Part shown: one piece after another, positions 1 through 64,000 of the stretch
Layout: each line of letters starts with the position of its first letter
Position numbering within the stretch: the first letter of the stretch is position 1
NCBI GenBank assembly: GCA_019454045.1
Contig: SKCR01001819.1
Span: 62,001-126,000 of the forward strand
Source of the DNA: Zanthoxylum bungeanum
Taxonomy: Eukaryota > Streptophyta > Magnoliopsida > Sapindales > Rutaceae
Reading direction: 5' to 3'
DNA length: 64,000 nt
Program-made: the position numbers and the translations under genes
Notes under the pieces: model-generated
What the model was told of the DNA's origin: nothing
The model's input: the letters and a program-made list of their open reading frames with translations, nothing else
Database searches by the model: none

Positions 1-235
1 GTCCAATCTCGATAATACTCTGACTAGGGATATTTAATGATTTATCCTTCGTGGACTAATACTGTCTCATATCATTCTCTATCCAGGAACAAATCATAAG
101 GACCTCCTATCATTATATATCTTGGTGATCTAATCACAATGATAAGAGTGCAATCTCATTTGTCACATAGTTAATTTGTACAACAACACCATGATCTGTA
201 CAAATATTGACGCTATGGGTCATAATTGTCCAACA
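1..235 (-). repeat. 3' LTR of element A (partial, runs off the window)
   Basis: The segment ends in GTCCAACA, whose reverse complement TGTTGGAC is the LTR start of this family. It matches 28895-29126, 34570-34803 and the reverse complement of 60506-60715. The rest of the LTR lies before the window. Confidence 0.88.
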
Positions 236-2700
236 ATCTCCCACTTGGCCTATAGCCAGTCACTCGAGTGTCTGACACTCGAACTATGTACGGTTGGCTC
301 AAACTACTGAGGAAAGGCTTTCGTCAGTGGATTTGCATGATTATCGTCTGATGCGATTTATACGATCATCACATCGCCACGATGTATGATCCGAACGAAT
401 CAGATGAATAGTCGAAGTATGTATCTGGATCGTTGATAAGACCATTAATTCTTTAGCCTGTGCTGACGCCTAGCTCAGCTGCTAACAGAACTATATCTAA
501 TCTAATTTGATTTGTATCGACCCAAATGGCTTCTATTGCCTGCCTCAGCTGTAGCAATAACCCGCATTTGTCGTTTATTCGGTAACAGTATCTTGCTTGG
601 AAGATTTCTAGCTCACTGTACCGTTATTCAAACTGTATAGTACCGTTTTGCGACTTTTAGTCATCTTTATCGGTTAGGAAACTTGCTACAGTGATCCCAG
701 TCACTTCAAGTTCTTAACATCAATCCAGTAACTATCACTAGGATTGGCCCGATTGTGACTCCATATGCTCAAAGCTTATGAGACACCAGGTCGCGTACAT
801 TTTTCAATGTACGATTTCTCGGAGACTATTAACAACTTTAAATCTATCCAGTAGATCTTTATTCCTAGAATAAAAGTTGTTTCTCACAAGAATTCTATAG
901 AGAATTTTCTGGAAAGCCAAGCTTTCACTGATAGTTTTATGGGAATATCATTTCCAAGAAATGACATATTATCATTATTTTATAGGACAACCACTGTCAG
1001 TGTGCTCCCACTAACCCCTTATATACACAAGAATCATTTACGTTTTGAATTAAATCATAAACCATTATGATTACATCAAAACGATAATTCCAAGAACCTA
1101 ATGCTTGCTTCAATCCAACATGGATCGAATAACCTGCAAACCTTGTTTGCTTGTTATGGTACGACAAAATCGACAGGATGTTGTAAACATCCTCCAAAAG
1201 GTTTCCTTTTGAGGAAAGTGATTTTCCCGTTAAGCTGACATATTTCCTAAATGAAACACGCAGCTTTAGCAAGCATTATCCAAATGGATTTACCGTGGCA
1301 ACAGGTAAAAGGTTGAATAGTAATCAACACAATGTTGATAACGATACCTTTCCGCTAAAAGCCTAGCTTTATGCGTTGGTATGTTGCCTTCCATGTATGA
1401 CTTCCTTGAAGACTTATAAGTACCAATAGGCACAATGCCTTGCGGTACATCAACTAGTGTCTAAACTTAGTTGATATACATGGAATCCAATTCAGATTCA
1501 TGACACTTTGTCATAATTGGGAGTCGATACCTTGTATCACTTCCTCATACGTAGTCAGTTGGTGTACCTCAATAAGATAGACATCTTTATGAGGTGAGAT
1601 CAGAAACCCATACCCCAGGTTGTTTTCTGACTCTCTCCAACATACGCGGTTCTTGTGTATTCGAAGATTACTGGTATAGTTTCATCCTTGATGAACTATC
1701 ATGTTCCATTAAGATTCGGTGCCTTGAATAGTATTACTCCGATTTTCATCGAGTTTTACTATCCTCCCACTTACCACTGCATATCGGTATTCCTCTTAGG
1801 AAAACCGCATGGTGAGCAACAATTAAATTGTTCTCATGTGAGTTGTATAAGTACTATACTTTGGTTTCCCTAGGATAACCTACAATTGGCACTTATCCAA
1901 TTTGGGTTTTAGTTTGGTATCATCCAAACATATGCCTAGCATTCCCAAATTTTCAGGAATGAGAAACCCGGTTTCTTTCCTGTTCATATCTAATATGAAG
2001 TCTGTCAACAGATTTTATGGAACTTTATTCTAAATAAATTCTGCACTGTTAATACGTTTATCCGTAGAAGGAAATGGTAGCTCAGAGCGACTCATGATTA
2101 ACCTTATCATGTCCAACAAAATTCGGTTACTCAGTTCGGACACACCGTCAACTGACGTGTTCCAGGAGGAGTCCTCATTTGAAAGAATACTTTACTCTTT
2201 CAAGTATATTAGAAACTTATTGCCTAAGTATTTTCCATTACGGTCTTACCGTGACGGTTTAATACTTAGCCGATCTGTTTGTCTATTTCGCGTCGAAACT
2301 ATAAAAGTTTCTGATTTGTGTTCTTCAAAAGAAACACATAACCATAACGGGATGCCACATCCGTAAAGGTCACGAAATATTCATATCCACTTCTAGCCTA
2401 GCTAGACATTGGCCCACTTGCTTCACTATGAACTAGGGCTAACAGATCTGTGGCATTTGCACTTTTACCAAATAAATAGTGTTTTAGGCACTTTGCCCAA
2501 TAAACTAGACTCGTAGACTTTATTTGATTGGAATCAAATCAGTCTGAGTACCCACTCTTCAAAAGTGTGGATATACGATTCTTGTTTAATTGTGTCCCAG
2601 ACAACAATGCCACAAATTAGTTTCTTCTGATCAAATCAGTTTGAGCTATTTGTTTGTCATGTTATACGTTTGAGATTTATTTATATTCAAAATATAAATT
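236..2700 (-). pseudogene. Degenerate copia RT and RNase H of element A
   Basis: Broken minus-strand fragments recall copia pol. At 1272-997 a stretch contains GLKQALGSWNYRFD and ends DSCVYK, matching the region of copia reverse transcriptase that precedes the YVDD catalytic box. Just before the polypurine tract (about 350-240) a fragment contains NPLTKAF and ends in DWL, matching the usual C-terminus of copia RNase H. Between them I see no continuous frame, no YVDD box and no integrase. Sequence of similar decay is present at the matching place in element C (34804-37200), so part of the damage may predate their divergence. It cannot encode a working polymerase. Confidence 0.65.
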
Positions 2701-3689
2701 CTGTTATTAACATCTAATGTGTTTATCTCAATATCATCTTTATATAATAAAACACTTTAGTGTTCCAGAATATAAAGGTTCACCCGCAGCGGGTTAAAAC
2801 ACTGATATGGAGATAATATATCTAGTCAAACTAGTTACATTATAACAGTTTCCTATCAACTTAGGTATCTACGGTTGAAACAGCGACTTTCATCCCGTTT
2901 CCAATTCACAGATAAATCTCAACTGAAGTCAGTATCCTGCTCATAGCAGATTCTGAACAATAGTATATATTTATGTATCACACTAAGTATCTAAAATCCA
3001 ATTTTAATACTAGTAGTGAACATAATTATGACAAACATATTTGAAGTCATAGTCTTGCTCGTCTTCAATTCCTTCATGTCTGCCTTGTCCAAACGGTAGT
3101 CACGCTTCCGCGATCCCGTTTGCCACAATCGGGCAGACATTTTGGGATATGTCCTTTTATCTTCCCAGAAGATCATAATGATATTACATTTGCCCTTTTC
3201 AACACTCAGAAGCGTTCCGCCTAGCCTAGGAATTCTGGAATGTCGAAGTAAGGTGTGCCTTGCGCTACTTGCCTCATTGCAAACTTTGACTTTGTCTCCC
3301 TGAGAATAGTCATTAACTCTTCAAGAGTTAACTATTTCAATATATAGTATTTCTAAAATCTAAATATAGATTTATGAAGATCCTTCAATTTCAGTATCAT
3401 ACTTTAAGGATCTAATCCTTAGTTCTGATTAAGAAATTAAGGAGTCTACTGCGGTAAGTATAATGGATTAAACACTAAAGTTATCATCACATAATCTTCC
3501 AAAGATTATGCTCGACTATTTGCTTAACTCCGGGCTTTAGGCATAATATGTTATTTTATCAAATAAAGTAACTTATTAATTTCCAGGACCATCCTGAAAT
3601 TTATTCCCAATTTGAAAAATAAACAATTTAAATACATTTTCCCTAGGATTATGTTTTAAATGTCAATCTTTCAATTTTATCTTGATTTT

Positions 3690-3891
3690 AATAGTCCAAC
3701 TATTTAATCAACGATTTAGGTACTATTTATTATAATGATTGTTATAGTCCAACTATTTATCAACTATAATATAATAGATTAAAATCAATTATATTGATTA
3801 CTATAATCCAATTATAAAATCAACTATAAATGAATAGTTTGAATACAGTCCAACTGTTAATTAAAACAACATTTAATATTAGTCCAACTAA
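3690..3891. repeat. Cluster of short palindromes with constant CCA spacer (element A)
   Basis: Five perfect palindromes share a CCA spacer: AATAGT/ACTATT at 3690-3704, ATAGT/ACTAT at 3744-3756, TATAAT/ATTATA at 3812-3826, ACAGT/ACTGT at 3845-3857 and TTAGT/ACTAA at 3879-3891. The arms differ but the spacer and its strand do not. Equivalent clusters lie at 30816-31077 and 38215-38361. Confidence 0.85.
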
Positions 3892-4232
3892 CATTTAATA
3901 TATTTGACGAATGATATTTGAATTGAGCACGTATGGCAAGTAATTAAACGAATATTGCAAATTCAATTCTTGCCTCCCACTATTTTTCGGCGAGCCTCTA
4001 ACCCTTGGTCGAGTACTCGGGAAACCGTGTTTCCTAGCGGGATAGGATCCCATTAAATATCACACAATCTTGACTTTGGCCAACAAATTGTATGATAATT
4101 AACTAGGTAGATCTCTAAGATCAATTGGATCCAATCCAATTCCTAGATCCAGTAGGGGGACTTCCAAGTCCGAAACATATATCTTATATATGCCAATACA
4201 TCCAATGTATTACCTAACCTTTTTCCTCTGAA

Positions 4233-4481
4233 TCAACTAAGCCTTGGCTTTGGCACAACAAACTTAGTGATCCCAGTTAAGCGCGACCCATTGACCATGG
4301 AAAGCTTCGTAATCAATGTCGATGGACAAGAAGTGGTCTTGACTTTGGCCAACAAACCACAACTTGGACAAGACACTGATATGGAACAAAGCCTTCGTGA
4401 TTCAAACACATCCTCGACGGACAAAGGCCTTGACTTTGGCCAACAAGCCAATGCCAGTCTTGGATCTCGAGTAAGAATCAC
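4233..4481. other. Conserved block, open on both strands, with 93-bp imperfect direct repeats (copy A)
   Basis: The motif CTTGACTTTGGCCAACAA or a close variant recurs at about 4244, 4338 and 4432, a 93-94-bp period, and again at 4071. The block is open on plus (antisense to the element) and on minus. The antisense peptide includes NPLTMESFVINVDGQE-like residues (RDPLTMESF here) that recur with few changes in elements 1, C and D. I do not recognise a protein family on either strand. It may be a cis-acting segment rather than a gene. Confidence 0.5.
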
Positions 4482-6000
4482 TCAATGGAAGGAAAAATGC
4501 TTAATATTTGTGAGGGTTTTTCGCGTGCAAATTGGCAACCAATTTATTATCTTTGTTAAGGTCTCATCATCATACACCCTTAAACATGCATTCTAAACAC
4601 ATAATAAAGCGCGTATAATAAATAATAATGATATGCGGATGGATACTTAACACATTGATCTTAGATCAAGTCTCTCTCTTTCTCTCTCCCGCTAGCACAA
4701 GTATTTGCTTCTGCCCGTTACACTACACTTCTAAAGAAACCTCATTTACATTGAGGGGAATAGGTGAGAAGAGAATACAAAGAATAAGGAGATGATAAGG
4801 CTGGACACGCAGGTCCAATTAATAAATCAAATTTATTACAATAATTTCTAAAATTACCCCACCTTCTAATATCCATCTGATATACATTATTCATGCATCG
4901 CAACCATGTATTCACACAAACATGTTATCAATCAATCTAATCAAATTAATTAATTTGATAATTAGTGATCATCCAATGTTCAAACAACGATTTGATTTTG
5001 CTCGAGTCAAACTCATTTTGCGAATAAGTACTCAAAGTACGAATTCTTGAATTAAATTAAACTACACAATTAAATCAAATTCAATTTGTATTTAATTTTA
5101 ATTCACTATTTAATTCCAAATTAAATACTACACTTTATTAACGAACCTTTACGACTTAAATTCCAAATTTAATCGTTACGGGTCTCAAAGCCCGATTAAC
5201 GTCCAACGTCAATTTAATTAAAGTCCAATGGGTTTTTAATTAATTTCTTAAGGCGTGGACTTTTGGTCAACTCGGGTCGAACCCAATAACCAAAGTCCAA
5301 TCCGGGAGTTACCCCATAAGCCTAGAAATCAATTTTGGCCCATTAGGCCCAATTAAATTTACAAGGTCCATTAGTCGCATTTGGGCTTTATGGAAGCGGT
5401 TTTGGGCCCAATTGGATCCAACCAATTTTGCCTAACCCAACTTAGTACAACCAAGACCAATAAGCCCAATAACAACTTTCAAGCCCAATTTAACAAAATA
5501 GGCCCAAATAATTAAATTACCAAATTCCAAATTCCAATTAATTACCCAAAGTGTTAAACACAATTAATTACCAATTAACATTTCCAAAACACCAATTAGC
5601 CTAATTAATCATGCTCAATTACAACAAACATGTCCAACGCATTTTATCAAAATCAAACCCAATTACATGCTTTACTACTCTCGGCAATGGAGGGGATTTT
5701 GTGTCTGATTCGGTTTCAATCCAATTAATTCCACAATCGATATTAAATCAACATCCCAATTGATTCCAACTCATCCAATGAATCAAAAAATCAAAAATCA
5801 CCAAGAATTAGGGCTATGTTCAATTCGGCCAAGCCATCCAATTGGGGAAAAAATGATCCAATCACAATTTCTTGAAATTGATCCAATCAAACTTCAATTA
5901 AACATGTTATAAGCATACTCAAACATCCAATTCATTCAAATCATGCTCAAAAACATTTTACCCAATTTTAAGCCCTAAAATATTTTCATGCTTAACCTTG

Positions 6001-6012
6001 CTCTTGATACCA
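6001..6012 (-). promoter_or_regulatory. Primer-binding site of element A
   Basis: Read on minus this is TGGTATCAAGAG, two bases from the LTR end CAACA. It is a one-base variant of TGGTATCAGAGC, the copia site complementary to initiator methionine tRNA, and fixes the element's orientation. Confidence 0.85.
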
Positions 6013-6014
6013 AT

Positions 6015-6984
6015 TGTTGGATAATACTAAGCATCCCAAGATCATTTCAAGCATTGAAAATAAGTGCGAATACAACGAGGAGTTGCGGAATACTCACATC
6101 GATCGGTTGAGCGACGCGCGAGGCAACAAAAATTGATTTCTGCTCACTGGACTGCTCACGGCAATGGCTGTTTTTGGCCTCCATGGATTCGGCTTCAAGC
6201 TTCAAGAATCAAGCTCCAAGCTTCACGAAATGATTCCAAGCTCATGGGTGGACTTCCCTATCACCTTCGCATGACTTTGTAGTGTGCTAGCACACTCGAT
6301 TTTGCGACAAAATCACGACTTTTTGCTTCCCATTTTTTTCTTTGTCTCTCGGCAGTTCACTGCCAAAACCAGAAGAAAAATACAGCCCCAAGGGCGTGAG
6401 ATGAAGAAGAAAGAGAGGAGAGAGAGATGTGTGATGGTTTCTAATTTGTGTATCTTATACACAAATATGAATTTCAAATTCATTTACAATGAATTTGGCT
6501 TTCAAAAAGTCAAACCATTTAAATGCCAATCACTCACATCAACTCCATCAATCAATGAATAGTGATTGGCGTCAATCACTCAAAGAGAAAGACATCTATT
6601 ACTTGATTGACGGATGATGTGACGTTAGATGCGACTAGCGATTTGACGCTTGATTTGACTTGTGTGCCGCACTCGAATTCGAAATGCGAATACGCTCGCA
6701 AACAATCCCGGGCTCGGGTTCGTTAATTCCAAATTAACGAATTTTCCGTTGCGACGTAATTAAATCTAATTTAATTAAATAATCATGCCTAGCATAATTA
6801 CTATTCACGTCGCTAACGAATTAATTCTAAATTAACTCGTTCGCCCGAATTAAAATCTAATTTTAATTCCGCGTCGAAATCCAATTTCGTTTAATATATC
6901 GAATATATTAATTAATCGATTAATTCCAAATTAATCGTTATCTCTCTTTAAATGATATTTTATCTCATATAAAATATCTCATAG
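6015..6984 (-). repeat. 5' LTR of element A (truncated)
   Basis: It begins at TGTTGG next to the primer-binding site and follows the C and 1 LTRs until about 6984, where homology stops. At 6721-6937 it holds a dense series of perfect palindromes with 3-nt spacers. About half of the full 2-kb LTR is missing. Confidence 0.85.
6721..6937. repeat. Palindrome array in copia LTR (copy A)
   Basis: Perfect palindromes: 8-nt arms with CCA (6721-6739), 10-nt arms with CTA (6847-6869), 6-nt arms with CCA (6875-6889), 8-nt arms with CGA (6892-6910) and 9-nt arms with CCA (6917-6937). Imperfect ones lie between. The same array recurs in every LTR of this family in the window. Confidence 0.88.
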
Positions 6985-6989
6985 TCAAG

Positions 6990-7083
6990 AAAGTGATGGG
7001 AAATGGGGCAGTGAGACTGTCAGATTTTGACAGAAATGAGTTCACCGATCCAATCAATGTGGACAGGTTGAAGTAATATTTTG
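6990..7083 (+). pseudogene. Fragment: C-terminal end of a Tat-like gypsy pol
   Basis: About 30 codons on plus match the end of the Tat integrase at 45422-45604, sharing GNGAVRLSD and PINVDRLK before the stop. Nothing upstream belongs to the same gene; it abuts the truncated LTR of element A. It is a leftover a few dozen codons long with no function. Confidence 0.8.
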
Positions 7084-7084
7084 C

Positions 7085-7645
7085 CTGAGGAAGAAGGCCT
7101 GTGGACATCATTTTGTACTTGTAGTTGATTATGTGGTCATCAGGGTCGGTTGATCCGTCGTATAATTTCATTTCTGGAGGGCTAAGCTTCTGTGTGAGTT
7201 CGACCGAGTTGATCCCTTCGTCGAATGAGGTATCCGTCATGGTTCATGCCCTACTCTTTCTCATAGGTAGCTTGGCTCCAGGTAAGCTAGACAAAATTAC
7301 TTCCTTGAATTCCTCCATTTCCTTGCGTATTGTTGTAGCTATCATCGTTTCGGCCGGGTGGTCTTGTTGGTTACCTCCGTGTCCGATTGGACGATCTTCA
7401 GGGTGGGGGCCTTCGGTTCTTTAAACGTCCGGAGCCTCCACCGAATTAGGCTGGCGGCCTAAGGTTTCATAGGGATTCATTGATTCTACTCGGCCACGCA
7501 TGGAGGAAAGGTGTCTCAGCTGTCTTTGGAGGTCGTCATTGGTACTCTTCATGGCCGAATTTTCCTCTTCTAGTATGCGTAGGCGTTCTTGGAGCATGGC
7601 CAACTGGTTAGCTATTAGATCTGAAGGCTCGCCGCCCGTAGTCAT
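7085..7645 (-). pseudogene. Gypsy gag remnant, N-terminal part
   Basis: Reading on minus from 7645, the first segment (to 7421) is a coiled-coil-like region rich in Leu, Glu and Gln (LQERLRILEEENSAM). After a break, a second segment (7240 to about 7088) contains PPEMKLYDGSTDPDDHI, the YDGTTDP signature near the start of many plant Ty3/gypsy capsid domains. The capsid core and everything downstream are missing because the frame runs into the reversed pol fragment at about 7085. The primer-binding site and 5' LTR follow at 7709-8355. Structural protein of a retroelement, inactive. Confidence 0.72.
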
Positions 7646-7708
7646 GTTGATACTTGCGAGTTCGTCGTTTGGTTGAGTGAGAACTTTGTTTTATTATGGA
7701 TCGCTAGG

Positions 7709-7726
7709 GCCCCACGGTTGGCGCCA
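7709..7726 (-). promoter_or_regulatory. Primer-binding site of gypsy fragment H
   Basis: On minus it reads TGGCGCCAACCGTGGGGC, three bases after an LTR ending CTACA. This is a familiar start site of plant Ty3/gypsy elements; I cannot name the primer tRNA with certainty. Confidence 0.75.
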
Positions 7727-7729
7727 AAC

Positions 7730-8355
7730 TGTAGACGTTGATTTTCACCTGAGGTCTACAATCGAGATTTTATGAGGGGCACTGGCAATCCTGCAAAATA
7801 AAGAAGGTAGAGTGAGCGGGGAGGGTCTACCCACCGGTGTGGTGGATGCCGTAGGCACTCCGACGCCCAAGTCAGTGAGTTATGTAACAAAATATGTAGA
7901 GGGAGAGACAAGGCCAGATGTTACCTTGATCCCCATGGGCTGCCGTGAGGGCGGTAGGTAGCAGATGTTATAAGCTTGAGTGAAAGTGTTCTAAAGTTGT
8001 GAGTGAGAGAGCTAGAACTTCAATATCCCTTTTCCACACGGAGCCTCCTCCCTTATATACCCCCCTGGGGGTATGCCCTTAATCACACTTGATCATTCCT
8101 CCGTAACGGTCGACTCCATGAGAGGTATTTATTACTTTTACCCGTTGTAGGCTGGAACGACTGATTTGTGTTTATGAGCCTGGACGTTACTTGGACTGGC
8201 ATTCGAATGATCCTTCGGTTACGGGCGTTTGATGTTCATTGGGCCTGGGACTGTATCTGTGTTTTTGGTTTGGTTAGGAAGTTTAAGGGGTGCATTTGGC
8301 GGTGGTCCAGGAGCAAAATGTCGAAATTATCCTTAGACCAAATTTGGCCCGTACA
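7730..8355 (-). repeat. 5' LTR of gypsy fragment H (626 bp)
   Basis: It is bounded by TGTAGACG at 7730 and GTACA at 8355, so the minus strand starts TGTAC and ends CTACA. A TATATAA box on minus at 8053-8059 precedes a GC-richer stretch. It is one LTR plus a broken gag; no partner LTR is present. Confidence 0.72.
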
Positions 8356-8816
8356 ATGGGTAGGTATGAGGATCAACTTAAGCAAGCCAAAGAAAGTGTG
8401 TTCAAGAGTTAAAGTAACTTTTTGGCAAGGAAATCAGTAGTAAAGAGGTAAGAGTGAGTCTATAGATTAGCCTTGGATTTTGATAACTTTTACTCTATGG
8501 ATGTATAATGCTTGCAATGTGTTATTGGTGATATTGTCTGAGGAAATAATATTTTATGAGTTGCTGATACCAGATAAGTAGTGTGTTTTGTTTGAGGATA
8601 TTATTTGGAAAATATTATTTGATTGAGGATATTGTTCGGAGAATATTATTGGTTGATGATATGAGATGAGACTATGTAAGTTAAGTTGGAATTTTGATGA
8701 TGATGGTAGTGATTGCTTTGGACATTGTTATTAAAAAGTTTGTATTTGGCCCTGAAATTGGGCAAGCGTCGTGACGCCAAATGGCTTATGTCGCGACGCA
8801 TAGCAGGGGAGTGTTA
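8356..8816. other. Unassigned sequence, probably LTR-derived
   Basis: No coding potential is seen. It contains a loose repeat around GAGGATATTATTTGG and GAATATTATT (8594-8660) and a GC-rich palindromic patch with GTCGCGACGC near 8768-8805 that resembles a patch in the Athila LTR at 14525-14562. It flanks the LTR ends at 8355 and 8817, so it is older than both. Confidence 0.35.
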
Positions 8817-9600
8817 GTGTCTCTAAGACATGCTCAAGATCTCTAAACATGATTTTAGTGTGAATAAATCAATAAAAGCGGCGGAAATACTTACATTGAT
8901 CTTGGTTGAAATTCAAAATTTTCCTTTGGATGATGAAGCTTCAAGCTTGTGGAGAGTGGTTAACACCTTGGGTGAGTTTCCTTAACACCTCATTAGACTC
9001 CTCAAGTCCTAACTTGTGAGAAATTTTTGAAGCAAAAATTTCAATCCCAATAGAGAGAGTTTCGGCCAATGTGGTGAAAGAAGGAGAGAATGAATAGTTC
9101 CAAGATTTTTGGTTGTTGTGTGTTTTAAATGAGTGCATTACTATTGCCAACTACTTCCATCAATGTGTTGACATTTGATGTAAGTTGTGGGTCCCACCAC
9201 ATTTAAATTCCAAATTTAAGTTGGCTTCTCCAACACACAATTAGACTTGGGCCCAGGTTCGTTTAATTCTGAATTAAACGAATTTCTCGTCGCTAAATAA
9301 TTAATCCAATTTAAAAAATAATTATGCCTCGCAAAATTATTACAATAGTCGCTTACAAATTAATTCTAAATTGATTCGTTCGCTCGAATTAAAATCCAAT
9401 TTTAATTTCGTATTTGAAATCCAATTTCAATTAATATATCTGATATATTATTTTAGCCCAAATAAATAAATTAAATAGAAAAATTCAATTTAACTATTAA
9501 ATTTATTTTATCGATTAATTCCAATTAATCGCGCTCTTTCTTCTAGACGAATTTAATCCCAGATTAATTCTTTGCATATTTTTATTCTTTTAGAATTGTT
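8817..9600 (-). repeat. Diverged copia LTR fragment (E) related to elements A, 1, C and D
   Basis: It starts TGTTAGTG and follows the same order of landmarks as the A LTR: a GCGGAAATACTTACATTGATC stretch near the end, then a palindrome array (9258-9570). Nucleotide identity is clearly lower than among A, 1, C and D. The far boundary is not clear; similarity fades after about 9600. Without internal sequence I cannot say whether it is a solo LTR. Confidence 0.6.
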
Positions 9601-10468
9601 ATTTATTATTTATTATTCTATGTGCTTGAATGCATATTTTATTTATTTGGCCAACAATAGAATAGTTTTGGTAAATCCTTAGGAACTCGGCGAAGGAAAT
9701 TAGGATTAGCCGTGGGAATAATAGCGTGTGATTTAGTTTTGTTGACTTGATTTCCCTTCAGATAGACATATACTTGTGAGGCATGCATAGCCAATATTAG
9801 AACCTGGCCTTAATTAATTTAAACCTCCTTAATGAATTTGGTTTAAATTAATTAACATTGACATATAGTTAATTGATTTAAATTGAATATTTCTACATAA
9901 CCATTGAAAGAGACTTGTAGATAGTTTACTATTATAGATTAATAATTTGTAACAACTCAAGTGAATGAAAATAGCATGAACCCATTGGGTGCATGCTTAG
10001 GTGAAGTTACAACCCTAAATTCTTCTATATATATAAGGTTTTCCCAATGTGTGTTATTTGTTCTTCATTTACTCTTCACTATATCATTAAATCAACTCTC
10101 CTCCTCAATAATTTAGTTTAAATTAAGTAGGTTACTCTTGATATTAATAAGATAAATATTAAGTTCATGTGGGTACGATATCCGACATCCGATATTTTAT
10201 CACTGTATTACTTGAATAATACGTATGCTTGCGTACTAAATTTATAAAATTGCGATCACAAAGCTGGATAGGACAAGTTGTGCGAATTTTTCTTTTTTCT
10301 AATTATGTTAAGCAAAAACACTGTTAATCAACATCCTAGACGTGTTTGATCATATTATAAATTCTAATACATGGTTACCTATAACATCAATGGTGACGGG
10401 CTTAATGGAAGATTATGTTTAGCTATGGATTATAAGTAGTGAAAATTTATGTCCAGTAAGGAGTGTTA
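9600..10468. other. Unassigned AT-rich sequence, part possibly an LTR U5
   Basis: No coding potential. The stretch 10165-10260, with GGGTACGATATCC followed by alternating ACGTATGCTTGCGTACT, resembles the 3' part of plant gypsy LTRs such as 16495-16565 here. The rest is unplaced. Confidence 0.3.
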
Positions 10469-11280
10469 GGTACAATTGTACAAACAGAAAGCAAAAGAAT
10501 TCCGAGAAAGAAACTTTTAATCAAAAAATTGATTCAGGCATAGTACTTATATTTAGCACGAATCTTTTGTGTTGTGGGAGACAATTCACATAGCATTAAG
10601 AGGAAAGATTAAAGGGTCCTTGTGAAAAAAGAAAATTTTTAGATAAACCTAATTAGGATTTGAAATAAGAATGTTAGTGGGGATTCTGTTCTTGAAATGA
10701 TGGAAAAATCCTGCTGTTAAACTTTTGCTTTCATTTAAAAAATGGGCACCATCCCATGGACCCATTTGGTTTTTAAATCTTGTTTTGCTTATGATTCCAT
10801 GTAATCAGACAGGACAGACTAAAAGCCATTAATCGTTTTACCAACAATGAACCAACTTTTGAGAAAGACGGAATAAGAAAACTTTGGATAACAAACAAAA
10901 TAAATTTGTTAGTAGAGAAAAATTACCCTGGGACGAACGAGTCTATGAAGGACGAAGAGGAAAGACGTATCAAAGGATGAAAATGGATGAAAGAAGAATG
11001 AAAAGGCAAAGTCACCCAATGCATGAAGAATCATGATAAATGAAGAGTGAATCTCCCAGCAAACGAAGGACGATGAAGGAAAAGGAATCAGGACAATTAC
11101 CATACAAACAGATACTTTGCAGTTGATCCCACGATCTAGCGGTCAGGCAATAACCCCCACAATCTGGCAAGTTATCAAAGCGCACAACTCCACAGTTAAA
11201 TACATGATCCAGTAATTACGAGCAAGCAAGAAAGGTGGGAGTCCTTGAACCAAGGGAAGCAAAACTGCTCAAGCGGTTGA
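10469..11280. other. Non-coding stretch before gypsy G, possibly its LTR
   Basis: It starts with TGTTAGG after a purine run and leads into a TATA box (11294), so part of it may be the U3 of an LTR belonging to gypsy G. No second LTR copy exists in the window to prove this. Confidence 0.3.
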
Positions 11281-11293
11281 CAAGACTCTTCAC

Positions 11294-11300
11294 TATAAAA
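11294..11300 (+). promoter_or_regulatory. TATA box of gypsy G LTR
   Basis: TATAAAA lies about 220 bp before the likely primer-binding site, as expected for an LTR promoter. Confidence 0.5.
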
Positions 11301-11552
11301 GGTCCAGGCGTGGGAAGAGAAAAAAGAAAAAAAATGAAAACTCATAATGAGCAAGTATTTTAATTTCCTAGCTTTGTAATCTGTAGAATTGTAATTTGTG
11401 TGCTTGTGCCCTTTGGAGGTATTTTCGTAGAATCAAACACCCTTGCTGGGACTTTATCTCGGGAGGTTTGGACCTTACACGCGCATTGACAAAAAATTGT
11501 GCAAATAATTTTTTTGGTTACCATAGTGGGAGATTTGGTGCAAGAAGTGAAG

Positions 11553-13213
11553 ATGCCTCCGAAAAGAAACACCCAGATTGGCTCAAGTATAGAGGAAGGG
11601 GGATTGGAGCAAACCAACCAGCCCCATGTCCCAACAGTAGTAGGCTATTTTGAGGGTCTAGCAGAAGCAAGCCGATATGACACTATGCAAAAGTTCAGTC
11701 CTAACGTTATTCATGCCTTGTTCGGCGAGTTCACCCAGGATATTGTCAAACAGGTTAGGCTTCAAAACGCTCACATCATAGGTAAGTTTACTTCGGCTAG
11801 TAATTTGCATTACGAAAATATGGTCAAACAACTGAGCTCATTAAATGAGTTAATGGCCAAATGCGTGAACGGGGGACAGTCCCACCGTGGACTACACCTC
11901 CTCATGCATCAAGTAGTCAGTAGGCTGGTCCACGCAATGGCCCTCCTCTACAAGGGACTACTGCCCCTACGACCCCGAGGGGGAATAAATCCTAGAGGTA
12001 TTGGCCCACACTTAGGGCCAAATGTGGTACAACACGAAGTAGTATTGCCCCAAGGTTTACAGGTACAGGGTCACGATCATGTCCCATTTGTGAGAGGACC
12101 ACAACCACGACCTGTAGGGGAGCCATTCAATGGAAATGACATGTTAAGAGAACAAATGATCGAAATCTTCACAATCATTTCGGTTTAGGGGTGAGTCTGA
12201 TTCGGCTAAGATATCAAAAACCGTATCTGGAATGGATTGATTTAGCGTATCCATGGCCTATGAATTACAAAATACCAGAATTTTCTCTATTCACATGGTC
12301 TGGAGAAGTTTCCACAATAGAACACATATGGCGATTTACCCTTCAGTGTGGAGAGACGAACGATTTCCATAAGCTGAGATTATTTCATGGCTCGTTGTCG
12401 GGAATAGCCTTTTTCTTGTATACCAGCCTACCACCTAATTCGGTGGAGAATTGGAACCAAATCGAGCAGTTGTTCCATGCATAATTCTATAAAACCAAAT
12501 CCGAAGTAACTCTGGCCGATTTGAAAAATTTGAGGCAGTTGCCAGGAGAATGAGCCGAAACGTTTTTACAAAGATTCAAAGCGGCTCGAGGTCGATGCTA
12601 CGTGCCTTTACCAGAAAAGGAGTTTGTAAAAATCGCTCAAAGCTGTCTTAATTTTGATCAGAAAAAGAAGTTTCAAGATCAAGAATTCTGGGACCTCCCC
12701 CAACTCACCACTAGTGTGGTGCGATATGGACGGCTATTGAGGGAGGAAGAACAAATGAAGAACGCTAGTAAGGGAACCTATTACAGGAATGAAAACTATG
12801 AAATAGGCGAAATGAACATTGAATCAGCTGACTTATGCTTAGCCGAATTAATTAAAGGGAATCCATACGTCTACAAGACGTGGGCTGAACCACAGACCAA
12901 AGTTTAAAATGACAAAAAGAGCAGAAATTTTTCTTTTGACATCACTAATGTTGATGCCATATTTGATCAATTATATAAAGATAAGCAAATTAGGTTGAGC
13001 AACCGTCACAAATTGCCAATCCCCGAACAAACCAGTGACAAAAAGTACTGTAAATGGCATAATGCATGGTCTCATTTAACTAACAGTTGTCTTATTTTTT
13101 GGAATGTGTTGCAGGACGCCATAAAGTCTGGACGAATAACGTTTGAGAAAAAAGATGGCAGTGGACGACAACCGTTTCCCAAAGCCGTTGGAGTTGAATA
13201 TGATCAACTCTGA
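11553..13213 (+). pseudogene. Gypsy gag (element G), frameshifted
   Basis: The frame opens at ATG 11553 (MPPKRNTQ) with a low-complexity N-terminus to about 12188. After a frameshift the capsid core follows at 12191-12484, with PEFSLFTW, FHKLRLFHGSLSG and a PPNSVENW motif characteristic of plant Ty3/gypsy Gag. The frame is broken by a TAA at 12482 and a TGA near 12551 but stays in the same phase through 12602-12907 (PLPEKEFVKIAQ) to 13213. A zinc-binding segment (CKWHN, then C) lies around 13050-13090. It would have formed the particle shell and bound genomic RNA. One frameshift and several stops make it inactive. Confidence 0.82.
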
Positions 13214-14336
13214 CCTCACTAAAATGAATTTGCCAAAATTCAAGCCGGTTCTAGATGAGGATCATAATGGTCATCGCCCTAGTGCTCTTAAAAGGATAGA
13301 AACGCCCCAAGAATGAAGGGTTCTAAAAAATTTATGCGTACGTTGCCAGAACAATATAGAGTGGATGAAAGAACTGGAAGAAACCTGTGAAAGAAAGCCG
13401 TTGAATAAGGAGTCAATAGCATGGCAGCCAAGAATCTTCACACTAAGGTTCTATAGAGAACATTTAAAGTTCGTCCAAAATATCAGGACGTTTAGGCCAA
13501 AAATTCATCGGCCCAATATGTGGCATACGTACCATCGATCGGATTCGTACCATCGATCAGGGAAGAGCTATCCTCCTGTGGATGAAATGGCAAGGACACA
13601 ATTGAGACGACATCAAAGAAATTACGGCCGTATGATGCGCCAGCCATGTGAAGTGAAAGTTACCACTGACAGTCTTCCAACCAATACCTCTGTGAGGAGA
13701 AAGCCAGTTGTAGACGTCAAGGATGGCGGTGGCAAAGAGGAAATCAACACAAGTTGTAAAGAGCACACCAAATTCGATCGATGAAAGAAACGGGATGAGA
13801 CAGATGATGAAGAACCACCCATTGTTATACAATTTGGCAGCATGCTCCCGGTTGTGGCCAATCATTACATGTTGTCTAAAAATTTCAAGGGGGCAATAAT
13901 GGAATAAATCCCGGGAGGAGTGAGGATGTCTACGACGGCGACGAGATAGAATTCGCAACACTCACCATAAATGACAGAGGAGTCTCGGATGAAGAGCTGA
14001 CCGATGTAGATGAAGAAATAGATATAAGAACCGAAGAACTAAGAAGAGGGACAACACAAAATCAGCTTCTCAGAGAGTTATACGAAGCCGGAAACCCCGA
14101 TGTGGGGACATTAGGAGAAGCCTTGGGGTGATCCCCATACCTCGTGCTATATGGGAAGCCCAAAATAAGACCGGTAGTAACCAGATTAGAGAAACAAATG
14201 ATATTCACCAGTAATGCCTCTCGTGATAGGCCGATCGTGTTGCCAGCTTCCGGATGGGACGAAGAGGAAGATCCACCTCAAATAAATATTAGTGAGCATG
14301 TAATGGAAATAGGAATATCATGGAAGGTGACGTTTC
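13214..14336 (+). pseudogene. Gypsy G sequence downstream of the zinc motif, decayed
   Basis: Short plus-strand frames (13365-13784, then 13850-14130 with several Glu/Asp-rich residues) continue the polyprotein towards protease, but I recognise no DSG/DTG active site. The region stops at the Athila LTR start at 14337. Confidence 0.45.
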
Positions 14337-16565
14337 TGATGAGTGGTAAATGTATCACTATTTCCCACTCATTTGACCTAATATTTTGTATAGTTTCTTG
14401 AGTTTTGTGAATATTTTGATGTGTTTTGTGTTATTTTGTAGATAAATAAAGTTTCAGGACTCTCTGGAAGAAATTCAGGGCCAAAATAGTGAAAACGAAC
14501 AAAAAGGGCAAAATCATAATTTGGACATCGCGACGCCCAAGCCTTCTGCGTCGCGACCGCTAATGTACACTGAATCATGCTAAAATGCACCGGGACACAT
14601 GTCAAAATCAGAGAAGTCTGCTAACATGCGCCTTTGCTAACATGCGCCTGTCACGTGTCAACATCAGAGCATATCCACTATCGTGCGCCATGCCACGTGT
14701 CATCATCACATGATGTCGATATTCACCATCGCCATGTGTCATCTATGTGTCGTCCATATGTTAGCCACGTGGCATCCACATCAGTCACAGGCCGAGTCAG
14801 CTTGCCACGTGTCAGCCACGTCACCATCTAAAAATCACATTATGCCACGTGTCACCATCATATACTGCCTACAATCCACATCGCCACGTTATCACCACGT
14901 TAGTATAATTATTGAGTTAATCATTCAGCTTTACCACATGTCACCATCTCCGCAATCAGCGCGCCACATGGCGCAAATCAACGGTGCATCGTGATGCGCC
15001 ATGTTCAACGTGTCGCGATGCGACATGTTCAACGCGTCGTGATGCGACAAGCCTATTGGTGCCTATGAATTCAGCTCGAAATTTCAGTTTGAATATATAC
15101 CTTCTTCTATGTAATTCCTTAAGAATACTAAGAAGATTGTATCTTGTTTGTTTATTTACAGCTTTCAGTAATTAATTTCCGCTTTTGCACTTTCTTTTCT
15201 TTACTTTTCAGTCTTTACTTTCAGCAATTTACTTTTACGCACAATACTTTTCTTTCTTTAATTTTCAGTCTTTACTTTCAGCAATTTACTTTTACGCACA
15301 ATACTTTTCTTTCTTTAATTTTCAGTTTTTACTTTTCAGTAATGATGAGGTAACTCCCCCTTGCTGGGGTAAGTTGTAAAGCTTTTATTACTAATATTTA
15401 GATTAATCTCCCTTAAATATAATATATAAACTAGTTAAAACCTGACTTAATGAGGATATCGCTTGATTGGTCGGTTGGTAATTATTGAAATTGGTTTTAA
15501 CTTTACTAAACTGGATAACACCTGATTGGTCGGTTGGTAATTTATTATTAATTTGACTTAATGAGGATACCGCCTATATGGTTGGTTGGTAATTATCACG
15601 CAAAGTTAATATATTATATTAAGGGAGATATCTAAAATAGTAGTGATAAAAGTGGATCCTTTAACCTCAATATTTTATTTTATTGTATTTTTTACATTTT
15701 TTAATTTCGAGCAATTACTTTTCAGCTTTTACTTTACAACTTTTATTCAACAATTTACTTTCAACATTTACTTTTCAGCAATTTAATTTATGTCTTTTAT
15801 TTTATTTAAGTTTTTACCAGCCCTAGTTATTAGTTGTAACTAAGTCAATTATCTGGGGTTGTGATGATATCCAATATACCAGTTTATAAGGGATTAATTT
15901 ACAGTTTGGGTAATATAAAGGTTTATTTATTAAGTCTTAAACTTAATGCTTCTTGTTAACTGGCCATTAATAAGATTGATCAAGTAAACTTAAAATGAAC
16001 TTGGAAAAGGGATTTTGGGTTTAAACCCTAGACTCAATAGCCCACGATCTTCCTTGAGAAAGATAACCCTTTAATAGATTTCCTTATTGGATAAGAATAT
16101 ACCTGTCGGACGGGGGTAGCCATAATTGGAACTTAATCTTAATGAACTCAGGTAATTTGGTTGACATAGGAATATGATTAATTAAGTTACATTGGGTATT
16201 TGTATCTGACCATCGGAATAGACTTTTGCATAATTTCGTGTTCCAGGTTAATAAACCGATATATTACACAAACATAAAATAACCACTTCATCTTTAAAAA
16301 GATTTTGGAATGATTCACAACCCTGGATAGTTTCGTAATATTGGATTTCACTTAATTTACTTTTGAGCCATTTTATTTACTTGTTTTAAATTTAAAGTCA
16401 CCATTCAAGTCACCATCCAATCAAATAATCAATCCATTAGATACTCGTAAAAATTTGGCTTCATAAATTAATAGATTAGGTATTAAGTCCTCGTGGGATC
16501 GATACTTTTTATACTATTTGAACGATACGTGCGCTTGCATTATACGTGTGTGATTGCACCGGTCA
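14337..16565 (+). repeat. Athila 5' LTR (2.2 kb)
   Basis: It starts TGATGAGTGG and ends GGTCA just before the primer-binding site. It holds a G-box cluster (14652-14851), a TATA-like ATATATA near 15095, about 2.3 units of a 57-bp pyrimidine-rich tandem repeat (15211-15340) and a thrice-repeated GGTCGGTTGGTAAT-type motif (15455-15595). The 5' boundary is inferred from the TG start and the end of gypsy G similarity; the 3' LTR is not in view for comparison. Confidence 0.82.
14652..14851 (+). promoter_or_regulatory. G-box/ABRE cluster in the Athila LTR
   Basis: Five exact CACGTG hexamers start at 14652, 14694, 14766, 14806 and 14846. Four of them are followed by TC, giving CACGTGTC, the strong ABRE form bound by plant bZIP factors. 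Decayed versions (CATGTGTC, CACGTTATC, CACATGTC) surround them to 14960. The spacing of about 40 bp hints at an old tandem repeat. It lies in the U3 region, upstream of the presumed start of transcription. Confidence 0.75.
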
Positions 16566-16571
16566 AGTTTT

Positions 16572-16589
16572 TGGCACCATTGTCGGGGA
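16572..16589 (+). promoter_or_regulatory. Athila primer-binding site
   Basis: TGGCACCATTGTCGGGGA differs from the classical tRNA-Asp site TGGCGCCGTTGCCGGGGA only by three transitions of the methylation-decay type (G to A or C to T). Confidence 0.88.
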
Positions 16590-16697
16590 CTTATTTATCT
16601 TTCACTATGAGTTTTGTGGTTAAATACGTTACTAGTGTCTAATTTCTTTTTACTTATTATTATTTCTATTTTCTTGTGATTCAGGTTCTGACACTAC

Positions 16698-17804
16698 ATG
16701 AGACGAACTAGAAGCTTTGAAATCTGACCGCTTGACCCAAAGATTGAAATAACCATCAAATAGTTGAGAAGAGAAAGGCGAGAAGGCCAAGAAGCAATCG
16801 TTAACATGGAACCTGAACCTTTGGAGGTTGCACCACCAATTCCCATTCGAGACAGAACCATTCTGGTGGTTGATGGACTCATTTCTTGTATTGTACTTCC
16901 TCTCTTACCAGCAAATACGTGTGACATCAAAACATACATTCAGATGATTCAGCAGTCAGTTCAGTTTTGGGGGAATGCAACTGAAGATCCTAATGCCCAC
17001 ATTAGCAACTTCCTGGAAGTTTGCGGCACTTTCAACTACAACCGGGCAGCTGAAGAAGCAATGAGACTGCGAGTTTTTCCATATTCCTTGAAAGACAGAG
17101 CTAAGGCTTGGCTACATTCATTACCAGCAGGTTCCATCACAACTTGGAACACTCTAGCCACCAAATTCCTTGCAAAGTACTTCCCACCAGCCAGAACTGT
17201 AAAGTTGAGGAATGACATCACATCTTTCGTGCAACAAGATTCAGAATCCCTTTATGAAGCTTGGGAAAGGTACAAAGATTTACTATGGAAATATCCTCAC
17301 CATGAGATTGCAAAATGGCTACAAGTCCAAAACTTCTACAATGGACTTTCTGGAATAATGAGAACCACAATTGATGCTGCTGCTGGAGGAGCTTTAATGG
17401 CAAAAGGAGAAGATCAAGCCTGTGACCTAATTGAAGAAATGGCTAACAATAATTCATTGTGGCCAACAGAAATGAGCTTGATCCAAAGAATTGCTGGAAT
17501 TTATAAAGTTGGAGCCAACACAGCAGTAAATGGCAAGCTGGATCAGATATGCAAATTCATGGAAACTCTCAGCATGCAAGGTAATACTGGATCCACAAGT
17601 TCACCATATGGAGGAGCACCAGAGACAAAACAACAAGAAGAGACAGTGAATTATGTCAATAATTTAAACAGACAGGGGAACAATCCATATTCCAACACCT
17701 ACAACCCAGGGTGGAGGAATCATCCCAATTTTGCATGGAGCAACAATTCGGGGCTAAGGAACTATCCACCACTCGGATTCCAACAGCAACAGAACAAAGG
17801 CTAG
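16698..17804 (+). pseudogene. Athila Gag
   Basis: The original start appears to be ATG 16698 (MRRTRSFE); two early stops interrupt it, and the frame then runs without a stop from 16764 to 17804 (M at 16806). Capsid hallmarks of Athila are clear: HISNFLEVCGTFNYN, LRVFPYSLKDRAKAWLHSLP, FLAKYFPPARTVKLRN, ESLYEAWERYKDLL and IDAAAGGALM. The C-terminus is Asn- and Gln-rich. Gag forms the cytoplasmic particle that packages genomic RNA. It is the best preserved gene of the element, but the early stops mean that a full product is unlikely. Confidence 0.9.
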
Positions 17805-19195
17805 GAACAGGCAATGAACCTGGAATAGCAGAAGTGCTGGCTCAGTTAAAAAAATATGATGCTATGTTTTAGAGCCAATCTGCTTTTATCAAAGCACTGG
17901 AGAATCAAATTGGACAACTGGTCAATGCTCAGAGTTACAGAACGCCAAGTAACCTTCCTAGCAACACAGAACCAAATCCAAGGAACTGAGGGAATGACAA
18001 TGTCAAGCCATTACCTTAAAAAGCGGTACTGAAATCAATAAAGATGTTGGAATCAAGGCATCCATTGAGGAAGTTCCAAAAAAGTAGTTCCACATATGGA
18101 GGAAAAAGAAGCAAAGGAAAAAGAACCAGAAAGAATCACTTTACCTCCACATTTTCCACAACGACTTCAGAAAAACAAACTGGACAAACAGTTTGCTCGA
18201 TTCCTAGAAGTCTTCAAAAAGCTGCATATCAACATCTCATTTGCAGAAGCCCTGAAAGAAAATCCCACCTATGTCAAATTCATGAAAGAAATTCTTTCCC
18301 GAAAGCAAAGATTGGGAGATTACGAGACAGTAGCATTGACAGAAGAATACAGCGCCATCATTCAGAGGAAACTTCCCCTAAAGTTGAAAGATCCTGGCAG
18401 TTTCATTGTCCCATGCACTATCAGAGAATATTATATCGGTAAGGCTTTATGTGATTTAGGTGCAAGTGTTAATTTGATGCCTTTTTCTATTTACAGGAAA
18501 CTACAAATTGGAGAAGCAATGCTCACCTCAGTCTCTATGTAACTTGCTGATCGAACGCTCGCACTTCCGAGAGGAGTAGTTGAAGATGTGCTGGTCAAAG
18601 TCGACAAGCTCATTATCCCAACAGATTTCATTATCCTTGACATGGAAGAAGACAAAGATGTACCTATCATTCTTGGGAGACCATTCTTGGCTACAGGACT
18701 GTTATTGATGTACAAAAAGGAGAACTAACCATGAAAGTTCAGGACCAAGAAGTTACCTTCAATGTTTTCAAAACTATGAAATTCCCGACTGAAGAAAAGA
18801 AAGAAGAATGTTTCAGAATTGATGTTGTTGATAGTATCATCCAGGATACTGATACAATTCACACGGATAAACTTGAAGCTTGCATCACCAACATGACTAA
18901 CAGCGAGCTAGATGTTGAAATTCTGGAATGTATCAACTATCTTGACAAACCATTCCGCTTCAAATCAACACCACAAGTGGAAAGTCTGGAACTACCAAAG
19001 AAAGATCGAATCACGCCTTCGATTGAAGAACCACCGCAGCTGGAGCTGAAGTTACTACCGAGCCATCTCAGGTATGCATTTTTAGGAAACTCTTCTGAAT
19101 TACCTGTGATTATTTCTTCATCGCTAACATTGGATCAGGAAGAAAAGTTACTGAGAGTGCTACGAGAGCACAAGAAAAGCCATTGGCTGGACTAA
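17805..19195 (+). pseudogene. Athila gag-pol linker and aspartic protease
   Basis: Plus-strand frames at 18096-18542 and 18731-19195 cover the spacer and protease. The protease has CDLGASVNLMPFSIYRKL near 18449-18500 (D-L-G in place of the usual D-T/S-G, as is normal in Athila) and IILGRPFLAT near 18670. A TAA at 18541-18543 and frame changes near 18725 break it. The enzyme would cleave the polyprotein; this copy cannot. Confidence 0.82.
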
Positions 19196-20050
19196 AGCTG
19201 ACATTCGAGGCATTAGTCCATCATTTTGCATGCATAAAATTCTGATGAATGACGAGTACAAACCCACAGTGGAGCATCAACGGAGACTAAATCTAATCAC
19301 GAAGGAGGTCGTGAAGAAAGAAATCATCAAATGGTTGCATGCTGGCATCATTTACCCCATCTCTGACAGCACTTGGGTGAGTCCTATGCAGTGTGTGCCA
19401 AAGAAATGAGGAATTATTGTAGTCACAAAAGAAAAGAACGAGCTGATTCCAACAAGAACGGTGACTGGATGGAGAGTATGCATGGACTACAGGAAGCTGA
19501 ACAAAGCAACAAGGAAATATCATTTCCCGCTGCCATTCATTGACAAGATGCTGGACAGACTGGCGGGACATGAGTTTTATTGCTTCCTGAACGGATACTC
19601 GGGGTATAATCAGATTGCCATCGTCCCGGAAGATCATGATAAAACAACCTTTACATGTTTGTATCGTACTTTTGCTTTCCGCAGGATGCCATTTGGATTA
19701 TATAATGCTCCTCCCACATTTCAACGCTGCATGATGGCCATATTCTCAGATATGCTAGAACAAAGTATGGAGGTCTTCATGGACGATTTCTCTGTGTTTG
19801 GAGACTCGTTCAACCACTGTTTGCAAAATCTGGAACAAGTGTTACAAAGGTGCGAAGATACCAACCTTGTACTCAATTTGGAGAAATGCCACTTCATGAT
19901 GTAGGAAGGCATCGTCCTGGGACATCGGATCTCAAAAAGGGAATCAAGGTAGATAAAGAAAAGATTGAGATAATTGAAAAACTACCTCTATCAACATCTG
20001 TTAAAGGGATTCAGAGTTTTCTCGGACATGCAGCTTTTTAGAGGATATTC
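19196..20050 (+). pseudogene. Athila reverse transcriptase
   Basis: The frame at 19461-19904 carries the RT core: WRVCMDYRKLNKAT, FPLPFIDKMLDRLAG, YRTFAFRRMPFGLYNAPPTF and the catalytic FMDD (MEVFMDDFSVFG). An upstream part (19200-19450) has a stop near 19408 and frame changes, and TAG 19902-19904 ends the main frame before the connection domain (GIVLGHRIS) resumes in another register to 20041. It would copy RNA into DNA. Inactive through several stops. Confidence 0.9.
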
Positions 20051-20541
20051 ATTAAAGACTTCTCAAATATTGCTAAACCCCTGTGCAATCTTCTGGAGAA
20101 AGATGTGCCTTTTAACTTCACCAAGGAATGCCAAGAAGCTTTTGAGATCTTAAAATAGAAGCTGGTCTCTGCCCCATCATTGTAGCACCAGACTAGACCC
20201 TTCCATTTGAGGTGATGTGCGATGCTAGTGATTTTGCTATAGGTGCAGTTTTGGGACAACACAAAGCAAAGATTTTACACACCATTTACTACTCATACAG
20301 AACTCTGAATTAAGCTCAACTCAACTACAAAACCATTGAAAAGGATTTGCTACCAGTTGTGTTCGCTTTTGATAAATTTCGCTCATATCTGTTGGGTCCC
20401 AAAGTGGTGGTCTACACAGATCATTAAGCAATCAAATACCTGATCACGAAAAAAGATGCCAAACCCATATTGATCCGTTGGATACTTCTACTGCAAGAAT
20501 TTGACGTGGAGATTCAAGATAGGAAATAGATAGAAAACCAA
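20051..20541 (+). pseudogene. Athila RNase H
   Basis: The segment lies between RT and integrase. Broken frames retain FEVMCDASDFAIGAVLGQ-like sequence near 20208-20260 and a YTDH motif near 20415, both typical of gypsy RNase H. Several stops interrupt it (for example at 20158 and 20425). Confidence 0.75.
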
Positions 20542-21898
20542 GTGGGAGATCACTTGTCGATGCTTGAGAATGGAGAAATAGCTGGCAAAGAACTAACAAT
20601 CAAAGAAACTTTTCCAGATGAACAGTTATTTGCCATGAAACAGCATAATGTCCTTTGGTATGTTGACTATGTCAACTACATAGTATCGGGAAAATGGCCG
20701 TTGGAATGGACAACTCAGCAACGGAAGAAATTCTTCAAAGAAGTCAATCGGTATGTCTGGGATGAGCTGTACCTGTTCAAATATTGTGCTGATCAATTAC
20801 TGAGATGGTGTGTTCCACAGGAGGAGGTCAATAGTGTTTTGCAGCATTGCCATTCATCACCATACGGCGGACACTTCAGCGGCAATAAAACTGCAGCCAA
20901 AGTCCTTCAATCATGTTTGTCCTGGCCCACTCTTTTTAAAGATGCTTATCTATTTGCTCTTCAATGTGACAGGTGCTAGAGAACGGGTAATATTTCAAGG
21001 AGAAATGAAGGACATCTACAAAACATTCTGGAAGTGGAGATATTTGATGTATGAGGTATTGATTTTACGGGACCTTTTGTTCCATCATATGAAAACCTGT
21101 ACATATTGATTGCAGTAGACTATGTCTCCAAATGTGTTGAAGCAATTGCACTACCATCAAACTGGTGATTAAATTCCTTAAAAGAATATTTTCACTCGCT
21201 TTGAAACACCTCGGGCGATTATCAGTGATGGTGGCATACATTTCTGCAATAAATACTTCGATGCACTCCTATCCAAATACGGAGTTACTCATAAAGTTGC
21301 CATTGCCTACCATCCGCAGTCAAATGGACAAGTTGAAGTTTCAAACAGAGAGATCAAAAGAATCTTGGAGAGAACTGTTGGATCAACAAGGAATGACTGG
21401 TCTGAAAAACTGGATGACACATTATGGGCCTACAGGACAGCTTACAAGACACCCATTGGTATGTCCCCATATCGAATGGTGTTTGGGAAAGTGTGCCATC
21501 TACCAATGGAGCTTTAACACAAGGCGTACTGGGTACTGAAGAAGTTAAATCTTGATCTACAAGCTGGATAAGAGAAACGACTCCACCAACTCAACGAATT
21601 GGAGGAATTTCGCCTACATGCTTATGAGAATGAAAAACTGTACAAAGAACAGACGAATAAATGGCATGATAAAAAAATAGTGCGCAGACAACTAGAGTCA
21701 GGGCAACAAGTGTTATTATACGATTCACGGTTGAAACTCTTCCCTGGAAAGCTGAAGTCAAAGTGGTCAGGTCCATTTGTGATTACTCAGGTGTTACCAT
21801 ATGGAGTTGTTGAGATATACAATCCCAAGTCGAACAACACATTCAAAGTTAACAGCCAGCGTGTCAAGCACTACTGGGGAGAATCATTTGAGCGATAA
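20542..21898 (+). pseudogene. Athila integrase
   Basis: The N-terminal zinc domain is seen at 20542-20979: HCHSSPYGGHF, then C and CDRC, the H-H-C-C pattern. The catalytic core follows in broken frames (AVDYVSKCVEA near 21110; NGQVE region near 21330). The C-terminal part is open at 21599-21898 with LYDSRLKLFPGKLKSKWSG, PYGVVEIYNP and VNSQRVKHYWGE, diagnostic of Athila integrase ends. It would insert cDNA into chromosomes. Inactive because of frameshifts between 20980 and 21600. Confidence 0.88.
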
Positions 21899-22071
21899 AA
21901 TAAAAGTGTTACACTTTCAGATCCAGCCTAACGTTCGGGCATTCATATCTAGCTGACGACTTTAAACTTAGCGCTAGCTGGGAGGCAACCCATGCAATTT
22001 GTGTATATATTGTGATTTGGTGAGTTTTATTTTTGTGTGTTTAATTTGTGTAGGTAAAGTCAGATTTCAGG
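21899..22071 (+). other. Spacer between pol and the downstream ORF
   Basis: Non-coding. It ends with a T-rich tract and TTGTGTAG before GTAAAG (22037-22058), which looks like a splice acceptor and could start a spliced message for the downstream frames. Unproven. Confidence 0.35.
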
Positions 22072-22618
22072 ATGGAAGAAGTTCTCGCAAATCTTCACAA
22101 GCAATTTCTTTCTCTCCCTTAAAACTCTCTGATGAAGATCTACAAAGCTCGCTTGGAACGGATGAGACTACTGATAATAAAAGGTATTCCTAATGACATT
22201 CGTTGGATTATTGAAGCACGGGTCCGATTGGCAGGTGAGTCCTCTGATTCTTTTATTCACATCTGTCTGGTTTAGGAAGAAACACCTATGCTAAAAATGA
22301 AGAGCTAAAAAGATGGGTGTTCGCTATAGATGTGCTCGCATGACATGTAATACTTGTTGTCGTTCTTTAGAAATGGTGTCTGATAACCGTGAAGATAAGA
22401 CTAAATTCATTAGAGATGGCTTGAGTAATGAGTCTTTGGATGACATATCTAAGACTCTTGAGACACATTCCAGTGGATATGTGTATCACGCAATTCACAT
22501 GTTATATAAACAGTTCCGAAAAGAAAGACAACAGTATAGTCTCGGGAATCTGACCCTAAAAGACCATGTTTGCCAATTTATAAGAAAATTGGATGGGAAG
22601 CTTGTCCCTGACATATAG
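22072..22618 (+). pseudogene. Unrecognised ORF between Athila integrase and the LOG-like frame
   Basis: A possible start at ATG 22072 (MEEVLANLHKQF) is followed by frame changes; coding-looking pieces continue at 22130-22275 (KIYKARLERMRLL, GIPNDIRWIIEARVRLAGE) and 22313-22618 (NREDKTKFIRDGLSNESL, ending RKLDGKLVPDI). The pieces are hydrophilic, Lys/Arg/Glu-rich, with no signal peptide or membrane segment. I recognise no family. Its place, after integrase, is where Athila elements carry env-like or extra ORFs. At least two frameshifts and one stop break it. Confidence 0.45.
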
Positions 22619-22883
22619 ACATCATTCAAGTCGTTACTTTCTTGTAAATATTATATCTCTTTGTCTTTTCCTAATAATTGTGATTTGTTCTGTTGTTTTC
22701 TTTTATTTTCTCCGGCATGATCCAGACTTTTTGACTTTCACGATATATTTTACTGTTTAACTAATAATTGTCATTTCGCAGGTACTAGTGCTATTTTTAC
22801 TCAACCTTTTTCAGGTGTTATAAATTCAACTCATCATTGCACTTTTGAAGGCACCCAGATTTGAGAAAATAAACATACATAAA
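22619..22883 (+). other. Spacer upstream of the LOG-like frame with an acceptor-like site
   Basis: Pyrimidine-rich non-coding sequence. TAATTGTCATTTCGCAG before GTACTAG (to 22782) resembles a plant 3' splice site about 100 bp before the LOG-like start codon. Confidence 0.35.
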
Positions 22884-23356
22884 ATGGAAGCCACTTCAAG
22901 AAGATGAGTTGTAAATATTTGTGTCTTTTGTGGTACTAGTGTTGGTACTAAGCCATAATACGTAGCGGCATCACAGGAATTGGGTCGAGTCTTAGCTGAA
23001 ATGAATATACACCTAGTATATGGCGGTGGCAATCTTTGACTAATAAGGATCATTTCAACGGCCGTACAGGATGGAGGCAGTCAAGTCTTGGGAATCATCC
23101 CAAAACCTTTGGCGAAAGCAAATCTGATAGGATCATCAAACGGAGATGAACTAATTGTGCCAGGTATGTCTGAACGACTTGTAGAAATGATTAACCGTGT
23201 TGATGCTTTTATTGCTTTGCCAGGTGGCTTAGGGACAATGGAGGAGATTTTTACAGTACTATCTTGGGCGAACTTGAACATACACCAGAAACCAATTGGA
23301 TTGTTCAACGCAGATGGATTTTATGATTTTCCTTGTGTATTTCTTGATGATGTCCG
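22884..23356 (+). pseudogene. LOG: LOG-like cytokinin phosphoribohydrolase, 5' part
   Basis: LOG enzymes release free cytokinin from its riboside 5'-monophosphate. From ATG 22884 the frame holds the family's nucleotide-binding start (VCVFCG-like: ICVFCGTSVG), LVYGGG, LGIIPKPL, an Arg before the core (MSERLVEM), DAFIALPGGLGTMEE with the PGGxGTxxE signature, and IHQKPIGLFNADGFYD. Three in-frame stops lie at 22905, 22956 and 23037. The part from PGG to FYD is intact. No intron is present, although plant LOG genes normally have several. Copia DNA enters at 23357; the frame resumes in phase at 56151. Including that part, the length is 217 residues, the usual size of plant LOG. It sits after Athila integrase and before the element's purine tract. 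Confidence 0.85.
23352..23356 (+). repeat. Target-site duplication, left copy (GTCCG)
   Basis: The five bases before the copia 5' LTR pair with GCCTG at 56151-56155. They differ by two C/T transitions. The right copy fits the LOG-like reading frame (Ala-Trp), so it is probably the less changed one. Confidence 0.6.
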
Positions 23357-25297
23357 TGTTATGGATATTCCCTATACCCAACTTATGGACGGGATATATG
23401 TACATGTATTTGTAATATTTTCATTAATTAATAAAATGGCAATCTTTATTATACGTGTCTTACATAACTTATATGAATCATCAACATTATAATAAAGCCA
23501 TTGGAGTAATAAGACGATGGCTTCCACGCCTTATGAGAATCATTACTCTTAAATGTTCCTAGTCATAGTTTTATGAATAATCTGGGCGTTCACAAAGCAT
23601 AAAGACTAGCATGATGATATGATTCGCCCTTAAGTGGGGTAGCCAATCTCATAGGCTACTAGCAGAGATCCATCCACTTGGTGTATCATATGGATGCATG
23701 AGTTGATCGTGTCCATCGAACCGACCGCCGAAAGTTTTCATATGGAGTGTTTATCCCATGTGTCTGTGAGAACTTTCATGTATCGATTATATGACTAGTC
23801 CTTTGACTTGAGGTCTTTACAATCTTATGTGTGGATCAAACAACTTTGACATTCTCCTTCCCCGGTTCAAAAGATTCGGTCATAAGGGTATGATTGGGTC
23901 GTTTGTTGAAACACATGAAGTTTGTAAAGATACAACAGAGAATCGCTATTCTCTCGGATAATATTTTCTTATAAGAGTAGTATTCCAGTTCGCGGGTTGA
24001 TATGTGTGATCAGTGCTTGAGACTGTGGCCACAGCGGAAGAATCATATGAGATTCTTGGGTTAGCACGATTCATGACACTATCAACATCATACCTTTGAC
24101 CATATGGGTAGACATTTTCCGTACCCCAGGTCAATATGTGGGGATACAGTGAGGCGATGGACCGTATCATATGTAAATCGCATACAGAATGGGTATATAT
24201 ATCTTTCCTTCTCATTTGGGGGGCCTTGGCATGTTGCTAGATGTCAACCTTGGTCATTGAAATCGAACGACCATCTTATCGGAGGATAATTTATGTTCGA
24301 TTAAATTATCACAATTCATTTCATGTCCAACTTGAGGGGAACCCAAAAGGTCACACACAACAAAGTTAAAATCAATGGTTAACAGTGCACAGTAAAAATA
24401 TAACAGCATATATGATTGATGTAGGAATTATTCATAAATTGTTCAATGTGTTTAATTATTGAACAGATCATTTATGAGGTTCCATAGTGGCTTAGGGATT
24501 GGTGAATGATGATAGGGGCACTTTGGGATTTGGAATAAAAAAAATTAAAAAACAAATTACTATTAATATGAATAGTAAAAAAAATTATTTGTTTTGAATT
24601 CCAATTCGGCCCAAACTCTTATTAGGGTTTTATAATCTCATTAAATCATTAAATTAAGATCCAATGGCTAAGATTAAATTAGTTTTTATCCCACATCGGA
24701 TTCTTAATTAATTTTGTTGTCTTTGGAGCACTATATAAACCCAAATAATTCTTCACAATTTTTTTACACCAAAACCTTTCATATATTGGGTTTATATAAG
24801 TGAGCAACTCTAAAGTTTAAGAGTAAGCCACTGATTTTGAAGATCCTTAAGTCTAATTGACTAGAGAAACCTCTAGTTAAAAGTTTTGAGGTATTTGCCT
24901 AGACTAGCACCAAGGGCAAAATACCCTTGCACTCAAGGTGTAGTCTTGTCGTTGAGTTTTGGCTTTGGTGTGTGCATCTTTAGAGGCAACACACTTGGGT
25001 GGCTCTTTGGAACGTGGAAGAGCTTGCTTAGTTCGAGAAAAGCTTGTAGATTGGAGGTAGGACTGGAGGAGTCTACGGTTCAAGTAAGTCTTTTTATTTA
25101 TTTATTTTATTTAGAGTTCTTATGATAGTTAGCATGTTTAGGTTTATGTTCTTTGCATGTTTTATGAGTTTTATGCTTAGAATATATAGTAACATGCCTA
25201 GGCTTGTAGAATAATCAAAACAAATGGGTCTTGGGTAAAGGGAAAGCGGTATAATAATTTTGATTTTCCGCTGCGCACTCGCGGCCGTTTCCCAACA
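23357..25297 (+). repeat. Copia 5' LTR (1.94 kb)
   Basis: It starts TGTTATGG and ends CCCAACA before the primer-binding site. It pairs with 54237-56150 over its whole length; the two look roughly 90% identical or a little higher by eye. A TATATAAAC box lies at 24732-24740. A palindrome around ACTATTAATATGAATAGT lies near 24560. Confidence 0.92.
24732..24740 (+). promoter_or_regulatory. TATA box of copia LTR
   Basis: TATATAAAC follows GGAGCAC; the same element stands at about 55587-55595 in the 3' LTR. It marks the likely U3/R region. Confidence 0.65.
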
Positions 25298-25298
25298 G

Positions 25299-25310
25299 TG
25301 GTATCAGCGC
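25299..25310 (+). promoter_or_regulatory. Copia primer-binding site
   Basis: TGGTATCAGCGC, one base after the LTR end, is a one-base variant of the initiator-Met tRNA site. Confidence 0.88.
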
Positions 25311-26678
25311 GTCATTTTTGTTTTGATTAGTTCTCACTCATTTGAACTCGCAATTGGGTGTTTAAAAGCTCGTTGGAAAGCTAACACCCTGAACTTAATT
25401 TTAGGCACAAGTTTTAGATGATTTGGTTAATATTTGAATTGTGAAATTACATTTAAATTCATGCGTCTGCATAAAAACGTGAATAGTAAATTTATTTGAA
25501 TAAAATAAAATACAATATCATAATTAAATATTAATCAAAGTTATTTAATGCCTAAAATAATTCCAACATACTAAAACTCATATACTTGATGATTCTATGT
25601 ATGATTAGAATTGGCATGATTATTTTATGGTGCAAGCATCTAGAGACTTTCTAAGAAATAGAGAGTGTATTGCTTATCTCTTAGCTAAGTAATTATTCTG
25701 TGATGAACTTAGAGATTTATTACCTTTAAGGCTAATAAATATAAATCACTTGTTTATAATAAAAGACATTATAAAAGATACAAGTGGGTTGGGACCAAGG
25801 GGTTAATAAAACTTTCCAAACTAAAGTTAATTTAACCAAAGGTATTACTAGAGTTAGATAATGATTTGGTGTCTTCCTTCACTCACTACCTTTTTATAGC
25901 CAAAAGGAAAAGCTGTGAAGACATCTAGATAATCATTTACTCAAAGCTTACCTTAAAGCATATTTAAAGTGTTGGACTAATTTGGAGGATATATTGTTTA
26001 TTCCTGTCACCAAGGCAATAAGAGCCTAAGAAGTAAGGGTATTTAAGAGAGTTCGCTACACCCTCCCTCTGGGGAATTTTCAATTGAGGAATCCATTTGA
26101 CAGTTATTCACTTAAACTTACTAAAACCCTCAATAATCATTTAAGTCTAAAATTTTACCTCCCATTGTAAAGTCTAGACCCAAAGGGCTTAAACCATATT
26201 GGCAGGACTAGGCTTTACGAGACTGACCAATACTAATTTATCCCTAAATCGTACTATTGACAATGGTTTGACTTTTCTAAGTCATAAGATGCAGCGACCC
26301 TTAGGCGTGGTCTTATAACTTAGTGGCAAAGATTGGGTGTCCACAAGGACTAGCATAAGTTATGCCATGTTTGATTGCCCAACCCAATGACCAATGAATT
26401 GTGATTTATATCATAAATTGGTTGGGAACCTACCTAATTATCATATTTTATAACGACCGGCCCTAGTCGGAGTTATGAAATAATGACAATAGGATCCTTG
26501 CCCACAAGAATCCATTATATTGGGGTTGATGCGATTTGTTTAAACTTTTAAAACAATTGAGTGGGAGCAACTTCATAATATTAAAAGCCCATGTTATTAT
26601 GAAACATTAATGAAAACATATTCCTAATTTTAACATTTTCTCTTAAGAGGTGGGTTAAAATATTTCACAAACATTCAA
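25311..26678 (+). other. Copia 5' leader
   Basis: Long untranslated leader without coding potential. Bases 25833-26110 match the leader of the Tat gypsy elements (58972-59226, and the reverse complement of about 52150-52400); the sequence on either side does not. Confidence 0.75.
25833..26110 (+). repeat. Module shared with Tat gypsy leaders
   Basis: Runs such as TAATCATTTACTCAAAGC, TATTGTTTATTCCTGTCACC and GGGTATTTAAGAGAGTTCGC occur in the same order here and in the Tat leaders, with small indels. It is the only segment I see shared between copia and gypsy elements in this window. Confidence 0.85.
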
Positions 26679-27089
26679 ATGGAAAACAGAGTATCACTTC
26701 GTTCCATCCTTGATGAGCATAAGCTCAAAGGGGACAACTACAATGACTGGTTTAGAAACCTTAAAATTGTCTTACGACAAGAAAAGATTTTCTATGTTCT
26801 TGAAAGACCATTTCCCCCTGAACCCGTAGAAAATGTTGACCAAGATACATTTGATGCTTGGAAGAAACACGTCGATGATGTTGAGCAAGCAGTTTGTATA
26901 ATGCTTGGCTCTATGTCGGAAAAACTTCAGAAAGCTCACGAAGATATGGATGCTCAAACCATCATCTTTCACTTGAAGGAGTTGTATGCAACTTCCGTTC
27001 ATACCGTGAGATTCCAAGTGTCATGTACCTTATTCCAAACAATGTATAAGGAAGGATCTGTTAGTGGACATGTGCTTAAGATGATTGGC
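26679..27089 (+). pseudogene. Copia Gag, N-terminal 137 codons
   Basis: The intact frame begins MENRVSLRSILDEHKLKGDN and contains NDWFRNLKIVLRQEK, a WKKHVDD motif and HVLKMIG, as in Tork/SIRE-like plant copia Gag. It stops at 27089, where the LTR of element 1 begins. The zinc knuckle, protease and integrase that should follow are nowhere in the window, so they were lost in the deletion that ends at 52825. Confidence 0.9.
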
Positions 27090-29126
27090 TGTTGGGAAAT
27101 CTCTAAGTCCCGAGGATCGATTATCAAGCATAAAACACATATGAATACAACGAGAAAGTCGCAGAATACTCACAATGATCGGTTGAGCGATGCGGTGAAG
27201 AAAAAAAAACTTTTTCTCCTCCTTGGTGGTCACGGCAGTGGCTGAATTTGGCTCCTCCATTTTCGGCCATGGATCATCCTCCAAGCTCCAAGCTTCTCCA
27301 ATGGTGATTCCAAGCTCATTAAGTTAGTTCCCTATCACCTTTGTATGTACTCTTTGGTGTGCTAGCACTTGGTAATTTTGCCACAAAATCACCATGTTTC
27401 TCCTCTTGATTCTCGGTGAAAACCAGAAAGACAGAAGAAGAAAATGGCCTTGAGGCCGTGAGAGAGAGGGAGCATTTTGGCTCCAAAAACGTGAGCCTTG
27501 AGGAAAGAGAGAGAGATGGAAAATGTGTATGTCTTATTTAATTTCCAAAATCAATTAAACATATACCAAATATTTGATTTTCAAAAAGTCAAACAAGTAC
27601 AAGCATTAAAACTTATCCATCTACCACCATCAATCAATCAAGTGATAAGTTATCACATCACTCAAAGTGACATGTGATTTGACGCTTGATGTGACTAATG
27701 ATTTGACACTTGATGTGACTTGCGTGCCGCACTCGAATTCGAAATGCGAATGCGCTCGCAAATAATCTCGGGCTCGGGTTCGCTAATTCTAAATTAATGA
27801 ATTTTTCGTTGCGATGCAATTAAATGATTATGCCTAGCGAAATCACTATTCACATCATTAACGAATTAATTCTAAATTAACTCGTTCGCCTGAATTATAA
27901 TCTAATTTCAATTTCGCGTTGAAATCCAATTTCGTATAATATATCGAATATATTATTTTATCGATTAATTCCAAATTAATCGTTCTCTCTCTTTCAATGA
28001 TATTTTCTCCCAAATAAAATATCTCCGCAATTAATCCCAGATTAATTTTCTCTCTCATCTAATTAATCCCAGATTAATAAGTGCGAGTCATACGTCATCG
28101 GTGAATCTTCGGGAAGCGACCCATGAGATCCCAGATATGTTGGCAGTAAATACGGTCGTTGGACTATCCGAACACGTAAGTACCTAGTACTACGTTTGTA
28201 CCGATTTACAAGACATTGTTGGCTTCTAGCAAAGTATCATGCCTACCCAATTCTCTAGAAATATCCTTACAGGAATATGTGATCTATATCAGGCTTAGTA
28301 TACGTAGTATTGAATATTTTGATCCAGTATCGGATGATCACATACTAGGCCTAGGGCTGGAATTGTGTCTGCCCCGTACGAAGCACATATCGGATCTCTG
28401 GTAACTAGTCTCTATAATCGGATAAACATGACCTAGTCATTTTATCCCGATAACTGCAGTACATAAGAGAACCAGTTCCGTATCCTACGTGACCATCATC
28501 TCCACTATGACTGGAGTGATACTTCCGTCTCGACATCACACCCAACACACTACGATTCTCAATATACCCAGCAGAGGCATACACAGAACCTGTTAAAGCC
28601 ATGGACGACCTAAAACCAAAGCATATTGATTGTCGCAAGTATTAGCGGTGCAAGTCTCAGGTTAAGACCAAATACACCTACCCTGATTCGGACTTTCATA
28701 AACACATAGTCATACTACCAATGGAATTCTGAGGGGTCTATCCAGAGCAAAGCTATTTTCCATACCATCGGTAAAACATAACCTCCTACTACACTTGCAT
28801 GAGTATCATATACCCAAATATATGAGAACTATGCCGTTATGCCCTCACAACGTGAACAAGTGTAATACTAGTCTTTTACACATTATCGATGTCTGATCTC
28901 GATAATACTCTGACTATGGATATTTAATGATTAAACCTTCGTGGATTGATATTGTCTCATATCATCTCAATCCAGGAACTAATCATAAGGACCTCCTATC
29001 ATTTATACATCTTGGTGATCTAATCACAAATGATAAGAGAGCAATTTCTTTTGTAACATAGTTAATTTGTACAACAACACCATGATCTATACAAATAGTG
29101 ACACTATAGGTCATAACTATCCAACA
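27090..29126 (-). repeat. 3' LTR of element 1 (2.04 kb)
   Basis: It runs from TGTTGGGA at 27090 to ATCCAACA at 29126, beside the polypurine tract. It is the longest full LTR of the family here and carries the palindrome array at 27780-28080. Confidence 0.9.
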
Positions 29127-30815
29127 ATCTCCCACTTGGCCTATAGCCAGTCACTCGTGTGTCCTACACCCGAACTATGTACGGTTTGCTCAAATTACTG
29201 AGAAAAGACTTTCGTCAGCGGATTTGCATGATTATCATCTGATGCGATTTATACGATCATCACATCGCCACGATGTATGATCCGAACGAATCAGATGAAT
29301 AATCAAATTATATATCTGGATCATTGATGAGACCATTAATTCTTTAGCCTGCGCTGAAGCCTAGCTCAGCTGCTAACATAACTATATCAAATCTAATTAG
29401 ATTATTATCGACCCAAATGGCTTCTATTGCTACCTCAGCTGCAGCAATAACCCGCTTGTGTTGTTTATTCGGTAACAGTATCTTGCTCGGAAGATTTCCA
29501 GCTCACTGTACCGTTATTCAAATTGTATAATATCGTTTGCGACTTATAGTCATTTTATCGGTTTAGGAAACTTGTAGCAGTGATCCCAGTCACTTCAAGT
29601 TCTATTTCTCCATAGTTTAAGACATCATCCTTAGTTCCTCTAAGATACTTAAGGATGTCCTTAACATCAATCCAAAATATAAATAATTGTGTCCCAGACA
29701 ACAATGCCACAATTAAGTCTCTTCTGATGAAATCAATTTGAGCTATTTGTTTGTCATGTTTCATATGTTTGAGATTTATTTATATTCAAAATATAAATAA
29801 TTTTATTCACATCTAATGTGTTTATCTCAATATCATCTTTATAAAATAAAACACTTTAGTATTCTAGAATATAAAGGTATACCCGCAACGGGTTAAACCC
29901 TGATATAGAGATAATGTTTCTAGTCAAACTAGTTACATTGTAACAATTTCCTAATTTAAGTACACACCCGAAGGCAGTTCCTAAACTTAGGTATCTACGG
30001 TTAAAACAGGGACTTTCGTCCCGTTTCCTATTTGTAGATATATCTCATCTGAAGTCAGTATCCTGCTCATAGCAGATTCTGCACACCAGTACATATTTAT
30101 GTACCACACTAAGTATCTAAAAAACAATTTTAATACTAGTAGTGAACATATTTATGACAATCATATTTGAAGTCAGAGCCTTGCCCGTTGTTCAATTCCT
30201 TCATGTCTGCTTTGTCCAAACGGCAGTCACGCTTCCGCGATCCCATTTGCCACAATTTAGGCAGACATTTTGGGATATGTCATTTATCTTCCTAGAAGAT
30301 TATAATGATTTTGCCTTTTCCTTTTTCAACACTCTAGAAGCCTTTGGCCAAGCCTTGGCCTTCTGGGTTGTTGAAGTAAGGTGCGCCTTGCGCTTCTTGC
30401 CTTATTGCAAACTTTGGCCTTAACTTCTTGAGAATAGCCATTAACTCTCCAAGAGTTTACTATTGCAATTTAGTACTTCTAAGATCTAAGAATAGATCTA
30501 TGAAGATCCTTCAATTTCATTATCATACTTTAAGAATCTAATCCTTAGTTCTGATTAAGAAATTAAGGAGTCTATTCGGCAAGCTTAATGGATTAAGCAC
30601 TAAAGTTATCATCACATAAATCTTCCAAAGATTATGCTTCACTATTTGCTTAACTCCGGGCTTAGGCCTAATATGTTATTTTATCAAATAAAGTAACTTA
30701 TTAGTTTCCAGGACCATCCTGAAATTTTATTCCCAAATTGAAAATTAAATTATTTAAATACATTTTCCCTAGGATTATGTTTTAAATGTCAATCTTTCAA
30801 TTTTATCTTGATTCT

Positions 30816-31077
30816 AATAGTCCAACTATTTAATCAACGATTTAGGTACTATTTATTATAATGATTACTATAGTCCAACAATATAATCAACTATAATTTA
30901 ATTATTTAAATTCAATTATATTGATTACTATAATCCAATTATAAAATCAAGTATAATTAATTAAATCAAATATATTGATTACTATAATCTAATTATATAA
31001 TCAACTATAAATGAAATAGTTTGAATACAGTCCAACTGTTTTATTTAAAACAACTATTAAATATTAGTCCAACTAAT
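30816..31077. repeat. Palindrome cluster with CCA/CTA spacers (element 1)
   Basis: Perfect: AATAGT/ACTATT (30816-30830), TATAAT/ATTATA with CCA (30929-30943) and again with CTA (30983-30997), ACAGT/ACTGT (31027-31039) and ATTAGT/ACTAAT (31063-31077). Confidence 0.85.
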
Positions 31078-31384
31078 ATATTTGACGAATATTTCAAATG
31101 AGCGTGTATGGCAAGTTACTAAATGAATATTGCAAATTCAATACTTGCCTCCCACTATTTTTCGGCGAACCTCTAACCCTCTGTTGAGTACTCGGGAAAC
31201 CGTGTTTCCTAGTGGGCTAGGATCTCGTTAAATAACACACAATCTTGACTTTGGCCAACAAATTGTATGATAATTAACTAGGTAGATCTCTAAGATCAAT
31301 TGGATCTCATCCAATTCCTAGATCCAGTAGGGGGACATCTAAGTCCGAAACATATATCTTATATATGCCAATATATCTAATATA

Positions 31385-31657
31385 TTGCCTAACCTTTTTC
31401 CTCTGAATCAACTAAGCTTTGGCTTCGGCACAACAAACTTAGTGATCCCAGTTAAGCGGAACCCATTGACCATGGAAAGCTTCGTAATCAATGTCGATGG
31501 ACAAGAAGTGGTCTTGACTTTGGCCAACAAACCACAACTTGGACAAGACACCGATATGGAAAAAAAGCTCTTGTGATTCAAACACATCCTCGACGGACAA
31601 AGGCCTTGACTTTGGCCAACAAACCAATGACAGTCTTAGATCTTGAGTAAGAATCAC
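31385..31657. other. Conserved block with 93-bp imperfect repeats (copy 1)
   Basis: Same block as 4233-4481. The antisense frame is shifted after DTDME, so this copy encodes only the first part of the shared peptide. Confidence 0.5.
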
Positions 31658-32682
31658 TCAATGGAAGGAAAAACGCTTAAAATTTTGTGAGGGTTTTTCG
31701 CGTGCAAATTGGCAACCAATTGATTATCTTTGTTAAGGTCTCATCATCATACACCCTTAAACATGCATTCTAAACACATAATAAGGCGCGTAAAATAAAT
31801 AATAATGATATGCGGATGGATACTTTACACATTGTTCCTAGAACAAATCTCTCACTTTCTTCTCTCCCGCTAGCACAAGTATTGCTTCTACCTGTTACAT
31901 AAAACTTCTAAAGAAACCTCATTTACATTGAGGGGAATAGGTGAGAAGAGAAATACATAGAGTCAAAGAGGTAATAGGCTGGACACGCAGGTCCAATTAA
32001 TAAATTCTAAATTTATTACAACAATTTCCAAAATTGCCCCACCCATCTAATATCCATCTGATATACATTATTCATGCATCGCAACCATGTATTCACACAA
32101 GCATGTTATCAATCATTCTTATCCAATTAATTAATCTGATGTTAGTGACCATCCAATATTCAAACAACGATTTGATTTTGTGCGAGTCAAACTCGTTTTG
32201 CGAATAAGTTCTCAAAGTACGAATTCTTGAATTAAATTAACTACAACATTAAATCCAATTTAATATGTATTTAATACTAATCCATGTATTTAATTCTAAA
32301 TTAAATATTACACTTTATTAACGAACCTTTTACGACTTAGATTCATGTGGGAACACAGAAACTAGGCGACTCATGCTGTTCCGGGCTCACGGCCCGGTTG
32401 GGAGTATGGAGTAGCCCGCGGGGGACTAAATCGGAGAATGATGGAGTCGCCACCTGGTGTGAACCGGGACAAAGATTTAAGGCCGCACTCACCCCTCGCA
32501 AGGGAAGACCTCAAACCATTGGGTTCAGAATGGTCCCTTACTTATGCCACTTATAATAAAATGATTTGTACAATAATACAACCAAGCCTAATCAACATTT
32601 ATTTCCAAGGATAATTTACTCCTAATTTCACATGCATAAATACAAGGCTCATATCTAAGTTTGCATATAACCTATGTCTGGA

Positions 32683-32834
32683 TTTGCATACAACCTATTT
32701 GCATTTAATCTATGTCCCAATTTGCATACAACATATTTGCATATAATCTATGTCCAAATTTGCATACAACCTATTTGCATTTAATCTATGTCCCAATTTG
32801 CATACAACCTATTTGTATATAATCTACGTCTGAA
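32683..32834. repeat. Four 38-bp tandem repeats in the Tat LTR
   Basis: Units start TTTGCATACAAC at 32683, 32721, 32759 and 32797; a partial unit precedes them and another follows up to the copia C target site. Confidence 0.88.
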
Positions 32835-32841
32835 TTTGCAT

Positions 32842-32846
32842 GCATA
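32842..32846. repeat. Target-site duplication of copia C, left copy (GCATA)
   Basis: GCATA immediately precedes TGTTGG and is repeated at 42148-42152 right after the other LTR. Confidence 0.93.
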
Positions 32847-34803
32847 TGTTGGATTTTCTACGGCACCGAGAATCGAATATCAAGCATAAAAAAAGTACGA
32901 ATACAACGAGGGAGTTACGGAATACTCACATTGATCGGTTGAGCGACGCGGCGATGAACAAAATGATTTATGCCCTCCATACTACTCACGGCAGTGAGCT
33001 GCTGTTGGGCTCCATTTTCGGCCATTGTTGTTCCTCCATGAAAGCTCCAAGCTTCGTCAAACGATTCCAAGCTCATGGGTGGACTTCCCTATCACTTTCG
33101 CATGTCTCTCGGAGTGCTAGCTCTCAATGATTTTGCCACAAAAACCATCACACTTGCTTCTCATCTTCTCGGTTTTGCCCAGCAGAAAACCAGTGAAGAA
33201 ATGCCTCTAAGGCCGAGAGAGAATAGAGGAATTAGAGAGAGAGAGATGTGTTTTTGTTACATTAAAATGGTAAATGATTTTCCAAAAATCATATACACAA
33301 ATTGCTTTTCAAAAAGTCAACCATTTAATGCTCCAACCATTCATATCACTTCTCATCAATCAATCAAGTTGTCAAGTCACATCACTCAAAGTGACAAGTG
33401 ATTTGACGCTTGAAGTGACTGATGATTTGATGATTGATTTAACTTGTGGGCCGCACTCGAATTCCAAATGCGAATGCGCTCGCAAACAATCCCGGGCTCG
33501 AGTTCGCTAATTCCAAATTAACGAATTTTCTGTTGCGACGTAATTAAATGATTATGCCTAGCGAAATCACTATTCACATCGCTAACGAATTAATTCTAAA
33601 TTAACTCGTTTGCCCGAATTAAAATCTAATTTTAATTCCGCGTCGAAATCCAATTTCATATTAATATTTTATCCCAGATAAAATTTCTCCTCAATTAATC
33701 CCAGATTAATTTTCTCTCTCATCTAATTAATTAATCCCAGATTAATAAAAGTGCGAGTCATACGTCATCGGTGAATCTTCGGGAAGCGACCCATGAGATC
33801 CCCAGATATGTTGGCAGTAAATTCTGTCGTCGGACTATCCGAACACGTAAGTACCTAATACTACGCTTGTACCAATTTACAAGACAAGGTTGGCTTCTAG
33901 CAAAGCGCCATGCCTACCCAATTCTCTAGAAATATCCTTACAGGAATATAAGGATCTATATCAGGCATAGTATACGTAGTATTGCGTATTTCGATATAGT
34001 ATCGGATGATCACATGCAAAGCCTGGGGCTGGTACAGTGTCTGCCCCGTACGAAGCATATATCGGATCACGAGCAACTAGTCTCTTTATTATCGGATAAT
34101 CATGACCAAGTCATATTATCCCGATGGTTGCAACCCTTTAGAGAACCAGTTCTGTATCCCTGCGCGATCATCATATCCATATGACTGGAGTGATACTTCC
34201 GTCTTGACATCACACCCAACACACTACGATTCTCAATATACCCAGCAGAGGCGTACACAGAACCTGTTAAAGCCCTGGACGACCAAAACCAAAGTATATT
34301 GATTGTCGCAAGTATTAGCGGTGCAAGTCTCAGGTTAAGACCAAATACACCTACCATGATTTCGGACTTCCATAGACACATAGTCATACTACCAATGGAA
34401 TTCTGAGGGGGTCTATCCAGAGCGAAGCTGTTTCCCGTACCATCAGTAAAACACAACCTCCTATTACACTTGCATGAGTATCCTATACCCAAATATATGA
34501 GAACTATGATGTTGTGCCCTCACAACGCGCACAAGTGTAATACTAGTCTTTTACGTATTTATCGATGTCCGATCTCGATAATAATCTGACTAGGGATATT
34601 TAATGATTTATCATTCGTGGATTGATACTGTCTCATATCATTCTCAATCCAGGAATAAATCATAAGGACCTCCTATCATTTATACATCTAGGTGATCTAA
34701 TCACAAATGATAAGAGAGCAATCTCTTCTGTCACATAGTTAATTTGTACAACAACACCATGATCTGTACAAATAGTGACGCTATAGGTCATAATTGTCCA
34801 ACA
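32847..34803 (-). repeat. 3' LTR of element C (1.96 kb)
   Basis: It runs from TGTTGGAT to GTCCAACA. About 92-93% identity to 40493-42147 in the first 170 bases by eye. Palindrome array at about 33510-33750. Confidence 0.92.
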
Positions 34804-35609
34804 ATCTCCCACTTGGCCTATATCTAGTAACTCGAGTGTCTTACACCTGAACTATGTACTGATTATCGTCTGATGCGATTTATACGATCATCACATCGCC
34901 ACGATGTATGATCCGAACGAATCAGATGATAGTCAAAGTATGTATCTGGATCGTTGATGAGACCATTAATTCTTTAGCCCGTGCTGACGCCTAACTCAGC
35001 AGCTAACAGAACTATATCTAATCTAATTAGATTTATTATCGACCCAAATGGCTTCTATTGATGCCTCAGCTGCAGCAATAACCCGCATTTATTTTTTATT
35101 CGGTAACAGTATCTTGCTTGGAATATTTCCAGCTCACTGTTCCGTTATTCAAATTGTATAGTACCGTTGTTCGACTTATAGTCGTTTTATCGGTTTGGAA
35201 ACTTGCTACAGTCATCCCAGTCACTTCAAGTTCTCCATCTCCATAGTATAAGACAGCATCCTTAGATCTCTAAGATACTAATGGATGTTCTTAATATTAA
35301 TCCAGTGACTATCACTAGGATTGGCCTGTTTGTGACTTCATATGCTCAAAGCGTATGAGACACCAGGTCGCGTATATTTTTCAATGTACAATTTCTCGGA
35401 GAGTTTCATGAAAGCCAAGCTTTCACCAATAGTTATATGGGAATATCATTTCTAAGAAATGACATATTTATCATCATTATTTATAGGACAACCACTATCA
35501 GTGCGCTCCCATTAAGCCTCTTATATACACAAGAATCATTTCGTTTTGAATAAATCATAAACCATTATGATTACATCAAAGACGATAATTCCAAGAACCT
35601 ATGCTTGCT

Positions 35610-35821
35610 TCAATCCAAACATGGATCGAATAACTTGCAAACCTTGTTTGCTAGTTTTGGTATGACAAAACCGACAGGATGTTGTAAACATCCTCCAAAA
35701 GGTTTCCTTTTCAGGAAAGCGATTTTCCCGTTCAGCTGACATATTTCATAAATGAAACATGCAGCATTAGCAAGCATTATCCAAATGGATTTACCGTGGC
35801 AACAGGTAAAAGGTTGAATCG
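35610..35821 (-). pseudogene. Degenerate copia RT fragment in element C
   Basis: The peptide aligns loosely with the copia RT segment that precedes the catalytic box (LNGK, PFGGCLQHPVGF in place of the usual VYM-QPEGF, then KVCKL). It matches A at 1150-1320 at nucleotide level. No catalytic motif remains. Confidence 0.6.
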
Positions 35822-38214
35822 TAGTCAACACAATGTTGATAACGATACCTTTCCGCTAAAAGCCTAGCTTTATACGTTGGTATGTTGCCTTCAATGTATG
35901 TCTTCCTTGAAGACTTATATAGTACCAATAGGCATAATGCCTTGTAGTACAACAACTAGTGTCCAAACATAGTTGATATACATGGAATCCATTTCGGATT
36001 CATGACACTTTGCCATGATTAGGGAGTCGATACCTGGTATCACTTCCTCATACGTAGTCAGTTGGTATACCTCAAGAAGATTGACATCTTTATGAGGTGA
36101 GATCAGAAACCCATACCCAGGTTGTTTTCTGACTCTCTCCGACTTACGCGGTTCTTGTGTATTCGAAGATTACTGGTATAGTTTCATCCTTGATGAACTA
36201 TTTATGTTCCATTAAGAATCAGTGCCAGGAACAGTATTACTCCGATTTTCATCGAATTTTACTATCCTCCCACTTTCCACTGCATATAGGTATTCCTCTT
36301 AGGAAAACCGCATGGTGAGCAACAATTAAATTGTTCTCCTGTGAGATGTATAAGTACTATACTTTGGTATCCCTAGGATAACCTACAATTGGCACTTATC
36401 CAATATGGGTTTTAGTTTGGTATCATCCAAACGTATACCTAGCATTCCCAAATTTTTAGGAATGTGAAACACGGTTTCTTTCCTGTTGATATCTAATATG
36501 AAGTCTGTCAAACAGATTTTTATGGAACCTTATTCAAAATAAGTTTTGCACTGTTAATGTGTATCCATTGAAGGAAATGGTAGCTCAGAGCGACTCATGA
36601 TTAACCTTATCATGTCCAATAAAATTCGGTTACTCTGTTCGGACACACCGTCAAATTGACGTGTTCCGGGAGGAGTCCTCATTGAAACAATACTATACTC
36701 TTTCCAGTATTAGAAACTTATTGCTTAAGTATTTTCATCATGGTCTAACCGTGACGGTTAATACTTTAGCCGATCTGTTTTTCTATTTCGTGTCGAAACT
36801 TTAAAGTTTCTGATTTGTGTTTCAAAAGAAACACATAACCATCACGCGATGCCACATCCCGTAAAGGTTACGAAATATTCATATCCTCATCTAGCCTAGC
36901 TAGACATGGGCCCACTTGCTTCACTATGAACTAGGGCTAACAGATCGGTGGCATTTGCACTTTTACCAAGTAAAGGTGTTTTAGGCACATTGCCCAATAA
37001 ACTAGATTCGTAGACTTTATTTGAATAGAATCAAATATGTCATTGTACCCATTCTTCAAAAGTATGGATATACGAGTCTTTGTTTAAATTGTGTCCCAGA
37101 CAACAATGCCACAAATTAGTTTCTTCTGATCAAATCAGTTCGAGCTATTAGTTTGCCATGTTGTATATTTGAGATTTATTTATATTCAGAATATAAATTT
37201 TGTTATTCACATCTAATGTGTTTATCTCAATATCATCTTTATAAAATAAAACACTTTAGTGTTCTAGAATATAAAGGTCAATCCTGCAATGGATTAAACA
37301 CTGATATAAAGATAATGTATCTAGTCAAACTAATTACATTATAATAGTTTCCTAATTTAAGTACATATCTGAAGGTAGTTCCTAAACTTAGGTATCTACG
37401 ATTAAAACAGCGACTTTCGTCCCGTTTCCGATTCGCAGATAAATCTCTATTGAAGGCAGTATCCTGTTCAAAACAGATTCTGAACATCAATACATATATT
37501 TTATGTTCCACACTAAGTATTTAAAATCTAATTTTATTACTAGTAGTGAACATAATGTTGACAAACATATTTGAAGTCGGAGCCAAGCCCGTCTTCAATT
37601 CCTTCATGTCTGCCTTGTCCAAACGGCAGTCACGCTTCCGCGATCCCATTTTCCATATTTAGGCAGACATTTTGGGATATGTCATTTATCTTCCCAGAAG
37701 ATTATAATGATTTTGCCTTTGCCCTTTTTCACACTCAGAAGCGTTCGTCCTAGCCTTGGCATTCTGGAATGTCGAAGTAAGGTGCGCCTTGGGCTACTTA
37801 CCTAATTGAAAAGTTTGACTTTATCTCCTTGAGAATAGTCATTAACTCTCCAAGAGTTTAGTATTGCAATTTAGTACTTCTCAGATCTAAGAATAGATCT
37901 ATGAAGATCCTTCAATTTCTTTATCATACTTTAAGGATCTAATCCTTAGTTCTGATTCAGAAATTAAAGAGTCTATTGCGACAAGCTTAATGGATTAAGC
38001 ACTAAAGTTATCATCACATAAATCTTCCAAAGATTACGCTCTACTATTTGCTTAACTCCGGGCTTAGGCCTAATATGTTATTTTATCAAATAAACTAACT
38101 TATTAGTTTCCAGGACCATCCTGACATTATTCCCAATTTGAAAATAAACCATTTAAATACATTTTCCCTAGGATTATGTTTTAAATGTCAATCTTTCAAT
38201 TTTATCTTGATTCT

Positions 38215-38361
38215 AATAGTCCAACTATTTAATCAACGATTTCGGTACTTTTAAATATAATGATTATTATAGTCCAACTATATTAATCAACTGTACTTTG
38301 AATTTGTTTGAATACAGTCCAATTGTTTATTAAAACAACATTTAAATATTAGTCCAACTAA
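38215..38361. repeat. Palindrome cluster with CCA spacers (element C)
   Basis: AATAGT/ACTATT at 38215-38229, TATAGT/ACTATA at 38268-38282, an imperfect ACAGT/ATTGT near 38314 and TTAGT/ACTAA at 38349-38361. Confidence 0.85.
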
Positions 38362-38593
38362 CATTTAATTTATACGACGAATGATATTTCTTTGAGCGCA
38401 TATGGCAAGTAATTAAACGAATATTGCAAATTCAATTCTTGCCTCCCACTTTTTTCCGGTGAGCCTCTAACCCTCTGTCGAGTACTCAGGAAACCGTGTT
38501 TCCTAGCGGGCTAGGATCCCGTTAAATATCACCCAATCTTGACTTTGGCCAACAAATTGTATGATAATTAACTAGGTAGATCTCTAAGATCAA

Positions 38594-38949
38594 TTGGATC
38601 CAATCCAATTCCTAGATCCAGTAGGGGGACATCCAAGTCCGAAACATATATCTTATATATGCCATATATCCAATATATTGCCTAACCTTTTTCCTCTGAA
38701 TCAACTAAGCCTTGGCATTGGCACAACAAACTTAGTGATCCCAGTTAAGCGTGACCCATTGACCATGGAAAGCTTCGTAATCAATGTCGATGGACAAGAA
38801 GTGGTCTTGACTTTGGCCAACAAACCACAACTTGGACAAGACACTGATATGGAACAAAGCTCTCGTGATTCAAACACATCCTCGAAGGACAAAGGCCTTG
38901 ACTTTGGCCAACAAGCCAATGCCAGTCTTAGATCTTGAGCAAGAATCAC
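38594..38949. other. Conserved block with 93-bp imperfect repeats (copy C)
   Basis: The longest antisense frame of the four copies (plus strand, 38594-38938) and an open minus frame (38949-38701) overlap here. The family-wide peptide core is VIPVKR, then PLTMESFVINVDGQE. No recognisable domain. Confidence 0.5.
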
Positions 38950-40480
38950 TCAATGGAAGGAAAAATGCTTAATATTTGTGAGGGTTTTTCGCGTGCAAAT
39001 TGGCAACCAATTTATTATCTTTGTTAAGGTCTCATCATCATACACCCTTATACATGCATTCTAAATACGTAATAAAACGCGTATAAATAAATTAATAATG
39101 ATATGTGGATGGATACTTTACACAATGATACTAGATCAAATATCTCTCTTTCTCTCTCTCCGCTAGCACATGTATTTGCTTCTACCCGTTACACTACAAT
39201 TCTAAAGAAACCTCATTTACATTGAGGGGAATAGGTGAGAAGAGAAATACAATGAGAAATGAGGTAATAAGGCTGGACACGCATGTCCAATTAATAAATT
39301 CCAAATTTATTACAACAATTTCTAAAATTGCCCCACCCATCTAATATCCATCTGATATAAATTATTCATGCATCGCAACCATGTATTCACACAAGCATGT
39401 TATCAATCAATCTAATCAAATTAATTAATCTGATAATTAGTGACCATCCAATGTTCAAACAACGATTTGATTTTGTTCGAATCGAACTCGTTTTGCGAAT
39501 AAGTACTCAAAGTACTAATTCTCGAATTAAATTAAACTACATAATTAAATCCAATTCAATTTGTATTTAATACTAATTCGCTATTTAATTCCAAATTAAA
39601 TACTACACTTTATTAATGAACTTTTACGACTTAAATTCCAAATTTAATCGTTACGGGTCTCAAAGCCCGATTAACGTCCAACGTTAATTTAATTAAAGTC
39701 CAATGGGCTTTCAATTAATTTCTTAAGGCGTGGACTTTTGGTCAACTCGGGTCAAACCCAATAACCAAAGTCAAATCAAGGAGTAACCCCATAAGCCTAG
39801 AAATCAATTAAGGCCCATTAGGCCCAATTAAATTTATTAAGGTCCATTAGTCGCATTTGGGCTTTATGGAAGCGGTTTTGGGCCCAATTGGATCCAACCA
39901 ATTTAGCCTAAACCCAACTTAGTACAACCAAGCCCAATAAGCCCAATTACAACACTCAAGCCCAATTTTAACAAAATAGACCCAAATAATTAAATTACCA
40001 AATTCCAAATTCTCAATTTAATTACACAAAGTGTATAACATAATTAATTACCCAATTAACATTTCTAAAACATCAATTAGCCTAATTAATCACGCTCATC
40101 AACAACAAAACATGTTCAACACATTTTATCAAAAAATCAAACCCAATACATGCTCTTATATGTCTCGGCAATGGGGTGATTTTCATGTCCAATTTTAATC
40201 CAATCCAATTGAATCCAATTAAACATTAAATCAATATTCCCAATTGATTTCTAACACATCCAATGATCAAAAAATCCAAGACATCAAAATAGGGCATCAT
40301 TCTCGGCCAAGCTAAGATTTTGGGGAAAAAAATGATCCAATCACAATTTCATGAAATTGATCCAATCAAACTTCAATTCAACATGTTTTAAGCATACTCA
40401 AACATCCAATTTAATTAAATCATGCTCAAAAAATTTTACCCAAATTTTAAGCCCTAATCAAATTTCATGCTTTTCAATCG

Positions 40481-40491
40481 CTCTGATACCA
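40481..40491 (-). promoter_or_regulatory. Primer-binding site of element C
   Basis: On minus TGGTATCAGAG continues with CG, next to an LTR ending CCAACA; initiator-Met tRNA type. Confidence 0.9.
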
Positions 40492-40492
40492 T

Positions 40493-42147
40493 TGTTGGAG
40501 TTTCTACGGCCCCGAGAATCGAATATCAAGCATAAAACAAGTGTGAATACAACGAGGGAGTTGCGGAATACTAACATCGATTGGTTGAGCGACGCGACGA
40601 CGAACAAAATGATTTATGCCCTCCTTACTGCTCACGGCAGTGAGCTGCTGTTGGGCTCCATTTTCGGCCATTGTTGGTCCTCCATGAAAGCTCCAAGCTT
40701 CGTCAAACGATTCCAAGATCATGGGTGGACTTCCCTATCACCTTCGGATGTCTCTCGGAGTGCTAGCTCTCAATGATTTTGCCATAAAAACCATCACACT
40801 TGCTTCCCATCTTCTCGGTTTTACCCAGCAGAAAACCAGTGAAGAAAAGCCTCTAAGGCCGAGAGACAATAGAGGAATTAGAGAGAGAGAGATGTGTTTT
40901 TGTTACATTAAAATGGTAAATGATTTTCCAAAAATCATATACACAAATTGCTTTTCAAAAAGTCAACCATTTAATGCTCCAACCATTCACATCACTTCCC
41001 ATCAATCAATCAAGTTGTCAAGTCACATCACTCAAAGTGACAAGTGATTTGACGCTTGAAGTGACTGATGATTTGATGATTGATTTGACTTACGGGCCGC
41101 ACTCGAATTCCAAATGCAAATGCGCTCGCAAACAATCCCGGGCTCGTGTTCGCTAATTCCAAATTAACGAATTTTATGTTGCGACGTAGTTAAATGATTA
41201 TGCCTAGCGAAATCACTATTCACGTCACTAACGAATTAATTCTAAATTAACTCGTTTGCCCGAATTAAAATTTAATTTTAATTCCGCGTCGAAATCCAAT
41301 TTCGTATAATATATCGAATATATTATTTTATCGATTAATTCCAAATTAATCGTTATCTCTCTTTAATTAATATTTTATCCCTGATAAAATATCTCCTCAA
41401 TTAATCCCAGATTAATTTTTTCTCTCATCTAATTAATTAATCCCAGATTAATAAAAGTGCGAGTCATACGTCATCGGTGAATCTTCGGGAAGCGACCCAT
41501 GAGATCCCCGAATATGTTGGCAGTAAATTCGGTCGTCGGACTATCCGAACACTTAAGTACCTAGTGCTACGCTTGTACCGATTTACAAGACAAGGTTGGC
41601 TTCTAGCAAAGCGCCATGCCTACCCAATTCTCTAGAAATATCATTACAGGAATATAAGGATCTATATCAGGCATAGTATGCATAGTATTGCGTATTTCGA
41701 TCCAGTATCGGATGATCAAATGCAAGGCCTGGGGCTCGTTCAGTGTCTGCCCCGTACGAAGCATATATCGGATCACGAGCAACTAGTCTCTTTATTATCG
41801 GATAATCATGACCAAGTCATATTATCCCGATGGTTGCAACCCTTTAGAGAACCAGTTCTGTATCCATGCGCGATCATCATCTCCATATGACTGGAGTGAT
41901 ACTTCCGTCTTGACATCACACCCAACACTCTGACTATGGATATTTAATGATTTATCCTTTGTGGATTGATACTGTCTCATATCATTCTCAATCCAGGAAC
42001 AAATCATAAGGACCTCTTATCATTTATACATCTAGGTGATCTAATCACAAATGATAAGAGAGCAATCTCCTTTGTCACATAATTAATTTGTACAACAACA
42101 CCATGATTTGTACAAATAGTGACGCTATAGGTCATAATTGTCCAACA
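40493..42147 (-). repeat. 5' LTR of element C (1.66 kb)
   Basis: Same family as 32847-34803 but lacks about 300 bp near 41926, where CACACCCAACA joins CTCTGACTATGG. Palindrome array 41151-41450. Confidence 0.92.
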
Positions 42148-42152
42148 GCATA
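42148..42152. repeat. Target-site duplication of copia C, right copy (GCATA)
   Basis: Matches 32842-32846 exactly. Confidence 0.93.
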
Positions 42153-42346
42153 AAGGTAAATTAACATACGGCAAGCATACAACTTAATATGCACATTGTA
42201 CTCATACATGTGGGGAATGCAGATAAATGGCAATTGCATAATCATGCGTAATAAAGAGAAGCAATCAGGTTAGTAATACAAAGGGATAACTAATAGGGGC
42301 AATTATGCATAAAATATGATGAAAATGACTCAGTTCAGTATGTGTG

Positions 42347-42690
42347 CATTCGTGTAGCATTCGTAAACGTGTTCGAATGGTAAACAGAAGGTTCGCATTC
42401 GTGTAGCGTTTGAGAACGGGTTCGAACGGGACCAGACCTGATACATGATAAAACAAAGAACATATGTGCGCGTTCGTGTAGCGTTTGTAAAATGCATTCA
42501 AATGGTAAACAGAAGGTTCACGTTCGTGTGGCATTTGAGGACGCGTTCGAATGGGACCAGACCTGATGCATGATAAAACTAAGAAAATGTGTGCGCGTTC
42601 GAGTAGCGTCCGAAAACGCGTTCGAACGGTAAACAGAAGGTTCGCATTCGTATAGCGTTCGAGAACGTGTTCGAACGGAACCAGACCTGA
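42347..42690. repeat. Three 124-125-bp tandem repeats in the Tat LTR
   Basis: Units begin at about 42347, 42471 and 42596, each with two copies of a GTTCGTGTAGCGTTYGA-like motif and CCAGACCTGAT. An inverted copy of the motif (CCGTTCGAACGCTACACG) lies at 44262-44279. Confidence 0.85.
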
Positions 42691-42779
42691 TGCATGCAAC
42701 ACATATATAGACAAACAAAGCCACAATGTAGGACCTCACGTGTCGCATTGAACTCATTCCTATCTAATCATGTGTACCT

Positions 42780-43045
42780 CTCCCGGCGCGGCAAAGCATC
42801 GTGGTAAAGGATTTTAACCCCTCGAAATAGAGGACCTTTAATCCGACTTACTAAGCCCATGCGCTAATAACACAATGCATATAAGAAATAAAGACAACTA
42901 TATCGGACTTCGTATACCCGATTGAACACATCTCACATTCAACCGAATATACATCATCCGGCGCGGCAAAGCATCGTGGTAAAGGATTTTAACCCCGAAA
43001 AATAGAGGACCTTTAATCGCACTTACTAAGCCCATGCGCTTTACC
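42780..43045. repeat. Direct duplication in the Tat LTR
   Basis: A block with GGCGCGGCAAAGCATCGTGG and AGAGGACCTTTAATC occurs at 42785-42863 and again at 42960-43041. Confidence 0.85.
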
Positions 43046-44487
43046 TCATCATTACTCAAACAAATAACATGCAGAATTTAAATAGCGGATAATAAATGAA
43101 TCAAACAACATAAAATAAAATATGCGATGTTTTCTCAAGTGGTACGTGGAGTTGTATCCCAAATACAGACCGCACTACCGTCCATTCGGATTCGGCTACA
43201 GAATTTATGTCTGGGTTTCCTTCCTATATACCACAAGAGGCGACACATTTTTCATTTTATTCAAAACCACAACATGCATCCATAAACAACTCGCATACGA
43301 AATAAATAACTAAAACAATTAAAAGATGAATAAAAGATGAATACAAAAAGTGCCTTTAGGTCTAACCTTTTATGTCGACTCTCGGAAGTACCGTACGCGG
43401 TCGTCGGAAGGGTGAATGCTCTGTAACTCCTCCGGCTCACTGGTTCAACGTTTCCCTTTGCTGCTTCGCTATTCGGGCTGCTTTTTCCCTCCGTTTCGCT
43501 TCTGTTTTGCTGCTGTCTTGCTGCTGTATTACTACTATATTTTGGACACTGTTTTTGGTATTTTTAGGCTACTATTTTGGATGTTTTTTAAAGGCTTTAA
43601 GTGCTGTTTTTTAGTTACTATTTTAGGGATTTAGGGGCTGTGATTTTCGGTAGTGTAGGGGGATTATATGGGCTGCTGTTTCGGTGGTATTGAGGGTTGT
43701 ATGGGGCTACTCTTTCGGTGGATGTAGGGGCTGTTTCTTGCTTAGGGTTAGGCGTGAATCCTAGAGAGAGGAGAAGAAAGTTGTTTCTTGTTGTTTTTGT
43801 GTATTGGGCGTGAATGAGAGACTCTTTTTTTTGCTGTATATGCGTGAAAAGTCAGGAGGATTCAAGGGTTGGAATAGCTTTGTTTTTATAGGCAAATGGG
43901 ATGGGTGAATCCTTGCTTGACAAGGAAGGGATTTGGTGCATTAAATGAGGATATGATTTGGTGTTAAACAAGGAAAACCTAAGATTGATTGGGGGGCAAA
44001 ATTTGGTTAATTAGGAAATTAATATATTTAATTTGTTTTGATTAGGCATACAATTTGTTTTGTTAGGAATATAATATTTGTGATTGATTTTAATTAGGCA
44101 TGATTTTATTTGATATTTATTTTAATTTGGTATATGATTTTTAGATTTTATTTAATTCCCAATGTGTTAAATATGTGTTTAATTAATTGGGATGTGTTTT
44201 ATGGGCTTTGGTGGGCTAATTGGGCTTGGGTGTGAGGCTAGCAGCAAAACCAAAAATACCGACACCGTTCGAACGCTACACGAATGCCCGTAATCTGCTT
44301 GACGTTCGAACGTGGTCATGAACGCAGCACGAACAAAAATAGTGAACTTGTGAAATGAATCTGATGACATGCTTTTTTTGAATTTCCCCTTCTAACGTCC
44401 GTTTCCCGCGACTTCCGTGACTTAAAAGGTAGTGTCTCCAAATGAGACTCATCATAGGGACTTATATGCAAAAATACAGTGCCTACA

Positions 44488-44506
44488 GTTGCCCCCACTT
44501 TGATGG
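44488..44506 (-). promoter_or_regulatory. Polypurine tract of the Tat element
   Basis: On minus it reads AAAGTGGGGGCAAC up to the LTR start TGTAGGC; it primes second-strand synthesis. Confidence 0.85.
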
Positions 44507-44615
44507 GACTTGTGTAATGTGTAACAGTGACAATCCTATCAAAGTTATGCAATGCATTTTCACTTACCTGGCTTGCCAGCTGCCACCTGACTTGCTTGTT
44601 GTCTCGAACTAAGTT

Positions 44616-45250
44616 GATGATATAGTGGACCTCGATCCTAGGACGCATCCCAATAACTGCAACCGATAATGGGGGCCTCGACCCTGGGACGCATCCCAAT
44701 ACCGCTGACAAAAGGTGGGCCTTGACCTTGGGACGCATCCCGAAACTGATGATGCAGTGGACCTCGATCCTGGGACGCATCCCAATAGCTGCAACCGATA
44801 ACGGAGGCCTCGACCCTGGGACGCATCCCAATACCGCTAACAAAAAGTAGGCCTCGACCTTGGGACGCATCTCGAAACTGATGATGCAGTGGACCTCGAT
44901 CCTGGGACGCATCCCAATAACTGCAACTGGAAACGGGGGCCTCGACCCTGGGACGCATCCCAATACCGCTGATAAAAAGTGGGGCTCGACCCTGGGACGC
45001 ATCCCGAAACTAATGATGCAGTGGACCTCGATCCTGGGACGCATCCCAATACCACTGACAAAAAGTGGGCCTCGACCCCGGGACGTATCCCGAAACTGAT
45101 GATGCAGTGGACCTCGATCTCGGGACGCATCCCAATAACTGCAACTCGTATATGTGTTGATGTGGTCCTCAGCCCCGGAACGCATCCCCAAGACTGCTGC
45201 TAGTATTGATGTGGGCCTCGCCCCCTGGGATGCATCCCAAAACTATTGTT
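44616..45250. repeat. 132-bp higher-order tandem repeat in the Tat 3' UTR
   Basis: Each full unit is 40+46+46 bp, each subunit centred on CTGGGACGCATCCC. Full units start at 44616, 44748 and 44880; the unit at 45012 is 86 bp (one 46-bp subunit missing), and 45098 begins a diverged end. The period of 44 codons keeps several frames open on minus, which explains a 291-codon repetitive reading frame there; I do not regard it as a gene. Confidence 0.92.
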
Positions 45251-45421
45251 GGTATGTTGATGCTTCTAATCGGCTTGTCTTTGACGCCTTCTCTTTTCTT
45301 CTTCAAAACCTGTGAATACAAAACAAACACAAAACGAATGCCAGAATGTGTTACGTGTATACATGCATGCATGAGTTTTCTTATCCCGTCGGGTTAGGCC
45401 TTCTGCCAAGTCTTCTCTTTC

Positions 45422-46790
45422 TCAGGCAAAATATTGCTTCAATCTGTCCACGTTGATCGGCTCAGTGAACTCGTTACCTTCCAAGTCTGACAGTCTCACT
45501 GCCCCATTTCCTATTACTTTCTGCACTATGTAAGGTCCTTCCCAGTTAGGTCTGAACTTTCCTCTCGGATCTGTCATCGATGGCCTTGACTGCTTAAGTA
45601 CCAAATCACCCTTTTTTAATCTTAGTAGGGCGCACCTTCTTGTTGAATGCTCGAGCCAACCTCTTCTGATATATGTGCATGTGATGCAAGGACTTCATTC
45701 TCATTTCATCTAGCAGTGCTAACTGTTCAAACCTCTGTGCGGCCCATTCTTGCTCAGGTAACTCTGTTTCTGCTAATACCCTCATTGACTGTATCTCAAC
45801 CTCTACTGGCAGCACTACTTCCATTCCGTACACCAAAGAGTAAGGTATGGCTCCCGTCGCTGTTCTTACTGACGTTTTGTACCCTCATAAAGCATGCGGT
45901 AGTTTGTCGGCCCAATCCCTGCAGTTCTCTGTCATCTTGGCCAAAATTGTCTTTATTGTCTTGTTGGCTGCCTCAACTGCCCCATTTTCCTGCGGCCTGT
46001 ACGGTGATGACTTATGGTGGCCTATCCTGTATTTCTGTAGCATTGCCTTTGTTTCCCCCTGGAACTGAACTCCGTTATCTGTAACCACATGGTACGGTAT
46101 ACCATACCGACAAATGAGATTCCGAGCTATAAACTTTGCCATTTGTTTCGCTGTAACATTACGGAATGACTCGGCTTCCACCCACTTTGAGAAATAATCT
46201 ACTGCCACTACTATGAAGCGATGCCAATTCGATGCATTCGGTCGAATCTCTCCAATCACATCAATTCCCCATGTTGAGAAAGGCCACCGCTCTGACAACC
46301 CGTGTAACTTTGTGTGCGACAAATGATTCAAATTATCGTGTGCTTGACAATCATGACAGTGATTTACCATCTTCGCGTAGTCGGTCTCCATGGTTGACCA
46401 GTAAAAACCTTGTCTCACTATCTTGCGGGACAGATTCAACCCGTTCATGTGCGGACCACATACCCCGGCGTGTACTTCTTCCATTACCTGCTGAGCCTCT
46501 TCCTTTCTCAAAAATTTCAACTGAAAACCGTTTGCTTGCCTCTTGTACAGTTCCCCTTCCAAAATCACATATTGGGAAGCTAATTTCTGAATGGCTAATC
46601 TGTCTTTTCTGCCTGCTCCCTCCGGGAGTTCCCCGTGTTCCAGATACCTTTGAATGTCGTGATACCAAGGTTTACCATCATCGATCTCCACTTCCAAGAC
46701 TCTTTGTATCTCATATACAGGCATGTTCCATGTTGTCAGTATCAATGGTCTCATCACTAACTTTTCCGGATTCTCCCAAGTCGCTGCAAG
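45422..46790 (-). pseudogene. Tat integrase
   Basis: The zinc domain lies at about 46500-46350 (VHAGVCGPHM, then CHDC), and the catalytic core in the same frame has WGIDVIGEI, VVAVDYFSKWVEAE, VTDNGVQF and RPQENGAVEAANKTIKTIL, giving D, D and E. A stop at about 45882 and a later frame change at 45605 interrupt the C-terminal part, which ends GNGAVRLSD, PINVDRLKQYFA. It would insert cDNA. The core looks intact; the C-terminal breaks probably abolish a full product. Confidence 0.92.
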
Positions 46791-47160
46791 TGTAGCTAAT
46801 GCATCTGCCATTTGATTCTTTTCTCTCGGCAAGTGCTGAAACTTACAATCGGGGATAACCTGTGCCAACTTTCTGAGGTGAAAAAGGTAAGGTTTCAACC
46901 ATTCTTCTTTCAATTCCCATTCTCCCTGCATCTGTCGGATCACCAGCATCGAATCTCCGTAGACCTCCACACTCTCAGCCTTCAAGGCTATCAGCGCAGT
47001 CAAACCAAAAGAACATGCTTCATACTCGGCCATGTTATTAGTTACTCTGAACGTCAACCTCTTGGGCAAAAGCAAAGTCTCTCCTTCGAGGGTCACTATC
47101 ACGATCCCAATTCCGACTCCTTGCAATTCACTGCTCCGTCAAAATACATTTTCCATCTCT
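46770..47160 (-). pseudogene. Archaeal-type second RNase H (aRNH) of the Tat element
   Basis: After the normal RNase H, a second domain starts with YFDGAVN (about 47151), breaks by frameshift near 47110, then runs on with GVGIGIVIVTLEGETLL, VTNNMAEYEA and YGDSMLVIRQMQGEW, ending in KNQMADALA. The NNMAEYEA and GDS motifs carry the catalytic acids. Tat elements are known to have acquired this extra domain between RNase H and integrase. Apart from the frameshift the active-site residues are present. Confidence 0.88.
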
Positions 47161-49049
47161 GAACTGTTATTGCTTGGATCTCTTCATCTGGAAATTCAAA
47201 CTTATGATGATCCCCTTCAATAGGTTGCAATGCCAGAAACTCTGCTACAGCTTGCCCCTTGATCACTTTGGAAGTGAGGTACTCAATGTCAAACTCTGTC
47301 AGCAACACTAACCATCTGCCCAATTTCCCACTAGCGAAGGCACTGAATGCAGATATTTCAAAGGATTCTCCTTTGCCACTACCTGGATCTTGTAAGATTG
47401 GAAGTAATGCCGCAATTTTCTGGATGCCCATACTACTGCCAAACAGATCTTCTCTACTTCTTGATAGCGGGCTTCATACGGAAGCATTTTCTTACTGAGA
47501 TAGTAGACTGCATGCTCTACCCCGGTCTCATCTGCCTGTACCATCATTGCCCCCAATGCTTCTGATTCTATAGCCAAATACAGTACCAAGGGTGTGCCTG
47601 GTCTCGGAGGTTTCAATACAGGAGGCTTCACCAAGTATTCTCTGATCTTGTCGAAAGCTAACTGACACTGCTCAGGCTGGTCCTTTCTCGACAGTCTGAA
47701 GATAGGCTCACATACTGATGTCAACTTGGCGATGAACCGACTGATATACTGAATCTTCCCAAGGAATGCTCTAACCTCTTTCTCTGTCTTCGGTGCTGGC
47801 ATCTCAGTAATTTCCTTGATTTTCTCAGAATCTACTTCTATTCCTCCCATTCCCACTGTATGTCCCAGTAATTTTCCAGATGTTACCCCAAACACACATT
47901 TCTTGGGATTCAGCCGCAAGTTGTATTTGTCAACCCTTTGAAGAAACTTCTCCAGTGCTTCTATATGCCCAATTCTTGTCTCTGATTTCACCATCATGTC
48001 ATCCACGTACACTTCAATCTCTTTGTGCATCAGATCTTGGAACAATGTAGTGGCCATCCGCTGATAAGTAGCTCCTGCATTTTTTAGCCCAAACGGCATT
48101 ACCTTGTAACAATAAGTACCATACTATGTGACGAAGGCAGTTTTGTGCTTGTCTTCCTCAGCCATAAAAACCTGATTATACCCTGAAAACCCATCTGCAA
48201 ATGAATACATGGCAGATAAAGCTGCACTATCAACTAGTACATCAATATGAGGTAGAGGAAAATCATCTTTCGGACAAGCCTTGTTGAGATCTCTGTAATC
48301 CACACACATTCTGACTTTCCCATCTTTCTTCGGCACTGGCACAACATTTACTAACCATTCGGGATAATTACCACTTCCAGGAACCCCACATCTATCTGTT
48401 TCTTAACCTCTTCTCTGACCTTCTCGGCCCTCTCAGGTCTCATCTGTCGAAGTTTCTGTTTCACTGGCTTTATATTCGGATAAGTTGGTATTGTGTGCTG
48501 GGCAATGCTTCTGTCTACCCCAGGCATGTCCTCATAGGACCAAGCAAACACTTTGGCATATCTGACCAATACTTCTTCTAATTTCTCCCGCTCTTCAGCG
48601 GTAACTTCACTTGCAATCAGAATTTCCTTAGGATTCTCAGGCGTGCCTAAGTTAAATGCATTCGTTCTGGTGGAGCTGATATCAAATATACTCAAGCCAT
48701 GCAAGTTAGAGGAAAAAGACTCGGGCAAATAAGCAAAATGATTGTCTTTATTGCTAATAAATGTGGGAGTACACTCAAATAAATCAGGAAGATAAATGTC
48801 TTCATCATCGACAGACACTTCATCCTCCGCAACTAGGTTCTTCTCAGACTTCTTATCTTCTTCGAGAGTCAGGCTCAACAACTTCATAAATTCTTCTTCC
48901 CAATTCTCTTCCTCCACAACTTCTTTGGTCAGCGGCTTCTTACCCAACATATCCTGAAAGATCTCAAATCCAGGCACCACAATCCCATTAACTTCTATTG
49001 GTTCGGGCTCACCTTGATACCCCGAAGACTTCACAAAGCATTCCGTCAA
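47161..49049 (-). pseudogene. Tat reverse transcriptase and RNase H
   Basis: A long N-terminal part (49049-48351) leads to the RT core: RMCVDYRDLNKACPKDDFPLP, FSGYNQ, then MPFGLKNAGATYQRM and the catalytic VYVDDMMVKS (near 48013). The connection region has GHTVGMGGIEVD and RAFLGKIQYISRFI. The RNase H domain (about 47560-47280) keeps SKKMLPYEARY and EKICLAVVWA but lacks the usual first Asp-rich motif, as is common in Tat. Breaks: a stop at 48350, a stop near 48123 and a frameshift near 47310. Confidence 0.93.
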
Positions 49050-49140
49050 TTTCAGCCCTTCTTTTTAACCTTCGGCTTTTCCTCATCAAATTTGTACCCC
49101 AAACCCCTCCGAGTAGTCTGTCCTCTAAAGTCTGGCAGTT

Positions 49141-49924
49141 TTAAACCCTCACCAGCTCGAACTTCATTTTTCCCATGATCCTAGCTAACTTAGGATCCAC
49201 CCATTCCACAAAAGTTGCTGACATTTGGAACCTCGTGAAAGGTTGTATTTCCAAAGCAGCCACAACATTATCTACCTCAGCTCGGATGGTGACAATCTCT
49301 CCCCCATACGGGAACTTAATCATCTGATGCAGAGTGGAGGACACACCCCCAAGCTTATGAAACCAAGGCATTCCCAACAATAAGGCAAAAATGGATGGGA
49401 TATCTAGCACTGTGAACTCAACTTCATCCTCAATAGGACCAACCTTGACCGCTGCTACAAATGTACCCTCAACTCCTCACTTACTGTCATCATAAGCCTT
49501 GATAGTCATACTAGAGGGATCCAATTGTTTTTTTTATACCCAGCTTGGCCAAAATCTTCGACGGGCATACATTAATGGATGAGCCGTCATCCACCATCAC
49601 ACAAGAGGTCATTTTACCTCTCACTTCAGCTCTGATAAACGAAGGTCTATTATGATTTCTCCCCTCAGCTGGGAGTTCTTCCTCAGAAAAAGTGATTGCC
49701 TGCAAAGCCTCCTTTTGCACTGACCCAACAAACATTACGGTGTTGGCATCCTCCGTCACCACTATCTTGCTTAAGGCCTCAACCATGGCCCGCCTGTGCT
49801 CCTGAGATGCACACAACAAATCCCAGATACTCACTTGTGCTCGGGTTTTCCTTAACTGTTGCCACACTACATCTCCATCAGCATTTTCTGTATTCTCAGC
49901 CACTTTTCTACCCTCTGATAACAC
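49141..49924 (-). pseudogene. Tat aspartic protease region
   Basis: Frame 49924-49511 ends with SCVMVDDGSSINVCPSKIL; the DDGSS motif stands where Tat elements usually have DNGSS or DTGSS. A second frame (49410-49141) contains FALLLGMPWFHKLGG, the typical LG-PW signature after the protease flap. A frameshift between them and a stop at 49141 break the gene. Confidence 0.85.
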
Positions 49925-50284
49925 TCATTTACCCTTCTCAGTCATATCATTATAGAAACGCCCACTACGTGTCATCTCCCTCACTTCTTCTTCATCACTA
50001 CTGGAGAAGTCTTCCCAGAAATTATGCCCTCATTCTGTCTCATCTTCACTGTTACTATCCCAAATTCCAAGGCAATAGGTTTGGTGGTCAAAGGATTTGA
50101 GGACAAGGCTTTCGGGTAGGCCGAAGTTTATCATATAGGTTGGTGGGGGGACAGAGTGGTAATTGGGTAGGGGATTTTGGTGTGTGTTGGGGAGTTCTGT
50201 TTCAGGGTCGGGTATCTTTTTGGAGTCTATAAGGTCCTGGATTTCATGGCGGAGGCGGGCATAATTATCAGTGTCATGGCCTTT
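49925..50284 (-). pseudogene. Tat gag-protease spacer
   Basis: Proline-rich (PNTPQNPLPNYHSVPPPTY), disordered linker in the gag frame after a stop at about 50287. Nothing else is seen. Confidence 0.6.
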
Positions 50285-51368
50285 CTATTGGTGGAAGTGA
50301 CAGTATTGGCTTAGGTTGAGATGTGGTGGTGGAGGGTTGGGAAATGGTTTGGTCTCCAGGGGTTTCAGAATTCCTTGTCTTTTTAATTTCTCCAACACCT
50401 TAGACAAGGGCCTCCCTAAGTTGGAGAATCTCCGATTCCGGATGGTAGCAATCTCCGCAGAAACAGGTTTGGTACCTGATGTTCCCCCAATAGGCCTCCT
50501 ACTTAGGCCATAAAACTTCATGTTCTCTGCTTCTTCTTCTTCAATATCCATGATAGTTTCCCTCAACTGTCAGAAGTCATTGATCATAGAGGTCATCCTC
50601 CTTAGTTTCCCATAGATTGAGGGCTTGGTGCCCTTGATGATCATCTTAATTTGGTCCTTCTCTGAGGGCCGAGTCTGCATCTTTAGGAGCTGGCTTCCCC
50701 AGCGGTCTACATACTCTTTGAATCTTTCCTTAGGCTTCTGCTTAGTGTTCTCCAAATCTCGGAGTGACAAATCAATTTCCAGATTTGTAACATATTGCTT
50801 CAGAAAAGCATCAGCCAGTTCCCTCCAATATTCCCTAATCTTCTTCTCAAGGCTGTGATACCAAACTACCGGCGCTCTCCTCAAGTGACATCCCAAACAT
50901 TTTATGCACTGGACGCTTGGATAAACCCACTGAACTCATAACTGAAACATATTGACGGAGATGGACCCTCAGATCCCTATTCCCATTGAACTTAGCCATA
51001 TCCGGCATCTTGAACTGAGCTGGCAACTGTTTTTCGAAGGTCATTGCCTCATAATCTAACAACTCCTCATGTTTACCCCTCATTTTACGGGTAACTGTTT
51101 CAACCTGATCCCAAAGCCTTTGAAATTCTGCCTGAGATCCAATCACTATGCCTGTTGCATACTCTTCCATGTCGTCATCAAAAGCGAGGATATCATCCCC
51201 CAACCCATTCGGAGGCTCCTCGCGCCTCACATTCTCAAAATTCCCCCCAGCACGGGGTACAACCATACCAGCCACAGCAGTAGTCAAGGCTTGCAACTGT
51301 TCAGTAATTTTGGCGAGACCTTTTTCCAACTGATCTATCCGGGATACCTCATTATCGGATGTACTCAT
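50285..51368 (-). pseudogene. Tat Gag
   Basis: It starts at ATG 51368 (MSTSDNEVSRIDQLEKGL), where a coiled-coil region begins; the longer frame to 51491 is leader sequence. The capsid includes PDMAKFNGNRDLRVHLRQY, then after a frameshift near 50880 WYHSLEKKIREYWREL, FLKQYVTN, LRDLENTKQKPKERFKEYVDRW and KMIIKGTKPSIYGKL. Near the end FPNPPPPHLNLSQYCHFH carries a C-H-H zinc element. Stops at about 50570 and 50287 follow. It would build the particle. Frameshift plus stops make it inactive. Confidence 0.9.
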
Positions 51369-51491
51369 ATCTGTTACCGGTCTTTTAGTGAGCCTTCCCT
51401 CTTTCCTAACCCAACAGGAATCTATGATGTCTTTTATAGACATAGAGGGTGTTAACAGGATATATGTGTGCATGAGATGAATAAGATGCAT

Positions 51492-52490
51492 GCGATATAA
51501 GGAATATATTAATTCATTGAAATTTCACACAAATCGGCCCATCATCATTATAGAAGCTTTTAGGCTAACTGTCATAGGAGTGAATTCGTCCCAGTTTAAA
51601 TGGCCCAACAAGTTCACACCTCATGGCAAGAAGTCCAACCGTATCCAAATGATAATGCTCCCAAACACAAACATATAATGGCCCATTGGCGTTTTAGAAA
51701 CTTTTGGCCCAATCATCATAAGATACGTTCTTGTCCCAGTTTAAATGGCCCAACAAGCCCAAACTTCATGACAAAAGGTCCGAATGGATTCAAACGACAA
51801 TCCAAACACAAGCATACAGAGATAATTTCTACAGAGTGGCCCATCAACATTTCATAAGCTTTTTGACCAATTTTCATATGATACGAACTCGTCCCAGTTT
51901 AAATGCCCCAACAAGTTCGCATTTCTGACAAGAAGTCCAACTGCATCCAAATGAGGATGGTCCACAAGCACAAGGAAATAGTTGTTATAGGCCATACAAC
52001 CTTGGTCTACATGTGGGTTTGCGGGAGTGTAGACAAGGACTCTCACTGGTGAAGGATTGCCCACAACTAGGTCTCCCCACCCAAGGGTTCGAGCGACCAA
52101 GTGAGCGCACCTTTTTTATACCTTACAGTACGTGCCAACGAGTTATGGTGTGTTACTGACTGTCAGATGGATTTCCCATTGTAGATTACCCAGAGGGAGG
52201 GTGGAGCGAGGCTCTCTTAAGTACCCTAGCCTCTTAGGCTCTTATCGCTTGGTGACAGGAATAAACAACGAGTCCTCCAAATTAGTCCATCACAATAGGC
52301 TACAAGTAAATGATTATCTAGGTGCCTTCACAGCTTTTCCTTATAGAAAGGTAGTGAATGAAGGAAGACACCAAACCATTACCCAGCCTTAAAGAATGCC
52401 TTTGATTAAACCTCTTTCAACCCATAGTAGACACGGTTAATTAAAGCACAAATCATAATAATACAAGACATTATTTCGAGGCCGATTCTC
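51492..52490 (-). other. Tat 5' leader
   Basis: Untranslated. It holds three diverged copies of a GTCCCAGTTTAAATG-type repeat (51588-51910) and, at about 52150-52400, the module shared with the copia leader. No coding potential. Confidence 0.75.
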
Positions 52491-52510
52491 TATCCCTAGT
52501 GGAGTCGCCA
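52491..52510 (-). promoter_or_regulatory. Tat primer-binding site (tRNA-Arg type)
   Basis: On minus TGGCGACTCCACTAGGGA stands three bases after the LTR end CCACA; it matches the 3' end expected of tRNA-Arg(ACG), the primer reported for Ogre/Tat elements. Confidence 0.85.
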
Positions 52511-52513
52511 GAC

Positions 52514-52825
52514 TGTGGGAACACAGAAACTGGGCGGCGCATGTTGTTCCGGGCTCGCGGCCCGGTTGGGAGTACGGAGTAGCCCGCGGGGGACTAAACC
52601 GGAGAATGATGGAGTCGCCACCCGGTGTGAACCGGGACAAAGATTTAAGGCCGCACTCACCCCTCGCAAGGGAAGACCTCAAACCATTGGGTTCGGAATG
52701 GTCCCTTACTTATGCCACTTGTAATAAAATGATTTGTGCAATAATACAACCAAGCCTAAGCAACATTTATTTCCAAGGATAATTTACTCCTAATTTCGCA
52801 TGCATAAATACAAGGCTCATATCTA
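52514..52825 (-). repeat. Tat 5' LTR, only the 3' end left
   Basis: 312 bases paired with 32346-32657. It stops abruptly after ATATCTAAGT, where copia RT starts. Confidence 0.9.
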
Positions 52826-54223
52826 AGTCTGGGACTTGGTGGATGCACCTGAATGGATAAAACTCACAGGCTGCAAGTGGATGTACAAGCGTAAAACTAA
52901 AGCAGAAGGCAACATCCAAACCTATAAGGCTAGGTTCGTGGCGAAAGGTTATAGAAAAATCCAAGGAATTGACTATGACGAAACCTTCTCGCCTGTTGTA
53001 ATGATAAAGTCCATTCGAATTTTACTGGCACTAGCTACACACTTTGATTATGAGATTTGACAGATGGATGTGAAAAAAGCTTTCCTTAATGGGAACCTCG
53101 TAGAGGAAGTCTATATGACACAACCTGAGGGGTTTGCATCTAAGGATGATCATAATAAAGTATGCAAGCTTAAACGATCCATTTATGGACTCAAGCAAGC
53201 CTCCAGAAGTTGGAATATACGATTTGATGAGATAATCAAAGAATTTGACTTCATCAAAAATGTAGACGAGCCTTGTGTTTACAGGAAAAGTAGTGGGAGT
53301 GCTGTTGTATTTCTTGTATTATATGTCGATGACATATTAATCATCGGGAATGATATTCCCATGATGCAAGCCACCAAGCAATGGTTATCTCAGAATTTCT
53401 CCATGAAAGATTTGGGAGAAGCAACCTACATCCTCGGCATTAATATCTACCTTAATAGATCTAAGAGGTTGTTAGGACTTTCACAATCTACGTACATAGA
53501 TAAAGTTTTGAAAAGATTCAAAATGAAAGATTCCAAAAGAGGTAATTTACCTACTTATCATGGAATCAAATTACCTAATGAGCAATATCCACACACTCTT
53601 TCAGATAGAGAGCGTATGAGTAGGATCCATTATGCTTCAGCAATATGATCGATCATGTACGCCATGCTATGTATAAGACCTGATGTCTCTTATGCTCTTA
53701 GCATAACGAGCAGGTATCAGGCAAATCCTGGAGAGCAACACTGGGCAGCTGTCAAAACAATCCTCAAGTATCTGAGAAGAACTAAGGATACAAACAGGAT
53801 ATCTATTTACTTTGAATGGTGGTGCTGCCAGTTGGAAAAGCTAAAAGCAGTCAACTACAGCGGACTCCACCACTGAAGCTGAGTATATTGTAGCATCTGA
53901 GGCTGCTAAAGAAGCAGTCTAGATAAAGAAGTTCATCACAGAGTTGGAAGTGCTTCCCGCGATAAAGAATGGCATCACGATGTATTGTGACAACACGGGC
54001 GCCATTGCTCAATCAAATGAACCAAGGTCCCACCAGAAATCCAAGCATGTACTCAGGTGATTTCATCTCATCAGGGAGATTGTTGAGAGAAAAGAAGTTA
54101 TTATAGAGAAAATACCCACAGAAGATAATCTTGCAGATTCTCTGACTAAAGGGCTGACTCAACAAAAGCATGATAGGCACAACCGAGAGTATGGTGTCCA
54201 GATTCATACTAGTTGGCTATAGT
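52826..54223 (+). pseudogene. Copia reverse transcriptase and RNase H
   Basis: RT begins inside the domain (DLVDAPEW, GCKWMYKRKTKAEG, ARFVAKGY), then DETFSPVV, a stop at 53058, MDVKKAFLNGNLVEEVYM, YGLKQASRSWN and the catalytic YVDDILIIGND. RNase H follows after a stop at 53646 and a frameshift near 53800: TTEAEYIVASEAAKEAV, YCDNTGAIA, KSKHV and ADSLTKGLTQ, ending HTSWL. At least four lesions (also 53920, 54058). The RT core is otherwise almost intact, in contrast to the A/1/C/D family. Confidence 0.93.
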
Positions 54224-54224
54224 G

Positions 54225-54236
54225 CAAGTGGGAGAT
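54225..54236 (+). promoter_or_regulatory. Copia polypurine tract
   Basis: CAAGTGGGAGAT immediately before the 3' LTR start TGTTAGGG. Confidence 0.88.
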
Positions 54237-56150
54237 TGTTAGGGATATGCCTTATACCCAACTTGTGGATGGGCTATATGTACATGTATTTGTAATATTT
54301 TCATTAATTAATAAAATGGAAATCTTTATTATACGTGTCTTACATAACTTATATGAATCATCAACACTGTAATAAAGCCCTTGGAGTAATAAGACGATGG
54401 CTTCCACGCCTTATGAGAATCATTACTCTTAAATGGTCATAGGCATAGTTTTGTGAATAATCTGGGCGTTCACAAAGCAGAGAGACTAGCATGATGATAT
54501 GATTCGCCCTTAAGTAGGGTAGCTGATCTCATAGGCTAGTAGCGGAGATCCGTCCGCTTGGTGTATCACATGGATGCATGAGTTGCTCGTGTCCATCGAA
54601 CTGACCACCGAAAGTTTTCATATGGAGTGTTTATCCCATGTGTCTGTGAGAACTTTCATGTATCGATTATATGACTAGTCCTTAGACTTGAGGTCTTTAA
54701 AATATTATGTGTGGATCAAATAAATTTGACATTCTCTTTCCCCGGTTCAAAAGATCCGGTCATAATGGTATGATTAGGTCATTTGTTGAAACACATGAAG
54801 TTTGTAAGGATACAATAGAGAATCGCCACTCTCTCGGATAATATTTTCTTATAAGAGTAGTATTCCAGTTGCGGGTTGATATGTGCGATCAGTGCTTGAG
54901 ACTGTGGCCACAGCGGAATAATCATGTGAGATTCTTGGGTTAGCACGATTCATGACACTATCAACATCATACCTTTAACCATATGGGTAGACTCTTTCCG
55001 TACCCTAGGTCAATAGGTGGGGATACAGTGAGGCGAGGGACCGTATCATATGTAAATCGCATACATAATGAGTATATATATCTTTCATTTTCATTTGTGG
55101 GCCTTGGCATGTTGCTAGATGTCAACCTTTGTCATTGAAATCGAACGACCATCTGATCGGAGGATAAATTATCACGATTCATTTCATGTCCAACTTGAGG
55201 GGAACCCAAAAGGTCACACACAAAAAAGTCGAAATCAATGGTTAACAGTGCACAGTACAAATATAACAGCATATATGATTGCTGTAGGAATTGTTCATAA
55301 ATGGTTCAATATGTTTAATTATTGAACAGATCATTTATGAGATTCCATAGTGGCTTAGGGATTGGTGAATGACGATAGGGCCACTTTGGGAATTGGAATA
55401 AAAAAAATATTATTCACGTGAATAGTAAAAAAAAATTTGTTATTTGTTTTGAATTCCAATTCGGCCCAAACTCTTATCAGGGTTATAAAATCTCATTAAA
55501 CCACTAAATTAAGATCCAATGGCTAAGATTAAATTATCTTTTATCCTACATCGGATTCTTAATTAATTTTATTGTCTTTGGAGCACTATATAAACCCAAA
55601 GAATTCTTCACAAGTTTTTACACCAAACCTTTCATATATTAGGTTTATATAAGTGAGCAACTCTAAAGTTTAAGAGTAAGCCTCTGATTTTGAGGATCCT
55701 TAAGTCTAATTGACTAGAGAAACCTCGAGTTAAAAGTTTTGAGGTATTTGCTTAGGCTAACACCAAGGGCAAAATACCCGTGCACTGAAGGAGTAGTCTT
55801 GCCGTTGAGTTTTGGCTTTGGTGTGTGCATCTTTGGAGGCCACACACTTGGGTGGCTCTTTGGAACGTGGAAGAGCTTGCCGATTTCGTGAAAATCTTGT
55901 AGATTGGAGGGAGGACTGGAGGAGTCTTCGGTTCAAGTAAGTCTTTTTCTTTATTTATTTTAATTAGAGTTCTTATGATAGTTAGCATTTTTAGGTTTAT
56001 GTTCTTTGCATTTTTTATGAGTTTTATGCTTAGAATATATAGTAACTTGCCTAGGCTTGTAGAATAATCAAAACAAATGGGTCTTAGGCAAAGGAAAAGC
56101 GGCATAATAATTTTAATCTTCCGCTCCGCACTCGCGGCCGCTTCCCGACA
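54237..56150 (+). repeat. Copia 3' LTR (1.91 kb)
   Basis: TGTTAGGG to CCCGACA; partner of 23357-25297. TATA box TATATAAA near 55587. Confidence 0.93.
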
Positions 56151-56336
56151 GCCTGGAGAAATGGGTTCGTGTCAAAACCTTTAAAAGAACTCATTTTCAC
56201 TGCCAGAACTACCCTAGATTTAATTGACCAAATCTTAGCCTTTGAACCACAAATTGACCTTATTATTTCCAAGATAAATTGGTCCGATAATGATCGTGGT
56301 AAGAAGTGTCAGATTAATCTGGATCTTAACCTTTAA
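56151..56336 (+). pseudogene. LOG: LOG-like frame, 3' part
   Basis: After removing one copy of the 5-bp duplication, the frame from 23351 continues in phase here (AWRNGFVSKPLKELIFTA), matching the C-terminal LOG segment usually read as GFI followed by a SAPTAKEL-type helix; LIDQILAFEP follows. It has no stop until TAA 56334-56336. The tail is longer and more basic than I would expect and ends LDLNL, an LxLxL pattern that may be chance. Restoring continuity shows the copia element split a coding sequence rather than landing beside it. Confidence 0.82.
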
Positions 56337-56790
56337 ATTTTCCTTTTAGATGTAGAATTTCAGCTAACCAGGTACTATCTTCGAAACTCATCTTCTACTT
56401 TTTAAGACATTGGGGACAATGTCCCATTTAGGTTTGGGGGTGGGGAATAGTTGTAGTATTTTATTTTTATGTTGTTTTTATTTTTAGTCCAAAATTTTCG
56501 AAAAATTCAAAAAAAAAATAAATAAAATTAAAAAAATATTTTTTGTTTTTGTGTTTTTAATTTGATTAATCAAGTGAAATTGGTGTGAGATAGTTGTGTA
56601 AGGAATTTCCACTCCTGAGACGTATCTCAACCTATTTCGGAACAAGTTAATTTTTGTTTATTTCCTTTTGAATTATTTAATTTGAGAATTCTCCATAATA
56701 CTGACTAAAATGAATCTTCATATGCTCAGTTGACAGGTATTATCAATATACATGGTGACATACGGACATGAGATGTAATTGAAAAGTTTG
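56337..56790 (+). other. Athila 3' UTR, first part
   Basis: GGGGACAATGTCCCATTTAG and TTTGGGGGTGGGGA (56437-56450) are characteristic of plant gypsy sequences after the last ORF. AT-rich, non-coding sequence follows until the second Tat LTR. Confidence 0.72.
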
Positions 56791-58864
56791 TGTAGACACT
56801 GCATTTTTGCATGAAGCCCAATGATGAGCCTCGTATGGAGGCACTACCCGATAAGTCGCGGAAGTCGTGGGAAACGGACGTCGGAAGGGAAAATTCAAAA
56901 ATCAATACCTTGCTAGATTTCATTCGTTTGCTTAGTCTCGGGATCTACTCGATAAGTCTCTGTTTTAATTGTCAGACTCGGCCCAAAAAAAAAAACGCCC
57001 GCACCCATCCAAAACCCATTTCGCCCAAGCTCAATCCAAAAATAATTAAAATATTTAAAACACATGTCACAAATTAAATTAAATTAAATCTAATCAAATC
57101 AAATAAATTAAATCAAATCCAATTAAAATCAAAAAAAATCACATTCCTAAATTAAATAAATCCCCTTCCTAATTTAAATAAATCACATGCCTAAATTAAA
57201 TAAATCAAATCAAATCACCTTCCTAAATTAAACAAATAACTTTCCTAAACTAAATAAATCACCTGCCTGAATTAAATGGATCTTTTCCTTATCACACACT
57301 AATTAAAAGATATCCTCTATAATTACACAATATTTCTTTCCTACCCAAATAAGGATAACCCTAACCCTCTCTGATAAAAAGACACACAAACTTGACTCTC
57401 TCTTGGCTCTGACCCACGGCACTCACAAGACCTTCACCCTTCACGCTCAGACCTCAAACAAACCACTCACCCACGCTGCTCACAAACCTTCCACTGCCAC
57501 GCCACCTCACTCCCTCTTCACGCATCAACCACATTCAACCCCACGCACGCACAGCGCTTCACCAATTCAAACAGCCCTCAAACACACAGCACTCAAACAC
57601 ACACAGCCACTCATAGCCCTCAAACACACGCACACTGACCGGACTCACACACACACAGCCCTCACGCACACACAGCCACTCATAGCCCTCACGCACCAGC
57701 ACACTAACCGAACTCACACACGCACAACCCTCACGCATCAACCACACTCAACCCCTAGCACTCCAAACCGCATAAAAAAACTCCAGAAAATACCCCAGTA
57801 ATGACCAAAAATTAGCCCCTGAACTGCACTCCAAACCACCGAAAATAGTCCCTGAAATCTGCCTCTGAAACCACCGAAAATAGCCCCTGAAAAATAGCCT
57901 CTTTCACCAAAAATAATCCCTGAAAAACTGCACTTTTAAACCCGTAAACCAGTCCAGAAAAACTGCACATCCACCGCATAAAACAGAGCAAAACAGTAGC
58001 CCAAACAGTGAGGCAATGAAGGAAAACAACGAATTAAAAGTTGCGAAGTACCAACCCTTTCGACAACCGCGTAGCGCACTTCCAAGAGACGAATTAAAAG
58101 GTTAGACCTGAGGGCTCCTTTTTATTTATTCCTGCTCTTTTTTCTGTTATTTATTAATATCTCTTTGCATGCATATTGTGAATTCATGTATGTTGTGGCC
58201 ATGGGATGAATGAAATATGTGTTATCTCTTGCGATATATAGGATGGAAACCCATACGTAAATTCCATAGCCGAATCCGAATGGACGGTAATGTGGTCTGT
58301 ACTTGGGAGACAACTCCACGTACCGCTTGAGAAATGCATATATTTCATGTCATCCAATCTTATGTTTATTTGTTGATTATTAGAAATAGTATGTTACTTT
58401 TATGCATGATTTAGTTGATTATTTCCAAGCATGATTAGTTATTTCTTTCGCATTAGGAATTTAATCTATGTTTACGTTTAGATTGTTATTTATTCATATT
58501 TTCGCGTTTTTTAATTCAATATGTTCATGAGATTGTGTGCTTTCCGTTATTCCGACTTATTTTTATGCATGCAAACTTAGATATAGGTCGTATGCGAACT
58601 TAGATGTAGGTTATTCTTGTGTAGACTCGGTTATATTATTACATAAATCCATTCATTACAAGTGGCATAAGTAAGGGACCATTCTGAACCCAACGGCTTG
58701 AGGTCTTCCCTTGTGTGGGGTGAGTGCGGCCTTAAATCATTTTCCTAGTTCACACTGGGTGGCAACTCCATTTTATTTCTCCGGTTTAGTTCCCTCGTGG
58801 GCTACTCCATATTCCCGACTAGGCCGCGAGCCTGGAACAGCATCGCCGATTTCTGTGTCCTACA
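56791..58864 (+). repeat. LTR of the second Tat element (2.07 kb)
   Basis: TGTAGACACTGC to GTCCTACA. A TATA-like GATAAAAAG near 57380 precedes a CA-rich, low-complexity region (57403-57800) that is open in one frame but looks like untranslated R/U5. The last 250 bp correspond to the reverse complement of 52514-52725. Confidence 0.85.
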
Positions 58865-58866
58865 GT

Positions 58867-58884
58867 TTGGCGACTCCACTGGGG
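58867..58884 (+). promoter_or_regulatory. Primer-binding site of the second Tat element
   Basis: TGGCGACTCCACTGGGGA, complementary to tRNA-Arg as in the first Tat element. Confidence 0.88.
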
Positions 58885-59564
58885 ATAGAGAATCGGCCCC
58901 GAAATAATGTCTTGTAATGATTGTGATTTGTGCTTTACTTAACCGTGTCTACAGTGGGTTGAATGGGTTTAATCAAAGGCACTATTAGAGCTAGGTAATG
59001 GTTTGGTGTCCTCCTTCATTCACTACCTTTCTATAAGGAAAAGTTGTGAAGGCACCTAGATAATCATTTACTCAAAGCTCACCGTGATGGACTAATTTGG
59101 AGGATCTATTGTTTATTCCTGTCACCAAGGCGATAAGAGCCTAAGAACCAAGGGTATTTAAGAGAGTTCGCTCCACCCTCCCTTTGGGGAATCTTCAATA
59201 AGGAATCCATTTGACAGTCATTCATGTATCATCACTCGTTGGCACGTACCGTAGCAAATAAAAAAAGGTGTGCTCTTTTGGTCGCTCGAACCCTTGAGTG
59301 GGGAGACCTAGTTGTGGGCAACCCTTCGCCGGCAAGAGCCTTTATCTACACTCCTATAAACCCGCATGTAAACCATAGTTGTATGACATATAGAAGCCAC
59401 CCTTTTATGCTTTTGATAACCACATGCATATTATATCTCATGCATTGCACGCATTTCATGCATCTCATGCATACACGCATCATGTTAACCCATGTGTCTT
59501 AAAAGCCATCATAGATATTCGTTGGGTTAGAAAAAGAAGACTTGTCAAGAAGAGTTTAGCAAAC
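58885..59564 (+). other. Leader of the second Tat element
   Basis: Untranslated; contains the module shared with copia at 58972-59226 and a run of CATGCAT-like repeats (59424-59480). Confidence 0.75.
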
Positions 59565-59615
59565 ATGGATATCGGGGAAAAGGAAACCAAGGAACAGAAA
59601 AATTTACGGCAATGA
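59565..59615 (+). pseudogene. Tat gag start, truncated
   Basis: ATG 59565 (MDIGEKETKEQKNLR) lies where the first Tat element has MSTSDNEVS. It stops at 59613-59615 and Tat similarity ends. Confidence 0.5.
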
Positions 59616-59620
59616 TAGAA

Positions 59621-60505
59621 AGACCATTGTGAAAAAAAAAAGAAAAAAAAAAGAAAAAAAATTGCTTGTTTTTAGTCCTTAATAGTTAGGCATAAGTCCG
59701 ATGATGAAATTGATTGCTTTAGGGTGAAATCTTAGAAATGATAAACTCTTGATGTGCTTTTATCTGATACTTTGGGTAATTGATCTATGTTAGACTCGTA
59801 AGCACTTGATTATGGTTCTTAGCAGTGAAAACCTGAGTAGTTGGCAAGGTGACTAGTTGAAGAAATTGTAGGTCGATGAATGACCATTCGCCTAAATATC
59901 TATCCTGATTTGCTTGTGTTATGATGTGTGGTATGGTTGAAAATAAAAGAAAAGTCTCTAAGGAAAAGAATTAAACCACCTATAACCGATAAACGTGAAG
60001 CTACCCATGGGCGAGTATTAGGACCACCATGAGGAGAAATGCTACCTTAAAGGGTAGGTGTGTTGAAAAAAAAAGTTGAAAATGAAAAGAAAAAAGAAAG
60101 AGACAAAAGAGAAAGAAAACCATACCACATTGAGCACAGAAAAGCAACTGCAGGGCATAATTGAGACATCTAGGTTGGTTTGACCCTTCGATCCCAATTT
60201 TTTGACGAAATCATTGAGTTGGCTTACCTGGGGATGAATCTGCAAAGGAAACTTTGCACACACACACTTTGAGTCTGGCTTAGATCATTTATTCAAATAC
60301 TTGGATTTGAGTTGTGTTGAATGTTTTGAAGGTTCTCTGGTTTCAATACTGGGCATTCTTTGAGGGCAATAATATGTGTAACTATTGGGACTATTTCGTA
60401 GTATGTGATATAGTATGATGATATGGAATGCCACATCATGTAGTCCACTTTGACCTAGTGCAAACAGTAGAGAGCATAAAACTAAGCCAAGTCTGGGGGC
60501 GACCA
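59621..60505 (+). other. Athila-like 3' UTR, second part, with purine tract
   Basis: AG-rich tracts, then non-coding sequence ending AAGTCTGGGGGCGACC (60489-60504), a typical polypurine tract directly before an LTR. I infer it continues 56337-56790 on the other side of the Tat insertion. The Athila LTR should start here, but copia D does instead. Confidence 0.6.
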
Positions 60506-61825
60506 TATTGGACAATTATGACCCATAGCGTCACTATTTGTACAGATCATGGTGTTGTTGTACAAATTAACTATGTGACAAAGGAAATTGCTCTCTTATC
60601 ATTTGTGATTAGATCACCAAGATGTATAAATGATATGAGGTCCTTATGATTATTTCCTGGATTGAGATGATATGAGACAGTATCAATCCACGAAGGTTTA
60701 ATCATTAAATATCCCTAGAAGCCAACCTTGTCTTGTAAATCGTAAAAACGTAGTACTAGGTACATAAATGTTCGGATAGTCCGACGACCGGATTTACTGC
60801 CAACATATCCGGGGATCTCATGGATCGTTTCCCGAAGATTCACCAATGACGTATGACTCGCACTTTATTAATCTGGGATTAATTAGATGAGAGAGAAAAT
60901 TAATCTGGATTAATTACGGAGATATTTTATCTGGGATAAAATATTTAATTAAAGAGAGAATACGATTAATTTGGAATTAATCGATAAAATAATATATTCG
61001 ATATATTATACGAAATTGGATTTCGACGCGGAATTGAAATTAGATTTTAATTCGGGCGAACGAGTTAATTTAGAATTAATTCGTTAGCGACGTGAATAGT
61101 GATTTTGCTAGGCATAATTATTTAATTACGTCGCAACGGAAAATTCGTTAATTTGGAATTAACGAACCCGAGCCCGGGAGTGTTTGCGAGCGCATTCGCA
61201 TTTCAAATTCGAGTACGGCATGCAAGTCACATCAAGCGTCAAATCGCTAGTCATTTTGAGTGATGTGACAGCTTGTCACTTGATTGATTGAGTGATGTGA
61301 ATAGTTGATGTAGTGATTGGCAAAACTTTAATGCCATTTGATTTTTTGAAAAAGAAAATGGTAAATGATTTTTGAAATTAATAAAGTGTATTAGATACAC
61401 ATTTGGCAACCAACCAACACATTTTCTCTTCTCTTTCTTCCTCCCTCTCTCAAGCCCAAAGTGGGCTATTTTTTCCTTATGGTTTCACCGAAAATCACAA
61501 TGAGAATATGAGTGATTTTTGTGGCAAAAATCAAGAGTGCTAGCACACATTTGGAGACATACGAAGGTTATAGGGAACCGCATATGTGAGCATGGAATCG
61601 TCCACCGAAGCTTGGAGCTTGGAGCACATTTGGAGGACCATTGTCGAATTCTTGGAAGACCAAAAACAGTCCACTGCCGTGACACACCTTGGAGGGAGAT
61701 TGAAGTTTTTGTTCTTCGACGCATCGCTCAACCGATCATTGTGAGTATTCCGCGACTTCCTTTAATGTATTCACATGTTGTTTCTATGCTTTAATCGATC
61801 CTCGGGACTTAGAGAATTCCCAACA
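60506..61825 (+). repeat. 5' LTR of element D (1.32 kb, internally deleted)
   Basis: TATTGGAC (decayed TGTTGGAC) to CCCAACA. About 0.6 kb of the family LTR is missing near 60717. The palindrome array appears reversed at 60860-61170. Confidence 0.9.
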
Positions 61826-61826
61826 A

Positions 61827-61838
61827 TGGTATCAGAGC
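61827..61838 (+). promoter_or_regulatory. Primer-binding site of element D
   Basis: TGGTATCAGAGC, the exact copia consensus for initiator-Met tRNA. Confidence 0.93.
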
Positions 61839-63392
61839 GAGTTACAAGCATGAAATGGGTTTGATTTTTGATCAATTGCGATTTTAGGGTTAAAATTGGG
61901 TTAAATGTGTTTGAGCATGATTTGATGAAATTGGATGATTAAGTATGCTTAAATGATGTTTAAATGAAGTTGGATTTGATCAATTTCATGAAAAGTTGTT
62001 TGGAACAATTTTCCCCAAATTTGTGAGGCTTGGCCGAGAACAATAAGAACCCTAAATGTCTTGGGATTTTTGATTTTTGATTCATTGGATGAGTTGGAAT
62101 CATGGTGGGAATGTTGATTTAATGTTGAATTGGATTTAATTGGATTGAATTTGAATTGGACATTAAAAACCCCTAATTGCCGAGACATGTATAGCATGAA
62201 ATGGGTTTGATTTTTGATCAATTGTGTTGGACACTAATTGTTGTTAATGAGCATGATAATTAGGCTAATTGGTATTTTGGAAATATTGATTTGGGTAATT
62301 AATTATGTTATACACTTTAGGTTAATTAAATTATGAAATTGGGATTTTGTAATTTAATTAATTGGGCTTAAATTGGATTTGGGCTTGAAAAGTTGTTATT
62401 GGGCTTTAATAGGCTTGGTTGTACTAAGATTGGTTTAGGCAAATTGGTTGGATCCAATTGAGCCCAAAACCACATCCATAAAGTCCAATTATGACTAATG
62501 GACCTTTAACTTTAATTGGGCCTAATGGGCCTAAATTGGTTTCTAGGCTTATGGGGTTATTCCTTGATTGGGCTTTGGTTATTGGGTTTGACCCAAGTTG
62601 ACCAAAAGACCACTCCTTAAAGAAATTAATTAAAAGGCCATTGGACTTTAATTAAATAAACATTGGATGTTAATCGGGCTTTGAGACCCGTAACGATTAA
62701 ATTTGGAATTTAAGTCGTAAAGGTTCGTCAAATAAAGTGTAATATTTAATTTGGAATTAAATAGTGAATTAGTATTAAATACATATTGAATTTGATTTAA
62801 TTATGTAGTTTAATTTAATTTAAGAATTCGTACTTTGAGTACTTATTCGCAAAACGAGTTGGACTCGCGCAAAATCAAATCGTTGTTTGAACATTGGATG
62901 GTCATTAATTATCAGATTAATTAATTGGATTAGATTGATTGATAACATGCTTGTGTGAATACATGGTTGTGATGCATGAATAATGTATATCGGATGGATA
63001 TTAGATGGTGGGGCAATTTTGGAAATTGTTGTAATAAATTTAGAATTTATTAATTGGACCTGCGTGTCCAGCCTATTACCTCATTACTCTGTGTATTTCT
63101 CTTCTCACATATTCCCCTCAATGTAAATGAGGTTTCTTTAGAAGTATTATGTAACGGGTAGAAGCAATACTTATGCTAGCGGGAGAGAGGAAATGGAGAG
63201 ATTTGATCTAGGATCAATGTGTTAAGTATCCATCCGCATATCATTATTATTTATTTTTACGCGCCTTATTATGTGTTTAGAATGCATGTTTAAGGGTGTA
63301 TGATGATGAGACCTTAACAAAGATAATAAATTGGTTGCCAATTAGCACGCGAAAAACCCTCATTTTATATTAAGCGTTTTTCCTTCCATTGA
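61839..63392 (+). other. Leader of element D
   Basis: Non-coding, AT-rich, collinear with 4482-6000 and 38950-40480 on the opposite strand. Confidence 0.8.
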
Positions 63393-63659
63393 GTGATTCT
63401 TACTCAAGATCTACGGCTGGCATTGGTTTGTTGGCCAAAGTCAAGGCCTTTGTCCGTCGAGGATGTGTTTGAATCACGAGAGGTTTGTTCCATATCTATG
63501 TCTTGTCCAAGTTGTGGTTTGTTGGCCAAAGTCAAGACCACTTCTTGTCCATCGACATTGATTACGAAGCTTTCCATAGTCAATGGGTTCCGCTTAACTG
63601 GGATCACTAAGTTGTTGTGCCAAAGCCAAGGCTTAGTTGATTCAGAGGAAAAAGGTTAG
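63393..63659. other. Conserved block with 93-bp imperfect repeats (copy D)
   Basis: Open on plus through 63659 and on minus from 63607 to 63404. The minus peptide (antisense to the element) is nearly the same as in A and C. The TTGTTGGCCAAAGTCAAG motif recurs about every 93 bp. Confidence 0.5.
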
Positions 63660-64000
63660 GCAATATATTGGATATATTGGCATATATAAGATATATATTT
63701 CGGACTTGGATGTCCCCCTACTGATCTAGGAATTGGATGGGATCCAATTGATCTTAGAGATCTACCTAGTTAATTATCATACAATTTGTGGGCCAAAGTC
63801 AAGATTGTGCGATATTTAACGGGATCCTAGCCCACTAGGAAACACGGTTTCCCGAGTACTCGACAGAGGGTTAGAGGCTCGCCGAAAAATAGTGGGAGGC
63901 AAGAATTAAATTCGCAATATTCGTTTAATTACTTGCCATACGCGCTCAATCACAATATTTCATCAAATAAATTATTTATTAGTTGGACTAATATTTAATT
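63660..64000 (+). other. Interior of element D, start of palindrome cluster
   Basis: Collinear with the minus-strand sequence 3880-4230 of element A. One palindrome (TTAGT/ACTAA around TGG, the reverse of CCA) lies near 63979-63992. Confidence 0.7.

Follow-up and report, generated by a model that had tools for sequence, protein, structure and literature searches.

How does a gene of the LOG (cytokinin-activating) family come to lie inside a plant retrotransposon, and does it still serve a purpose there? The question was raised by a 64,000-nucleotide stretch of the Zanthoxylum bungeanum genome (contig SKCR01001819.1, hereafter the window), in which a preliminary description had placed a full-length, intronless LOG frame between the integrase and the purine-rich tract of an Athila element. 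All features given below lie on the forward strand. The 5' LTR of the LOG-bearing element was assigned to 14337–16570, its 3' end being approximate, based on the stretch downstream of LOG in the four relatives examined, which matches the window from 14337 in all four cases, and on upstream stretches of relatives, which match as far as the primer binding site. This site (16572–16589; three mismatches; no such match in 100 shuffles) is presumably of the Asp-tRNA-like type. A gag frame (16764–17804; PF03732, E 2.4e-20), a reverse transcriptase fragment (19461–19904; PF00078, E 5.8e-25) and the zinc-binding part and core of an integrase with broken frames (20542–21540; PF17921, E 1.4e-08; PF00665 weak at E 6e-4, below cut-off) follow in the order of Ty3/gypsy elements. 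The family is an old, high-copy one and, judging from the reverse transcriptase motifs and in line with the preliminary description, probably belongs to the Athila lineage. At the thresholds applied, none of the scanned pieces of the window matched the Athila ORF-1 domain PF03078, which according to PMC6317226 occurs in 16% of Athila elements and is thus absent from most.

The LOG-like sequence itself was readily confirmed. Its first part, codons 1–157 plus two bases, occupies 22884–23356 and its last part, including the stop codon, 56156–56336. PF03641 is matched above cut-off (E 9e-25 for 23088–23360), the PGGxGTxxE motif is present, the LOG fold is retained and the best PDB match is Arabidopsis LOG3 (2a33, E 1.2e-43), to which the last part alone is a weak match (E 0.73). 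Joined with one target copy counted, the two parts give the 217 codons and stop originally described, but this frame is not open, as it is broken by TGA at 22905, TAA at 22956 and TGA at 23037. It is further divided by a 32.8-kb Copia-type element (23357–56150; LTRs 23357–25297 and 54237–56150; RVT_2 at 53064–53648) with other elements nested inside, flanked by the 5-bp target site copy GTCCG (23352–23356) and a degenerate second copy, GCCTG (56151–56155), with three of five bases alike. With the substitution rates that we assume, the LTR divergence (K2P 0.065) would date this insertion to 2.5–4.7 My. The Copia element goes unmentioned in the text of the preliminary description, although the span given there encloses it. 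The window copy of LOG is dead, and the term full-length cannot stand for it in the sense of a working gene. No such gap is present in 28 of the 29 other copies selected by leader DNA (see below), where LOG codon coverage is at least 206 of 217, and LOG is contiguous at the insertion point in 30/30 copies selected by LOG profile score, a search that favours contiguous copies. On the 3' side, the region common to relatives (56337–56791) ends in homology at 56789–56791 in all 30 profile-selected relatives. It includes a G-rich tract (56436–56447) that lies only about 100 bases after LOG. In 4/4 relatives examined, about 1.3 kb separate LOG from the start of the 3' LTR, so this is not the tract adjoining the LTR. 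The 3' LTR of the window copy itself was not found within the window.

LOG does lie downstream of the integrase pieces, but the first gene there is another one, a decayed homologue (22072–22618) of carlavirus-type nucleic-acid-binding proteins (NABPs), separated from LOG by a non-coding leader (22625–22880). A search at E ≤ 1e-3 returned 201 homologues; PF01623 and/or PF05515 was present in 101 of the 120 that were listed, and 61 of these 120 are 181–186 aa long. Six of seven scanned database relatives passed the Pfam cut-off for at least one of the two domains, and one copy from the same genome (L031) scored above cut-off for PF05515 and below for PF01623; the open NABP-like piece of the window gave no Pfam match. 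By inspection, a basic stretch is directly followed by a cysteine cluster, as in the cysteine-rich NABPs of carlaviruses and allexiviruses (Carla_C4, Viral_NABP). The element gene differs from these in its location in a retroelement, its length of about 182 aa and its C-x2-C-x4-C-x3-C spacing, in place of the C-x2-C-x12-C-x4-C of the carlavirus described in PMC8839810.

We consider it fairly probable, as a whole, that two accessory genes of the element lie between its integrase and 3' LTR: an NABP-like gene of carlavirus type, and a LOG without introns that selection has kept and whose product would have changed its substrate and act on the host. Judged from sequence, this protein probably still cleaves a nucleoside 5'-monophosphate, and its substrate has probably changed because the cytokinin side-chain pocket appears rebuilt. 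A basic, EAR-like C-terminal tail could take the protein into the nucleus and bring it to corepressors of the TOPLESS type. Its most likely role would be that of an accessory protein acting on the host cell in which the element is expressed, through altered nucleotide or hormone metabolism, transcription or both. A bolder version, in which a viral-type NABP and a remodelled nuclear LOG with a TOPLESS-recruiting tail and a non-cytokinin nucleotide substrate together make up a module of two genes directed at the host cell, parts of which are kept in derivatives lacking pol, is speculative and in our view rather unlikely.

The window LOG keeps the catalytic Arg99 and Glu122 (CgLOG numbering), and across 120 element-type rows the Arg is present in 109, replaced by Gln in the remaining 11, and the Glu in 116. 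The side chain of cytokinins is proposed to be bound by His97, Lys100 and Glu125 together with Met96 and Trp129 (CgLOG numbering). In the window copy the first three are S, L and T, which makes the step to active cytokinin doubtful. Most family members have replaced them, and no branches other than early ones (P0029/P0034, P0049/P0087 and P0058) retain all three, which suggests that the captured enzyme probably had cytokinin activity. An element LOG that still makes active cytokinin and stimulates division of cells with an active element would agree with these branches, with the retained fold and mostly retained catalytic residues, and with His97 in 25/120 rows; yet Lys100 and Glu125 each changed once on the tree and were not regained, and we regard this reading as unlikely.

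Somewhat less likely still is a non-enzymatic scaffold, in which the LOG fold would serve dimerisation or nucleotide sensing and the tail would do the work. The EAR motif is defined as LxLxL, and the window copy ends in INLDLNL; such a tail was found in 60 of 83 element-type rows of at least 205 aa and in 0/118 canonical LOGs. Short motifs such as LxLxL arise easily. The tail is disordered in the model, and its distribution over the tree requires four changes, which means either a gain followed by loss or repeated gains. A scaffold would accommodate this tail, its pN/pS of 0.237 (residues 205–217, outside the Pfam profile by which copies were picked) and the rows without catalytic Arg, but the conservation of Glu and Arg in the great majority of rows is more than a pure scaffold requires.

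Selection was examined first in copies picked for their LOG profile score, a criterion that biases dN downwards, and a second sample of 30 copies, including that of the window, was therefore taken in the same genome with the non-coding leader as bait (40 scored of 2395 genome candidates). In the leader-selected sample pN/pS fell from 0.72 in young pairs to 0.353 in older pairs; in the profile-selected sample it was 0.189 inside and 0.387 outside the profile, with shifted-frame controls of 0.79 and 1.25, the pairwise ratios not being independent of one another. The dN/dS-type comparison of element copies suggested earlier thus gives values below 1 and, with the tree and the intron data below, supports purifying selection on LOG in the propagating lineage while most copies decay. 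That LOG and the NABP-like gene are neutral passengers, the low ratios being a sampling effect, would suit the bias of profile selection, the near-neutral young pairs and the 27 of 30 leader-selected copies without an open LOG (three have one, by our own criterion). It is at odds with the older leader-selected pairs, with the values outside the profile and in shifted frames, and with the occurrence in several orders of rosids, in plants identified by name, of recognisable LOG-type proteins (53–59% identity), and we hold it to be improbable.

The earlier proposal of a genome-wide search for further LOG-bearing copies was borne out: LOG (at least 150 codons) is present in 29 of the 30 leader-selected copies, with the NABP-like gene just upstream in 29/30, and PF03641 exceeded cut-off in all 150 scored genome matches (the best 150 of 47331 candidates). 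The findings named as speaking against capture do not apply: the arrangement is not confined to one locus, the LOG flanks are element DNA common to copies in 30/30 LOG-selected copies, and no poly-A run directly follows the LOG stop. Derivatives without reverse transcriptase and integrase keep gag, NABP-like gene and LOG; others, without gag, pol and NABP, carry LOG behind a different upstream ORF.

At 20/20 loci the host LOG genes are split into at least three pieces, the breaks recurring near residues 42, 74–84, 118, 142 and 189, while homologous ORFs of the element run uninterrupted, so both the claim that LOG genes carry introns, as far as this host is concerned, and that of an intronless element copy hold. 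In a phylogeny including host genes, as had been advised, the LOGs of element type group in a single clade (100/98), and all 16 host LOG rows fall outside it, which excludes a recent capture from the present host and points to an old one. Introns, recurrence and pN/pS support the proposal that a retroelement, here a Ty3/gypsy one, captured a LOG in spliced form, but not as a recent local event; the data support a single, old acquisition as spliced mRNA, presumably by reverse transcription. The chance landing of a processed LOG pseudogene in one Athila copy, which an intronless window copy broken by stops might suggest, can be dismissed given the 29/30 recurrence, the shared flanks and the single old clade outside host LOGs.

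Outside the genome of the window, the link of LOG and NABP-like proteins to elements rests on two equal-size contig pairs and a published report on Citrus and Populus. Three equal-size pairs were found between LOG and NABP rows, where chance alone predicts 2.6; two of them are at ≥2000 bases, where it predicts 0.045, which is supportive for long contigs only. Among IMG/VR viral contigs, 23 loci gave distant LOG-like matches (≤42% identity) and no close relative.

LOG domains in Ty3/gypsy elements have already been published. Passages of PMC9289625, citing Steinbauerova et al. 2011 (Genetica), place a YgdH (LOG-family) domain in Ty3/gypsy consensus sequences of Citrus sinensis and C. clementina and, when the copy filter was left off, of Populus trichocarpa. 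Beyond these passages, the present family adds analyses of structure, origin, selection, active site and neighbouring gene. Literature searches, by title or abstract start for carlavirus proteins or the EAR motif with retrotransposons, returned no linked NABP-like gene, changed pocket, tail or derivatives lacking pol. Compared with canonical plant LOGs (Arabidopsis LOG3, 2a33; LOG8, 1ydh), the element LOGs share the fold and the PGGxGTxxE motif, and most of them the catalytic Arg/Glu as well, whereas they are intronless, form a separate clade, have altered His97/Lys100/Glu125 in most members and mostly bear an extra basic LxLxL tail. The AlkB-carrying Ty3/gypsy elements of Phalaenopsis, as described in PMC9289625, are likewise a Ty3/gypsy lineage in which an enzyme gene of host type has become fixed, but the enzyme is another one and is active in vitro.

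Here, an enzyme from a hormone pathway of the host has turned into a lasting gene of a retroelement with many copies, next to a viral-looking gene, and jumping DNA may thus be equipped to act on its host. The purpose of extra ORFs in plant retroelements becomes directly testable, since the LOG fold has been established, clear predictions follow from the altered pocket and the tail, and there are natural relatives whose frames are open. A large survey of extra ORFs used a cut-off of 250 codons, according to PMC6317226; LOG (217 codons) and the NABP-like gene (about 182) fall below it, which may explain why the pair went unnoticed. Element-borne ORFs can also enter LOG gene counts, as illustrated by P0042, P0047 and P0051, three rows from poplar in the element-type search list whose NCBI name is 'LOGL10'.

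The LOG-bearing Ty3/gypsy element of the window reads along the plus strand from an LTR starting at 14337, as matches with relatives indicate, through a primer binding site (16572), gag (from 16764), reverse transcriptase (19461) and integrase (from 20542). Integrase is followed by two relics, a gene resembling carlavirus-type nucleic-acid-binding proteins (NABP-like, 22072-22618, plus strand) and then LOG, which runs on the plus strand from an ATG at 22884 and ends with codons from 56156 to a stop at 56336. Between the two parts of LOG lies a Copia-type element with LTRs at 23357-25297 and 54237-56150 (K2P of 0.065 between them) and an RVT_2 match at 53064. Homology to all 30 relatives selected by profile score ends at 56789-56791 and no 3' LTR of the LOG-bearing element was found inside the 64-kb window, so a further insertion or deletion near this point is likely. 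A second Ty3/gypsy element, whose RT motif we take to be Tat-like, is nested in the Copia element (45885-49924, minus strand), and long direct and inverted repeats of ~83-96% identity (1-7000, 27500-42100 and 60500-64000) fall both within and outside the Copia insertion.

The 217 codons assigned to LOG in the preliminary description are right in number, since the two pieces are contiguous in relatives and the matches to the two sides, where they overlap in a relative, do so by no more than five bases (GTCCG/GCCTG), a degenerate target duplication. Contiguity was observed in 30/30 profile-selected relatives from the same genome, although that search favours contiguous copies, and 28 of the 29 other copies selected by the non-coding leader have LOG matches over at least 206 of the 217 codons. 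The gene itself, however, is dead twice over, through in-frame stops at 22905, 22956 and 23037 and through the Copia-type insertion, which splits it at 23356/23357. Nor is the G-rich tract at 56436-56447 the purine-rich tract beside the LTR, because it lies only ~100 bases 3' of LOG, whereas the LTR starts ~1.3 kb 3' of LOG in the four relatives examined.

The LOG-bearing element is a family rather than a single locus. A PF03641 search of the 3.96 Gb genome returned 47331 first-look candidates, a loose count in which element copies and other matches are mixed, and all of the best 150, those scored, passed the cut-off. The leader was used as a second bait because copies should not be chosen by their coding state; 40 of 2395 candidates were scored and 30 loci, the window included, were fetched. 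At least 150 LOG codons were present in 29/30 of these loci and at least 100 NABP codons likewise in 29/30, with frames open by our criteria in 3/30 for each gene.

Among 30 LOG-selected loci, three pairs of which differ little or not at all and could be assembly duplicates, 23 carry NABP-like sequence within ~1 kb upstream of LOG. Four of these were examined further upstream: integrase is present in L050, while in L029, L031 and L039 gag is joined to the integrase end, RT and nearly all of integrase being absent. The remaining 7/30 form a separate type, with LOG and leader behind a short match to 21940-22062 (6/7 loci; L051 shows the LOG part only). All four loci of this type examined have a PBS-region match upstream, and the upstream stretch fetched shows no match to gag, RT or integrase in any of them. 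A long acidic open frame of 241-270 codons in the stretch analysed precedes LOG in 3/7 (L025, 2596-3393, minus strand; L026, 1-810, plus strand; L030); the sole window match of these frames is weak (23-25 residues), to sequence upstream of the LOG-bearing element, and the two frames scanned gave no Pfam match at E<=0.01.

The proposed comparison of substitution rates among element-borne LOGs gave a median dN/dS of 0.252 (150 of 153 pairs; 18 full-length copies of 30, picked by profile score), whereas the two shifted frames of the same sample gave 0.79 and 1.25. With duplicates removed (15 copies), residues within the profile gave 0.189 and those outside 0.387. The tail (residues 205-217) gave 0.237 and residues 1-10 gave 0.90. 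In the leader-selected copies the median pN/pS was 0.396 for LOG (29 copies, 401 pairs) and 0.537 for NABP (29 copies, 404 pairs), the pairs in these comparisons not being independent. Close pairs stand near 0.72-0.73 (LOG 0.722, 14 pairs; NABP 0.73, 36 pairs) and distant pairs lower (LOG 0.353, 193 pairs; NABP 0.457, 162 pairs), the pattern expected of a lineage that is under purifying selection while its copies decay.

The frame 5' of LOG has 201 homologues at E<=1e-3, and PF01623 and/or PF05515 are assigned to 101 of the 120 listed in precomputed domain data. In our own Pfam scan, 6/7 database NABP-like proteins passed at least one cut-off and one copy from the same genome passed that of PF05515; the window's own piece gave no Pfam match. 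A carlavirus-type NABP-like gene sits between integrase and LOG in this element family (window 22072-22618). Proteins of this kind are described (PMC12389679 and PMC8839810) as silencing suppressors in carlaviruses and allexiviruses and as symptom determinants in carlaviruses.

A YgdH/LOG domain in Ty3/gypsy elements is already known, from Citrus and Populus (PMC9289625, citing Steinbauerova 2011). Our literature search brought up no paper on the NABP-like gene linked to LOG, on the pocket changes (His97/Lys100/Glu125 replaced in most members), on the EAR-like LxLxL tail or on derivatives without pol. In a large survey the lower limit for extra ORFs was 250 codons (PMC6317226), a floor that would have missed both genes.

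The intron contrast drawn in the preliminary description holds: LOG is continuous in element copies, whereas the match to Arabidopsis LOG3 is broken into at least three pieces in 20/20 host loci fetched, and the breaks fall repeatedly near residues 42, 74-84, 118, 142 and 189. A canonical LOG pattern had located 25 host places in the genome, some likely duplicates of one gene. The phylogeny with host genes likewise separates the two: in a 64-row tree, 34 element-type rows group in a single clade (100/98) that excludes 16 host rows (of the 20 loci) and 12 canonical plant rows, and an earlier 60-row tree agrees (99/99). Database retroelement rows numbered 26/120 and 36/120 in the two trees, respectively, and further plant LOG branches may be under-sampled, since a single search, centred on LOG3 and LOG8, supplied the canonical rows. 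The named rows of the element-type search, 17 of the 120 listed out of 2789 matches, belong to Populus (6), Xanthoceras (6), Diplodiscus (4) and Reevesia (1), a distribution that would make the capture older than several rosid orders, or have it moved across them.

Three poplar rows of the element-type search (P0042, P0047 and P0051) bear NCBI names of the form 'probable ... LOGL10', so LOG gene family counts can take in retroelement-type ORFs. Gln occupies the catalytic Arg position in 11/120 listed rows, including P0012 and P0028, and the C-terminus of P0012 reads LDIDLNR, not LxLxL.
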